Of a DNA stretch of 64,000 bases, positions 1 to 64,000 are shown one piece after another. The position numbers and the translations under genes were made by a program. Below the pieces are notes generated by a model. It was given only the letters and a program-made list of their open reading frames with translations, had not been told where the DNA came from and ran no database searches. Position 1 is the stretch's first letter; every line of letters begins with the position of its first letter. The DNA comes from Sistotremastrum niveocremeum HHB9708 (taxonomy: Eukaryota > Basidiomycota > Agaricomycetes > Sistotremastrales > Sistotremastraceae), in assembly GCA_001630475.1 (NCBI GenBank), contig KV419409.1, forward strand, positions 531,624 to 595,623. Direction: 5' to 3'.

Positions 1-166
1 TTGCTTACTTTGCGAATATTGAGAACTGTCGAAGCAACTGTCCGGTCGATTTTTTTTTCATCCATTGGTTTCCTGAGTGTCTCTGTAAAGTGTCTATCGG
101 AGGAAGTCCCACTCATAATTCATTGCAGTTTATCATTGTCACTATTGGTTGGGTGCGTCATGCTGA

Positions 167-496
167 TCATCTGAAGGTATGCAAAGGAGTGTCCGAGTCG
201 CAATTCGGTGTCTTTCCGCTGGGGCAAGGTAATTTGTCAGCAGGCTCAATAGACCTTGAAGCCGGAGAACTCAAGTAATTGATACCATGATGGATAACGT
301 CGATGGCCCGGTCTCTAAACTGTTTGGTTGTCCTGAAATGCATGTTGAGACCTTCGGAACCAAATAAAATTTTGATGTCAGAAAATATTTTTAAGGAGCT
401 CCCAGCCCTATACCCTATTGACCCGGTGTCTCGGCATTTGCCGGTGCATGCCCCTTGGGCATAGCCATCAATGCAAAAGTATAAGGTGACGGTCAT
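167..496 (-). CDS. Possible small Cys-containing protein, unrecognised
   Basis: A 109-codon open frame on the minus strand begins with an ATG and holds a cysteine-bearing stretch (CIDGYAQGACTGKCRDTG, residues about 8-25). Small cysteine-rich proteins with a CTG-x-C motif are common in basidiomycetes, which is the only reason to list it. No signal peptide is evident and no splice structure could be settled. It may be one exon of a longer gene running off the left edge, or a chance frame. Confidence 0.25.
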   Translation of the reverse strand: MTVTLYFCIDGYAQGACTGKCRDTGSIGYRAGSSLKIFSDIKILFGSEGLNMHFRTTKQFRDRAIDVIHHGINYLSSPASRSIEPADKLPCPSGKTPNCDSDTPLHTFR

Positions 497-1238
497 GTGG
501 CGACGTGCTCCATGAGGTCCGAGGATATAAGGAGCTCGTCATGTCTCGTGTCGGGGTGATAGGGGAGATGATGGGAATAGAAAGTAAGATGGGGATTGGA
601 GAAGGGACATGACAGGGCAAAGTGCAGGAATGGCCGGTGGCTGTGTTTTCTGACGCAGGAGACTCGAATTTGCGGAACGTCTGATAGACAGTGATAGGTG
701 TGGCTCTGGTTCTGGTGGAAGGTGGATTAGAAGCGGATTAGAAGTGGGTGTAGAAGTGGACCGTGAAACGTGCAAGTAAAGCAGAGCGTTACGAGACCGG
801 GCTTCTTTACGAATATATCTGGATTTTCGGTGTGGGATGACGTCGAGCGAATTTATTTGTCAAGAGGAGATAAAGGAGTCTGATGGCTCTGTTGGAATAT
901 AGATTGGGATAGCATCAGGATGCGTGGAAGCACAGCATGCGAGCTCATCGCGAAAACAGTCCAAGTTCAAGATTTTGCGTGGGACGATCGCAAGCATTCA
1001 CAAATTCGACAAGTCGGGCACGTCAGCGTCGGCGACGATGATATAATAAAAACTCTATAAGGTATATTCTACACCACATCTACATTCTTCCACAAGCACT
1101 TCCTTGACGGTGTTCATCTATCTTCTCTTCCAACCCCTCTACTACGAATTCGTCATCTTCCTCTTCTACACCCCGAATCCCACCTTCCCACCTTGTCACC
1201 AATAATTTATTCCAGACCCATCACATCATAATCGAGGA
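497..1238. other. Intergenic, no gene seen
   Basis: No frame with coding character. A TATA-like stretch on the plus strand lies near 1041-1066, but nothing transcribed rightward follows, because the GMC gene comes in from the other side. The block probably holds the 3' end of the GMC gene and the 5' region of whatever lies to the left. Confidence 0.4.
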
Positions 1239-4200
1239 TCACAATCGACTCGGGACTTTTCGCTTCCCCCGATCTACCTTGATGATATCTGCTCCCTAGA
1301 GTACTCTCATCAAACACCACCCACCACAAACTGATAAAGAAAAAATCGTACCTTTTCGCCAAGCGCATAAAGCGTAGCCTGCGGATGCGCCGAAAAGTGT
1401 ATAGGTAATATACTCGCATCCACAACTCTACACCCCCACCGAAACCAACAACAACACAGTCCCAAACGAAATCGTCAGTTCGTGCTGAAGAAGGAAAGGG
1501 AGGGACGAACCGGATGTTACTCGTCCCATAAACTTTTAATCTCTCATCCACCACACCCCCATCCCTCCTCGGGAGCATACTACAGCTCCCAATCGGATGA
1601 TGTCCGCTCTCTACCAATTTCTTAATATACCCTTCCAGCCCTCCCCCCTTCCCTCCCTCTTTTCCTCTGCCTTTTCCTCTGCCTTCACCGGCGCTGCCGC
1701 CCGAGCCGACGCCAGAGGCGAGTTCTTCGGCCGTGGGATGGGATGGAGAAGAGATTAGATCTCCAAGCGGAGAAGTCCCCGCAACACGATGTGCGAATCG
1801 TACTCCATGCGCTAACATCGTCATATCCGAAGGATGTGACAGAAAAGCGGGATTAATGACAGGTCTCGCTCTCGATTTCTTCGACGAAGCGTGCTACATC
1901 CATTATCAATATCAGCTTCAATTTAGGAAAAGGAAAGGGGGAGGGACGTACGACGGAGCCTTTTGATAAAGCATGCATGAGCACAACGAGAATCGATACA
2001 TAACGTCCCTCCTTTTTCGGCGGTCCAGCGCCAAAAGCACAATATTCCGGTACGTGCATCAATCTATTCATTATTTGTGGTCAATAGTGGCTCTAATTGT
2101 AGATTCGTGGGAAGGACAGGGAGGAGGGGGAAGAGGAGAGACGAAGGGACGGAAGAAAGTGAGCGGATGAGGAGGAAAACGTACTCGATATTTGCGTGAG
2201 TTGGATCTTCAATCCACCGTCTCTGAATCTCATACCTCTTCCCCTTCCCTCCCCTCCCTCCATTCCCTGCAGATAATCGGACTGGATCGATCGACCGTGC
2301 GACGGCGGATATTTGTGGGGGTGTCATTAGGTGTTGCAGGGGCAATAACGAGAATGCGGAGTGGATTGATGCGTATTGGCCTTTTCGAGTCTTTTGGCTA
2401 TCGTCACATCGCGTTAGATTCGTGCTCCCTAAGTGAGGAGGGAGGGAGGGAGGGGGACGTACTAATATTCGAGTTCTTTTGCGGCGAATGCGGGATCGCG
2501 TAATAAATCCCCCGTTATCGTCTTCGAATCTTTAAGCTCATAACTCATCGGCACAAGCGGATGATCCTACACCCCCATCGAAAACACCCAAATTAGTCCC
2601 AACTCACACAGAATTGAGAAAGAAGGAGGGGGAGGGCGTACTTGGAGATTTTCGCCTACGCCAGGTAAATCGACGAGTGGAGTTATACCGAGTGACTTCA
2701 AGAGGGATGGGGAACCGATCCCGGATTGTTCGAGGATGACGGGGGACATGTATGAGCCTGGATGGTGTGAAAGTTAGTTCTGCTTAGCTAAAGCCCAGGC
2801 GAAGGACAATGGGAAAGGGGATGCCGATGCAGAAGCAGAAGAGGAAGGGAATGGATGAAGGTGACATGTGAACGCGAAAGCGAAACAGAAAGAGGAAGGC
2901 GGAAAGGGGGGGTAAGAGAAAAGCTAGAGAAATTCCAGGAAAGCGAAAGGCGAAAGGCGAGGGAAAAAGTGAAGGCGCAATACGAAGAGCAAGGGTGAAG
3001 GGCTAATGACCATAGGCGAAAGACGAAAAGAGACGGCAAAGAAAGAAGGAGGGCGATCCCAGAAGCGAAAGAAAGTGTCAAAGTAGGAAGACGGAAGACG
3101 GAAGATGGGTAAAGGATAACAAGGAGAGCGCATATACATACCCCCCGAAAGAACAACCTCTCCATCCCTCTTAACACCAACAACCCACTTCTTCCCTTCC
3201 TTCCCCTCCCCACCCTCCTCTCCTCCATCCTGAGCATCTCCAAATTCAAACTCAACACCCACCGCCCTTGCCTCCCCCTTCCCTCCTACATTTCCCTCGC
3301 TCCGCTCGGGCCCGTCGAGAAGGATGCGCGTAACATGTGCTCCAGTGATCAAGTGCAAATTCGAAGATTGGGAAGAAGGCTCGTAATATGCGCTCGTGGC
3401 GTTACTCCTCGTTGCGCTTTTGGGATCGATTGATGTTACTAGTGTGAAGTTTCCTGTGTTAGCACCGGAGCCCTACACATCACCTCATCAGCCTCTCATC
3501 ACGAAGGGATAACACAGCGACCAAGCGACCAGAGAGATGGAGGAGGAGGGGGGGGGGGAAAGGGAGGAGGACCTACAGAAGACGGATTAGAAGGAACACC
3601 CAATCCTTCTAACGCTCTAAAGAAAGGCCGATGCGTATCCCCAAACCACGGTACATATCCCAACTTCACCCTCCCCTCACTCGAATGAACACCTTCATTC
3701 GCATCATACGCCGCAAGATCCTCTTTCTCCTCCCTGCTTCCTTTAACATAAGCCTCCGGCATTGACTCCGATCTGAGAAAGTAGGGTAACCAGTCTTCCC
3801 AACTCCACCCTTTGTTACCGAGTTCGACCAGAGCTGCGTAATCGGCTTTTGATGCTCGAGCCCATGTCATGCTGTTTATTGTTGATGTGCCGCCTAGAGT
3901 ACGACCGCGGGCTAGGGGGAGGATGCGATTATCCAGATGAGTCTACGATCATAAATTAATGAGTTAATTGTTAGCATCGGTGGGGAAGGGGAGAGGGGTA
4001 CCTGAGGAGTAGACTCGAACATCCAGTCAAAAGAGGGATCACCGAGTGTCTTGCCAAAGTATCCGGGAATCGTAACGCGTGGATCATCTTTGTGGTATGG
4101 ACCAGCTACATTCAGCCATCTCGAAGTCAGATCAGAGAAGGGGATGAAGGAGAGGGATGGGTACCTTCGATGATTCCGACTTGGACAGATGGATCTTCAG

Positions 4201-4371
4201 CTAATCGAGCTGCGACGACTAGACCTGTTGATCCGCCTCCTATTAATATTCATCGATAGAGTTGATTAGGGCTGATCAGGGTTGGGTTAAGGAGGGGGTG
4301 GATGGCGTACCGATAACGATGTAGTCGTATGTGCGTCGAGTGAATGATTCTGGATTCGAATGGTGTGGCAT
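1239..4371 (-). CDS. GMC family flavoprotein oxidoreductase (FAD-dependent alcohol oxidase/dehydrogenase type)
   Basis: Start codon at 4371, stop at 1239, roughly 11 exons. The N-terminus reads MPHHSNPESFTRRTYDYIVI and then, across an intron, GGGSTGLVVAARLAEDPS: the ADP-binding Rossmann loop for FAD. GMC signature 1 follows (GRTLGGTSTINSMTWAR near 3840-3910), signature 2 around 2700-2755 (ILEQSGIGSPSLLKSLGI) and the C-terminal catalytic block HPIGSCSMLPR, then VVDASILPIHFSAHPQATLY, with the two catalytic histidine positions. The family oxidises alcohols, aldehydes or sugars with FAD. There is no secretory signal peptide, so an intracellular enzyme is more likely than a secreted aryl-alcohol oxidase. 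All splice joins checked keep the frame, so the gene looks intact. The substrate cannot be told from sequence. Confidence 0.93.
2762..3140 (-). other. Unusually long purine/pyrimidine-biased intron of the GMC gene
   Basis: This intron is about 380 bases, against 50-90 for the others in the gene. Its plus strand is almost all purine, with repeated GCGAAAGG-type units (for example 2936-2965). On the sense strand it is a long polypyrimidine tract. No coding frame is conserved in it. Confidence 0.6.
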
Positions 4372-6360
4372 CGCGTCTTGCTAATGCTCTCCCGTCCCTT
4401 AACCGCCTATCGGGCTCAATCGCTAATACGTCGATAACAAGAGCGTAGTAATGAGCGTAAAGGACTCAGAGAGTCAAGGTAAGAAGGAGAGCGAGCGAGT
4501 GAACGAAAGAGGCGATCTCCCGAAATTTTTTGTGTTGATCTCGATCTTGGAGAGTTCGATCTTCATTCCGATTACCGTATGTGCTATCATATCGCGCAAT
4601 TCCACAAGAATCAGATCGCAATCGTATTCCCATGCCGGGCGACGTGGCCCTCGGCATCGATATCGGTGTCTTAACATTTACTGGCTCGGGACCGCAAGGC
4701 GATACGTGGTTTTTAGAGGCTGGATTGGTGGATGGGAATCGTCGATATGGTGCGCTGGGCTGGGCATGGAAGATAGAAGGAGCCCTCGACGTCAGATTGG
4801 GCGGGTTGTCCCGAGTCGTTCTCAGCTCCTGAACTCCTAGGAGCTCAGCTCAGCGCATGATTGTCGATATTGGGATCGGGGTCGGCGATGAAGACGAGTG
4901 AGGAAAAGTGGGAGCTCGAACTGGATGGAACGATGAGGTCGGTGGGTTTATAGAATGGGTTTAAGATGAGCTCACTATATCCATCTCTTCCTAGATTCTG
5001 CGAGTCGTGGAGATTATGCTGGTTCCTGTATCATCAATATTGGCCGTTCGTCGCATTAGGGAACGGAGAGCTCGAGTTGGCGATAACGATGCGGAGGAGG
5101 ACTGGTTATAGCTGTGGAAGTTCAAGGAGAGGAGGTTTACGTCTTCGTTTTCGTCTTACGTCCAAGCTGGACCCTTTCGTACGTACATACACGCCTTCCA
5201 TGAATGCAACCTCATCCAAATCTATTCTGATCTGAGCAGGTAGCAGGTCATAATTCGGATTCTACAACCCAATCTCGAACTCGGACACAGCTCATCTACT
5301 GTATCGATATATCCTCCACTCGCCGGGCGAAGAGGACGTCAAACATACCTTTCTCACCTATCCGTACAGCATGATACACAATCACCATCCTCATCCTCAG
5401 CCTTTTGCCTTATGCAACAACTTCTCCTTATCGTCCGCAGAAGACCGAAGGCCCCGATGCCACAGCTCACCGTTCACGGCTCTCCTCAACAGATCTTCCC
5501 AAAGCTCAACCACCACCCTAATCTCACCTTGTACCTCCTCGTACCTCCCTACTCCTTACCCCAAATCCGCACGCATCGTCCCCGATATCTACTGGTATAT
5601 CGATATCCTATCATTTTGAAGACTCAGAAGCCCTCCCCAGTCCACCTCAGACTTCGACAAGATCAGCGCTCAGCAAGTACCTACTTACACGAACCCTAGC
5701 CTCGGCCCCAACCATAACAAAATCTACTATCACAGACCTGGACCCTCAAGCTCTCTCACTCGCCCAGGATAGCGCTCGAGTCTTCGACCTAGACTCTCTC
5801 GTACGTACGTACACCCCTTCCACGACGAATGCAACGAATCACGAGCAGCTTTCAAAATGTCTCAAGTACCAGTACTGGTATGTTCTGTCGCACACGTGTG
5901 CATGCACGAAAACGTCAATTGCAGTCCCCTTCCTTCCTTTCGAATTCCTTGCCGGGAACATATAGTATCCACAGGACAAACTTGACTCGCACCTTAACAA
6001 TGCAATGAACTGCATTAGTATTGATACGTTCCCTCTCGTACTCTCAATTGCCTATCCTGTCCTCAATATTCGCGGAAACATCGAATCCTTTAAGAGCGCC
6101 TCGCATATACCTTTCCGGGCTTTCCCCGCCATGTCCTCATTAATATTCCTCTCCTAAATCCGTATTCATCGTTTCCAATATCATCTCCATCTCCTGATCT
6201 TTTCAAGGACTCGGGACTCGGAAGGAGTCAGAACTCGGGCTCAAGAACCGTATCACTCGACAATGAATTTCTTGAACTCTCCGCCTCTTCGCCTAAGGCG
6301 CATCAAAATCCCGAGACCCTAGCGATCATTCGGCCATCAATATTCTCTTTACTCGTACTT
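4372..6360 (+). other. Unresolved region with coding-like pieces
   Basis: Several short open stretches on the plus strand look coding but could not be chained: one opening with MPGDVALGIDIG at about 4632, one at about 4966-5190, one at about 5270-5620 (HLLYRYILHSPGEED and on), and one at about 5700-5830 ending SARVFDLDSL. Two places, near 5180 and near 5797, share the reading VRTYTPS followed by NAT, or alternatively two very similar splice donors (GTACGTACxTACAC). This could be one intron-rich gene, two small genes, or a decayed gene. I do not recognise a family. Confidence 0.25.
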
Positions 6361-6889
6361 CACTTGTGCTTGGGATCGAGTCTAATTATCTCATTCGACC
6401 CGGTGAAGAGTCGAATCGAAGGACGTAGAGTCGAATCGACGATAAAAGTGTGGGTTTTAGGATTGGAAAGGGATTGGAGTCGTAGAAATAGAAGAGAATT
6501 TGATATTTTAGAATTTTGAAGTCGATTTTTGATAGATCGATATCTCGCCAAGCACGACGAAGAGACGCGATAAAGGCCTTGAAAGGGGTCCTCTGATAAT
6601 GCCTAAGCTGCGTCGGGCAGTCTTGAGGTCAAGCAGGGATTTTCTTGTCCAATATTGTCTCTGTTCTATGTAGAGCGCATATATGATACCGTTGGACGTA
6701 TTCCTACTTACTGTAAATAGTTTATATACGGTTTACCGTTTGCGACCTCTATGACATATCTCATGAGTAAAGTGATTCCCAAGTCGTTCCTTACACAGAT
6801 CGGTGCATAAGTAACAGAGATTGATTGCTCAGAGATACCCAAATCCAGACCAACCAGATGGTATGATCCAGACGAACGGTCCCGGACGA
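6361..6889. other. Intergenic, no gene seen
   Basis: Between the unresolved region and the stop of the minus-strand regulator at 6890. Short frames exist on both strands but none shows coding character. It probably contains the 3' untranslated region of the gene to the right. Confidence 0.4.
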
Positions 6890-9093
6890 TCATGAGAATT
6901 TACGTAACTTATGTTGATTGCCGGGGGGAGGGAGAGCGTTGTACTGATACAGATTCGGAGAAGCGAGCGCTCTCTCAATCTTATGCGTCAGATCCCTTCG
7001 GCTCAGCTGTTCACCAGGCTGAACAAGTTGATTCTCGACACATATCTCTGTGAGCTCCTTCTTTAATTGCTCTTCCGATTTTTTCCTCGATCTATCCAAA
7101 AACAAATATCAGTGTTCTCGTTGTTGACTGCAAAGAACGAAGAGGAAGTACATTAACTTCTTCGCAGCCAGCATGATCAGCTCGGCTTCGGGTAGCTTTC
7201 GATTGTTAGTTTGCTCGTCCGTTCCCAGAGTCTGTTCGATTGCTTGTTGGAGGAATTTAAGCGTTTCTTTTTTCTTCTCCCTTGACCTCGCTTGATTATC
7301 CATGAGCTGTTTCCTCTTATCGGTTGCGCTCTCGGCGAGATCTTCGTCCATGGAGTCATCTTCCATTAGTTTGCTCCAGCTACCCTTTCGTTGAACAGTT
7401 GCGCCGCCGTCTGAGACAGATAGGCATCAACGTAAATTCCAAATTGCTAGCAATGAGAAACGTACCCGGTTGCTTTCCGATTGAGAGAGGAAGAGGGGAT
7501 GGCCGTGGCACACCAGGAAATCCGCTGAGTTGTGCACGAAGGGCAGTAGAAGCACTAGAAACACCGGGGAAGGTCGTCACATCGCCAGCATTATGATCGT
7601 ACTGCGTGTTGGAGGGATTAGCGGTCGAAGAATTATTGGGCCATCCGGATCTTGACGAAGATAATCCTTGAGGACCCGGGAGCGTGTTAAGCCGCTTAGT
7701 AGATCGAGGATTATCGGGAGATTGAGCAGGCCATGCTGTGGGAGTTGAGACCCCGAATTGCGATTGTTGAGTATTGGAAAGCGGGGGAAGGGGATGTTGG
7801 GGTGATGTGGGTCCGAAAGGAAGAGGTACGCCATTGGTTCCTCCACGGAGAGTATTGCGAGTAAGGGTGTCGCCGTGTCCAGTTCCTGCATATCCCTCGC
7901 TGTACGCCTGACTGCCAAAAGAGTTGATTTGACCAATATCTAAGCCCAGGTTGTTTGGCGAGAAGGTGTCGGTGCGAATATTTGATGTGTTGGATCCGTA
8001 TCCGAAACCTAATGTCGGATGGAAGCTTTGTCCCGCGGCTAGGTTCGCCTGTCAGAATCTAGTCGAGCGTAATATGGAAGTACTTACGCTGAGTTTGACC
8101 AAAGCCCGGATTGCTGTTACTAGCGATTCCGAATGAAGAGTGGTTGCCTGGAATGGTGTTTGAGTTCGTCAATCCGAAGCCTTCACTAATTCAGGGTCAG
8201 GAGAAGAAAGCTCTCGATTCGTATTAAACACTGACGAAAGGATACTGGTATCATGCATCCTGGGAGGCGAGTTACTCACCCCACGTGGGGTATTCGCAGC
8301 GATCATATCCCAGGTGAGCATACCAGGCGACGTTCGGAAATACGGAGGCGTCTGGTGTTGATAGTTCCCAGACGAATTTGTATTCCCATACACTTGCCCC
8401 GGAGAATATTGCCCATACTTGCGTGCTTGTTCGCCAGCTCCAGCATGGCCGTAAAAATACGAGTCGCTGGAGCTTGGATTGACTGGATAGGGTATGTGAG
8501 CAGAGGAAAGAGCACCGCCGTGACGAGCTGGTGAAGGGTTGGTTTGGAAAGGGGTATGAATGTCTGGGGACTGTGGATGCTGGAAGGTGGGGTTTGGAGG
8601 CGGATACGATGTGCTACCCGTAGGCCCGTTCTGATCGAGACCAGAGATACCACCAATCTCAGAGTCAGGTGTGTTATGACGTTCTGCGTGACTAAGCTTT
8701 GATGAACCGACAATCGGTCCAAACGCTGAGCCGGAATTCCCCCAAAGCCCTCCCCGCGGAGAGGGGATCTGGGACCTTGGAGTCCTGAGGCTCGAGGAAT
8801 CATCCGACTCAGAGAATACCGAAGCGAAAGAATGCCCCAAATATCTCTCCGGTTGGCTAAGATGATTGACGTTAGAATCGAAGCCTCCGACAACACCGGG
8901 ACCATTCTGGCCTCTGGCCACTCCGCCTGGGACAGGCGAAAATGCTAGCAGTTGATCAGTCACGTAGAACGCAGCCGACTATGGAGTATGACGACCACGC
9001 ACAGGTGCGACTCTTTAGAGTTTCCGGTATGAATTCCCTCTTAGGGAAATTTGCAGCAAATGAGGTCTCCACAGAAGTAGAGTTCGCCCTCAT
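6890..9093 (-). CDS. Putative regulator: long low-complexity N-terminus, basic helical C-terminus (bHLH-like, weak)
   Basis: Start ATG at 9093 (MRANSTSVETSFAANFPKRE); a first intron of about 60 bases joins it in frame to a long exon. The first ~400 residues are rich in Ser, Gly, Pro, Asn and Gln and look disordered. The C-terminal ~130 residues change character: an acidic start (DDSMDEDLAE), a basic helix (DNQARSREKKKETLKFL), a loop, a second helix (RKLPEAELIMLAAKKLM), then a charged helix and the end HKLRKFS. Basic helix-loop-helix is a topology that suggests DNA-binding bHLH proteins, but the usual His/Glu/Arg contact set is not clear, so the assignment is tentative. At least four introns; one splice choice near 8150-8290 is uncertain. 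It starts only 98 bases after the stop of the upstream same-strand gene. Confidence 0.7.
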
Positions 9094-9191
9094 CGAGTCC
9101 TGGGGTTCGTTCGTTATTACATCAGTACGTAAGTCCGAGGATAGACGGCTCTCTTCGCAAGAAGAATTCCAGATGATGACTTTTTGAGTGA

Positions 9192-10700
9192 TTAATAATA
9201 AATAACGATGATAGCGTAGTATGAATGCGACGAACCTTTTTTACCATCGATGATTCGACCAACAGGCTGCATGAAATGTTGGAAATACTGATAATCCTTG
9301 GCTTCCGATAGACCATACTCCAAAATCTTATGAATAATCAGTCTTCCCACTGTCACTCAATAGTCTGATCGACGGACCTTGCAAACGATGGCAACTTCAT
9401 CGTCGTGAATCATCACGATGTCCGCATCGCTTTCCTGATTGTTATGTGGAACTTTCGTCAGAGAATGATATTTGTGCTATGGCTGACTTACAGCTAAGTA
9501 ATGATCAAACAGTTGGTCGTATAAAGTATGAGACTGATGAGCCAACTTAGTTGAAGTCGGAGTCGGAGTCGAAGAACCGGAAAGACGTGCTCACCTTATT
9601 CATCGGAGGAAAGTTCTCCATGCATACAGCCTGACGAACTTGATCGTTGTCATCTTCGTCTGCTTCCGGTAGTGAATGTGGTCCAGCATTCGCTTTGATC
9701 TTCAACGGCCAACGCGATCTTTCTTTGAATCGCCACCCCTTGATAAAGACAGTCTGATCACGGTCGACTAGAGCAGCTTCTTCTCCCCATGGAAAGACCT
9801 GTCTTGGAGGGCGCATGCCATTCAAGATTTCTGGACCACACTTCATGTCGGGTGCAAGCTCGTGTCGCCTTTCGCTGGAGATAGAGGCGCTAGCACCTCC
9901 CTCCACCTGGAAACCAACTTGAACACGAGACTGTCTTGCTTCAAAAGTAGCGACCTCCCAGCTTCGAGTGTTATAGCATCCAGTAATGAAGACCAAACTC
10001 TGCAGAGGGACAGAATCTCTCATCGTCTCTCGAAGAAATTCTTTCCATACATCGAGGTTGGCTAGCAGGTAGTCCCTGAGAAGGGCATCGTACGGCTTTT
10101 TCATGTCGTATGCGACGGAATCTCTGGTAAGTAAAGCAGCACCTTCCTCGCGTATGTTCGAGAGTGATAGCCCTCCACCAACGAGACTCGCGATAGAACT
10201 GACCGTGCGAGAATATATTGGGGAAGAAATTTAGCACAAAACAGCGACTTACCCCGATACTTCGACTGACGCTGCACTCTCTCGTCGTTTCTTGTCAACA
10301 AAGATCTTGTCACCTTGTTGAGGATCGATAGATATGAACCTTGCTCTGTTCGTCACGCCGTTTGGACAGAACGGTTGGTAATTCCCTGGAAGCTCGGAAT
10401 TCATATCTCGATGCTCAGGGGCGTCTCGAGGAAGCGTCACATTGAATAACCTGATAAATCGACCGGCATCGCTAAGGTTATAATAGTCTCACTGAGCACG
10501 AGATTTTTTCTGAAAATCAAGAGGACGTGCCTCAAGTAACCCCCATCCCCCGGACCGGGGACATAGGTATCTGGATTCGGACTCCAAACCGGAAACCCTC
10601 TTTGGTGATACATCAGATGTTTCGCAAAAATGTACGCCGGGCGGGTCAGTTGACAGGATATCTCTGAAGGAGGGAGCGCTGTAAGCTGCTCAACCTCCAT
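9192..10700 (-). CDS. Basidiomycete-type protein of unknown function, paralogue of 45849-47358
   Basis: Start chosen at 10700 (MEVEQLTALPPSE) because the paralogue on the right begins MEVEQLTAH at an ATG preceded by stops. Landmarks in order: FPVWSPNPDTYVPGPGDGGY, then FIRLFNVTLP, FISIDPQQGDKIFVDKKRR, TGCYNTRSWEVATFE, VFIKGWRFKERS, an acidic run, and a tail MIHDDEVAIVCKV followed by a short last exon ending at 9192. No transmembrane segment or signal peptide. I recognise the WSPNPD...GD...LFN arrangement as a hypothetical family expanded in mushroom-forming fungi, but no function is established that I can state. Its first intron uses a GC donor. It lies beside F-box copies on one side and the putative regulator on the other. 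Confidence 0.85.
10472..10530 (-). other. GC-AG intron in the unknown-function gene
   Basis: The exon ends TTACTTGAG and the intron starts GCACGTCC and ends CCTTAG; the join gives Leu-Ser-Asp-Ala-Gly-Arg-Phe-Ile in frame. The paralogue at 45849 has the same intron position and phase with a normal GTACGT donor, which confirms the boundary and marks the GC donor as a change in this copy. Confidence 0.8.
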
Positions 10701-11303
10701 CGCCTGAGCTGTCCTGCGGCGGATCATGATGCCAATGGTACGGAAAAGGTGGGGAGGTCAGATCTTGGGTCGCAGTATACGCCAAGGTATATATATAGGT
10801 TAGCTGAAATACATACATTGCGAGCGGGTGCACTTCCGTCGTGGTTGAACAACTTGATGGCATGGCTGTGAACCGACCAGCGGTGCGTCAACTGTTGAAG
10901 TACACGTACCTGAGTCCTTGATTTCGAGTCGGATGCAGCCGGTGCACTGGCGCCAGCGCTCGTGTCAGTCGATACTATTATTATATCATAGTAGGACTGC
11001 AATATTTCGCCGTATTTAGAATACAGGTATCGCCATAATGGTAATATTGAAGTCTGCTTTATGGAACGAATATTAATGATGTTCGGGCTTGAATCCCCTC
11101 CATATACGACAACTAACGAGCGGCAGTTTTCTCCGCCGTGAAACCGTAGTTGAAGCACTCGGGGGTCACTGATCGAGGAATCTCTTGAGCTGCGTATACC
11201 TCGAGGCCTTGTGACTGTCCTCACACATCATCAACTTCAATATATCGAAATCGGCTCAGGTCCAGAATCGATGTCAACAATGAGGTACGATAAACAGCTG
11301 ATT
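10701..11303. other. Intergenic; doubtful 166-codon minus frame only
   Basis: Lies between the unknown-function gene and the stop of F-box copy 1. A minus-strand open frame (10724-11224) runs into the start of the unknown-function gene. It has no recognisable motif and is not seen near the paralogue, so I regard it as probably non-coding. The region should hold the promoter of the 10700 gene. Confidence 0.4.
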
Positions 11304-12030
11304 CTAATATTGGATAACATGCAGCCCCTTCGGATGACATGCGTATAATCTTCCTGTCTGCACTTTAAACAGCGAAGGCGAAGGATCGTCCTGATAGAGG
11401 GTGTTGCTTTCTCGCTCTGACTGATTTGTCGGAGACTCCGGTAAATCTAGGTAGTTTGAGACAGCGAGTTGGATCCAACACGAACCGTACCCGTGTCCAT
11501 CTTCAAATTTGGGCACCATTGCGGCATCAGAGCCCAAGCCCGCAACAGTAAAGTATACTCCAGGAGCGATTAGGTGAGTTCCATACACCACCGCGCCGTT
11601 GGGTGTAGTATCGCTTGGGTAGGGAAGATATTCGAACTTTGACAAGTCGTAGAGTATATGGCTTCGCGCTTTGAGGGGAATGCCACAGCTGAGCCGCCTA
11701 GATAGAGCCACCGAGCTGGCAGCAATCGCATAGAGCGCGTCAGCGGATGTTTCGGCAGGCGTGCATCCAAAAGGCAGTGAGTCGAAGAGGGTGAAAGCAT
11801 TGTGAGTCTGCATGAGACACGGTTTATTGGAGCAAACAATAGCTCGAAGTGAAGTGGACGTCTAAATAACACAAATATCAGTGTTAAAGCGGTACTCTAT
11901 CGACGTCCGGACGCGTGTCTTGAGGACGAAAGAGGAAGCTACAGTTACTTACCTGTGCCACATTCACAACATCTTGAACGCTAAGTCCTTCGAGAGACTT
12001 GAGGACGAGTTCTGGAGGTAGTGAAAGCAT
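11304..12030 (-). CDS. F-box protein copy 1, miniature form lacking the central region
   Basis: First exon (12030 to about 11949) encodes MLSLPPELVLKSLEGLSVQD..VNVAQ, a typical F-box-like helix pair. After one intron the second exon follows the family consensus (MQTHNAF..DSLPFGCTPAETSADALYA..SRRLS) up to ILYDLSKF. It then jumps, in frame, to the C-terminal part (THLIAPGVYFTV.., PKFEDGHGYGSCW, KGLHVIQY stop). About 300 residues present in copies 2-5 are missing, together with the second intron. The frame stays open, so a protein of about 200 residues with F-box and tail but almost no body could be made. SCF adaptor binding through the F-box is the family role; a truncated receptor might act as a competitor. 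Alternatively it is a decaying copy. Confidence 0.8.
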
Positions 12031-12356
12031 AGGCTACGTGCTGTTCTCGAGAAACAGGATAGCTGACACGCATTGACAGCAAGCTGATGCGCGGAGACAC
12101 GACGTCAAGGTCGACGCCAACCGGCGACTGTCGAAATTAATTTTCTTCGGGGCAATGGCTGCGGCCACCTCACTCATAATTTATATGTTGTACGAGCGCG
12201 AAGAAGCGGTCAATTTTGAGATCATGGTTGTATAAGAGTAAAACCTGAGTCTGGACTACAGACCCAAGAGAAGCAATGCCTTTCAAACTAAGCGCAGAGC
12301 CAAGGGCTCCCAGATGATAAAAGCGTAGCATGCATTTGGCATTTGAGAAAAGAATT

Positions 12357-14071
12357 TTAATACTGGATAACATGCAAGCCGTCGGGACGGCACACATATA
12401 ATTTTCCTGTCAATACGTTGAAAATCGACGGCGAGAAATCACCTCGGTATAGGGCACTTCTATCCCGCGGTAGGTGAGCGCCCGGGAGCCATGGTAGATC
12501 TAAAAATTGCGGAATATTGAGTCGAGTCCATGTTGAACCGAACCCATTCCCATCCTCAAACTTGGGGACCCTCACAACCTGCTCAGAATGAAGGTACCTC
12601 TCGGTGAAGTAAATGCCAGGAGCGATCATCTGCATTCCGAAAAGCTCTGATGCGTTGTTTTCGGGCGAACGAAATGAGATGGGAAGACCTTCCACGTCCG
12701 GCTGCCTCGTCTCCTGATGTAGATGAAAAGAGGCAAACACGATGGCGGCGTCGGATTCGGACATTCGAGCTCGTTGGTCGCCTTCAGGTTGCCTTTGACT
12801 AAGTAACGACAGTAGTGACGTGGGAGCATAGTGACTAAAAGCGAGTGTATCGAGCGTATAGGAAGAGGGTGATGTCTTGCGAAAAACCCAGACCAATGGC
12901 AAGGGATAAGCCTCAGACGGTAATATAAATGACGTGTCCCGAGGGAGGATCTCGCGCGATGTCCAGGATTCATGACTTGGCGACAGCGCATGTGTGAGCT
13001 CTGGCATGTCGTCCGGAATGTCAAACAGGATAACTTTAGTCGGATGATCGTGATTGAAGGCAAAAATGGCAGGTTCGAATGGATGAACGATGAACTGATT
13101 TATTGCCTATTAAGATTCAGTCACCTATCTTATGAAACAGGGAAATGGATGACCATTGTTTTGTGCCCGCTGCCACCAAGTTCTGGAAGAGACGCTCGGT
13201 CGAGCAGACTGACCGTTAATCCTTTCTTGTGTCGAAGATCGATGATAGCGAGACCTTCATGGTTGTTGGAGACAACAACGTATGGGTCATGGAGTGCTAT
13301 CGACATAGATCCCTCCACGAAAGGGACGCCGACGGACAGGAGGAGGGTGTTTGAGCCGAAGCCACAAGTCTCTACAGAGACCTCGAATACCTGAAGTGAT
13401 CTGCTGGAGACAGTACGATTTTGAATAAGCACTGCAACCAACAAGGCTCGTCCATCATCGGAGAGCTGGTAATCTACCGAGTACCAATAAGCATTGCCCG
13501 ACGTCAAATCCAAGCTGACTGATTCGTCTATGGCGCCCGAAAGGCCTAGTTTCATGATGAAGAGGACTGATGAAGAACGGAAGGCCAGCAGATCATTCGC
13601 GAGGAAAAAGTGTGCGGGATGACCGTGAGACGGGCTCGTCCTATTCCAGGTCAAGTCGAAAAGCGATAGATCGTATGACACGTGGTTTCGAGGTTTCAGA
13701 GGCATATTAGAGCTGAGGCGCTTTGAGATAGCGAGCGAGGCAACAGCTGTCGCGTAAAGCAGATCGGCGGATATTGTGGCAGGCGTAGATCCATGAGGCA
13801 AAGACTGCCAAATTGCGAACGCGTTACGAGTCTGCATGATGCTTTGCTTGTTTGAGAGGATGATGGCTCTGAGAGAAGTGCATGTCTAGATATGAAAAAA
13901 ACGTTAGCAACAGACATATAACTTGTTGATAGCAGTTGGATGTCGGGGGATTGGATCATTGAGAGGTGCAACTACCTGAGCGACATTGACCACGTCTTGG
14001 ATGCTCAGTCCTTCGAGGGATTTAATGACGATCTCAGGTGGAAACGAGAGGATAGACAATGCAGCATTCAT
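12357..14071 (-). CDS. F-box protein copy 2
   Basis: Start at 14071 (MNAALSILSFPPEIVIKSLE..), F-box exon ending VNVAQ, then an intron of about 90 bases. The second exon starts with the cysteine-bearing continuation and MQTRNAFAIWQSLPHGS and runs through PLKPRNHVSYDLS and a strand-rich body (LSDDGRALLVAVLI, LQVFEVSVET, VVVSNNHEGLAIIDL). A short second intron near 13090-13130 leads to FDIPDDMPELTH and the tail PKFEDGNGFGSTW...GKLYVCRPDGLHVIQY. No disruption seen. F-box proteins bind Skp1 and present substrates to the cullin-RING ligase; the repeated strand pattern in the body suggests a beta-propeller-like recognition part, which is inference. Confidence 0.88.
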
Positions 14072-14675
14072 CGAAAAGCTGGTAAGAGTTCAAAATGCCT
14101 TGCCTGGTTTGAAGCATGCGCGTTGGCAGCTTCAAGACAGTATTACGATCGGCATCTGCCGTTCGTTGAACAGTACCTGCAGTTGCTTTGCCCTAGCGCA
14201 AAGATGACAAGATAATGCATTCTATCGAATACTTCGCTATTCTTGATATTATATACAGTACCATTCATACACTACGCGCTCCCAAAGCCATTGAGCTAAA
14301 CAGCAAACAGAAAGACGAAATCACAAAGACCAAGCGACACAGAATGGAATATAATATATAGTACTAATATATCGTATACTCCCCTCTCTCGCTCCTTCCC
14401 AATTCACACGAAGCGGACGAAACGAAGGAAGATATAAACAAAGCCGGGAAGAAGGGAAGAAGGAGAATGATGGATGGATAGAGAACAGAATGTGAACATT
14501 CGAAAGCAATTGCATACAGACAATGTGAGAGGGAGAATATGTTAACACGAGATGGAGGGGTGCACAGGGCTTTTAGATGCAAGATAGCCGCGAAAGAACT
14601 AGAATCGAGATTGGAAAGAGAAGGACGAAAGACCAAGAAGACGAACGAACGAAAGCAAGTCTAAGGGTGACGTCA
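14072..14675. other. Intergenic, no gene seen
   Basis: Between the start of F-box copy 2 and the stop of the transcription factor, both on the minus strand. It contains AT-rich and purine-rich tracts (14300-14520), presumably the promoter of copy 2 and the 3' untranslated region of the factor. No coding frame stands out. Confidence 0.45.
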
Positions 14676-17417
14676 TCACATCGTATGACCGTTCATCCCG
14701 TTCATCCCATTCGAATAATCCCCGTTGATATTCCCATAGAACGAACTCGACTCCATCCCAAGCTGCGCAGGATCAACGCTCATCTCCTGACTGAAACCAG
14801 GCCACTACAACACTATCAGTAAAACGGAAGTATATGAGGGGGAAGAGAACGTACGAAAATGTTGTTATCCCAGAATCGATCACCCAGGTTCGTCATACCC
14901 GCCAAAAGATCCTTCTCATCCGCAGGAACATATCCCTGCACAGGATCATGAACCGGTAATCCATCGTCGAACCCGTTCATCGCGAAGCCACCCGCTGCAA
15001 TCTCCTGCTGCATCTGCGTATGAGGATCCAAATGTGCGGATCCAGTGTTGACGGTAGCATATGAACCCATGTTAGGATGCCCAGTCATTGAATTCGATGT
15101 ACCGCTCATATCGAACAACTGATCGGCATTCCCATTATTCGTGAGTTCGCCGAATAGAGCGGCACTCTGCATATTCGGGCTCACTGAAGGATCCTTAGAT
15201 GAACCAGACAGCGTCGCCGAAGGACTCGAAGCTGACGCTGACGATCCCCTCGTCGATTTCTTCGCCTTAGCAAGGAGACCATCGAGGAAACGAGCGTATA
15301 GACGAGGAACGTGTCGTTCGTCGATAGCGATAGTATTGAGCGCTTCGATAAGCTTGCCGACGAGTTCGAGGATCTCCTCTTTTCGTTGAGCTTGTAGCCA
15401 ATTCGAGAATTTCGGTCGGAGGAGTTTGAGGAGGAATGCGGAGGCGAAGGTGGCGAAGATGGAATATGATTCGGGGCCGTAGCGGAGGTATCGTTTGGGA
15501 GCGAGGTCGTTGATGATGATGTTGAGCGTTTCGGTGGCTGCTCTGTAGCACTGTGTTATGAGGTAAGTGAATTAGTCAGACCACAGTTTGGATTTATTGG
15601 ACTTACGCGATCGAGGAACGCACTCTCCCTCCCAGGCACGATCTTATGGAACGCATGCTGGAATCCGAACGAAAGCGCCACCAGTCGGTTATAAGAGTAC
15701 TCCAATCGGAGGAGATCAAGCCGGAAGACGAGTTGCGTATCTATACACCCGTCAGTTTCTCATAACTAAGTCACCGGGAGGTGTATACCTTCAGGAGGCG
15801 TCAATCGGCCGATATGATTGAACCACTTCTGGCCCAATTTCTCGATCTCATCTTCGAACCCCTGCGTGACCTCCTCGAGCGGAAGAGTCTTATTAACACC
15901 TCCACTAATATCCGAAAAGATCGTCTCTGCACGCTCATCAGCCTCCTGCGCTCATCGAAGAAGAAAAAAGAATGAACATACGATGGAATCTCGCAATAAC
16001 ACGCAACAGCGCATTATAAGCACAAATATGCAAATCAAACTTGAACCCAAACGGCGTCCCACACCACCAATCATCTCCAAGCGCCTCAATATTCTTCTCC
16101 AAAAGCGGTGCAACCCAATCATCCCTAATAGTCAACGGTTTCCCAAGCTGCATCCCCGCACTCTTATCAAGATTATAACAAGTCAACCAAGCTCTCGTCC
16201 GGTTAAGAACTTCACGCGCATGTGCCTCTTGTTGCGTATGATCGATCGAAGCGTGCGTCGTAGCTGTTTCACCCGTCGCACTCATCGATGGAGGATGATG
16301 AAGATTGAGATCTGTAGCCATGCGGATCGCACAGCCGAGGTACATCCAACTTCGATCTTGGGACCATCGACGAGCGGGGATGGGGTAGAGGGCCATGAGG
16401 ATGTATGCTTGGACGGATTCGACGCATTTTTTTCCGGAGATGAGGGCGCCGCCTGCGCAGAGTTGGGCGTGGGACATGAGGGTTCGATAGAGGTCGTGGC
16501 GGTTTGGCATGAACCGGGATGCGGTGGCACAGATGACTGTGAAGAGGAAAGGGGAGCGGGAGAATGTCTTTTCGGGAGTGTAGACAGCGGGATCGAGCAA
16601 TGAGACGGACAACTGGGAGATCGTTAGTCTGGGATGAGTGAAAGAAGGAGGAGGGGTTTACATTCATATCTTGGAAGTAGGTATCGAACAACTCTTTGAC
16701 TTCCTTGACGCTGACCAGACCTCTCGTCATGATCTCCGGAGGGTTCTGCGTCTCCGAATCAAAGTGCAACGAAGGGTTCGCAGTGGGACCTGCAGGCTCA
16801 TCAGGTTCGCACTCCCTAAAGAACAGAGAAGACATACGGAAGAAAGATTCATTAGCCAAACCAACTTCATCCGCCTCCTGAACACCAACACTACTCCCCC
16901 TCCTCGTCCTCTTCTTCTTAATACTCTCTGCCGCAATAAACCCAAGCGGTGCCGCACTAGGAATAACATGCGCTTTCTCCTGTCTCTTACTCTCTTCATC
17001 TCCACTATCCTCATCACCCTTCCCATTCAACAAATCCTCATCCTCCTCAATACCATTGGCGCCGTTCGCATTAGCAGCTTGATATCCACCCTCCGTCTGA
17101 TCATCATCTTCTCCATCATCACTCGCATCCTCAACAACAGCATTAAAGTCCCCACCCAACAATCCCGAACTCGAATTAAGCGTCGCACGCGCTTTATCGA
17201 TCCATTCCTGAATCTCCTTCTCGCGCTGTTCTTCATCCGGACTCTTCACAGCCGAAGCAGCTGGAGAAGGTGCGCCTGGACCAGGGGATGATGCAGATGC
17301 TGCGTAAGGATTGGGAAGGGATAGGACGGCGGATGAACGGGATTCGAATTGGTTGAGGAGTTGTTGGATGAGGGCGTCTTTGTCGCGGATGAGTTGATCG
17401 CGTTGGTGGATTTGATC
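14676..17417 (-). pseudogene. Zn2Cys6 transcription factor, downstream part cut off by a transposon
   Basis: This is the C-terminal four-fifths of a fungal Zn2Cys6 regulator whose DNA-binding half lies at 20936-22912. It begins inside an exon at DQIHQRDQLIRDKDALIQQL (a short coiled-coil linker), continues through an acidic, disordered segment, then the fungal transcription factor domain: TRGLVSVKEVKELFDTYF, YTPEKTFSRSPFLFTVICA, RRWSQDRSWMYLGCAIRMAT, ARAWLTCYNLDKSAGMQLGK, and a C-terminal activation-like tail ending NGMNGHTM at 14676. The paralogue at 47442 has every block in the same order. The exon is interrupted 19 bases after its 5' end by the 3.5-kb element. Oddly, an ATG inside the element (17489) reads in frame into this part, so a headless protein could still be translated. 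Splice sites in the remainder look normal. Confidence 0.88.
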
Positions 17418-17621
17418 CATTAGATGGGGACCGGCAAGCCCTATAACGATTTTGTGACGCTTACATAATACTTTCACTGGTCGCGTCATGGCAAGTCTGC
17501 ACAGTTACCGTTCTCCCTCTCTTTCCTCGCTATATCGCCATTATAAAATCAAGTAAATATTATACGACTTTTCTATGATACTATAAATGCTATATATATA
17601 TAAATCAGAAGCCCTCCTCTG

Positions 17622-20511
17622 TCAACAGTCATCCATTTCGTCTTCATCTTCGAGGCCCTCACCAGATACATTCTCCTGCTCAATTGGACTCTCTATGCCT
17701 GCCGACGAGCTTGACTGCTGTCTCAAGACCTCAGCTTCATACCTCTTCACAGCTTCCAAAACAGCTTTGAGTCTTTCCGCCCTCCTCGGCATGTCTTTAG
17801 CACGCGGAATCTTGGGATCTGTGAGCCTAAGTCGTTTGATTTGTGTATCAAGCTCTGCTCGCGTCATCTTGTTGATACGAACACGGTCTGTGATAACCTC
17901 CATCAGCATAATCGCCTCCTTGGCTTGGCGCTTCTGGGTGTCTTTGTCTCGTTTCTTCTGTACTTCAACCCGGTCATGCTCGATGCCCTCTTTCTTCCGG
18001 GCTGCCTCCAATCCACTTTGATCTTGTTGCCGGGCTGTCTGGCGAACATGTTTATCAAGATCCGCATTGCCTACCTGCTTAATATAGAGGCCGGTTTTAT
18101 TTTTCTTGTACTTGGCCTTGGCATTGTGCATTGACAATGTTCCGTTCGGAGAGGCACGCATGTCGACGCGCAAGGTTCCTAAAGCTCCCTCGTTCCGGTC
18201 GTTGGTCGGATGCATCCACGAGAGTTTTCTCTGTGACGCCGTGAGTGAGGCAATCTTGCCTCCTACAGCATATTCAGCTGAAAACCGACGCCACGTTTGC
18301 AGAGCCCCCTGAAAGAAGGCAACGAGCAATGGCTTCAGGTGAGGAAGCTCTGCACTCATTAGTTGAATTTTATAAACAACTTCGGGTCGTTCCCATGGCT
18401 GTCCGTCCATTGCTCCAGTCTCGTGAGAAACGGTCTCGGAGACGAGAAGGTACGGGTTCTCTATGATAGCCTCGCAATGTGTGATAACTTGGTGATGCAG
18501 CAGACCGAGATGCAAAGCATTCATGTCTTTGACATTGGGGCTTCGGATTCTTCGCAGATATGGATGACTGATCGACTGAGAATAGAGAGCGAGAACGGAT
18601 AGTTCCTGTAGTGTGGGGGCATCATGTAAGGCATCCCAGAGATTTTGTTCCATATGATTTAATGCACGAGAGTCCTTTTTGTCTTTGACAAGTGCTAATA
18701 ACTCCTTGTACAATGGCAGATGCACGAGTAATTCTGAGGCAGCCTCACAATGTGACTGATATCGAGTGTTACTCGTATCTGGGAAGTCCACAGCATAGCC
18801 AAGCATCGCAACAAAGAACCAACGAAAAGTGTCCTGTTGACCTTTCTTGTCATCTTTGTGATTAAACACAGCACCGGCAAGACTGGTTGCTTTAATTGCA
18901 CCACCAATCGAGGTTTCGATTGCACGCAACTTGGCAGCAGAAGGACCTGGTTCGGCAGCGGCGGCAGCGTTGTCTCGATTCATCAGTTTGCGTGGTCCTG
19001 GAATGCCTGAGATTACCCAATAGCCAACCATAGCAGTGTTACCGCCTTTGACTGCATTAAGCTCTTTGTGCATGGAACATCCGACCCAAACAAATTGGGT
19101 CTCCTTTTGTTGGTCCTCTGAGCTCAGGAGTGCAAATCCTCGATCTCCAAGTTCTCGATGAAGGGATTTGAGCATCTCCTTGTGATGCCTCTCGCGCTCT
19201 TCGTCAGATAGGAGCTGCCAGTTTTCATGTCCGCCAAGGGCCGTGATGGTTTCATGGGTTTTGGTCCATAAGAGAGCTAAGACCTCGTCTGATGGCATCT
19301 CCAGGATCATATTTTTGCCTCTGATCTCGCGAGCACATGCAGTCTTATATTCTTCAACAAGACGGCAGAGCTTTTTCTGATCCTCGGCGTGATCCGTATG
19401 CATGCCAGTGAATTTCGCAGCAAACGTTCGAGGATCGATCGGATTTCGCCGGCCAGCGGGAGTGGCGTTCCATGCATTCGCTATGGCCTCCAGGCGAAGC
19501 ATCCAGCCACGGAGCTGCTCATCGCTTGTATGGCTGGGCGCGGAATCTATGCCCAGAAAGAGATCCTCATGCTCGCCATTGGCTGCTATGGCGGTGATAT
19601 TCTTTGACTCGTAATTACGGTGCCGGTGTGTCGTTCCGTCCCCGCTGATCGTAATCCCTGTGTAGTTCAGTGAATGACAGATATTTGGTAAAAAATTCGA
19701 CTCATTGCTAAAGTACCAACCTGCGGCTTGATTCATAGCATCTGCAATCTGGATGTCGGCATATATCCCCCCTTCTCGATCACACCGGCGAACTGTGCGA
19801 GCATCGAGCTTCCCAACAATTTCTTTTCCTAGAGCTTCACCCACTACATGCACTACAGCACCGACTGACCCAGCAGGTACACCTAACGAGGACAACTCTC
19901 GGGTCATCGACCGGATAGCTGGAGGGTATACTCCGTTCTCTTTCAGGCAAAATGTTCGACTCTCGTCAGTATGTTTCTGCACAGCCTGAGTGACTGCTCT
20001 CTCAATCTGTTGCGGGTGTCTTGTAATCCGGGCTTTCTGAGCTCGACACCGTTTCCGATAGAAAGCAATCTCCTTCTCGAGTGTTTCTATTCTGCCGCGC
20101 ATCTAGATATATCTGAATAATTATGCTTCGAGCCAATCATTAAAAATCGATCACCTGATTTGTCTCCGACGAAGTGCCATGAAATTTTGCTAATTCTCTT
20201 TCCATCTCTGCCTTTAATGATTTCAGGCTTGCCGACTTCTCGTCGAGATCATGTTTCAGCTGTTTCAGCTTGGCTTTGGTCCGGCTGACTATCTTTCTTT
20301 CATTCCGGAATTTCTTCTGATAATCAAGAATGTTAAGGTGTCGTTTAGAGGGTTGGTGAGACGGCGGTGATATATTCTCTTTGTCATTCTCCCAAGACTC
20401 AGGACCCGAGGACTCTCCCGTTTTGTTCTCAGCCGCTAGGACTAGTGCCGCATGACTTTGTTCACGTTGTGCAGGGCTTCGACGCTTCTTAGCACCTAAA
20501 CGGGAGCCCAT
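17622..20511 (-). CDS. Putative transposase of the 3.5-kb element
   Basis: Two exons: 20511 to about 20160 (MGSRLGAKKRRSPAQREQ.., basic then coiled coil) and about 20108 to 17622 (826 codons), joined over a GTGATC...CTAG intron of about 50 bases that reads Gln-Met-Arg-Gly-Arg. Landmarks: basic coiled coil at the start, ISGDGTTHRHRNYESKNI (candidate first Asp), LGIDSAPSHTSDEQLRGW, HTDHAEDQKKL, then VWVGCSMHKELNAVKGGN with a C-x2-H, a charged helical C-terminus and an acidic end (DEDEMDDC). The C-x2-H between catalytic acidic residues is a hallmark of several RNase-H-like transposases (hAT, MULE, KDZ, Kolobok groups). Proteins of this look are numerous in Agaricomycetes genomes. The frame is open throughout, so the element may be recent. 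Confidence 0.8.
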
Positions 20512-20679
20512 TCACAGGTGTGAGAGTGAGCCCATGCGGAAGCGAGACGCGACGCGACGCGTCGAGTGGATTAGGTAAGCGCTTTTCCTTTGTTTCGAGA
20601 GAAACTTCTTTCTGGAGCCACACGCTCCCAGAAAAGGCGCGGTTTCTGGCGGAAACTCGTTTTATGCACATGCCCGTGA

Positions 20680-20780
20680 AAATGTTGGGAACAGATTTTT
20701 CAGATACAGCCATTCAGGGGAGATACCGGCACTAACTATATGCTACAGGCCGAAACCGAAAAAACTGTTCCCAACACTTT
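20680..20780. repeat. Inverted repeat in the 5' region of the transposon
   Basis: Arms at 20680-20701 (around TTGGGAACAGATTTTTC) and 20758-20780 (around GAAAAAACTGTTCCCAA) match in about 20 of 23 positions, with a spacer of about 56 bases. It lies upstream of the transposase start and may be a transposase-binding or promoter element. Confidence 0.7.
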
Positions 20781-20935
20781 CTTCAGAACCCCGTAAAACC
20801 TCGATCTAGAACTCATTTGGATTAAATTTGAGGGCGGGGAGCCTAATCTCGAAGATTTCCACAAAAAATGACCCTCCCTGCGAAACGACGCGACACGTCG
20901 GAGTTGAATTTTTGGCGCGTCGCTGCCTGTCCCCA

Positions 20936-22912
20936 CATTAGATCGCCTCGTTTGCTATTGGACGGACGAAGGAGTCAATAGCATGATGATGGGGAACGTG
21001 GGTATGGGGTGAAGGGGAGCCGAATAAGGAGATGAGATGTGAGAACATCGACATCAACATCGATGCAATGATGGGCGCATCACGAAGGTGGTGTGCATGA
21101 GCGACATCGAGAATCGCATGCGCATATACGAGGTTCAAGATCAAGTCACGGGCAAAGATGACCATGAAGATCCAGATCGAGCGCCCACGAGCAAATCCAA
21201 CAAGATCCGGAAAAGGGAAAAGAAAGGCAGAAAGAAATCAAAGAAATAAGTCAGATGTGGGAGACTAAGGAGGAAGAGAAGGAACATACGCAGGTGCTTT
21301 CCTCGGCTTCCGATTAGGAATCGTACAATCCTGTCCACTCGCCGCACACTTCCTACACACAACACTACCCTTGGTCCTATCACATTTGACTTTCAACCTC
21401 TTACAATTCTGACACGCTCCCAATCTACGCCTTATCAGCTTCCCATCCAACTAATCAGAAAAGAAGGAAGACATACCTTCCATTTCGCGCGTCAGCCCCC
21501 GTCTGAGGTTCATCATCTTCATCCTCCTCATCTTCATCTTCCCCAACTCCAAATTCGTCCGTCGTAGTTTTACGGCGTCTCTTTCCTCCCGGAACGAGGA
21601 TATAATCTTCCGCCGTAGGATGAGGGACGAGGAATGATCGGTTGGTACCGTTCACTCCGTTGATGGCAGCAGGACCGGCACCGTTGATGCCTACGCCGTT
21701 GAGGGAGGGGATGCCGTTGATAGACGCGGATTGGATACCGTTGTTTTGGAGTTGTTGGGGCTGAGGCTGGGTTTGAGTCTGAGAGATCGCTCCGTTGAGG
21801 GAGTTGGTGGGTTCTATGCATTGAATCAGTCATGTTTCAGAGGCGGAATGAGGAGGAGGAGGGGAGTCAGAAGGATGGATTACGTAAAGACGTAAGAGGT
21901 GGAGGGAGAAGGATGAGAGTGACGTACGATTTGGCATCTATTATCCAGGCGAACAGAGATGAGATGGGAGGAGACAGAGACAGTCAGTGTTGTCGTCGTC
22001 TGAGAGAAAGGGGAGACATACATAATAGCTTTCGCTGCCGCTTAGATCAAACGATGAGCTCGGACTTGGATGTTCGAGTTGACCTTGATAAGGGCTAGTG
22101 AAGTACGTTCCATTGCCCCCATTGCTCGATGCATATCCGCTCGAATGATCGACATCAAGCGAGCCTGGGGACGAATAAAGAGCTTGTTGTTGTTGTTGCA
22201 GTATAGGCTGCTGCTGCGAATGAGAATGTTGGGACTGATGAGAAAGCGATTGGGAGTGTTGTGAATGCTGCGAATACGCAGATTGTCGGGAATGATGAGA
22301 GTGGTGGGATATGTCTGAGGATGCGGTGGAAAATGTCCGTGGAGCAGTTGCACGGAATTGATGTTGTCCCTGTGCCTGATTCTGCAATATTTGCTGCTGC
22401 TGCTGCTGTTGTTGCTGAACCTGCTGCTGATGAACAGGACCGAAATTCGTATAGGGCGTATTCTGGAGATGGAACGTAAACTGGCCCGCGGAAGGCGGGA
22501 AATCGACACCGGAAGGCATAGTCGTCGATATCGATGTCTCAGAAACGTCCGAGGGTATCCCGTTCTTCGAGTTCGCTTTGATCTGCTGCTGATTCTGACT
22601 AGTGGCCTGGTTCTGAGAATAGCGATAGGTCAAAGCACTCTGTTCAAGAGCCCCAGAAAGACCGGCAACGCTCAAAGTCTCAGGATCGCTATTGCGCAAT
22701 ACGGCCGCAAGCTGACTTTCAATGCTGAACGGATCCGGCGGGGGGAGAGGCCCTGGGTCAAAGTACGCAGCGACGCTCTGGGGCGGTGGCTGGCCTTTGA
22801 TCTGGTAGTTTTGGATGGAGATGGGCTTGAGCTGGGTGTGGTCGGCGCGGGCGGGGTGGAGGGAAGGAGGGGGCTGATGCTGATGAGGGGGCGTAACAGC
22901 GTGCGCGTGCAT
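20936..22912 (-). pseudogene. Zn2Cys6 transcription factor, upstream part with the DNA-binding domain
   Basis: Start at 22912 (MHAHAVTPPHQHQPPPSLHP). The first ~300 residues are Gln-, Ser- and His-rich with a polyglutamine run (about 22390-22430) and SQHSQHSQ-type repeats. Two further exons carry PHPTAEDYILVPGGKRRRK and an acidic run, then the zinc cluster CQNCKRLKVKC...CRKCAASGQDC (C-x2-C-x6-C-x8-C-x2-C-x6-C) and a basic linker RKPRKAPA. The next intron (GTATGTTCC..AATAG) ends at 20955, and only 19 bases of the following exon remain before the transposon. A transcript ending in the element would give a free DNA-binding domain. The long glutamine-rich N-terminus is absent from the paralogue. 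Confidence 0.85.
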
Positions 22913-25345
22913 GTGTACCTCTCTCTTTGGGCTCTATATTCAGGGGTTCTCCAGCGCTGTGATTAGCTAATCAACTTCCTCTTCCAATTTGGAGCAAATC
23001 TTCAAGAATGTTGACGACGTCGACGGACGGGCAGATCAAGTGAGTCGTTCGTTGGACGTTCAAAAGATGGAGAGGTGCTACACGCATATGGCTGTACGCC
23101 ATTATTCTATAAGGACCACCACCCTCTTCCACCGCAATCTTCAAATCACCGTGCTCTATATAAGGAAATCGGACGGTTGTAATCACTCGTATCTCCGTAC
23201 CGACAGTTTCAGACAGTATCGCTATGGCTGTCAGACTGAGAGAACAACAACACTTTGAAGATGGACGATTGCATTGATCCACCGTCTCTGGATGCATGTA
23301 CGGGCTAGGGAAGAGACATCGTCACCTCCTCGGCGAGCTGAAGCTGACTCAGCAGAACCGGGATCTCGGGAGAAGCGTACCGGAATCAGTCCCAGCGTCT
23401 AAAATAATTCTTCCTTCTCGCTCCATCGTCGACGGCAACAAAAATCCAAAAAATACTTCCTCCCCGAACACCACCGTATTTAATTCCACCATTACTATCT
23501 CTCAACCTCGGAGCTCCCAATTGGCCAAACGCCAGAAGACAATGAGTAGACATACAAGAAGTGAATCTCGCAGAGAACAGAACGTCTTTGTCATCGGCCT
23601 CATACATTCTCCGCGCCTCCTACAAGTCCGTGACACCTCATGATTCGACTTCCCCATCCTGGCTATCCACTTACATACGCTGTATCCATTCATGACTTTC
23701 GAACCACTCAAAGTCCCGAACTCTTCCGATCTTCTCGTCGACTTTGACTTTGACAGCGGACGCCGATGATCTTCATCCCGTTCGTCATCGACTGATTAGA
23801 ATTAAAAGTAGACTCCGAAACCATACCCGTCGATCTCGCCACTCCACGCTCTTCGTCTGACTCATCCCCACTCGGACTCATTCAACCATTATTCATATCA
23901 TTAAATGACTCGCCCTGCCCATCCCTCACCGAGATCAACACGCCTCCACCATACAACATATTTACTAGTAGATTCGCCAATTGCTCAATCCCTAGATCAT
24001 CACCATCAAGAAGCCAAAGCCTCAGGTTCATGAAACAGCCGTCCTTATCTTACCTCGTCTTGTCTTCGAATTCTAGTGCCTAGGATCCTGTGCGCTTCGC
24101 CCCGCAAACACACTGGTAATCACCCACGATTCAAGCGCTCCTTCCAATAGCCTTCGTTTCCGAGACGTGAGGCACTGACGCTTGGTTGCTTTCTTGAGAT
24201 ACAAGACCTCTTTAGCGCTCGGAAGTCTAAGTTCTTACTATCCGTCGCTCCGTGATTCTGGATGGTACTGGTGTACTATCGATAGGCAAGAATCATGAGC
24301 CGAAGGATCTAAGCTCATGTTATTATCGTGGACGATCGCGTTGAAGTCCAAGCTTCGCCAGATAAATATTCAGAATGACTGCACTGATCGTCAACCGAGC
24401 CTTGGCTACTCCTGCAAGCTTGGCATCTTTATGAACCCAGACTCTAGTCGACTCTGCTGAGATCTTGTACCATCCCTGACCAATTGGGAGCCTGGCCGTA
24501 TACTCGTGTTCGTTATTTGATCGATAGCATGTTTTGAATCATATTCTACATCGTGCATCGAGGGTCCATCGCGCGTCTGCGAATGTTTCTTTCTCGCCTT
24601 TCCCTTAATTCCTTGACATTCCCTAGCATCATTTCTGATCAAACTCGTGGCGTACACCTTCTCGCGAGAGGTCCGGTCCACCCATTATTGAAGTGCGTAA
24701 ATCCCCCACAAATATCTAATCGAGTCTCTGTTGAAGCTTGAAGTTTGGAGTGCATGACCTAGTGATCCATGATCCAGGTCGTTGGACGGGCCAAATTCCA
24801 GGATATCTTTAGGTGTGAGTGACTGTAGGAATGATTCCTCAGGAAACTGATCAAGATCGGCACTGCTCTCTTCGATCTGTTCGATCGCTCCCGCGTAAAT
24901 GTATATTGATTATATTAGGCCTGTATAGATCCGGGACCTTTGTTCTTACATGTATTCGCATTAAGATCTTACTTGCATTCGGTGATAAAGGTGAGCCTTG
25001 AATTGAATATCTGGCATACATGTAAATTAGCGAGCATCAACTTGGATTTGTACTTATCTGGAGCTTGCGCAGCCAAATTTCGCCAAGGATCGGTACGAAA
25101 TTGTACAGGTGCTAGTGAATATATCTACATTCAAGTTTTAGCATTCGTGGCGCTGGAGACCCAAAATTGTGCAAAAATACGAACTTGCGATTTGTTACGA
25201 CTAACCGGCCGACGGTGCGACTCTCGGCTATCTCGGCAGCGGGGTCACTTCCGGCCCGGAGTGCAATTACTTCTCTGCATCCGTCATCGAAGTGCATAGG
25301 CATACTTTGATTGAGCCACGACATTGTCATCTCACCCTGTTTTCG
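22913..25345. other. Divergent intergenic region, no gene supported
   Basis: Between the minus-strand transcription factor and plus-strand F-box copy 3. Short frames occur on both strands (for example 22971-23297 minus, 24940-25299 plus), but none has a family motif or a consistent splice chain. At over 2.4 kb it is the longest gene-poor stretch outside the transposons and may hold regulatory sequence for both neighbours or old decayed DNA. Confidence 0.4.
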
Positions 25346-27030
25346 ATGAGACGCTATACTTCTATTCTATCACTGCCGTCTGAACTCATCATCAACTTCC
25401 TGGAAGGCCTGTCAATCCAAGATGTAGTCAATGTCGCTCAGGTAATAATCGCGCCCACCAATCCACATCATATTAACGCGGTCGATATTTAGACATGTTC
25501 GTCCTTTCGAACGATCATTCGCTCTAATAAACAGAGTATCATGCAGACGCGTAATTCATTTGCGATCCTGGACTCCTTGCCCCTCGGGTTTACGCCTGCT
25601 CAAATATCCTCCGAAGTACTCTACGCAACAGCCGCGGGGTCACTCGCCATCTCAAAACGGCTGAGCTCTGGAAACAAGCTGACACCCCGAAGCCACATAT
25701 TATACGATCTATCAAAGCTCGATATAATGTGGGATCGCCAGAATAACATCTATCCTTCCGATTTCTTCCTCGCGGACCATGTTCATCTATTAGCTTTCCG
25801 ATCATCCTCGACTCTCTTCGTCGTAAAACTAGGCCAGTCTGATCTCATGGACGAATCCGCCAGGATAGACTTAATTCCTGATCGGATTTACCGGATCGAC
25901 TATCAAGTCTCCGATGATGGGAAATGTCTCTTCATCGCGATCGTTTTGAGAGATGAAATCACATGGAGTGGACTTCTTCAAGTATACGAAATTCCTATTC
26001 TACCCCGTGGGTTTGGTCAAGAAGTCCTCCATCTTTCCATTGGCGTTCCGTACCTAATCAGGCACCCGGCTGCAGAAATGCAGCGCCCGACTGTCACAAT
26101 CCGGCACCCATACGTCGTGGTAACCGTCAATCATGAAGGTCTCATTGTCATTAATTTGAGCGAGAAGAGTGGATTGAACATTGATGTCCTCGATCAATCG
26201 TTTATTCCGGACGAAGATGAAGAGGCATGTGAACTGGTGAATTTTCTGCCTCTTTTGAAAATTTATTGTGAGACAGACCATGTCAAAGGCCGTTCTCGAC
26301 TTTCGAATTCATCCACAGGAGCCTGCCGTTTTCATATTCGACGAATTTTGGAGATGCAAAATTTTCGTATTCGATATCCCGAACGACATGCCGCCGCTTA
26401 CGCATTCGCTCTCTTCTGCAATTGACGCCTGGCCATTACGCAAAGTTGGGCATCAAGAAAGTCCCTTCGAGTTCCCATTCTCGAGCGCCACCTGGACGAA
26501 CCCAGCTGGGTTTCGAAAACTGTCTACCTCTTCCTTGATTTTTGACATAATCGTGATCAACCCTTCTGAGACATATGATGAATTGGCACTTGTTGATCAT
26601 TTTATTTATCATAGTGCTGCGAGTTTTACCACGCGCTTATATCAAATTTCATTCCAGGAATTTCCATCTGCCTGACGGGACGAGAGAGGTGGAGTCTCTT
26701 CGCTCCCTGCAGGAGGGTTGGAAAGCTCACGTCAGCAGCGTGGTGTTTGGGAGACATGTACTTGCTCCGAACATCTATATCACAGTCGACGACCTAAACT
26801 CTGCCCGCGCGGCGCTTGTTCCCAAATTTGAGGACGGGCATGGGCATGGTTCGTGCTGGGTTCAACTCACGATACCAGAATGCCTGGATTCACCAGCACT
26901 GCCGGCGGATCTCTCAAAACGAGATAACAAGATCGTCTACCGGGGAGATCCTTATCCTTCGCTGTTTGACGTTCGGAGTGGAAAATTATATGTATGTCGG
27001 CCTGAGGGGTTGCATGTTCTCCAATATTAG
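25346..27030 (+). pseudogene. F-box protein copy 3, apparently frameshifted
   Basis: F-box exon from 25346 (MRRYTSILSLPSELIINFLE.. ending VNVAQ), intron to about 25494, then a long exon (MQTRNSFAILDSLPLGFTPA.., ILYDLSKLDIMWDRQ, YQVSDDGKCLFIAIVL, VTIRHPYVVVTVNHEGLIVI). The second intron is about 26239-26287 and the next exon opens with AVLDFRIHPQEPAVFIFDEF and FDIPNDMPPLTH. The frame that carries this exon meets a stop at 26673, while the family C-terminus (PKFEDGHGHGSCW.., GLHVLQY stop at 27030) continues in another frame. The shift lies between about 26640 and 26675, where 13 bases (TCATTCCAGGAAT) look like a partial duplication. No intron fits there. Either the copy is broken near its last third or it makes a shortened protein. 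Confidence 0.8.
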
Positions 27031-28019
27031 GAATTTCTCCCCAATGTACACCCTGAATGTATTTCTGCGTACCCTTCGAGTAGTTGGCTTCTCTGGTGGG
27101 TGCAGTTGTCGAAATAGGTTTCCTGCAAGATACACTCGGCCGACACACCCGAAAACCAAAACCGAGCCAATTGGACAGTGAATGCAAGGTCGATGAAGGG
27201 TCGCGGTGGCTTATCTTGGCCCTTGATCTGTCACGAAGTCTCGGTTATGTCAAAGAAAACATGTTTCATATTGATGTCTTGCGCATGCAATCTCACAACA
27301 TGGAAATTTAATCAGGCCAGCGCTGGAACGAAGCGGACATCGGCAAGAGTACGGTCGCCCTCGAGTCTGTAGTAGACTTTCTCCGATTTGATTTTGGCTC
27401 GGGAACTTCGACTTCTGTCCCCACGGTAGATTCGCCGAGACCAAGCTCCTGGAGCAGAGGCGACGCTTCCACTTTCAGGTATGTCTTGCTTCTCGAGATG
27501 TTTCATGAAATTAATGATCCGAGTCGGCCACATCGGCCATACGACGGCCCACGGCATTACCAGCTTGCGGCATCGAGACATAAAATTGACCAAAACTTAG
27601 CACGCAGAATAATCTCTAGACTCAATATTTGCATAACCATCGAGGAATTGACAGACGTAGATAATCGATAATCGATGATTTCATAATTGCAGATTTCTAT
27701 TCCGGTCTGCCGAATCCGGAGCAGTGGTCGGAGATTGAAATAGTTGCCTCGAGACTGTTTCGCCCAGCAAGCCTGTCTATGTCGACAACAACAATTCATT
27801 GGTGACTGATGCTGATCTTGATTTGTGACAAGATTCTTGTCAGATTGCTGTGCGAAGATTAGCGAATCTAGTCCGGACCTCATTCAAAAAACAATATCAA
27901 GCGGCCTCGCCTGCCTTTACATCCATCGTTTGTCGACCGTTTCACTTCCCCTTAGACTATCAGACTCCATCTTGTTGCCCTTTCACATGTACATGTGCTT
28001 CAACCGCGTCTATGTCTTG

Positions 28020-28319
28020 TAAGGCCTCCAACGAATATGTACCTGTGGTACTCAGGTACCTGCGGGCAGGTACCTGCCTGTTTTTTTTAGGCAAAATCCC
28101 ATACTCGTACTTGCCAGGTACAGGTACCCATGCAGGTATACCCATGTAAAGTGTCTTGTTTTGTGGTTAAATGGTGAAATTGAATCACTTTGTTGGGGGC
28201 AGGTACCTGCCAAAAAGTTCAAAGGCCAATGTCATACCTACCTGCAAAAATTTTGGCAGGTACCTGCGCAGGTATACCTGCGGGTATACCCATTTGGGCG
28301 ATACTCGTTGGAAGCCTTA
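28020..28319. mobile_element. MITE family 1, copy a (hAT-like)
   Basis: Ends TAAGGCCTCCAACGAATAT and, inverted, TAAGGCTTCCAACGAGTAT. It is flanked by a perfect 8-bp duplication ATGTCTTG at 28012-28019 and 28320-28327. The inside is packed with the palindrome CAGGTACCTG and relatives. No coding capacity. Eight-base duplications fit mobilisation by a hAT-type transposase. Confidence 0.92.
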
Positions 28320-28752
28320 ATGTCTTGTTTGGTGACTGCTTCCTATTTCTGCTCCAAACTGCATTTGCTGGTGTAATTAAGAGCATCAACATTCTGAAAT
28401 GGTCAGTTCAGCCGTTAATCTTTGCACAACACGCACCGAGAAAACGAACTCGACTATTTCACAAGTCCGAACCAAGTTTGCAACTGCCAAACTTGCAAGG
28501 CGGATTTTTTAATTGGGCGCCTAGTTTGAACGTGATCACGGTCATTTTACCAACCAATAGTTATGTGCTTGCTAGCCTCAATCAATCGCATCGAGAACCA
28601 TAATCGTACTCATTTCTCGGCTAGGACAATCAATATCAAGCCCGTGATACCCTGGTCTCCCATTGGTTGAGATTTGCTAATCCGGATTGGCCGCGAGAGC
28701 AATCAGCGAGCTGGATCGACAACACAGAATATGAGCCCAGGAAACAACCCAC

Positions 28753-29033
28753 TAAGGCCTCCAACGAATATATACTTGCCTTACCTGGGTACCTGCATGC
28801 AGGTACCTGCCTGTTTTTTTCAGCCAAAATCCCATACTTGTACTTGGCAAGTACAGGTACTTACTTGCCTATACTTGCCTAAATAACCCCTATTTACTAG
28901 TAAAAATAGCAGGCAGGTACCTGCCTAAATGTCCAGCCGATAATCTCATACCTGCCTACAGTGTATTAGGCAGGTACCCTTGGCAAGTATACTTGCGGAT
29001 ATCCTTAAATGGGCTATATTCGTTGGAAGCCTT
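28753..29033. mobile_element. MITE family 1, copy b (hAT-like)
   Basis: Same inverted ends as the copy at 28020 and a perfect 8-bp duplication CAACCCAC at 28745-28752 and 29034-29041. The left third is close to copy a (AAGGCCTCCAACGAATAT.., GCAGGTACCTGCCTGTTTTTTT, AAAATCCCATAC); the centre differs, with CTTGCCTA-type repeats. Confidence 0.92.
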
Positions 29034-29507
29034 ACAACCCACTGTTGATTTAGAGTCCTACGGCGACTTCTGAGGTGAAGCTAGAGTCCTACGGCTTTGC
29101 TACTTGGGAGATGTCGTGCGGATACGTAATTATTTGCAGCCGGAACTTCCAGCACAGCCTAGTAGCTACGACAAACGACCTTTGCCAGTACGGCAGCACC
29201 TACGCATATTTGCGGTTAGGTCCTAGATCTCGAATTTCGATATCATGCCTCTTCAACAGGATCTCACACTATAGATCTATAGAATCTGAACCTAAAGATT
29301 GGCCTCGGGGAACGCCGCGTGTGAATCGAAGTCGAAGATCGCGCTCGGAAAAAAAAATCGGGCAAAGTCTACTACAGACTCGAGGGCGACCGTACAAGAG
29401 GCCGGCACAACGGCAGTTTCCGGAGAGTCCTGTTCAGTGCCTCCGTGGACGGTCGACGAGGCTTGCTCTCAATCTTCGAGACGGTCAACGTTGTTTGTCA
29501 TCCATTG

Positions 29508-31200
29508 ATGAGCAGTGCTACATCCATCCTCTCCCTGTCCCCCGAACTCGTCATCCCCCTCCTCGCAGAACTCAGCATCCAAGACATAGTCAACGTCGCT
29601 CAGGTACTCAATTTCGCGCCAGCATCCGGCCGATGGTCGTATTTAATGCGTATAGCTGACGTCTTGATGCACAGACATGTTCGTATCTTCGAGCGGTCAT
29701 ACGCTGCAATAAGCAGAGTATCCTGCAAAATCCCAACGCATCCGCAATCCTGGATTCCCTGCCTCTCGGTTTCACTCCTTCCACGATATCCCCCGAAATT
29801 CTGTACGCAACGACTGCGAGCTCGATTGCGACCTCTAGACGACTCAGCTCTGGTGTCCCGCTCACGGCCAAAAATCATACCGTATACGATTTGTCCAAGT
29901 TTGACATAGCATGGGATCGCCATGGCCATCTCCAGCCCTCCGACTTCTTCCTCGTGTCTAATTTACTGGTTTTCCGGTCTTCTTCAAATCTCTTTTTCCT
30001 AAAACTTGGACCATCAGGTGTCGTGGAAGAGTCAATCATACTCAAGTTGTCCTCTGGCTATTACGCGATAGCCTACCAAGTCTCTGATGATCGAAGATCT
30101 CTCTTCATCGCAGTGCTAACTTTAGATCATGCTGCTTCCAGTGAAGTTCTCCGCGTATACGAAGTCCCCATCTGGAACGATAAACTTGGTGATACAACGT
30201 GTCACCTGTCAGTTGGCGTTCCTTATTCGGCATATTTCAGGAGCCCGTTAGTAACCATTCGGGACCCGTATGTTGCTGTCACAATTGAACATGATGACAT
30301 CCCGGCAGTTGTTATCATCAATATGATGGAAAATCGGGGAGTGATCATCGATGTGTGCGACACAGAATACCCTGTACTCAGTGTACTGAATGGTCAAGAT
30401 GAGTACCAAACAATGGTTATTTCCCTTTCTTGTTTTTCAAACCAAAAACTGATCCATTTTAGGGAGTTGCAAATTTCAAGTTCCATGCACAGGAACCTGT
30501 CTTGTTCATCATGGATGAAGTGTGGCCATCCCAAGTTTTCTGGGTCGATATCCCAGACGACATGCCCGTTCTCCCACACTCGCTATCGTTCGCTCAAAAT
30601 CCTGCGAACTTACGCAAGGTTTTTTGTCGAGAAGAACCTTTCCTTCTCCCTTTCGATTATGCTGGGTCAAGCAGGCTATCACCTCATCAGAAGAGCTCGC
30701 CTTCTTCCCATGCATTCGATGTAATTGGTTTCAACCCAGGCAATGCCGAGTTCAGTGTGACTGGTGAAGAGCCAATTGAACAAGACTGCATGAAAAATGA
30801 TCACCATTGGTGCTTCATAATGTTTCGGGTTTCATATGATCTGCATCTTAAGTGGCAGGTCGAATGCCTCCACTTTCCAGAACATTCCCCCTCTTCAGCC
30901 CTCAATCATGTGTTTCTTGGATATCATATTCTTAATCCCGGAGTTTATTTTACGACTTCAAGCTTGGATTCCGCCAAGACTGTGATCACCTCCAAGTTTG
31001 AAGACGGACAAGGACATGGCACCAGTGTCGTCCGACTCACTATTCCAGGACACCTAGATTTACCCGCTCGACCAAATGAGCGCATCGAGCAAGATGAGCA
31101 TGCTCTATATCAGGGTGATCCCGCGCCCTCATTATTCGATGTACGGACAGGAAGACTATACGTGTGTCGTCCCGAGGGGTTGCACGTTCTTCAGTATTAA
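29508..31200 (+). CDS. F-box protein copy 4
   Basis: Start at 29508 (MSSATSILSLSPELVIPLLA.., F-box, ending VNVAQ), intron about 29603-29671, then a long exon with ILDSLPLGFTPSTISPEILY, HTVYDLSKFDIAWDR, FFLKLGPSGVVEES, YQVSDDRRSLFIAVLT and VTIRDPYVAVTIEHDD. A second intron (GTTATTTCC..TTTTAG, about 30416-30461) leads to VANFKFHAQEPVLFIMDE, VDIPDDMPVLPH and the tail SKFEDGQGHGTSV...LYVCRPEGLHVLQY at 31200. All joins keep frame; the gene looks intact at about 520 residues. It is the closest relative of copy 5, 0.6 kb downstream, so the pair is a recent tandem duplicate. Confidence 0.9.
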
Positions 31201-31769
31201 ACTCGTGCGCTTCTCACACTAGTTCTTTGACGATATTGATCCGGATGACCCTATGTATGTCTAGTAGCTAGCCTGCCCTCAATCAAAATTTGATTCCGTT
31301 TAGGTGCCAGTGCGCGCGCCAGACACCCCCGAAGACCAAAGCTGATCTCACTGAATCCCATCCCAGAGTGAAGCGGACTCTGTCCGTGACGACGATATTT
31401 CTATAGAAGAGGAAGGGATGCAAGAATCTGTTCAATGGCTATTAAATCTAATTTGACTGTGGGAATCTCGAAGTCATCATGAGAATAATTTCGTACTAGT
31501 GGGCGTGAGTTCGAAGTGAAGTCAAGGTGAAGGTGGATCGTTTCGGTTGTCAGTGGCTGTATATCGTAGAATTTTCCTAGTGTTAGAGAAAGGACTTTTC
31601 AGCTTGATATGATGCGATCTCACAAAATGGAAATTTAATCAAGGCAAAGCTTGATTTCGGCAGTTTCCGGCAAGGCCTACCCCGTCTGCATAGGTCGAGC
31701 GTCGACGAGGCCCGCATCCAATCTTGCGACGCCAGCGACACAGCGATTGCCGCGTTATCCAACCCTTAG
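31201..31769. other. Intergenic leader of copy 5, shares sequence with the leader of copies 3-4
   Basis: Contains segments also seen after copy 3 and before copy 4: the gacacccccgaagaccaaagc stretch near 31322 (compare 27134) and the atggaaatttaatca / ggcagtttccgg block at 31625-31670. It therefore belongs to the duplicated unit rather than being unique spacer. No frame with coding character. Confidence 0.55.
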
Positions 31770-32501
31770 ATGAGCGGCGCTACTGCCATCCTCTCCCTGT
31801 CCCCCGAACTCGTCATCTCCTGCCTCGCAGAGCTCAGCATTCAAGACATAGTCAACGTCGCTCAGGTACGCAACTTCTCACCAGCATCCGGCTGATCGTC
31901 ATGCTTCATGTGTAATAGCTGACGTCTTGATACATAGACATGTTCGTATCTTCGAGCGGTCATTCGCTGCAATAAGCAGAGTATCCTGCAGAATCCCAGC
32001 GCATCCGTGATCCTGGAGACCCTACCGCTCGGATTCACTCTCGATACGATATCCCCCTCAGTCCTGTACGCGACAGCCGCGAGCTCGATTGCTACCTCCA
32101 GAAGACTGGGTTCTGGAGTTCCTCTTACAGCCCAAAGTCATCCATAAAGTAAAATAGAGCGCGTGTGAGTTTCAGGGACAAAAGGGTCCAAGACATAGGG
32201 GTCCTAAATTACGTAATATAGAATAGAGCGTTTCCATTGGCTCGCGCGTCCCAACGCGTCATCGCCCGCGGCATCTCGGCCGGCCGTCGGAATCGTCCGT
32301 TCGGCCTCGCGGCACGCTGATGGGGGTCAATAGGCCCTCGGTGCTGCCTCTGCCCTCACTTCCTGCCCCGATGGTCCCTCCCCCTTCGCTGCTGAGAGTC
32401 GCGACCATTGTATCGTAAGTAATACAGTCCGGAAAAATCAGTAAATATTACCCCATCATACTCACAACATTTGTGACAGGTTTGTGTGTTTTCTTCTGGC
32501 T

Positions 32502-35500
32502 ATGTCAAGCAACAACAATGCAAATAATAATAATAAGTACGTCATTGCTCTTTTATATATGTCCTGGGAATGGGAATGTGATAGATGATATTCACTTCAC
32601 AATTTGCCCAAACAGTGACACTGGCACACCATTCAGTCCACATCGCAGTGCACGAGAACAAGATAGACGTCTACGAGAGCAGCATCAAACTCCGACTGCT
32701 GATCGTACACGACGTGTCCCCGCAGCTGCAGGCAGTAGCCGTGGTCCAATCCCCTTCCACATTCATCCAACCCCACATCCTCCACAAAATCTCCAACCTC
32801 AGCATTCATCAAATGCTGATCCTTTCTCCAACGCTCCTGTCGCTCCTGTTGCGCTGCCTTTGCAGATTGCCGTTCCTCCCACGCCTGCTGTCAATACACA
32901 GATCCTTCAGCAACTGGATGCAAGGCATGATGAAGGCATGCAGCAGCTTCAGAATCTCCGACGCTTGGCTGAAGAAGCCAGTCGTGGTGACCCTGGGCCA
33001 TCTCGAGGTCGCGGTCGAGGCCGCGGGGTTGGTCGAGGGCGTGGCATCAATGCTGCGCTTCTTGCTAATATTCAGCGAGAAAGTACCCCCGCACCTTCCG
33101 CCTCCGCCGGCAGCAGAGCAACCACCCCGGGCTCTGCAGCCAGTAATCGTTCACGTTCGCAGACACAGCGACGAGAGCGAGAGCGAGAGCAATCTCTGGG
33201 TCAATCCCAACTCTCATCCAATCACGACGACATTGGTACACCCTCCCGCGGGCCTGGCCCTGGCGCAAATAGGGGTCAGGCTGTCCGTCGTAGACGAGAG
33301 ATCCACGACAACTGGGATCAGGAGTTAACCCCATCGCAAGATGGAGAGGAGCCTCCTCATGCTTTCCCCGACCCTCCGCAGGATATTGCTCCCCCAACTG
33401 ATGCTCCTCAATTATGGAAGCATGCACGAGCTCCTTCAATCACTCTTCGCAACCTGCCCAGGCATTCTGTTGGAGCAATGATTCTGCAGTGTCCTCACTG
33501 TCATGCAAAGCATTGGGATGGTGAACGGCTTTCTCATTCTTCGCGTGTCAGGCCGTTGTTTGGCATGTGCTGCAAATCAGGGAAGACTGAGTTGCCAGCG
33601 CTTGAAGAACCTCCTGAATTATTGTCAAATTTATTGACAGGAGCTGATGCTGTAAGCAAAAACTTCCGTCGTCACATCCGACAGTATAATGCCGCTTTTG
33701 CATTTACGTCTCTTGGTGTCAAATAGGGTTTTAAAGTCCGGTCACGACTGGACTTTTTCTGTTTTTGCCCGTGACTGGCAACTGCCGGTCCGGTTGCCTG
33801 CCAAAATTTTGTGCAACTGGCAACAGGACTGCAGTTGCGGTCCAGCAACCAGTTGCCAAAAAGACCAGTTGCCTGACTAGTCATGGCCACGACCTGAGGT
33901 CACAACTGGTCTAAACCATTATTTTAATCAATTATATATTACATTTGAGTCTTATTAGTGGTCATATAGTGTCTAGTAACACATAGGAACACTATATAAT
34001 ACAATATATGATGAATATATGCCCATAAATACCCACTTGACACTCAAAATACCCTGTGTATACCCTTTCCCAGGGCCCCTCAGGGTCCTCAGTCACGACC
34101 ACGGTTGCGACTGGTCATGACTGCAGTTGCTGGTTGCCTGATTTTCAGAAATCCAGATGACCGGCAACTGCAGTCCAGTCACGACCCCACCACGACCTTC
34201 GGTTGCCTGCAGTCACGTGGACTGGACCTTCAAACTCTAGTGTCAAACTGGATGAGTCGCTTTTTGCTGGCACAGGCTCATACGCGTTCCGTATACATGG
34301 CATGCTTGCACACTGCACAGGTGGACTTCTTCCTGAACCCGACCAGCCTGTCCGCTATGCCCAAATCTACATCATTGACTCCAGCGAAGATGCCGTCAAC
34401 ATACGAATCCAGAATAATGTTGCCGCACAACGGGGCCGTCAGGCCACTGCTGATCAGTTTATTGATCCTGACGTGTGGCGGGAGCTCCAAGCCATGATTG
34501 AGGAGCATCATCCATATGTGCAGCTATATAAGCAGGCATATCAGATCATGCGTGAAAAGCCTCCAGAGGAGCAGCGTGACTTGCAGGTGCATTTACGCTT
34601 TAAAAAACACACGGATCGTCGTCGGTATAATCTCCCAAATGTTGCAGATGGTGAGATTGCAGCTATCCTCCCAGGTCCTGGGAATATTGGAGCAGAGTCA
34701 CGAGATATCATTCTTCGACTTCATGATGGTCCACTCTATCGCATCTCAGATCGTCATCCAGCTTATCATACACTGCACTACGTCCTTCTTTTCCCAAAGG
34801 GGGAATTAGGTTGGCATGAAGAAATTCCTTTGCGAGATCAAGATGAAGCTGGACGCTACAAAAAGGTGATGTTTCTTTTGTAATTAAATCAGTCCTCCAA
34901 TTTTCTGACAGACAAGTGATGATATCAGGTGACCAGATTGATGTTCATGCAACACAGACTCCATCCACGTGATGATCAGCCAGAAACTATTTTCCGTGCT
35001 GGGAAACTGTTTCATCAGTATATTGTGGATGGCTGGGCATGCATAGAGCAAAGTGACCTCTTCTACCTCCGCACACATCAGAAACAGCTCCGTGCAGATT
35101 CGTACCGAGGGCTTGCAGATGTGTTGAATGCCAATGATGAAGCACAGCCTGAGAATATTGGTCAACCAGTCATCCTACCTTCCTCTTTCATCAACTCTCC
35201 ACGCTCAATGATGCAACTGTTTCAGGATGCTATGGCAATCTGTCGCTACTTCATTCATCCAGACCTCTTCCTCACAATGACAGCCAATCCCAATTGGCCA
35301 GAAATCCTTGCTGAACTTCTGCCAGGCCAAACAGTCTACGACCAACCTGATTTGGTGTCACGCGTGTTCCACATGAAGAAGAACGCAGTACTCCGTGACA
35401 TCTATACATTGGGGATATTTGGTCGTGTTGTTGCACACGTATACGTCATTGAATTCCAGAAGCGAGGACTACCTCATATGCATCTCCTCATTTTTCTTCA

Positions 35501-38270
35501 TCATGACGACCGCTTGAAGGAACCACGGCACTTTGAGCATATGATCCGTGCGGAGCTACCTGATCCAGTCACAGAACCAGAGCTCTATGAAGCTGTCACC
35601 ACTTTCATGCTTCATGGACCATGCTCCCGCGAGCGATGCCTGGATACAAAGGGCAACTGCACCAAGGGCTTTCCAAAACCATTCTTTGACGAAACAACCA
35701 TGGCAGAAAATGGTTACCCTCATTACAAACGCCCCAACAATGATCGCATCTGCAACAAAGGCGACAATATCTATGACAACAGCTATGTTGTTCCATATTG
35801 CCCTTACCTCCTGCTCAAGTATCAGTGTCACATCAATGTTGAAGTTTGTGTATCCATCAAAGCTGTCAAGTATCTCCACAAGTACATCTACAAAGGACAT
35901 GACCGTTCTACCATTGCCGTTGGTGTGGATGAAATCCAGTCATATATTGATGCACGCTATGTTTCCGCCCCTGAAGCCTGCTGGAGAATCTTTGAATTCC
36001 GGATGCATGAGGAAGTTCCAAATGTTTATCGACTTCAATTTCATCTTCCAGGTTTGTGATGTTTTTATTTAGTTTTGACCTTTTCAATTGATTGCAGAAA
36101 ATTACCAGGACAGCAGCATATTGTATTTGATCCAGAAGCTGACCCAGTTGAGACATTGGAGCGAAATGAGCACACTATGCTCACCCGCTTCTTTGATATC
36201 AACAGGGCAGGTGGACCTGCTGCAACTGAAGCAAAGGACCTCACATACCAGGAGTTTCCATCCAAGTATGTCTGGAATGCAACCAAGAAAACATGGTCAC
36301 CCCGACAGCGAGGATTTGCCATTGGCCGTCTCTACTTTGTTTCGCCCCGCTCTGGCGAACTCTTCTACTTGCGACTTCTCCTAACCCTCCGCAAAGGTCC
36401 TAAGTCATTTGAAGACATACACACTATTGAGACAGTGCTCCATCCAACCTTCAAGGCAGCCTGCGTAGCACTGGGATTAGTCGATGATGATCAGGAGTGG
36501 CATACTTGCTTGAATGAGGCACGTCACATCAAATCTGGCAATCAATTACGAAACCTCTTTGTCACCATTCTGATTCACTCCAATCCTGCCAACCCCCGTT
36601 CACTATGGGATGCATTCAAGCAGCATATCTGTGATGATCTCCAACATCGATTGTTGACCAGTTTCCAATTGGATGCCACTCAGGATCAGGTTGAAGACTA
36701 TGGTCTTTACCTCATATCTCAGTTATTGCGTCAGCATCATATAACATTGGAGGACCTAGGACTTCCTTCTGTTGTTGGTCAATGGGGTGTCCATGGTGTC
36801 AATCCATATATTGATGAACACCTTCGATATAATCAGGAGAATGAGCAGCATCACGCTGAGACTAATCGTGCTCAGTTCAATCAACAACAGCAGGCTGCAT
36901 TTGATGCTGTTGCTGCTTCAGTAACAGGGAACATTGGAACCACCTTCTTCCTCACCAGTCCTGGAGGCTGTGGGAAAACCTTCCTTTGCAATACATTGGC
37001 TCATCATTTCCGAGGACAGGGAAAGGTTGTTCTTTGTGTTGCCTCATCAGGAATTGCTGCACTTCTGTTACAAGGAGGACGCACAGTTCATTCCCAATTC
37101 CGAGCACCATTTACTCCTGATGAAACCTCTCATTACAAGATACCAAAGGAGGGTAATCTTGCTGAGCTCATGCGCCAGACTTCTTTGATCATCTGGGATG
37201 AGGTGACAATGCAGAGCCGCCTCATTGCTGAAGCAGTTGATCGCACCTTGAAGGATATCCGTGACTCCAACAAAGCTTTTGGTGGTATCACTGTGCTCTT
37301 TGGAGGTGACTGGCGACAGTGTTTGCCTGTAAAAGAGAAAGGTTCCAGACAGGAGATCTTGGGTGATTGCTTGCAAGGTTCCATCATCTGGCAGTCAATC
37401 CATCATCTCTCTCTTTCCCAGAACATGCGATTGGAGAATAATCCTGCAGACCAGGCATTCAGTAAATGGTTACTGGAAGTTGGTGTAGGGATGCACACAG
37501 ATGATTCTGATGTCCTCACCCTTCCTGCTCATATGCGTGTGCCACGCAATGATATCCTCAAGTTCATTGAATGCATATATCCTGGCATCAAGAATCCCCA
37601 GCCCCCTCATTATTTCTACGAACGTGCTATCCTGACATCCAGGAATGCAGATGTTCAAGAGTTCAATGCTGCCATCTTAGAAGACTTTCCAGGACAGAGC
37701 AGGACTTATTTCAGTGTTGACAGCATTGTTGACTCTGAGAACCGGGACAATGCAGACGGTGATCTCAACAATGTCTATGCTCCAGAATATCTTGCAGAGC
37801 TCACAACACCAGGCCTGCCCCTTGCAAAACTCAAACTCAAGGTTGGCTGTCCTGTCATGGTTCTTCGGAACTTGGACCCTGCGAATGGCATTTGCAATGG
37901 GACACGTGGCATTGTCCGGAGAATGGATAACCGGGTGTTAGAATTGGAAATAATGGGAGGTACACATAATGGCAAGCGGGTCTTCATACCACGTGTCACT
38001 CTTGACTCTGTTCCCACTGATTTCCCTTTCACTCTCCGACGCCGTCAATTCCCTGTCCGCTTGGCCTTCTCTATGACAATCAACAAGTCACAAGGTCAAT
38101 CATTGAAGCACGTGGGAATTGATGTACGTGTGCCTGTGTTCACCCATGGCCAGCTCTATGTTGCACTTTCACGGTGCACATCATCTTCCAGAATCAAAGT
38201 TCTTTTTCCTGAGGACTCCATCACAAATCAAACAACTAATGTAGTATTTAAAGAAGTTTTCAGGCGTTAA
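32502..38270 (+). CDS. Helitron Rep-helicase (RepHel), interrupted by a MITE
   Basis: Start at 32502 (MSSNNNANNNN), first intron GTACGTC..AAACAG to about 32616, then a disordered basic N-terminus with Arg-Gly repeats. A zinc-finger-like CPHCHAKHWDGER lies at about 33487-33525. The MITE at 33724-34239 follows SLGVK; beyond it LDESLFAGTGSYAF continues in frame. Rep domain: YVIEFQKRGLPHMHLLIFL (the HUH motif, about 35445-35500) and VKYLHKYIYKG (catalytic tyrosine region, about 35867-35900). Introns at about 34866-34928 and 36051-36110. Pif1-like helicase: Walker A SPGGCGKTFLC (36957 on), Walker B LIIWDEVT, FGGDWRQCLPV, LSQNMRL, TINKSQGQSLKHVGID and YVALSRCTS. Such proteins nick and unwind DNA for rolling-circle transposition. 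Except for the MITE the frame appears open. Confidence 0.9.
33724..34239. mobile_element. MITE family 2, copy a, inside the Helitron gene
   Basis: Ends TAGGGTTTTAAAGTCCGGTC and, inverted, TAGAGTTTGAAGGTCCAGTC. A perfect 8-bp duplication GTGTCAAA lies at 33716-33723 and 34240-34247. Both flanks are full of CAACTGC / GCAGTTG palindromic units; the middle (33900-34060) is AT-rich. No coding capacity. Removing it with one repeat restores Ser-Leu-Gly-Val-Lys-Leu-Asp-Glu in the helicase frame. Confidence 0.94.
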
Positions 38271-38454
38271 TTCTGAGCTCTTTTGTTACATGTAGTCTAT
38301 TTTTTTCAAATATATTTCCTTGCATTACTTTATGTAGGCTTCTCAGCTGGGGCTGCGCCGGGAGGCGCGCTTGGGCTTGGGCTTGGGCTCTGGCTTGGGG
38401 CTGCGCCGGGAGGCGCTCTCTGGGCTCTCTGGGCTGGGCTCTGAACTCTGGACT

Positions 38455-38470
38455 ACGCGGCGGGCCGCGT
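38455..38470 (+). repeat. Helitron 3' terminal hairpin
   Basis: ACGCGG, loop CGGG, CCGCGT: a perfect GC-rich stem-loop ending 13 bases before the element's 3' end. In Helitrons this structure signals termination of rolling-circle transfer. Confidence 0.85.
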
Positions 38471-38621
38471 GCTTTGACACTCGTACCGTATACGATTTGT
38501 CCAAATTCCACATAACATGGGATCGCCAGAACTCTCTCCGGCCCTCCGACTTCTTCCTCGTGGCCAATTTATTGGTTTTCCGGTCTTCTTCGAATCTCTT
38601 CTTCCTGAAGCTTGGCCCGTC

Positions 38622-39161
38622 TAGAGTTGGAAGGTCCAGTCCACGTGACTGCAGGCAACCGAAGGTCATGGTGGGGTTGTGACTGGACTGCAGTTGCTGG
38701 TCATCTGGATTTCTGAAAATCAGGCAACTGGCAACTGCAGTCATGACCAGTCGCAACCATGGTCATGACTGAGGACCCTGAAGGGTCCTGGGAAAGGGCA
38801 TACCCTGGGTATTTTGGGTGTCAAGTGGGTATTTATGGCCATATATTCATCATGTATTGTATTATATAGTCATTATAGTGTTCCTATGTGTTACTAGACA
38901 CTATATGACCACTAATAAGACCTAAAAGTAATATATAANNNNNNNNNNNNNNNNNNNNNNNNNNNNNNNNNNNNNNNNNNNNNNNNNNNNNNNNNNNNNN
39001 NNNNNNNNNNNNNNNNNNNNNNNNNNNNNNNNNNNNNNNNNNNNNNNNNNNNNNNNNNNNNNNNNNNNNNNNNNNNNNNNNNNNNNNNNNNNNNNNNNGG
39101 CAGTTGCCAGTCATGGGCAAAAACGGAAAAAGTCCAGTCGTGACCGGACTTTAAAACCCTA
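38622..39161. mobile_element. MITE family 2, copy b, inside F-box copy 5
   Basis: Inverted orientation relative to copy a and almost identical to it at both ends (two differences in about 63 bases at one end). A perfect 8-bp duplication GGCCCGTC lies at 38614-38621 and 39162-39169. The middle contains 160 Ns, so the true length is uncertain. Confidence 0.93.
38939..39098. other. Assembly gap (160 N)
   Basis: Run of Ns within the MITE. From copy a, the missing part should be its AT-rich middle plus palindromic GCAACTG units, which would be hard to assemble. Confidence 0.98.
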
Positions 39162-40339
39162 GGCCCGTCAGGTGTCGTGGAAGAATCAAGCACACTCAAG
39201 CTGTCCCCTGGCTATTACGTGATAGCCTACCAAGTCTCTGATGATCGACGATCTCTCTTCATCGCAGTAGTCACTTTCGATCATGTCGCTTCCAGCGAAA
39301 TTCTCCGCGTATACGAAATCCCGATCTGGAACGATAAGCTTGGTGATATAGCGTGTCACCTGTCTGTCGGTGTTCCTTACGGAGTCGATATGGAGAGCAC
39401 ATTAATTACCATTCGGGACCCGTATGTTGCCGTCACCATGAATCATGAAGATTATCCAGAGATTGCTATCGTCAATATAAGAGCGAACAGGGGATCAATT
39501 GTTTGCGTGCTTGACAGGGGCTATTCTCTGTTCACCGGTCAAGCTGATTACGAAACGGTGATCGTCCGCTTTGCTCTTCTCGTAAACCCATAGCTAATCG
39601 ATAGCAGGCCGTCCTCGATTTCAAATTCCATAGAGATGAACCTGTCTTGCTCATCCTCGATGAAACCTGGCGGAACAAAGTATTCTGGGTCGATATCCCG
39701 GACGACATGCCTGTTCTCACACACTCGCTATCCTCAGCTCACAAATGTTGGAGCTCACGCAAGATTCTCGTTGGAGACAAACCCTTCCTTCTCACTTCCA
39801 AATATACCCGGTTAACCATGTTATCACCTCATCGGACGATCTCCCCTTCTTCCCACGTGTTTGATATAATCGCTGTGAATCCATACGACACTTGGTACGA
39901 CGTAGCTGTGAAAGAGCAACTCATAGAAAACTGCAAGAACGACGATCACTCCTCCTGCTTTGGAATATCCCGTCTTACATTCCATCTGCACCAAACTACC
40001 CAGGTTGAATGTCTTCACTTTCCGGATCATTCTCATTATCCAATCCTCAAATTCGTGGTCCTTGGGCCGGATATCCTTGATCCCGGAATTTATTTTACGA
40101 ATTCACCTTTGGATTCCGGCAAAATTGTGATCACGTCCAAGTTCGAAGACGGACATGGACATGGTAGCAGTGTGGTCCAACTCACTATTCCAGGATACCT
40201 AGATCTACCAGTTCGAAGGAATGAGCGGCTTGACAATCATGCTCTATATCAGGGTGATCGCGCGCCCTCAATCTTCAACGTCCTAACAGGGAAATTATAT
40301 GTGTGCCGTCCCGAAGGGTTGCACGTTTTTCAGTATTAA

Positions 40340-40906
40340 TTCAGAATTAAATTTCTGCGCTTCTTATAAAAGTCTTGCAGCATCGAATTTATTATTTCCG
40401 TAACCCCTTATATGAATTTTCACTCTGTCGATGAGTGATTTCCATTTGTCGATTGTAACTGTCGGAATTTTCGTCGTTAGGCGCCCGCCAGCTGGAATAT
40501 CCGATCCCCGAAATTCGGCTGGCCGAGTAGCCCGAGCTCCCCGACAGGCTAGTTTCGAGATGTTAGCTACACGCAAAATTCTGGTTCCACTACTCAATGC
40601 TTTATTTGAACTTCAAGTTCCTCGACCCAAAAATGTGATCCTATTCATGCGATGCGCGTTTGTGTCGGGCAAATGCCACTGAGACCAAAGTTGGCGACAT
40701 TTCTTCATATATCGGGCGAGATCCAGCCTTTCATTCATACACAATGGGACATTTCATATGATAAATCCCTGTTCATAGCTCCGTATGGGTATTCATATCA
40801 TTTATAAGACGTAAACTCGAGAATAACTTGATTCCGGCAAGGACCGAGAAATATAACAGCCCAACATTCACCACTCACGCAACGAAACGCACCCAAGCTA
40901 CCCACC
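40340..40906. other. Intergenic, no gene seen
   Basis: Between the stop of copy 5 and the start of copy 6. Short frames without motifs. Presumably the 3' end of copy 5 and the promoter of copy 6. Confidence 0.45.
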
Positions 40907-42529
40907 ATGCTCTCAGCAGCGAGTCCTGCATCGTCTGCAGGGCTCCTCGAGATGCCACCCGAGCTGATCGTCCAGTGTCTCGAGGGGCTCAGTATTCAAG
41001 ACATCGTCAACACTGCACAGGTGCCACTCTTTTCACTATCGTGTCAATCACTCGCTGTCTGATTCAAAGCTGATCATATTCTCTTTCTAGACATGTGTGC
41101 TACTCCGGAACATCGTTTTATTCAACAAAAAGGTCCTCGCCACTGCCCACAATCTCTACACTGTTCCTCTGCCCAGAGGAACCACACTCGGAAAGATACA
41201 CACGGCCAACCTATTCGCTCGAGCGGCTAGATCGGTCATCATATCATGCCGACTAGGATCCTCCCAGCTAGATCTGAACCCGCTCGGTGATGTGACATAC
41301 GACTTTTCATCCACTCAAGCACAATGGACCGGAAATATTATCGACAGGGACTACCCTTCTAGGTTGTTCCTGTGCGACGACATTGTTGCCTTCCGACTTG
41401 GACCGTCAGTTTTTGTCACGAAGCTTGGAACATCAGGCGTTATCGGTCGTTCTGTTCGACTGGAGTGGCACGTGGACCGAGGAGATGAGATTGAGTATCA
41501 GATGTCGGAAGACGGACGGTCGATTTTTCTTGCTTCTGCAATCGTCAATGGAGATGATGAAACCGGTATTCTCAGCATTCGAGAAATAAGGATCGCAGAC
41601 GAAGACTTTGGGAAGACGATGTGTCGATTTGAGATCGGGATACCTTGGTTCGAGATGATGTCGCTGGCGCTTCAAGGATCGTACGTTGCTCTGACTACTC
41701 ACGAGGAGTGTTTTCTGGTCAATTGGCGAGATAACGTCGGGATCTGTTTCTCGATGAGAGCAAGCGGAGTGGAGGGTGTCGAGCATGACTTCCGAACGGT
41801 TCGTTCTTTTGCTTACCTAACATATCATATTCTGATTGTTTTCAGGAGCCGTATAGATGCAGCTTCCACCCAAATGACCCTGTGATTTTTGTTTTCGATG
41901 ATCTATGCAAATCTCGGATATCAATTATCGATGTTCCAGACGACATGCCGCGACTCACACATAAAATGTCATCGCTTCAAGAGCATTGGACCCCGGGCAA
42001 TATTCAGGCAAGAGAAGAAAGAGCTATCATGCTCCCGATTCCAGAGAATTTGGACTGCAAAGTGTTTCAATCAGGTTTTCGCGCTATTTCAAGGTCATTG
42101 ATTGTCTTGGACTTACTGGTTGTGGCGCCGGAAGATCAGACCTTTTCGTTCATCGACATGTTCAATCTGCCTAGGACCATCTACACTCGTCACTCTGTTG
42201 ATACGTCATGTTGGACCTTGCAAACTGAGTTTACAAGGTTCAACACACCTGCACTAAAAACGCCCGAGTTTCGCTTGATGAACACTCAGATAAGGCCAGG
42301 AGTGTTCTTTATAATGCTTCTGGTCGGTCAGACCAGAACGCTGATTGTACCGAAGTTCAGCGAGGGATATAGGAACCTTTATTCTTGGGCCCGGATAGCT
42401 CTTCCAAGATATCTCGCAGAGAAGACCAGGACTGATGGGAGAGAGATAATGGTCCCAACTTGTTTCGATTTGAGATCGGGAAAGTTGCTCGCATTCCTTC
42501 CAGACGGACTTCATGTAGTTCAGTATTAG
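40907..42529 (+). CDS. F-box protein copy 6 (subfamily II)
   Basis: Start at 40907 (MLSAASPASSAGLLEMPPEL), F-box exon ending VNTAQ, intron to about 41090, long exon beginning TCVLLRNIVLFNKKVLATAH with the family landmarks changed: SRLFLCDDIVAFRLGPSVFV, YQMSEDGRSIFLASAI, VNWRDNVGICFSM. Second intron about 41800-41846, then CSFHPNDPVIFVFDDL, DVPDDMPRLTHKMS, IVPKFSEGYRNLYSW and the tail LRSGKLLAFLPDGLHVVQY. All joins in frame; about 500 residues. Clearly homologous to copies 1-5 but much more diverged. Same strand as its neighbours, with its own leader. Confidence 0.88.
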
Positions 42530-42762
42530 TGAGGCAGTTATCGAATGCGATGGTTGCTTGATTGTCGAGGTCTAAGAGGTGCACAGACTGATTAGACGAC
42601 GCGCGTCCATGCGTCCATCCTGCAGTGAACGCTCGGCAATTCCCGATAGGCTTTACCGAGCTCTTTACCGGCTTCAACGCCAGCGCTGGGGAACAATTCT
42701 CGAGAGTTTTGTTCCGAATCAGTGCAACCGTCGTCTAGTTTGATATACACACCGAAGAATCC

Positions 42763-44398
42763 ATGGGTATCCTTGTCATGCCCCCGGAGATCATCCTCCA
42801 CGTTCTCGAAGGGATGACCGTTCAAGACGTGATCAATGTGGCACAGGTGCGCGGCGTCCTTTGTGTTCATCAATCTCAGAGCTGCCTTGAACATTTCACA
42901 CAGACGTGTCAACTCCTTCGGGACATTGTTCTCTCGAACAAACAAGCCATTGCCAACACCCGCGATCGATGTGCGGTCTCCTTGCCTCTGGGCTACGCGT
43001 CCAAGACCATATCTGGTCCAGAGCTTTACGCCGCCGCCGCCCGGTCCGTGGCAGTATCGAAGCGCTTCTCCTCATCCAAAAAATCGCTGAAACCCAGGAG
43101 CGAACAATTCTGTGATCTCTGTTCCCTTACGCTCCCATGGGGGCGAGAACATTACCCCTCGAATTTCTACTTGCGCGAAGACGTCCTCGCCTTCCAATTC
43201 CGCTCCTCGGTCTCTGTGATCAAGCTAGACTCCCCTACTCATATTCTCACCTCTATTCGTTTTAAGAACGAGGATGCTTCGGCCTACAAGGTCGCCTATC
43301 AAATGTCAGATAGTGGAGATACGCTTATTATTGCAGCCCTCGCTATAGACCGCTCAGAGGACATTCAAGGAGAGTTCCTGCAGGTCATGGAAGTTTCTCT
43401 CGCGGAAGAAACTTTCGGCAGAACGTTGAGTGATTTTCAAATTGGAATGCCCGGAGGAACCGAAACTGTCCACCTTCGTGACCCGTACATCGTTCTTAAT
43501 CTTCATTCGGGGAGATGCCGAATCGTTGATTGGAGAGCGAGAACCGGAATAACCTTTGCTGTACTTGATGACATGCCTGCTCAAGAAGAGGACGAGATAG
43601 AGTTTGAGGAATTGGTGAGTCGTGTTGTGTGTTGGCTTCGTATGATAACCCACAGCAGACTAATCCAATCCACAGGACATCGATACTATCTATATCCATC
43701 CGAATGATCCTATGATTCTCATAGTTGACTCACACTGGAATACGATGATATTCTTCATTGATATTCCCACTGATATGCCACGACTCACTCACTGGGCCTC
43801 CTATGACAGTTCCCACTGGAACAAACGCCAGATTGCCCCACGAGAAGCCCCACGTCCTCAATTTCCCTGGTCAGAACGCCTCGACAGTCGAATCGTTATC
43901 TCTGGATTGAGATCCATTTCCCCTACAACGCAAGTTCTTGACTTCCTCACGACGGAAGAGGTAGAGGACGATTTAATCACCACTCCGGATCGGAGGCTCA
44001 TACACAAGACCATTGTGTCAAGAATGTCACTCAATATAACAGATTGGACCATGCGAAGCGAAAGGATAAAAATGAATTCGAAGGTTCTTATCAATCCTGA
44101 CTTTCGTCTTCTCGGATCAGACGTAGCGGCTGAGGGGCTCTTCTCGATGGCAATTTGGGTGGGGCAATCGCAGACTCTGATTGCACCTAAATTCAACGAC
44201 GGCCCGGGGCATGGTGACAATTCCTCACGCGTCAAATTGTTGCTCCCAAAATGCTTGACAGCCCCTCGTTATTCAACTTCAAAGGACCATGCAGGGAAGC
44301 GCTTAAACAATCAGCTTCTGGTGCCTACGTTCTTTGATGTCCGACAGGGTATATTATATGTTTTCATAGATACCGGTTTCCATATCGTGCATTATTGA
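42763..44398 (+). CDS. F-box protein copy 7 (subfamily II)
   Basis: Start at 42763 (MGILVMPPEIILHVLEGMTV..), F-box exon ending INVAQ, intron of about 57 bases, then TCQLLRDIVLSNKQAIANTR and a body with SNFYLREDVLAFQFRSSVSV, YQMSDSGDTLIIAALA, LHLRDPYIVL-like strands and VDWRARTGITFAVLDD. Second intron (GTGAGTCGTG..CCACAG, about 43615-43676), then YIHPNDPMILIVDSHW, DIPTDMPRLTHWAS, IAPKFNDGPGHGDNS and the end DTGFHIVHY at 44398. Intact. It is nearest to copy 6 and keeps the same two introns as all other full copies. Confidence 0.88.
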
Positions 44399-45848
44399 AT
44401 AAATGGCATGTTGTCTTGATGGACCGCATGTTAGCGAATGAGATATGGAACTTACCTTTGCAACGACGAGCCTGACGTCACAGGAGTACGGTTTTTTGTC
44501 ATTATTTGATGATCAATGCAATGGGTTTGGATTTTGGTTTGGATTTTGGTTTGGATTTCTGAAGTGAACGCACACTAGTATCGTTTCGCTCATAATCTGT
44601 GACCCTATTTCCCTTATCTACGTCTCACGGCTTGCGATTTGTAGCTATCGACAATCAGGCACCACCGGCTGCAGTGCAGTGCAGTGACTTTTTGGGACCA
44701 AGCATGAGGGGGACTTGATGGAAGCTAGGTCCGTACAAAGTATGACATCATGATCCGAACATAATCCCGCTCGGGATTGTCCAATTGCGTGTTTCGGACC
44801 GTAATGATTTTCAAACCCCGCCACCGCTTTCCTTTGCTCACCGTCGTCGTCGTCCTCGCCGCCGCCGCCGCCGCCTCCTCGTCCCCATTGCCCCTCCTCT
44901 GCGTTTCTCACCACCCCTGATAGACTTCCAGCACGCGTCCTGCGCCATACATACCTGAAACCCGCCAGAAAAATCGCAAGATCCCGCCCAAGACCAAGAA
45001 AAACCGGTCACAACCAACCGCGCCCACCGCGTCGTCGAGGAGCGATACAGGGTGTCTCAAAAGGGGTTGCACGCGCGTCGGTAAGTACAACACATAGTCC
45101 TATTCACTCCCGCCCCCTCTGCACCCGTCTATCCCCTCCATACCTTTCTTTTTCTTTTTCTCTCCCCCCCTCTTTTCGTTCCTTTCTTTCCCCTTGCTGG
45201 AGGGTGTTTTCGTAGCACAAACATGTACATTATGCTGTTGAATAGAGATGTACCATTTCAACACATTCACGACGGAAAACAAGAATCCGAAAGAGAGAAA
45301 TCGCCGACCAAAACTTGGTCAAAACCTGACTTGCGCTTGAGGGACTGATCCCGGATATAACGGCAGGTTCACCGAGCTCAGGGAATCTCGGTCATAGCAT
45401 GTTTATATCCTCATAGACGCTGATCATTATGATGTCATATTTTGTACGGACCTCATATCCGGAGTTGATAGCCGGAAGCAGATTTCACGCGCCGGACCGT
45501 TCCAAATCAAGCGAACAAGGCAGAACATGCAAAACGCAAATGAAAGGTATGCGCCAGCGATTCTCGTCAAGAGCACTGTTGGAGGGAATGAAGTCCAAGT
45601 CCTGGCGTTAATGTCTTTCGGGCTCCTTTATAAGCGTTCTTAGACTGGCAGCACCTGCTATATTTAGCAAATTGCTCTTCCGAAGAATTTGCTTCCGGTA
45701 CACCGCCCACCATAGCCTCACAAGTTGTTCCACCGGTACCTTCACACACGTACATCACGCACATGCACCGCGGAGCGCATTTGTCCTATATTTCCTCCCT
45801 GAAACTCCTTGTTTCCACCCCACCAAAAAGCCCTCATGAAATAGAGTG
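44399..45848. other. Intergenic with low-complexity tracts
   Basis: No gene supported over 1.4 kb. It contains the tandem repeat at 44526, a run of GTC/GCC triplets at about 44842-44880 and a long pyrimidine tract at about 45100-45200. Minus frames at 44645-44914 and 44908-45282 are made of these simple sequences and are not credible proteins. Confidence 0.5.
44526..44558 (+). repeat. Short tandem repeat, 12-bp unit TTTGGATTTTGG
   Basis: Two full units and three quarters of a third, exact. Downstream of F-box copy 7. Confidence 0.9.
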
Positions 45849-47358
45849 ATGGAAGTAGAACAACTTACCGCACATGCTACCATCCCACCACAGCTTGCGA
45901 CGAGGTCATCCACACCATCTCAGCTTATCCGCCCAGCCTACAATTTCGCGAAGCATCTGTTATATTATCAGAGAGGGTTTCCGTTATGGAGCCCGAATCC
46001 GGACACTTATGTCCTGTCTCCGGGAGATGTGGGATATATAAGGTACGTGCTCGTTCAGCTACGTATCTTGCGCTTTCTGACATCTTCATAGCGATGATGG
46101 TCGATTCATCAGACTATTCAATGTCATGCTGCCCAGAAACGCTCCCGAGCATCAACGAATGGGACATATTCCTCCGGAAGACTTCCAACCGTTTTGTCCT
46201 CCCGCTGTGACGGATAGGGAGAGGTTTATCTCTGTCAACCCTCAAAGTGGAGATAAGATATTTGTGGACAAGAAACGTCGAGATATTGCGGCCTCGATGG
46301 AGATATCAGGGTACGAAACCTCATATACGGCCAATGTTTCGCAGTGTTCACCTTGTATATCTATCCCCAGCCCTCTCACTAGCCTTTTCGGCGGAGGTCT
46401 CTCACTTCTAAATCGACGCGAAGAAGGTGCTGCCCTGTTGACCAAAGATTCCGTATCATACAACCTGAAGAAACCATATGATACACTCCTCGGAAAATAT
46501 CTCGTATCCAACATTGAAGTTTGGAAAGAGTTTCTTCGAGAAACAATGGTCGACACCGTTTCTCTATGGAGCCTAGTAACCATAACGGGTTGCTACAACA
46601 CCCGAAGCTGGGAGGTTGCGACTTTTGAGGGGAGCCAATCTCGAATTGCCGTTGGACTGCAGGTCGAAGGAGCCGCCGGCGCTTCCGTCTCGAACGAAAG
46701 GACTCATCATCTGGGAACAGATAGAAAATCCGGCCCGGAGCTGCTTCACGGCACACGTCCAGTTCGACAGGTTGTTCCTTGGGGAGAAGAAAGTGCTTTG
46801 AGTGATCGAGATCAGAGCGTTTTCATCAAAGGCTGGCGGTTCAAAGAAAGATCGAGACGGTGGCCGTTAAGACTCAGGGCTCAAGCCGGTCCACACACGC
46901 TTCCAGAGGACAGTGACGATGACGATGACGAATGCTGCCAATCTGTCTTTGTAGAGAGTTTTCCTCCCGCGGAGGAGGTTCGGATCGTCCATTTGGTCTC
47001 TGGTTTATTCAAGTCTGACCTAAGTTGCTCAGTATCGGACCGTGTACGATCAACTGATAGACCATTTCATGACGGTGAGTTGCGACTGATGGAGAACGTA
47101 CTTGTCCGTCTGATATATAGTTGGCAGGAAACCAACGCTGGTATCGTGATGATTCACGACGATGAGATTGCTATTGTGTGCAAAGTTTGTGGTGCTACTC
47201 CCCAATATCCGAATCAATGCTCATATTTTGATAAGATATTGGATCGTCCTGGCCTTCACGATGATGAAGATTATCAATATTTTGATCATTTCATGCACCC
47301 CACCTGTCAAATCATCAATGGAAATAAAGGCTCGTCGCATCCATCTACTTGCCTCTGA
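45849..47358 (+). CDS. Basidiomycete-type protein of unknown function, paralogue of 9192-10700
   Basis: Start at 45849 (MEVEQLTAHATIPPQ), preceded by stops in frame. The same landmarks appear in the same order as in the left copy: FPLWSPNPDTYVLSPGDVGY, an intron with a normal GTACGT donor, RLFNVMLPRNAPEH, ISVNPQSGDKIFVDKKRR, TGCYNTRSWEVATFE, VFIKGWRFKERSRRWPL, a DSDDDDDE run, then short exons with YDQLIDHF and VMIHDDEIAIVCK, and the end NKGSSHPSTCL. Function unknown. The two copies differ over many residues, so the duplication is not very recent. The transcription factor begins 83 bases after its stop on the same strand, close enough for shared or read-through transcription. Confidence 0.85.
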
Positions 47359-47441
47359 AGTGTTCTAAAGCCATACATGTATTAGTTGTCATGTGGGAGT
47401 CCCGGTGCGATGAAATCAGTTCTTCAGGCTCGGAGCCTAGT

Positions 47442-50400
47442 ATGGATGTCGTCAAGTACGACGAGCAACCGAACGGCATACCCAGTGCAGAGCGGATCAT
47501 GGAGGATAAAATTTCGAGAAGGCAGAATACTCAGGTACACGTCGCGTTATCTATATTCGCACGTCAATAATGACGCTGTAAACCAGTGCCCGACGCCCCA
47601 GAGTCATGGTAGTGAGTCAATCATTCTTCTAGTTTGGTCTTGCTTCGAGCCCGCTGCTTGTGCGATCTGTGAAATCGTGCCACAGTTAATCCGAGAGACT
47701 TCACCTTTCATTCTCACCTTCTTTCTTCATTCCCCCTCTCTTGGCTCAAATTCTGTTCGAGCTCCTGTCTGATTCTCTGTATAGAGACTTCGCAAGGAAG
47801 CTTCAACTGGACACCTGCGTTTCAAGAACTTCTTCGGGCTTCTCAGGGGCGAAGCCTTGGGAGTTTGTCCAGCAGAGTCAATAGACTCCATTCGACTGTG
47901 TTGAATCTATCGAAACAGACACTCCGCGTCTCTCATTCTGTCAATGACGAAAATACGGAGGTATTTGGCCGTCACGGGGGCAGAACTGCAAACACGGACA
48001 AACACAGTTTTGATAATGAACTGTCGTTGGCCAGGCCTCGTAGACGGTACGTGGACTCTGCTTATCAATTCCAACTCGCTAATCCTGATCATTTGTAGTA
48101 CCAAGACATTGCCTGCATGTGAGAGGTGTAGAGACCTGAAGGTCAAATGCGTTAAATCAGGGCCAGATGCCAATGCTACATGTTCAAGATGTACAGAAAG
48201 CGGACAGGAGTGTAAACTTCGTGAAAGATCAGCTAGGAAAGCGCCTGAGTACGTACCCCTCCCTCATTTCATGCATTGTATTGAAGTCTCATAATCTTGT
48301 AGCCATTTGATCATGTCGCATAAGGTTCATCAACGCGACCAGCTCATCCGCGAGCAGGACGCATTGATTCAACAGCTACTATACCGATTAGAATCTGGTT
48401 ATTCGACAGATTCGTCCCTTCCTAGCCTAATCTCCGCCTCCTCCGCTTCTTCTTCGACTGCTCGAGATAGCCTCCCAACAAGCCAAGGGCTCTCTGCTGA
48501 CACCTTACAACCTGCAATGAGTGATACGTCGACTCAGGAATGGATTATTCGGGCACGTGAGACACTGCAAGCTAGTTGGGAACTGATTTGGGGCGGGTCC
48601 AGAGAGTCGTCGGATGACCTGAGCAAGAGCAACGAAGATGGCAGACAGACAGACGACGACGACGACGGCAGCAATGAAGGCAGGGACTTCTTGAGTCTCA
48701 TGCGTAATATCACTCTTCCCGCCTCGGTTACTGCAGGGAGACGTGGGACAGAGGCAAACCCTCAGAAACATGCCACCATTCGATCCGCCGATGAGATTGG
48801 ATCGGCTCATAATGCCTCCCGTGAGTAGGATCCTTCTCAGTTGTTGCTATATTATAGTGACGATCAGGATAGATCTGATCATGAATCCGTCATCTCAGGC
48901 TCTTCCAGCGATTGACCTTTCCCCCGAGACCTTGACCAGAGGCCTGGTCACCGAAAGCGAAGTCAAAGAGTTGTTCGACATCTATTTCAACGATATGAAC
49001 GTGCGTGTAGCTTAGTCCTTTGCTGGCTTATACCTATTGACAGTTATGCTAGCCTTCTATATCGCTGTTGGATCCATTGCTATACACACCGGAGAAGACA
49101 TTCGACCGCTCCCCCTTCCTCTTCACCGTCATTTGTGCAATTACCTCCCGGTTCACGCCCAATCGTTACGATCTCTATCGGAAGCTCTCGTCTCGCGCGC
49201 AGCAATGTGCCAGCGCCGATCTCATTTCCGGCAGGAAATGTGTCGAGTCCATCCAAGCCTACATCCTCATGGCTCTGTACCCCACCCCTGCCCGTCGATG
49301 GTCGCAAGATCGAAGCTGGATGTACCTAGGCTGTGCAATACGCCTGGCTTCAGAGATAAATCTACATGACCTTCCCTCGACGATCGTCATTCGCGAGACA
49401 ACCACGCCGCACATGTCGACCGATCGTACGCAACAAGAAGCGCATACGCGCGAACTCCTGAATCGGACGAGGACCTGTTTGATATGTTATAATCTTGATC
49501 AAAGCTTTGGGATGCAGCTTTGCAGACCGTTGTCTGTTCGGGATGACTGGGTGGGGCCGCTTTTGGAGAAGTATATTGAGGCGTTGGGAGATGGATGGTG
49601 GTGTGAAACCCCGTTTGGGCTCAAGTATGATATGCATATTTGTGCTTATAATGCGCTGTTGCGCGTTATTGTGAGATTCCATCGTACGTGTTGCTTATCG
49701 TCTGATCAGCGCAAGAGACTGACGGTGATGCAGAGACGATCTTTTCGGACATCGAGGGAGGTATGAATACGAATCTTCCGCTTGAGACGTTAGCGCAAGG
49801 CTTTGAAGATGAGATTGAGGAGTTGGGTCAGAAGTGGTTCGATCGTATCGGCCGATTGACGCCTGCAGAAGGTGTGCTCCAAACTAATAGTGAATCTGAA
49901 CTGAGCTGACGCGTATCTAGATACGCAGCTGGTGTTTTGTCTCGATCTTCTCCGATTGGAGTATTCGTATAATCGTCTCGTGGCCCTTGCGTTCGCATTC
50001 CAGCTTGGGCTCCGCGAGGCCGTCATGACACCAGAGACAGTATGGTTGGATCGCGTACGTTCTTTTGAGCTATACATCAAAGACAAGTAGATAAAGTACT
50101 TCCTGCTACAGTGCTACAGGGCAGCAATCGAGACACTCAATATCATCATCGACCTTGCACCCACCCAGTACCTCCGCTTCGTTCCTGCATCTATCTCCAT
50201 CTCGGCCACCTTCGCCTCCGCATTCCTCCTCAAACTCCTTCGACCTCGATTCTCGAATTGGCTCAAAGCGCAACAATTTCCCGAGATCCTTGAAGTCGTT
50301 GCTCGGGTCATCGATACGCTTGGCACCAACGCAGTCGATCAGCATCACACTCCTCGGCGCTGTGCCATATTCATCGGCACCCTCTTTGCACAAGCCGAGA

Positions 50401-50745
50401 AGTCGACGCGTGGATCATCGACATCTGCATCAACGTCCTCCGAGCCATCTTCGCCTCAAACCGAGGATGTCGACCATTCGCAACAATCCGATCACAACGC
50501 CGAGCCGGAATACTCAGATACGGACGAGAATGATACGCTTCCGGAAGTGTTTTCCGATGATCATCGGTTCTGGGATACTGATATCCTCGTACGTCTTTCC
50601 CTTCTGATCCTCGATCCGAAACTCATCTGTAGTGCAGTGGCCAGGGTTCAGTCCTGAGATGAACGCTAGTCTTGGGCAGCTCGACGCCGAGCCTGTGGGT
50701 ATCTATGAAGACATATGGGAGCGCCCGACTGACAACGTAATATAA
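47442..50745 (+). CDS. Zn2Cys6 fungal transcription factor, intact paralogue of 14676-22912
   Basis: Start at 47442 (MDVVKYDEQPNGIPSAERIM); two introns lead in frame to CPTPQSHETSQG.. and the exon ending SLARPRR. The zinc cluster is CERCRDLKVKC...CSRCTESGQEC (C-x2-C-x6-C-x10-C-x2-C-x6-C, about 48113-48220), followed by RSARKAP and the coiled-coil linker VHQRDQLIREQDALIQQLL. An acidic disordered part, then the fungal transcription factor domain: TRGLVTESEVKELFDIYF, YTPEKTFDRSPFLFTVICA, RRWSQDRSWMYLGCAIRLAS, LICYNLDQSFGMQL. It ends after WPGFSPEM.. with NVI at 50745. About 10 introns. The family activates or represses target promoters through CGG-type sites. It lacks the long glutamine-rich N-terminus of its paralogue. 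Its targets are unknown; the neighbouring gene cluster is a natural candidate. Confidence 0.87.
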
Positions 50746-50780
50746 GTTCGTGATACCCAGAAGGCAATAAATTGTCTGAC

Positions 50781-52353
50781 TTAGTATTCATATATGTGCA
50801 ATTCATTGTTCATGAATGCACAGAGCCTGCTACGTAAGAAGTCGAAAGCGTATGCCACTTTGTAATTCCCTCCTCGAGGACGAAAATCAGGACCCAAAAG
50901 TGGAACCCATCCAACTGCACCAAACTCGTCTAATTTATTCGGCGCGTTGAGGACACAGATGGGCCTTTGACCGGGAAGCTGACGCGGCATGAGGGCATAG
51001 CTTATACCTCCGCTCATCTTCTGGATAGGATGCTGGATCTCCAGATCAGGTACCTGGTCTTTTGGTAGAGCGATATCGCGAACTACAGTCTTTGAGTCCA
51101 AGGATAGAGTCATGCAGTATGATTCAAGATCTCGACTGGTGACGGCCTCCAGGACCCAACCGTATGCGGGTAAATATCCAATACCAGAGAGCGTCATCAT
51201 TGTCTGCGTACCACGAGGACGAGGAAGCCGGAAGACCTCGCACACAGTGACTGGTTCACGTTTAATGGGTAAGATGAAGGTCGAGTCTTCGGATGAGGAG
51301 GCTTGAAGAGGGGATAGATGCGAGATATCGAGGGAGAAGATTGCAGGAACTTGGGTCACGAAGCCTTGGATGAAGAGTGTAGGCTCTTCTGCATGAAATG
51401 CGGCCTCCTAGAAGGGTGTGAGTGACGGATATCGTTTTTGAAGCCATGAAACACCATTCACCAGCAACGGGGTCACAGACAAATAGATGAAGTCAGACTC
51501 CATCATTCTGATCCCAATGAGATATCCCGCCTTGACTCTCCAATTCACAATTATCACTTCAATCGGCCCGATAATGGCGACAAATGGGTCTCGAATGATG
51601 ACTGAATTCTGGATCTGGACACCCAGAGCCTGAGGTAATTTGACAATAGCGTGGCTCTTAACATGAAGAAACCTTCCGCAGATTTGATCTTGCGCCAGGT
51701 CGAATTCCTCAATATACAGGTCGTACGAAGTTGCACCGTCGTCGCGAATCAGAGTAGCCATGATAAGAGTGACGTTATTCTCGAGGAGTTGACACGCTGC
51801 CCCTTCAACGTGGCCAGGAAATTCAAATTCAAAGCCCCGAGAAGGAGCTGCAATGTGGATGAACAGCATGAAGTGCGGGCGATGGTTGCAGATTATCACT
51901 TCATCGTGACTCCATAGATAATTGCTTTGGAAGACGCGTCGATCATATCGACGATCATCGCCTTCTCTCACTAAATCATTGAGTGGTATGATGCGGGTAT
52001 CTCGCGGTTGGAGAGGTAATCGTGATCTGGATAGTCTTCGGAAAGAAGCCATAGTAGCGATGGCGAGAGCATAAAGATATTCTGGTGACATGTCCTCCAG
52101 TGTCATTCCGATGGGCAAGAAAGATAGTTCTGAGCTGGACTCGGCGGCGATGAGAATGAAATTCGCTTGGACAATGGTCAATAATGTGCGGCAGCTCTGG
52201 TGATGAATACAATATAATCACTGATGAGACTACAACGGAGCATCGCATAAGGGAATGACGACGGACTTGGGCTAACGAGAGAATGTCCGGTATGCTCAAA
52301 ATTCGCAATAATTGAAAAAGGAGCTCGAGAGGTAGAGTACTGAGGGCAGACAT
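50781..52353 (-). CDS. F-box protein copy 8 (subfamily III)
   Basis: Start at 52353 (MSALSTLPLELLFQLLRILS..), F-box exon ending LSLAQ, intron to about 52195, then exon SCRTLLTIVQANFILIAAES and on, with SRRLSR-type block FRRLSRSRLPLQPRDTRI, SNYLWSHDEVIICNHRPHFM and VIIVNWRVKAGYLIGI. Second intron about 51411-51464, then EPTLFIQGFVTQVPAIFSLD, a Pro-rich strand region and the end RLCAFMNNELHIYEY at 50781. Same architecture and intron positions as copies 2-7, but a different subfamily with a HIYEY end. Intact. It converges on the transcription factor, whose stop is only 35 bases away. Confidence 0.87.
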
Positions 52354-52593
52354 ATTCCAATCCCCTCAAGACCGCCGAGGAGGTGATAGTCCACTGCCGG
52401 TGGTCGAGTCTGAGTCAAGGTCCGAGTAACCGTGACCCCGGATACCGACGCCCATCTTGAATTCGAAGGCCTCACGTCCGACACAACCAGAAAATGGTGG
52501 TAAAATATACTAGTACTGAAAGTACAAGTCACTTTCTTACAGGCGAAATGTACATTTTAACGTGGTGAGTTTGGACTACATCTGCTCTCTACC

Positions 52594-54197
52594 TCAGTAT
52601 TCATAGATATGTAAATGGTTTCCGAACAATGTGCAAAGCCTCCCATGAGCAAGATCAAAAGCGTAGGACGTCGTATGACTGAATGTGATTGCCAGACGAA
52701 TCCAACCAAAGCGCCCCATTTCGTCTGGGCCCGCAGGAGGAATCAAAATTCGCAATTCCGGCCAACGCGCTTCGCCTGTTCTGCGCTCGGTGTAAGCATA
52801 CTGTTGTGCTCCGTTCATTCTCTGGAAGACGTGTCCAGACGAGTGGTCTTCTTCAGCAAAGAACTCGTTTTCGAAATCCGAGAATGGATTTCGAAGCACG
52901 ACTTGGCGGTCATCTAAAGAAAGGGAGACATATGAACAAGTGGGCGGCTTTGCTCTGACACGTTGAGTGATAGCGTCCATTGTCCACCCCATTGAAGAAC
53001 CGGTTGCGGAGAGCAGAGTGATGGACCGCTCTTCATATGCGCATTCAAAGATCACCGCCAGCTCCATCGACAGTGATTGGTGTTTGTATCCCGAAGGAAA
53101 AGAGTAGGTCCCGGGATTCTCTTCGCTCGCTTGGAGATCTGGCAAATCTGACATTTCCAGAGATAAGACTTGTGGATTGTTCAGCCCGTATAGTGGGTAG
53201 GTATTGATGATATAGAGGATAGGGAGCCGGGGATGCAATGTAGCCCACTGGAGGAAGCTTGATCAAGCCACTTTGACTACACTGAAGGCACAAAATGACG
53301 TACGTGAAGCTCTGCACCACCTGCACCTTCAGATTGGGTAGTGACGAACCCTTTCTTCGTCTTCCATTCGACAACAAGAACCTCAGTTTTGATAAGAATA
53401 ACCTTAGTCAAAATGAGCGCAACAACATAAGCATCCCGGAGAGAGATGAAGCTTTTGACAGCCACCCCCCGGGGCAGCTGAAGGCTAAGATGTGTCTGAA
53501 TGTGCTCGAATATCCCGCACACTCCATCTTGTGCCAAAGAAAACTCCTCGATACGCAGGCTGTCCGATACTGAGCCTCTGAGAGCGACAGCCACGATGAC
53601 GGTAGAGTTGTCTTCTTGAAGATGACACTTCATAGTGATCACATGGCTCGGAAAGTTGAACTCGTAGTATCGCTCCGGGGCTGCCAAATCAATGAACAGG
53701 ATCCCTTCCTTGTAGTGGTTGCATATCACCACTCTGTCGTGCATCCAGATATATCCACGCTCGTTGACGCGAGCTCCTAGTCCTCCTCGCAAAGGCTTCA
53801 AGGGAATGAAAAGGTTATTTCGTTGTTTGAGGGCTGCATGTGGCCTGAGTAATCTTCGTGAAGATGCAGCAGCCCGCGAAGCTAATGCGTAAAGGTGGTC
53901 GGGTGATATGCCTTTCCAGGTGAGGCCAATCGGTATCGTAATGCAATGGGCATCGCAGGCTGAAGAGAATAAAGACGCAGTGCTCCGAACGACTGCCAGA
54001 GAGCGCTTTGACGTCTAAGCACCCAAAGAGAGCAAATGATTCAGAAAATACAAGATGAAGCGCGATGGCGATTAAATACTTACATGCGCAAATGAGAGAA
54101 CATCATGGATGCTTAATCCCGTTATAATTTCCAATATGAGTTCCAACGGTAGGGCAGGCAGCGCTGGCGTACCAGCGACCTGAAACAGAGTATTCAT
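52594..54197 (-). CDS. F-box protein copy 9 (subfamily III)
   Basis: Start at 54197 (MNTLFQVAGTPALPALPLEL), F-box exon ending LSFAH, intron to about 54015, then TSKRSLAVVRSTASLFSSAC, ISPDHLYALASRAAASSRRL, YIWMHDRVVICNHYKEGILF, LVVEWKTKKGFVTT. Second intron (GTACGTCATT..CCTCCAG, about 53248-53304) joins to WATLHPRLPILYIINTYPLY; the tail is SYAFDLAHGRLCTLFGNHLH then IYEY at 52594. Intact, about 490 residues. Closest to copy 8, in tandem with it on the minus strand. Confidence 0.86.
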
Positions 54198-54427
54198 AGC
54201 GTTGATCGATGAGCGCGTCCGCAAGGGCGCAAGTACAGTCGTTTCAAATTTTCTGACGGGATGACCGTGTTATTTGGCTGTATTTGTGCTTGTCTACGTG
54301 TCACAGCGCTTTGAGACGAAAAGACGACGTTCACACAGAAGCATGCAAAGTGTTCCAATGATGTGTCGATTATAATGTACAGTTTGTCACGATAAACATC
54401 CTCCCTACGTTAAATTTTCCGCGTCAC

Positions 54428-55505
54428 CTACGGGATGTCTGAGTTTTTATTTTCTCGTTTGCCGAGAATTTTTACGCCACGTCCCCCGACCAAATACCCA
54501 GCGCCACTCCAGATTGTTGATCCCGCGACCGTCCATCTAGGGAGAGTGTCAGTGACTAGATGATTAATTACTGGCGCCTGGCTCAGGCGACATACTGTAG
54601 TATTGGGAGTGCTGTGGAGAGATCCATAGATAAGAGCGGATGAATGGTGGTGACACCCATGAGTAGGAGCTGTAGAGCAGTATTAATCTGAAAGGGGCCA
54701 TGTGAGAATCTTGATAGATAAGAATAAGATCGCGATTGGGATGTCCTTACTTTGCTGATTTCGGTTGGCTTGACCTCGGCTGATGGTAGCGAGAAATCCC
54801 AGTAGCGTCGGAACGTGCGCTGGATGAAAGGAAATGCTCAGCAACGAGAGCAATTCAGAGATGGAACGCGGGCATACAGGTTGCGGGAGTGAAATAAAGC
54901 GGAAGTAAAAGGCGGACAGGCTCAGTAGGACATCGCGACCAAGGATGATCACGGCAAGGGGCACTAAATGAGCAGATGAGGCACGAGCGGAGGGACGAGA
55001 AGAATATATATAGACGCACTTGGGAGTAGACCCTTCATAGTAAGAGTGACAGTCAGAGTCGCCATCAACGCTTTGTCCGCGGCTGGGTCGAGAATGGTGC
55101 CCAGCACAGACTGCATCTTATATCTCCTAGCAACATATCCATCAACCTGCGATTTTACAGAGTCAGAAAATACTATGCTGGATGTCAGGAGCTCAAGACA
55201 CGCACGTAATCCGTGATTCCAGCATACGCCAATATGCCTGTTGCCAATGCAAAATTGCCCTCTAATATTGACCATCCCAGTACCGGACACGCAAGGATCC
55301 TTGATACGGTCAACACATTGGGAACGGTATAGATATTCTCTCGAAGTGCTGGTGGTTTTGAGGGCCTTGGAGGGTGTTCGTCGCGGCAAGCACGCTGCAC
55401 GGAAAAAGCGCGTGAGGGAACGATGCTATATCGTCCAGAGAGTTGGCGAATTTGGGGGGAGAGCCTTCGATAGCAGCATCGGGATGTAGGTAGAAGCTGC
55501 AGCAT
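54428..55505 (-). CDS. CRD1: Cardiolipin synthase (CDP-alcohol phosphatidyltransferase family), mitochondrial
   Basis: Start at 55505 (MLQLLPTSRCCYRRLSPQIR): arginine-rich and nearly free of acidic residues over the first 40, a typical mitochondrial targeting sequence. NIYTVPNVLTVSRILACPVL is the first membrane segment. The catalytic motif D-G-x2-A-R-x8-G-x3-D-x3-D is seen as DGYVARR..LGTILDPAADK, across an intron. Later exons carry LAVIILGRDVLLSLSAFYFR, TFRRYWDFSLPSAEVKPTEI, LLLMGVTTIHPLLSM and QWTVAGSTIWSGAGYLVGGR; stop at 54428. It condenses CDP-diacylglycerol with phosphatidylglycerol in the inner mitochondrial membrane to make cardiolipin. The identification rests on the CDP-alcohol motif plus the KVNTALQ / QWTVAGSTIWSG pattern of fungal Crd1. 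Five short introns, all in frame. Confidence 0.9.
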
Positions 55506-55652
55506 AAGCTCTCGGTCGCGTTAGAGCATTCGTATGAGAAGGGAGACTTCGGCAACAACGACGAGAATGACGCACTGGCTCGGAAGACAGCTATCTATAG
55601 GAAACACACAGTACACCGTACATGAAATTAAAGAAGCTAAGGCTTCCAAGTA

Positions 55653-55723
55653 GCTTAAGTGGTTTAGTGGTAAAATCGCTGCTTGCCATGCAGTGGCCCC
55701 GTGTTCGATTCACGGCTTAAGCA
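55653..55723 (+). tRNA. tRNA-Gly (anticodon GCC)
   Basis: A 71-base cloverleaf without intron. Acceptor stem GCTTAAG (55653-55659) pairs with CTTAAGC (55716-55722), discriminator A at 55723. D-arm region TGGTTTAGTGG with the box A sequence, anticodon stem GCTGC/GCAGT around loop TTGCCAT (anticodon GCC), T-arm CCGTG TTCGATT CACGG with box B. An A+T-rich acceptor stem is slightly unusual for Gly. A T-run follows at 55735. Confidence 0.95.
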
Positions 55724-55734
55724 TACGTTTTGCA

Positions 55735-55741
55735 TTTTTTT
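55735..55741 (+). terminator. RNA polymerase III terminator of tRNA-Gly
   Basis: Seven consecutive T on the plus strand, 11 bases after the tRNA end. Confidence 0.85.
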
Positions 55742-55846
55742 GAGTCAAGTGCTGCGTCTCTCGCGTTCAAGTGACTGACTGCGCATTGAGCGAAACCGAG
55801 CATTCCCTTGATGTTAGTCTGGACGACGCCCAGTATACAGGACTGA

Positions 55847-57422
55847 TTAATATTCGAGTACCTCAAGACGTTGATCTACAAAAAGTACCAGGCGTCCTTG
55901 GAGAGTATCATACCCCGCAATACAATTATGCAATGCTTTGCCGTCCAAAGGGTCATCTCCCTCCTTGTACAAATTAGATGATCTCGTGCTCAGTCGAACC
56001 CACCTCGTCTCTCGGTGATAATCATCCGCGAGCCTTAAAGTATATACACACTTCTCGTTCTGGTCGATAAACAGGAAGGGAGCGCCGTTAGGAGCTATGC
56101 GCTCTTCATCGGTGCCGTGACATGCGATAGGAGGTTGAACGACGCTGGAGATAGGAATTTTAAACCCCTGCCATGTCTGCGTGGAATAGCGAAGATGTTC
56201 AGCGGATATATATTCGGCTTCTGGCTGCTTTGGAGGGAATATCACGGCGTCGTACGTGTCACAACCTCCGATTTGACGAAAGATAGTTGAGGGAAGTCGA
56301 GCATCTTTTCCCCACGATTGTCTCTCTCGGAAGAGATCTAGATCTTGCAGCTCGAGAACGCCATGGTTGAGCTCCGTGTTGACCCAGATTTTATTTTCTT
56401 CGGCCAACGGGGGAAGTTCCGGAAGCCCAATGCTAGCCGTCTCGTAGAGGTCACCACATCGATACACCGCAATGACAGAATTGTGGGACGGATGGAAGCA
56501 TGCATGTACGATGACCTGAAAATGATGAGGTCGTTAATTATCAGTGCTGCACTCCAGAGAGAATTAATTGGATGAGACTGACGGTATAGTCTGTATACTG
56601 TGCGAACTCGAGCTCCAGTTCCAGTGCACGCTTCTCTTTCCAATCGACCACCAAGATACCACCAAACCATATGAAAGCAACACGATCCCCTTTCACTTCA
56701 AGACTGACACTGGGTATTTCCTCCATGCCCTCGCATCTCATCACAAAATGAGTTTTACAATAGCCAAGTCTCCCGGTGTCGAGGGTGAATTCGTCCACTA
56801 CCAGTGAATGTCCGGTCATTTCGGAGTTTTCGGAGTAGATGGCCAGGAAAACGAGGACCGAGTTCGACTGGGCTACAGCCTGATAGTCTAACCCGCTGAT
56901 GCTGTCGTAATCTCGGGAGCGCATCAATCCACTTGATAAGTCCAGAATCCATAGAGTGTCGTTGTGTAGATTAGAAAGTACAAAGAATATGAAGTTGTCG
57001 AGAAGGAGCATCCGATTCCAGAAATGATCGGGAGAGCCTTTGATGTCGAAGGTAAGTCTTCTCCTTGGCATGAGTATGTGATCTGCAGTATCTGGAGTCA
57101 TGCGAGCTGAAAGTGCGGTTGCTTTTGCGGCAGCATCGTACAACTCCATTGGAGTCATCATGTCGATCGTTTTGAGATGGACGGAAATGATCTGCGATGT
57201 GTTGATAGCGTGAGCCAGTGGATATTTTGAGCCTCTTATGCTAGCACGTATTCGCGAGCAAGTCTGAGAGGATGAATACGGTCGCGGTTAGTAGCCTGGA
57301 CTAGTAGTATCAGATAGATGCAAGAGACGACGCACCTGTGCAAGATGGATGATATCTTGCACGCATAAGCGTTGCATAACAAGATCCAAAATTTCAGGGG
57401 GCATATGTTGAAATACTGCCAT
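55847..57422 (-). CDS. F-box protein copy 10 (subfamily IV)
   Basis: Start at 57422 (MAVFQHMPPEILDLVMQRLC..), F-box exon ending IHLAQ, intron of about 75 bases, then TCSRIRASIRGSKYPLAHAI, PMELYDAAAKATALSARMTP, a strand-rich body (FIFFVLSNLHNDTLWILDLS, VVDWKEKRALELELEFAQYT). Second intron near 56515-56580, then the exon with YRCGDLYETASIG and the end LVLFVDQRLEVLEY at 55847. It is the most diverged of the complete copies but keeps both intron positions and the aromatic last residue. It shares a divergent promoter of 217 bases with the Nup96 gene. Confidence 0.83.
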
Positions 57423-57639
57423 GTCTGTCTGTTAGAGAAGATCGGCTGGGCTGGGAGATGGACTGGTGAAGACCGTGAAGAGTGAATATCGAATGCTGCC
57501 TCCGCATTGAGTCCGCAACGCTTGCCGCCACGGCTTGCCCGGGTTTCGTAGCCGATTTTGCTTCCGTCGCGGCTTGTCGGTTCGGAATCGGAGACGGAGT
57601 TTGAAGTCACAAAACGCACTTGGCCTTGTTCCTCCAGCC
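57423..57639. promoter_or_regulatory. Shared divergent promoter, F-box copy 10 / Nup96
   Basis: Only 217 bases separate the two start codons, which point away from each other. Both promoters and 5' leaders must lie here. No distinct TATA box is seen. The call is positional. Confidence 0.5.
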
Positions 57640-60600
57640 ATGACCAAATTTCGAGCAGACTGGGACAGCGACACCGAGCTGGATGTCGGTCTTGAAGAGA
57701 CATTGCCTCCATCTTCTCCACCTCGAAACGACAGCAGACGGGCAACTGTCGAAGATTACAGTTCAGGTAGCGATGAGGATGAGCTGCAGGAGGAGGAGGA
57801 GGAGTTAATGCAGACTTCACCTTCGAGAGGGCCAGTGGCAGCCCAGGCTCTCGTGCAGGACGATGATGGCGAGTACGTTCATGCTCACGAAGCCGGGATA
57901 CACGAGCCATCACCCGAGTCTTGGGACTCCGAGCGCGACTTCGACGCGAACAAGGAGAACGAACGGCGCGTCACAACTGAGCCTATACCATGGGCTGCCA
58001 CCGTTGGTGTGGAACCGCATCGTCTCCATGTAATGCAACAGTCTTTCTTTCATACTCAACCCCAACCACCAACCACTCAACCACCTTCACGATATCCGAT
58101 ATCCATCTCAAAAGGTCGAACACCAACTCCTCAGAATGCCACTCCTTCAGCCACACAAACGAACGGAAAACGTACCATCCGACCCTCTGATTTCAATTCT
58201 ACCGTGGAGAATGGAGAGGTTTGTCTCAAACTTACCATTGTTATCGCCACCATTGAAGAAATTTGTTCAGCGTTCTTCTTTCGGTAACAACCTCCTCAAT
58301 CCTCCAACACGACCGGCTCGCAAGTACGCTAAAGTGACTCCGCAAGTCTCATTGACTGCGGGTCACGAAGGCTCTCTTGTCGATCTGGGTCTCTCGATGA
58401 GTCGATCATTCCGGGTCAGCTGGGGCCCAGGCGGGACTTTGGCCCACTTCGGGACGATTTGCGGCCCCAAAGATACTTCGTACGCGTCTTATTCAATTCG
58501 TTATGCTCTAGCTCCTCAATTTGACTGCTAGGAATTATGCATCGAGTTCTGTGATTACTGTTGAAAAATTGAAGATTTCTCCAGTCGACGATGTGAGTTA
58601 TCAACAATCTGTTCAACCCCTCCCTCTCTGAAACCTCAAAAGGATGACGAACGAGATCGCTCCTCAGACTTACTGTCGCTGCTATCGCGGCAGACCGAAG
58701 TCAGTATCGATCAAGGCATACCAAGTGCCAGTGCCTTGCAGTCACTGCGTTTCAATGACTTCGCTTCAATCTTTCCCACGTCCGATACATCGCCAGAAGC
58801 CAACCTATGGCGTCTTGGAGTAGCTCTTTTTGATGAGCTAGACCTGCTTGATCCCAACGTCTCGGTCCAAGTCTTCCAACGAATCTACCAAATTCGCCGG
58901 AAGGACGCTGTCAGCCAATGGCTCGAAGGGGCTTGTAGAAGTGCCGTTGATTCCGACTTCGGGTCCTTACGTGGAAGCGGGAACGTTGCGAAGCAGATCC
59001 TCACTCTCCTGACAGGGAACCAGGTCGAGCGAGCTGTTGAGCTCGCCGTTGACGGCAAATTCGTCCAATTATCAACTTTATTATCGCAATCTGGCGATGC
59101 AACTTTCAGAGATTCGCTGAGAGATCAGATCACTATTTGGCGAGAACAGAGGGTTAACACTCATATATCACCGGAGGTGCTTATGCTATACGAACTTTTG
59201 GCCGGGATGACCATCGCAGAAGGCGCTCGAGGGCCGTTAGACTGGAAGCGGGCGTTCGGGCTCAGACTGTGGTTTGGAGACACGCTTGATGTGGATGCAG
59301 GGTTGGTGGATGTGGTAGAAGAGTATGAGAGGTTAGCGGAGAACTCATCGTGTCCATCACCAACGCCTTGGTATATCGAATCTCCCCCGTCCTCGCCACT
59401 CGCACGTACTCTTCGACGGCCGTCTTCCACTATCTCAGTGCTTGATGCCCAGTTTCTAATGATCAAACTCTTCACCGATCCTTCACTCTCCTTCGACGAA
59501 CTGTTGTCCCCCCTCCCTTACTCCCCTTCCCCATTGGACACTCGCCTCCCATTCTTCATGTACATCCTCCTCTCAGGCATTCTTCCCGACCGCGACATTT
59601 CAGATCGACAGACATCCAGTGCGGGGCCGGTCAGAGGATCGAGCATGATTGCGGGACAGGTCATCGAGGGATACGCCACCATGCTTGAGAACGTAGACTC
59701 CATCAAAGAGGCTGCTTTTGTTCTTATGTTCCTGGAATCAGGTGCAGGGTAAGCTCAGCTTCCTTCCACGGTTGCCCGTAACTCAATCTTGCTCTACAGG
59801 CGAAAGAAAAGCATCGTTGAACTTCTCTCACGAAACGCTCACTTGATAGATGAAGAGCTCGAAGAGGCGCTGCTCGTCCTCCAAATACCCATTCAGTGGA
59901 TCAACGAAGCAAAGGTGCATCATCTCCGGTTCCTCCCATCTTCGTTGTCGGACTTATCGGCTTTATACAATAGGCTACGTATCATCTCTATCAGGGAGAG
60001 ATTTATGAAGGTTATGAAGCCGCACTGAAAGGAGGGCTCCAGAATCTCGCCCACGATCTTGCTGTACAGAGATTAGCGCCTGAAGTCGTGATGAGAGATG
60101 ACATGCGACTGCTTCGACATCTATTTGCCCGATTCATCCCGAAGCTAGTCAATGGTTGGTCGACACGAGGAAAAGTGAGTCATCCTTGACCTCTCTATTC
60201 ATCTAGTGATACTCCTGCTGACGCGTCTCCAATGTAGTTGTACCTCGACTACGCGACGCTCATGATCGCGCTGGATCAACAGGCCGAAGCAACACGTGCA
60301 GCAGAGCCTGAGGCCGTTCCAGATGCTGTCGAAGCGGCGGAATTATCTCGTCTCGCTCTCGAGCTCCCAAAGCTGATCCCAAATCTCCCAGACGTGGGAG
60401 GCCGAAATCCTGCCCTTCTGCATCGGGCTGCCGTGCAGCGAATGTCGAATGAGCTGGCAAAACGAGAAGCAGGGCTGAAGAAGCTCGGTCTCGTAAGTCC
60501 TTTCCTCTCCACTGCTCGCGTAGGTTCATCTTGAACTGATGAACCATACACAGGATAATATTACCCTTGGGAAGGGAGCAGTCTTGTTGTTGGATAATGA

Positions 60601-60673
60601 AACTCGCTTGGCTAACGCTAAATCGAAGGCCATACATCGATTCATGCAGAGTGTCGAGGCCGCTGCATCATGA
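57640..60673 (+). CDS. Nuclear pore protein Nup96 / Nup145C-type scaffold nucleoporin
   Basis: Start at 57640 (MTKFRADWDSDTELDVGLEE). An acidic, disordered first part is followed, after an intron at about 58219-58258, by FVQRSSFGNNLLNPP and LGLSMSRSFRVSWGPGGTLA, the Nup96 signature. The alpha-helical domain then begins (SIFPTSDTSPEANLWRLGVA, IRRKDAVSQWLEGAC, LTGNQVERAVELAVDGKFVQ, LSTLLSQSGD) and runs to FMQSVEAAAS at 60673. Seven or so short introns. Nup96/Nup145C is part of the Y-shaped (Nup84/Nup107) coat of the pore, binding Sec13 through its N-terminal part. In many organisms it is made as a Nup98-Nup96 precursor and cleaved. Here the gene next door begins 217 bases upstream in the other direction, so no Nup98 part is fused. 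Confidence 0.88.
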
Positions 60674-61358
60674 AACATGTGGTTCTGGCTTCACGGCTTG
60701 GTATATAACCTATTCTTATTGGTTCCATCTGTATGCGGATGATGTTCATACGCGTGTTGTTTCATCGTTTCTCAAAAGTAATATAGTCTGTTCCCCGGAT
60801 CCCTATAGTAAGAATTCTTAAGCGTGCTTATGATTCGTACATATAATTATGCAGACTCAAACGCAGTACAGAATGAGGATCGTTGGTCCGGATGTACTTA
60901 CACATGTAGGCGTTGACTTCGGAGTATGAATAGTATATCCATCAGCTCTTCATGCCTGCGATTGCTCAAGACGAGCGAGCTCCAGCAAGTCCTGTTTTGT
61001 TGGTCTTCGAAACTTGGCCTCCGTATAACGTAGGGCAACATACTAAGTCTCACATTACTAGAATCAGTAACGAATCAATGCTACCATCAAGAGTATCGGA
61101 CATTACGGAGTTAGCGGGCTCGTAAGGTTTGGTTTCAACTGTATCGAACGATTTTGGGTCTCAAGCGATCAGACCACTTTGTCAAAAGATCTATATAATC
61201 TGGTCATGAGACTGGTATCGACCCACACATTCCAAATCATCTTCATCGCGCCAGCCACACAAAAGTAAGATTTCCTCAACCACGGGTGACCCGTCAACAA
61301 TCCAAACAAACCGACTGACGCACACTCTCATTGGCATTCACAGGAGATTTGGGAAACA
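60674..61358. other. Intergenic; ERG6 leader with possible upstream ORF and leader intron
   Basis: No protein gene. A possible leader exon ends at about 61265 (ACAAAA|GTAAGATT) and an acceptor (GGCATTCACAG) lies just before 61344. An ATG at 61206 in that leader would, after splicing, give a 25-codon upstream frame whose stop TGA overlaps the main ATG as ATGA. Confidence 0.45.
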
Positions 61359-62595
61359 ATGAGTCTCGATGGACGTGTCATCGAAAGGATCAAGAATTAT
61401 ACCAATTTCTGGGAGAAAGATTCTACCAAAGACACCGACGCGGAACGAGATAATCGCTTGACCAACTACAGCGATGTCATCAATGGTGAGTGAACAGAGA
61501 TATTCTGAGGGATATAGCTGATAGCTTTCTAGGATACTATGATGGCGCAACCGAACTGTACGAGTATGGATGGTCTCAGTCTTTCCATTTCTCTCGTTTC
61601 TACAAAGGCGAAGCTTTTGCTCAGTCTTTAGCCCGTCATGAACATTATCTCGCGGCTCAAATGAAGCTCAAACCTGGTATGCTCGTTCTCGATGTTGGAT
61701 GTGGTGTTGGAGGTCCAGCACGAGAGCTTGTTCGCTTTGCCGACGTTCGTATCATCGGGCTCAACAACAACGACTTCCAAATTGCCCGGGCTCGGAAATA
61801 TACTAAGCGTGCGGGTTTAGAGGATCGACTCACCTTTCAAGTCGGAGATTTTATGAAGCTCAGCGAGATTTTCGGCGAAGCAAAATTCGATGCAGGTAAT
61901 CCTCATTTATGCTTGCCGAAGATATCAGCACTCACCTATTTCCAGTTTATGCCATTGAAGCGACTGTCCACGCGCCATCCTTTGAGGGTGTGTACGGAGA
62001 AATATTGAAGGTTCTGAAACCAGGAGGCACTGTGAGTGGAGAAGCCTTCGCCCCGATTTCTTTCTCAAGCCCGACGCTCCCTATAGTTCGGCGTCTATGA
62101 ATGGGTCATGACACCTCAATGGAATCCATCTATCCCCTATCACAAAGAGATAGCTCATGGCATCGAGATCGGTGACGGCATCCCTGAAATGCGTTCGGCG
62201 ACAGCCTGTCTCGAAGCATTGAAGGCAGTCGGATTCGACATCAAACACCACGAAGATCTCGCCGAGCGACCTGATGAAGTTCCTTGGTATTATCCTCTCG
62301 AAGGCGACATTCTCAAAGCGCAGACTGTCTGGGATTATTTTACGGTCTGGAGAATGAGCTGGAGCGGGAAGATAGTGACTCAAGGGGCGGTAAAGCTTCT
62401 GGAGTGGGTAGGAATCGCACCGAAAGGCACTTATAATGTTGGTGAAGCTTTGAAGATCGCAGCTGGGGCGCTGGTGGCTGGTGGGAAATTAAAGGTCGGC
62501 AACACAGTAGACCGCGAAGTGTAAGACACACTGACGCCCATTGCTCTCAGATATTCACACCCATGTTCCTTGTCATCAGCAATAGACCCGCCTGA
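61359..62595 (+). CDS. ERG6: Sterol 24-C-methyltransferase
   Basis: Start at 61359 ([20 protein letters not shown]). [20 protein letters not shown] and [20 protein letters not shown] are diagnostic of Erg6. SAM motif I is [13 protein letters not shown], followed by [74 protein letters not shown]-type [20 protein letters not shown] and [11 protein letters not shown]. Four short introns (after ..DVIN, after ..AKFDA, after ..KPGGT and before [14 protein letters not shown]), all in frame; stop at 62595. The enzyme transfers a methyl group from S-adenosylmethionine to C-24 of zymosterol or lanosterol-type sterols in ergosterol synthesis. Length of about 345 residues is normal. Confidence 0.95.
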
Positions 62596-62700
62596 GTCTG
62601 GACTGTGTAATCAAGTGGACAGTCGCAGATTACCGACCAAGGACCATGCCTGAGTCACGGATAGTAATTGATACATGAGTGTTAATGGCTTCGAACTCCA

Positions 62701-64000
62701 TCAAAAATACACAATCTTGAGAGAATTTGTATACTGCATTATCAACCTGCCCCCGATAAGATCGAAACAAGCCATGCCATCGATGAGCGCTGGAGGCGAT
62801 GTTGCTATGTTCAACCAGCATGTCTCGGCATGATAATCATCCCCGAAACGTAAGACACGATAGCTGTATTTGTCAGCGGTCACGATTTGACTCCCGAAGG
62901 ACGAAACAGGGAGTTTTCGGCGGATCCGCGACTCCCAGCGGGGAAGAGTGGGGGCGCCGCGGACAGGAATGGAGGATCGTTCCCAATCATCAAGAGAAAG
63001 CGTCCAGTGATTTATTTTGACCAGGGGCCGAGAAAACGGCTCTTCCGTGACGTCCAAGACATAGCCTCCCTTCATCAAGCGAAGCTGACATGTAGTTTCT
63101 GCACCGGGCCACCGGGAGAACCCCTCCCGTGGGTAACGAAGCACAGGTAGTCCTTCGTTCAAGTCAGAGCTCTCTGTGCCGTCGTCAAGAGCTTCCAGTG
63201 TGGCGATATTGTCAATAGTTATTCGATCGGCTTCCTGAGCCATGGGTGGCATGGTGGACGGCAAATCTAGAGTCAGCCAGTGGGGGTCGCGGCTACCATC
63301 TCGGCACTCGATGATCAAGACTGGCTTCGTCGGGTGAAATTGAAGGTAAGTCACGAGGTACTAGAAGATATTTAGCAACCGATTCACCAGGAACGAGAAG
63401 CAACCACATACGCTGTCATCGAGACCAATCGGGAAACGTGCGGCGGTGTTCGCCTTCCAATCGCATAGTATGATGTAGTGATCAAGTGCAAGGACAACGA
63501 GATTCTCCTGAATCCCTACTCTTTTTACGCTCGAATTATCGTCGATATTGGATTCAAGTTCGAAAAGGAGTTCAAACTGAGAAGTGATGGAGCCAAAGTC
63601 ATCTTCGCCGAGTGAATATTCATTGACGTAAAGGTCTATCGTCTTGTCGGCACTCTTTTCAACCATCGCAACGCATACGCTGCGAGAACCCTGGGGAACA
63701 TGATAAGCCATGTCTATGACTTTCGGGTGTTCGTCGTCTGTTTCGACGAGATCGTTCAAGAAATCGACCAAGTAGACAGTGCGAGTCGGATAGTCGTAGA
63801 AGATGATATAATGGTCCACTACAAACTGATATAGCATCCAGATGGGAGGCCTCACTCGTCCGGTATCTTCTCGCACCTCGACGACGTGGGAATCTTTGAA
63901 CCATATCATCGAGTCAGAATCACTGGGATTGAGGAGTCTTCGTGACAACGATGAAGCCCGTGCCGCCCGATCGAACAAGGTCTCGAGATCCACGGAGTTC
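62701..64000 (-). CDS. F-box-family protein copy 11, 5' end outside the window (subfamily IV)
   Basis: The visible part starts in the long second exon: MDLETLFDRAARASSLSRRL at 63993 matches the PMELYDAAAKATALSARM block of copy 10, followed by VVDHYIIFYDYPTRTVYLVD and ILCDWKANTAARFPI. Second intron near 63363-63420, then YLQFHPTKPVLIIECRDGSR, a strand-rich part and the end GRLIMQYTNSLKIVYF at 62701. The F-box exon would lie just past 64000. The C-terminal aromatic residue and the intron position support membership in the family. It converges on ERG6 with 105 bases between the stops. Confidence 0.78.

Follow-up and report, generated by a model that had tools for sequence, protein, structure and literature searches.

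The window analysed here (the whole stretch of 64,000 nucleotides, bases 531624-595623 of the 717,637-base contig C16, in a genome of 34.7 Mb and 111 contigs) carries 11 F-box loci that fall into four subfamilies and share a three-exon design. They belong to a family that numbers about fifty members in the genome, gene remnants included, and we consider it likely that this family consists of substrate receptors of SCF ubiquitin ligases with an FBXW-like build, which have been duplicated locally and are diverging on their presumed substrate face. The family would thus probably select which proteins the cell destroys.

Gene structure of the F-box loci

When the reading frames of the window were compared all against all by BLASTP, F-box genes were found repeatedly from position 11304 to the window end, as the first-pass annotation had stated (best F-box exon pair, E 2.8e-102). 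The window loci are named c1-c12, and contigs are denoted C10, C12, C16, C19 etc. Splice sites in the window were picked from GT-AG, branch-point, and frame. The first exon is short in all 11 loci and ends in [VTLF]A[QH], which agrees with the earlier description of an ending near VAQ, and is followed by a phase-0 intron 1 at the same place. The F-box itself, however, is not contained in exon 1 as had been described, since the Pfam match of c2 covers residues 7-44 and the exon junction follows residue 32, so that the F-box spans intron 1. The D-[IV]-P-x-D-M-P segment ascribed to the closer copies is indeed found after intron 2 in c2, c3, c4, c6, c7, and c8 and is absent from c9-c12, and c1 has lost the part bearing it. 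A separate short terminal domain, also part of the proposed design, was rejected, because exon 3 (about 210-250 residues) constitutes the second half of the body. In the automatic models, intron 1 was in phase 0 in 29 of 29 cases and intron 2 in 28 of 29, counts that are not fully independent because the model builder preferred sites near the profile ends. Automatic and curated placement of intron 2 differ for c2 and c4, and the curated version was used for dN/dS and later analyses.

Table 1. Positions and state of the F-box loci and mobile elements in the window
Feature	Position	Strand	State	Exons or fragments	Protein
c1	11304..12033	-	internally deleted in frame, with exons 2 and 3 fused
c2	12357..14071	-	uninterrupted	14071-13976, 13885-13154, 13106-12357	525 aa
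c3	25346..27030	+	exon 3 frameshifted	25346-25441, 25493-26236, 26277-
c4	29508..31200	+	uninterrupted	29508-29603, 29675-30415, 30463-31200	524 aa
c5+c6	31770..40339	+	single F-box copy	31770-32140, 38484-38621, 39162-40339
Helitron in c5/c6	32141..38483	+	6343 bases; Helitron_like_N and PIF1 helicase reading frames
Insert taken to be hAT-like	38622..39161	.	540 bp; 8-bp target duplication GGCCCGTC
c7	40907..42529	+	uninterrupted	40907-41020, 41091-41798, 41846-42529	501 aa
c8	42763..44398	+	uninterrupted	42763-42846, 42904-43614, 43676-44398	505 aa
c9	50781..52353	-	uninterrupted	52353-52267, 52196-51462, 51407-50781	482 aa
c10	52594..54197	-	uninterrupted	54197-54084, 54014-53304, 53247-52594	492 aa
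c11	55847..57422	-	uninterrupted	57422-57336, 57263-56583, 56515-55847	478 aa
c12	62701..64000	-	uninterrupted	all of exon 3 and the larger part of exon 2 inside window	489 aa

The F-box assignment was confirmed by Pfam searches, in which PF00646 was listed at E<=1 for each of the seven spliced proteins from the window, the best value being 9.9e-6, and c2 scored 23.1 bits against a cut-off of 20.5. Three further proteins, c12 among them, all scored above the cut-off. The reported scores are modest, at about 23-30 bits, and the F-box is the sole Pfam family that matched more than one member. The SKP1 domain had one match in the genome, and DUF6533 had 40, a number that suggests a mushroom-forming fungus.

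Eight loci (c2, c4, and c7-c12; 478-525 residues, three exons each) are uninterrupted, and dN/dS (w) was below 1 in every whole-gene comparison of intact copies, so that the uniform decay which the first-pass annotation had put forward as evidence against its reading does not apply. Exon 2 of c12 extends to about 64098, and its exon 1 lies outside the window. The remaining three loci are broken. In c1, an internal deletion has removed approximately 0.87 kb of coding sequence; the nearest of the copies compared is located at C16:513.6 kb, with 91, 86, and 73% DNA identity in three pieces. In c3, exon 3 carries a frameshift near 26.6 kb, which may alternatively be a base error, and c5/c6 is split by mobile elements.

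The two parts c5 and c6 had been considered as two copies. This was rejected, as joining the flanks gave an uninterrupted, family-like frame at each insertion site, and c5/c6 is thus one gene interrupted twice, by a Helitron of 6.3 kb and by a 540-bp insert of hAT-like type. The Helitron is inserted at the target A^T and begins with TC. A perfect 7-base inverted repeat, ACGCGGCGGGCCGCGT, ends 13 bases before its 3' end, which is CTCG and deviates from the textbook Helitron terminus CTRR. The Rep and PIF1 helicase frames of the element are separated by one in-frame stop. The 540-bp insert, which we take to be hAT-like, has similar ends (TAGAGTT / TAGGGTT), and no gene was found within it. A related, inverted copy lies within 33724-34240, inside the Helitron.

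Extent and history of the family

The array reaches the window end as described, but the cluster is not confined to the window. An exon-2 profile detected 49 loci at E<0.01 in a subset of the genome DNA, fragments being included and c5/c6 counted once. Contig C16 holds 26 of these at approximately 465-697 kb, spanning about 230 kb, and the other 23 are distributed over nine contigs (six each on C24 and C19, three on C12, two each on C26 and C50, and one each on C10, C37, C18, and C41). Further matches at C41:113.7 kb, C48:214.7 kb, and C16:664.8 kb, together with weaker ones, were left out of this number. The 49 loci comprise 30 complete uninterrupted models (29 automatic ones and c12), the three broken window loci, and 16 others. 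None of the 30 three-exon models contains an internal stop.

A tree of the 30 intact proteins, together with BLASTP, reproduced the four subfamilies of the first-pass annotation. The first contains c2 and c4 in the tree, with c1, c3, and c5/c6 placed there by BLASTP; the second is c7/c8 (94/89 in the tree), the third c9/c10 (100/100), and the fourth c11, c12, and a C50 gene (98/92, with long branches flagged). The genes of C19 (six), C24 (four), and C26 (two) form one clade each, with support of at least 97/93, and the C16 genes are split among several groups. Many copies thus arose by local duplication. Nine of the 27 inner branches are open, and the placement of c11, c12, and some others is unsure because of their long branches. 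Taken as a mechanism, the genes would spread via local duplication with continuing loss, i.e. by birth and death.

Predicted fold and distribution of divergence

The first-pass annotation had suggested a beta-propeller for the body, and two AF2 models combined with Foldseek searches supported this with moderate confidence. The contig C12 copy L028:1589-3259:- is open across both introns, and its unspliced frame could therefore be folded. The model (pLDDT 69.4, pTM 0.68), predicted from an alignment with three extra rows in the first half and 28 in the second, displayed the F-box and linker helices followed by 27 strands, most of which could be grouped by four. When exon-2 and exon-3 rows were co-aligned, the halves were mixed unless few exon-2 rows were supplied. 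Foldseek returned 256 PDB matches at E<=1e-3 for this model; the best 50 of the 256 were headed by the clathrin N-terminal domain and also included numerous EED entries as well as WIPI4, Atg18, Nup159, and DDB1, and those of the best matches that we recognise are beta-propeller proteins. The second model covered exons 1-2 of c8, which constitute one reading frame since intron 1 of c8 is open in frame. Its pLDDT was 73.3, mostly 85-97 in the strand region, and its top PDB match was 2ovq_B, from the complex of Skp1, Fbw7, and the cyclin E degron (E 4.1e-6), with Fbw7 also at ranks 2 and 4. The F-box parts of both models, read-through intron included, had a pLDDT of about 36-59, and the superpositions were loose, the best hits having TMq values of 0.32 and 0.34 at rmsd 11.7 and 17.8. 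Blade count and loop faces were assigned by hand from the strand order and are least sure in blades 6-7. On these models, the body is apparently a divergent, seven-bladed beta-propeller.

The predicted order of F-box, helical linker, and propeller is the same as in FBXW proteins such as Fbw7/Cdc4. Unlike the WD40 propeller of these proteins, the body gave no match to WD40 or other Pfam propeller models at E<=0.1 in 56 body rows (27 exon-2, 28 exon-3, and one long row), and the seven full window proteins gave no WD40 match at E<=1, one of them having a weak match to Utp12 (E 0.072). A PDB sequence search returned just F-box regions (FBXO31, Fbw7, and cyclin F) and unrelated matches, all at E 0.018 or worse, and we have taken the weak matches outside the F-box, in Pfam and PDB alike, as chance. 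When the profile of exon 2 was compared with that of exon 3, no similarity between the two halves emerged (hhalign probability 0.2%). Further differences from the FBXW proteins are the seven apparent blades, compared with eight in Fbw7, and the number of loci, about 50 divergent ones within a single genome. Thus, by prediction the proteins belong to the subclass in which an F-box is followed by a beta-propeller, without the WD40 sequence repeats of that subclass.

To locate the divergence, site rates were calculated for the 30 intact proteins and mapped on the model of the contig C12 copy. The mean rate was lowest, among the regions compared, in the F-box columns (0.42), followed by the linker helix (0.52), strands (0.82), the a-b/c-d loops (0.97), and the b-c/d-a loops (1.43); the presumed substrate part is thus faster (0.82-1.43) than the F-box. 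The 106 b-c/d-a loop sites were 1.5-fold faster than the 82 a-b/c-d sites (p 9e-6 when sites are treated as independent). As loops alternate between the faces of the predicted propeller, we read this as a face effect. Per loop, the b-c/d-a face averaged 1.41 (12 loops) and the other face 0.72 (11 loops), a twofold difference (p 0.003), the grouping of blades 6-7 not being the same as in the site-rate analysis. In the better predicted blades 1-3, the loop sets of the two faces did not overlap (6 vs 6, p 0.002), and the difference held under loop permutation (p 0.0003) and length correction (t 3.4). The b-c loops compared with the a-b loops alone were not significantly different (p 0.13), and blade 6 was reversed, with a slow b-c loop (0.51) and a fast a-b loop (1.56).

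Whole-gene dN/dS of young pairs was 0.82 (C26) and 0.46-0.56 (C24). When three young pairs, two of which share a gene, were pooled, regional dN/dS was 0.37 for the F-box and linker, 0.42 for strands, 0.47 for the slow face, 0.87 for the fast face, and 1.55 for a small unassigned rest. The Nd/Sd odds ratio of the fast face against strands plus the other face was 1.95 (p 0.0008; three pairs, two sharing a gene), and for two independent pairs it was 2.05 (p 0.013). For the variable face of single pairs, dN/dS was 1.06 (the youngest pair), 0.72 and 0.88 (the other two pooled pairs), and 1.18 (a fourth, overlapping pair). The dN/dS of the fast face is thus elevated, and the pooled value, being below 1, falls short of proof of positive selection. 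Of the diversifying recognition system proposed earlier, the pattern is supported, since one loop face is more variable.

These values also bear on genomic drift, a tentative but serious alternative, in which F-box/propeller receptors whose developmental or housekeeping substrates overlap would be gained and lost in a largely neutral manner and the variable face would be the least constrained surface, perhaps because the other face packs against the F-box and linker. Such drift would agree with whole-gene and pooled variable-face dN/dS below 1, and with the broken state of three of the 11 window loci, one of them hit twice by insertions; one report, in its accessible part, makes the case for neutral drift of F-box genes in plants (PMC7829749). 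The strong conservation of the F-box and the lack of internal stops in the 30 models speak against it, and the polarity between the faces, being predicted by drift and recognition alike, does not decide.

Proposed function and meaning

In the reading that we prefer, the N-terminal F-box would dock on Skp1, the helical linker would join it to the propeller, and the propeller would bind the substrate, as in Fbw7/Cdc4. In FBXW receptors, the face of the b-c and d-a loops binds the degron, and the fast loops of the present family are of the types lining that face in Fbw7. Divergence would accordingly be greatest on the putative binding face, so that the copies most likely differ in the proteins that they deliver for ubiquitination. 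Docking on Skp1, a part in ubiquitination, and the kind of substrate, be it foreign, self/non-self, or developmental, are inferred.

The receptors may instead serve the turnover of fruiting-body or tissue-specific proteins rather than foreign or non-self recognition, which is also a serious possibility, if one that we do not favour. Conserved developmental regulators less typically turn over rapidly; on the other hand, mushrooms have many F-box genes under developmental regulation, according to the accessible parts of two reports (PMC7567395, PMC11827164). Flammulina filiformis has 210 F-box genes, 80 of which are developmentally expressed (PMC7567395), and Fomes fomentarius has contiguous co-expressed F-box clusters (PMC11827164). 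High numbers of F-box genes, their stage-specific expression, and their clustering have thus been described before for mushrooms in those texts, and the present family shares with them many F-box genes and contiguous clusters, whereas the body fold, three-exon design, and face-specific divergence are not named in the parts available. In the open-licence literature that we searched, we did not find this family described. That the proteins act outside SCF as Skp1-bound adaptors of other complexes, or are mostly decaying copies, is very improbable, for despite the modest F-box matches and the low confidence of the predicted F-box parts, the F-box columns are the slowest of the regions compared and eight window loci are uninterrupted.

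A close parallel to SCF receptors diverging on a substrate face is found in Caenorhabditis, where, in the accessible part of PMC8665587, F-box expansions are likewise large, lineage-specific, and subject to birth and death, with a constrained F-box and a faster substrate part. For 73 of 95 C. elegans pairs, C-terminal windows of dN/dS >1.5 were reported in that text, whereas the present family displays a pooled fast-face value of 0.87 and a predicted propeller body. A role against foreign proteins has been proposed for the nematode families (PMC8665587, citing Thomas 2006, as far as that text is available), and a foreign or non-self role here would parallel it. It is conceivable, though unlikely on the present evidence, that the approximately 50 germ-line receptors constitute a fungal recognition system, in which selection would have tuned the variable face of each propeller to different foreign or non-self targets, namely proteins of viruses, bacteria, transposons, or incompatible partners, and the receptors would mark these for destruction.

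Mushroom genomes may hold hundreds of F-box genes, mostly of unknown purpose (210 in Flammulina filiformis, in the accessible part of PMC7567395). The concentration of variation on one predicted binding face offers a concrete test in the present family, namely whether changing the face changes the substrates, and if the targets are foreign or non-self, the family would represent a ubiquitin-based recognition repertoire in fungi.

Open introns and a conserved loop in the F-box family

In several members of the F-box family, the introns are multiples of three in length and contain no stops, so that one whole gene (the modelled copy on contig C12) and six exon 1–2 pairs stay open when unspliced.

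On the propeller predicted for this C12 copy, residues 486–496 would form the blade 6 b–c loop, with the family consensus PKFxDGxG. Site rates mapped onto the model (30 intact paralogs) show this loop as conserved (rate 0.51) on a face that is otherwise variable; copies c9–c12 carry other sequences there.

Features in the window and in the C12 copy (window positions unless prefixed L028)
Feature	Position	Strand	Remark
C12 copy	L028:1589-3259	-	introns open unspliced
c8 exons 1-2	42763-43614		intron open unspliced
Inverted relative of 540-bp hAT-like element	33724-34240		inside Helitron
GC-rich tandem repeat, 24/48 bp	38348-38443		just inside 3' end of Helitron
826-residue uninterrupted frame	17622-20102	-	
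Fungal_trans gene, duplicated	15941-16657, within 14795-17504	-	
Fungal_trans gene, second place	49053-49763, within 48295-50654	+	
Second duplicated gene pair	9195-10757	-	
	45840-47355	+	
Local short duplication	27829-28373, 28625-29070	+	c3-c4 interval
tRNA-Gly	55653-55723	+	inside cluster
Nup96 gene	58565-59749	+	inside cluster

Sequences of known or possible mobile elements

Within the Helitron that splits c5/c6, the inverted relative matched the 540-bp hAT-like element at 94–97% over three pieces. The 826-residue frame, which had no Pfam match and no significant PDB match, is possibly part of a mobile element.

Other genes among the F-box copies

A duplicated gene whose product carries the transcription factor domain Fungal_trans sits at two sites amid the F-box copies in the window, the best piece being 74% identical. 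The second pair showed 61–69% identity across same-sense pieces, F-box copies adjoin it at both sites, and the pieces searched gave no Pfam or PDB match. The local duplication displayed 46–78% protein-level identity over pieces. Since the Nup96 gene and tRNA-Gly lie within the F-box cluster, the cluster is not a pure tandem array.
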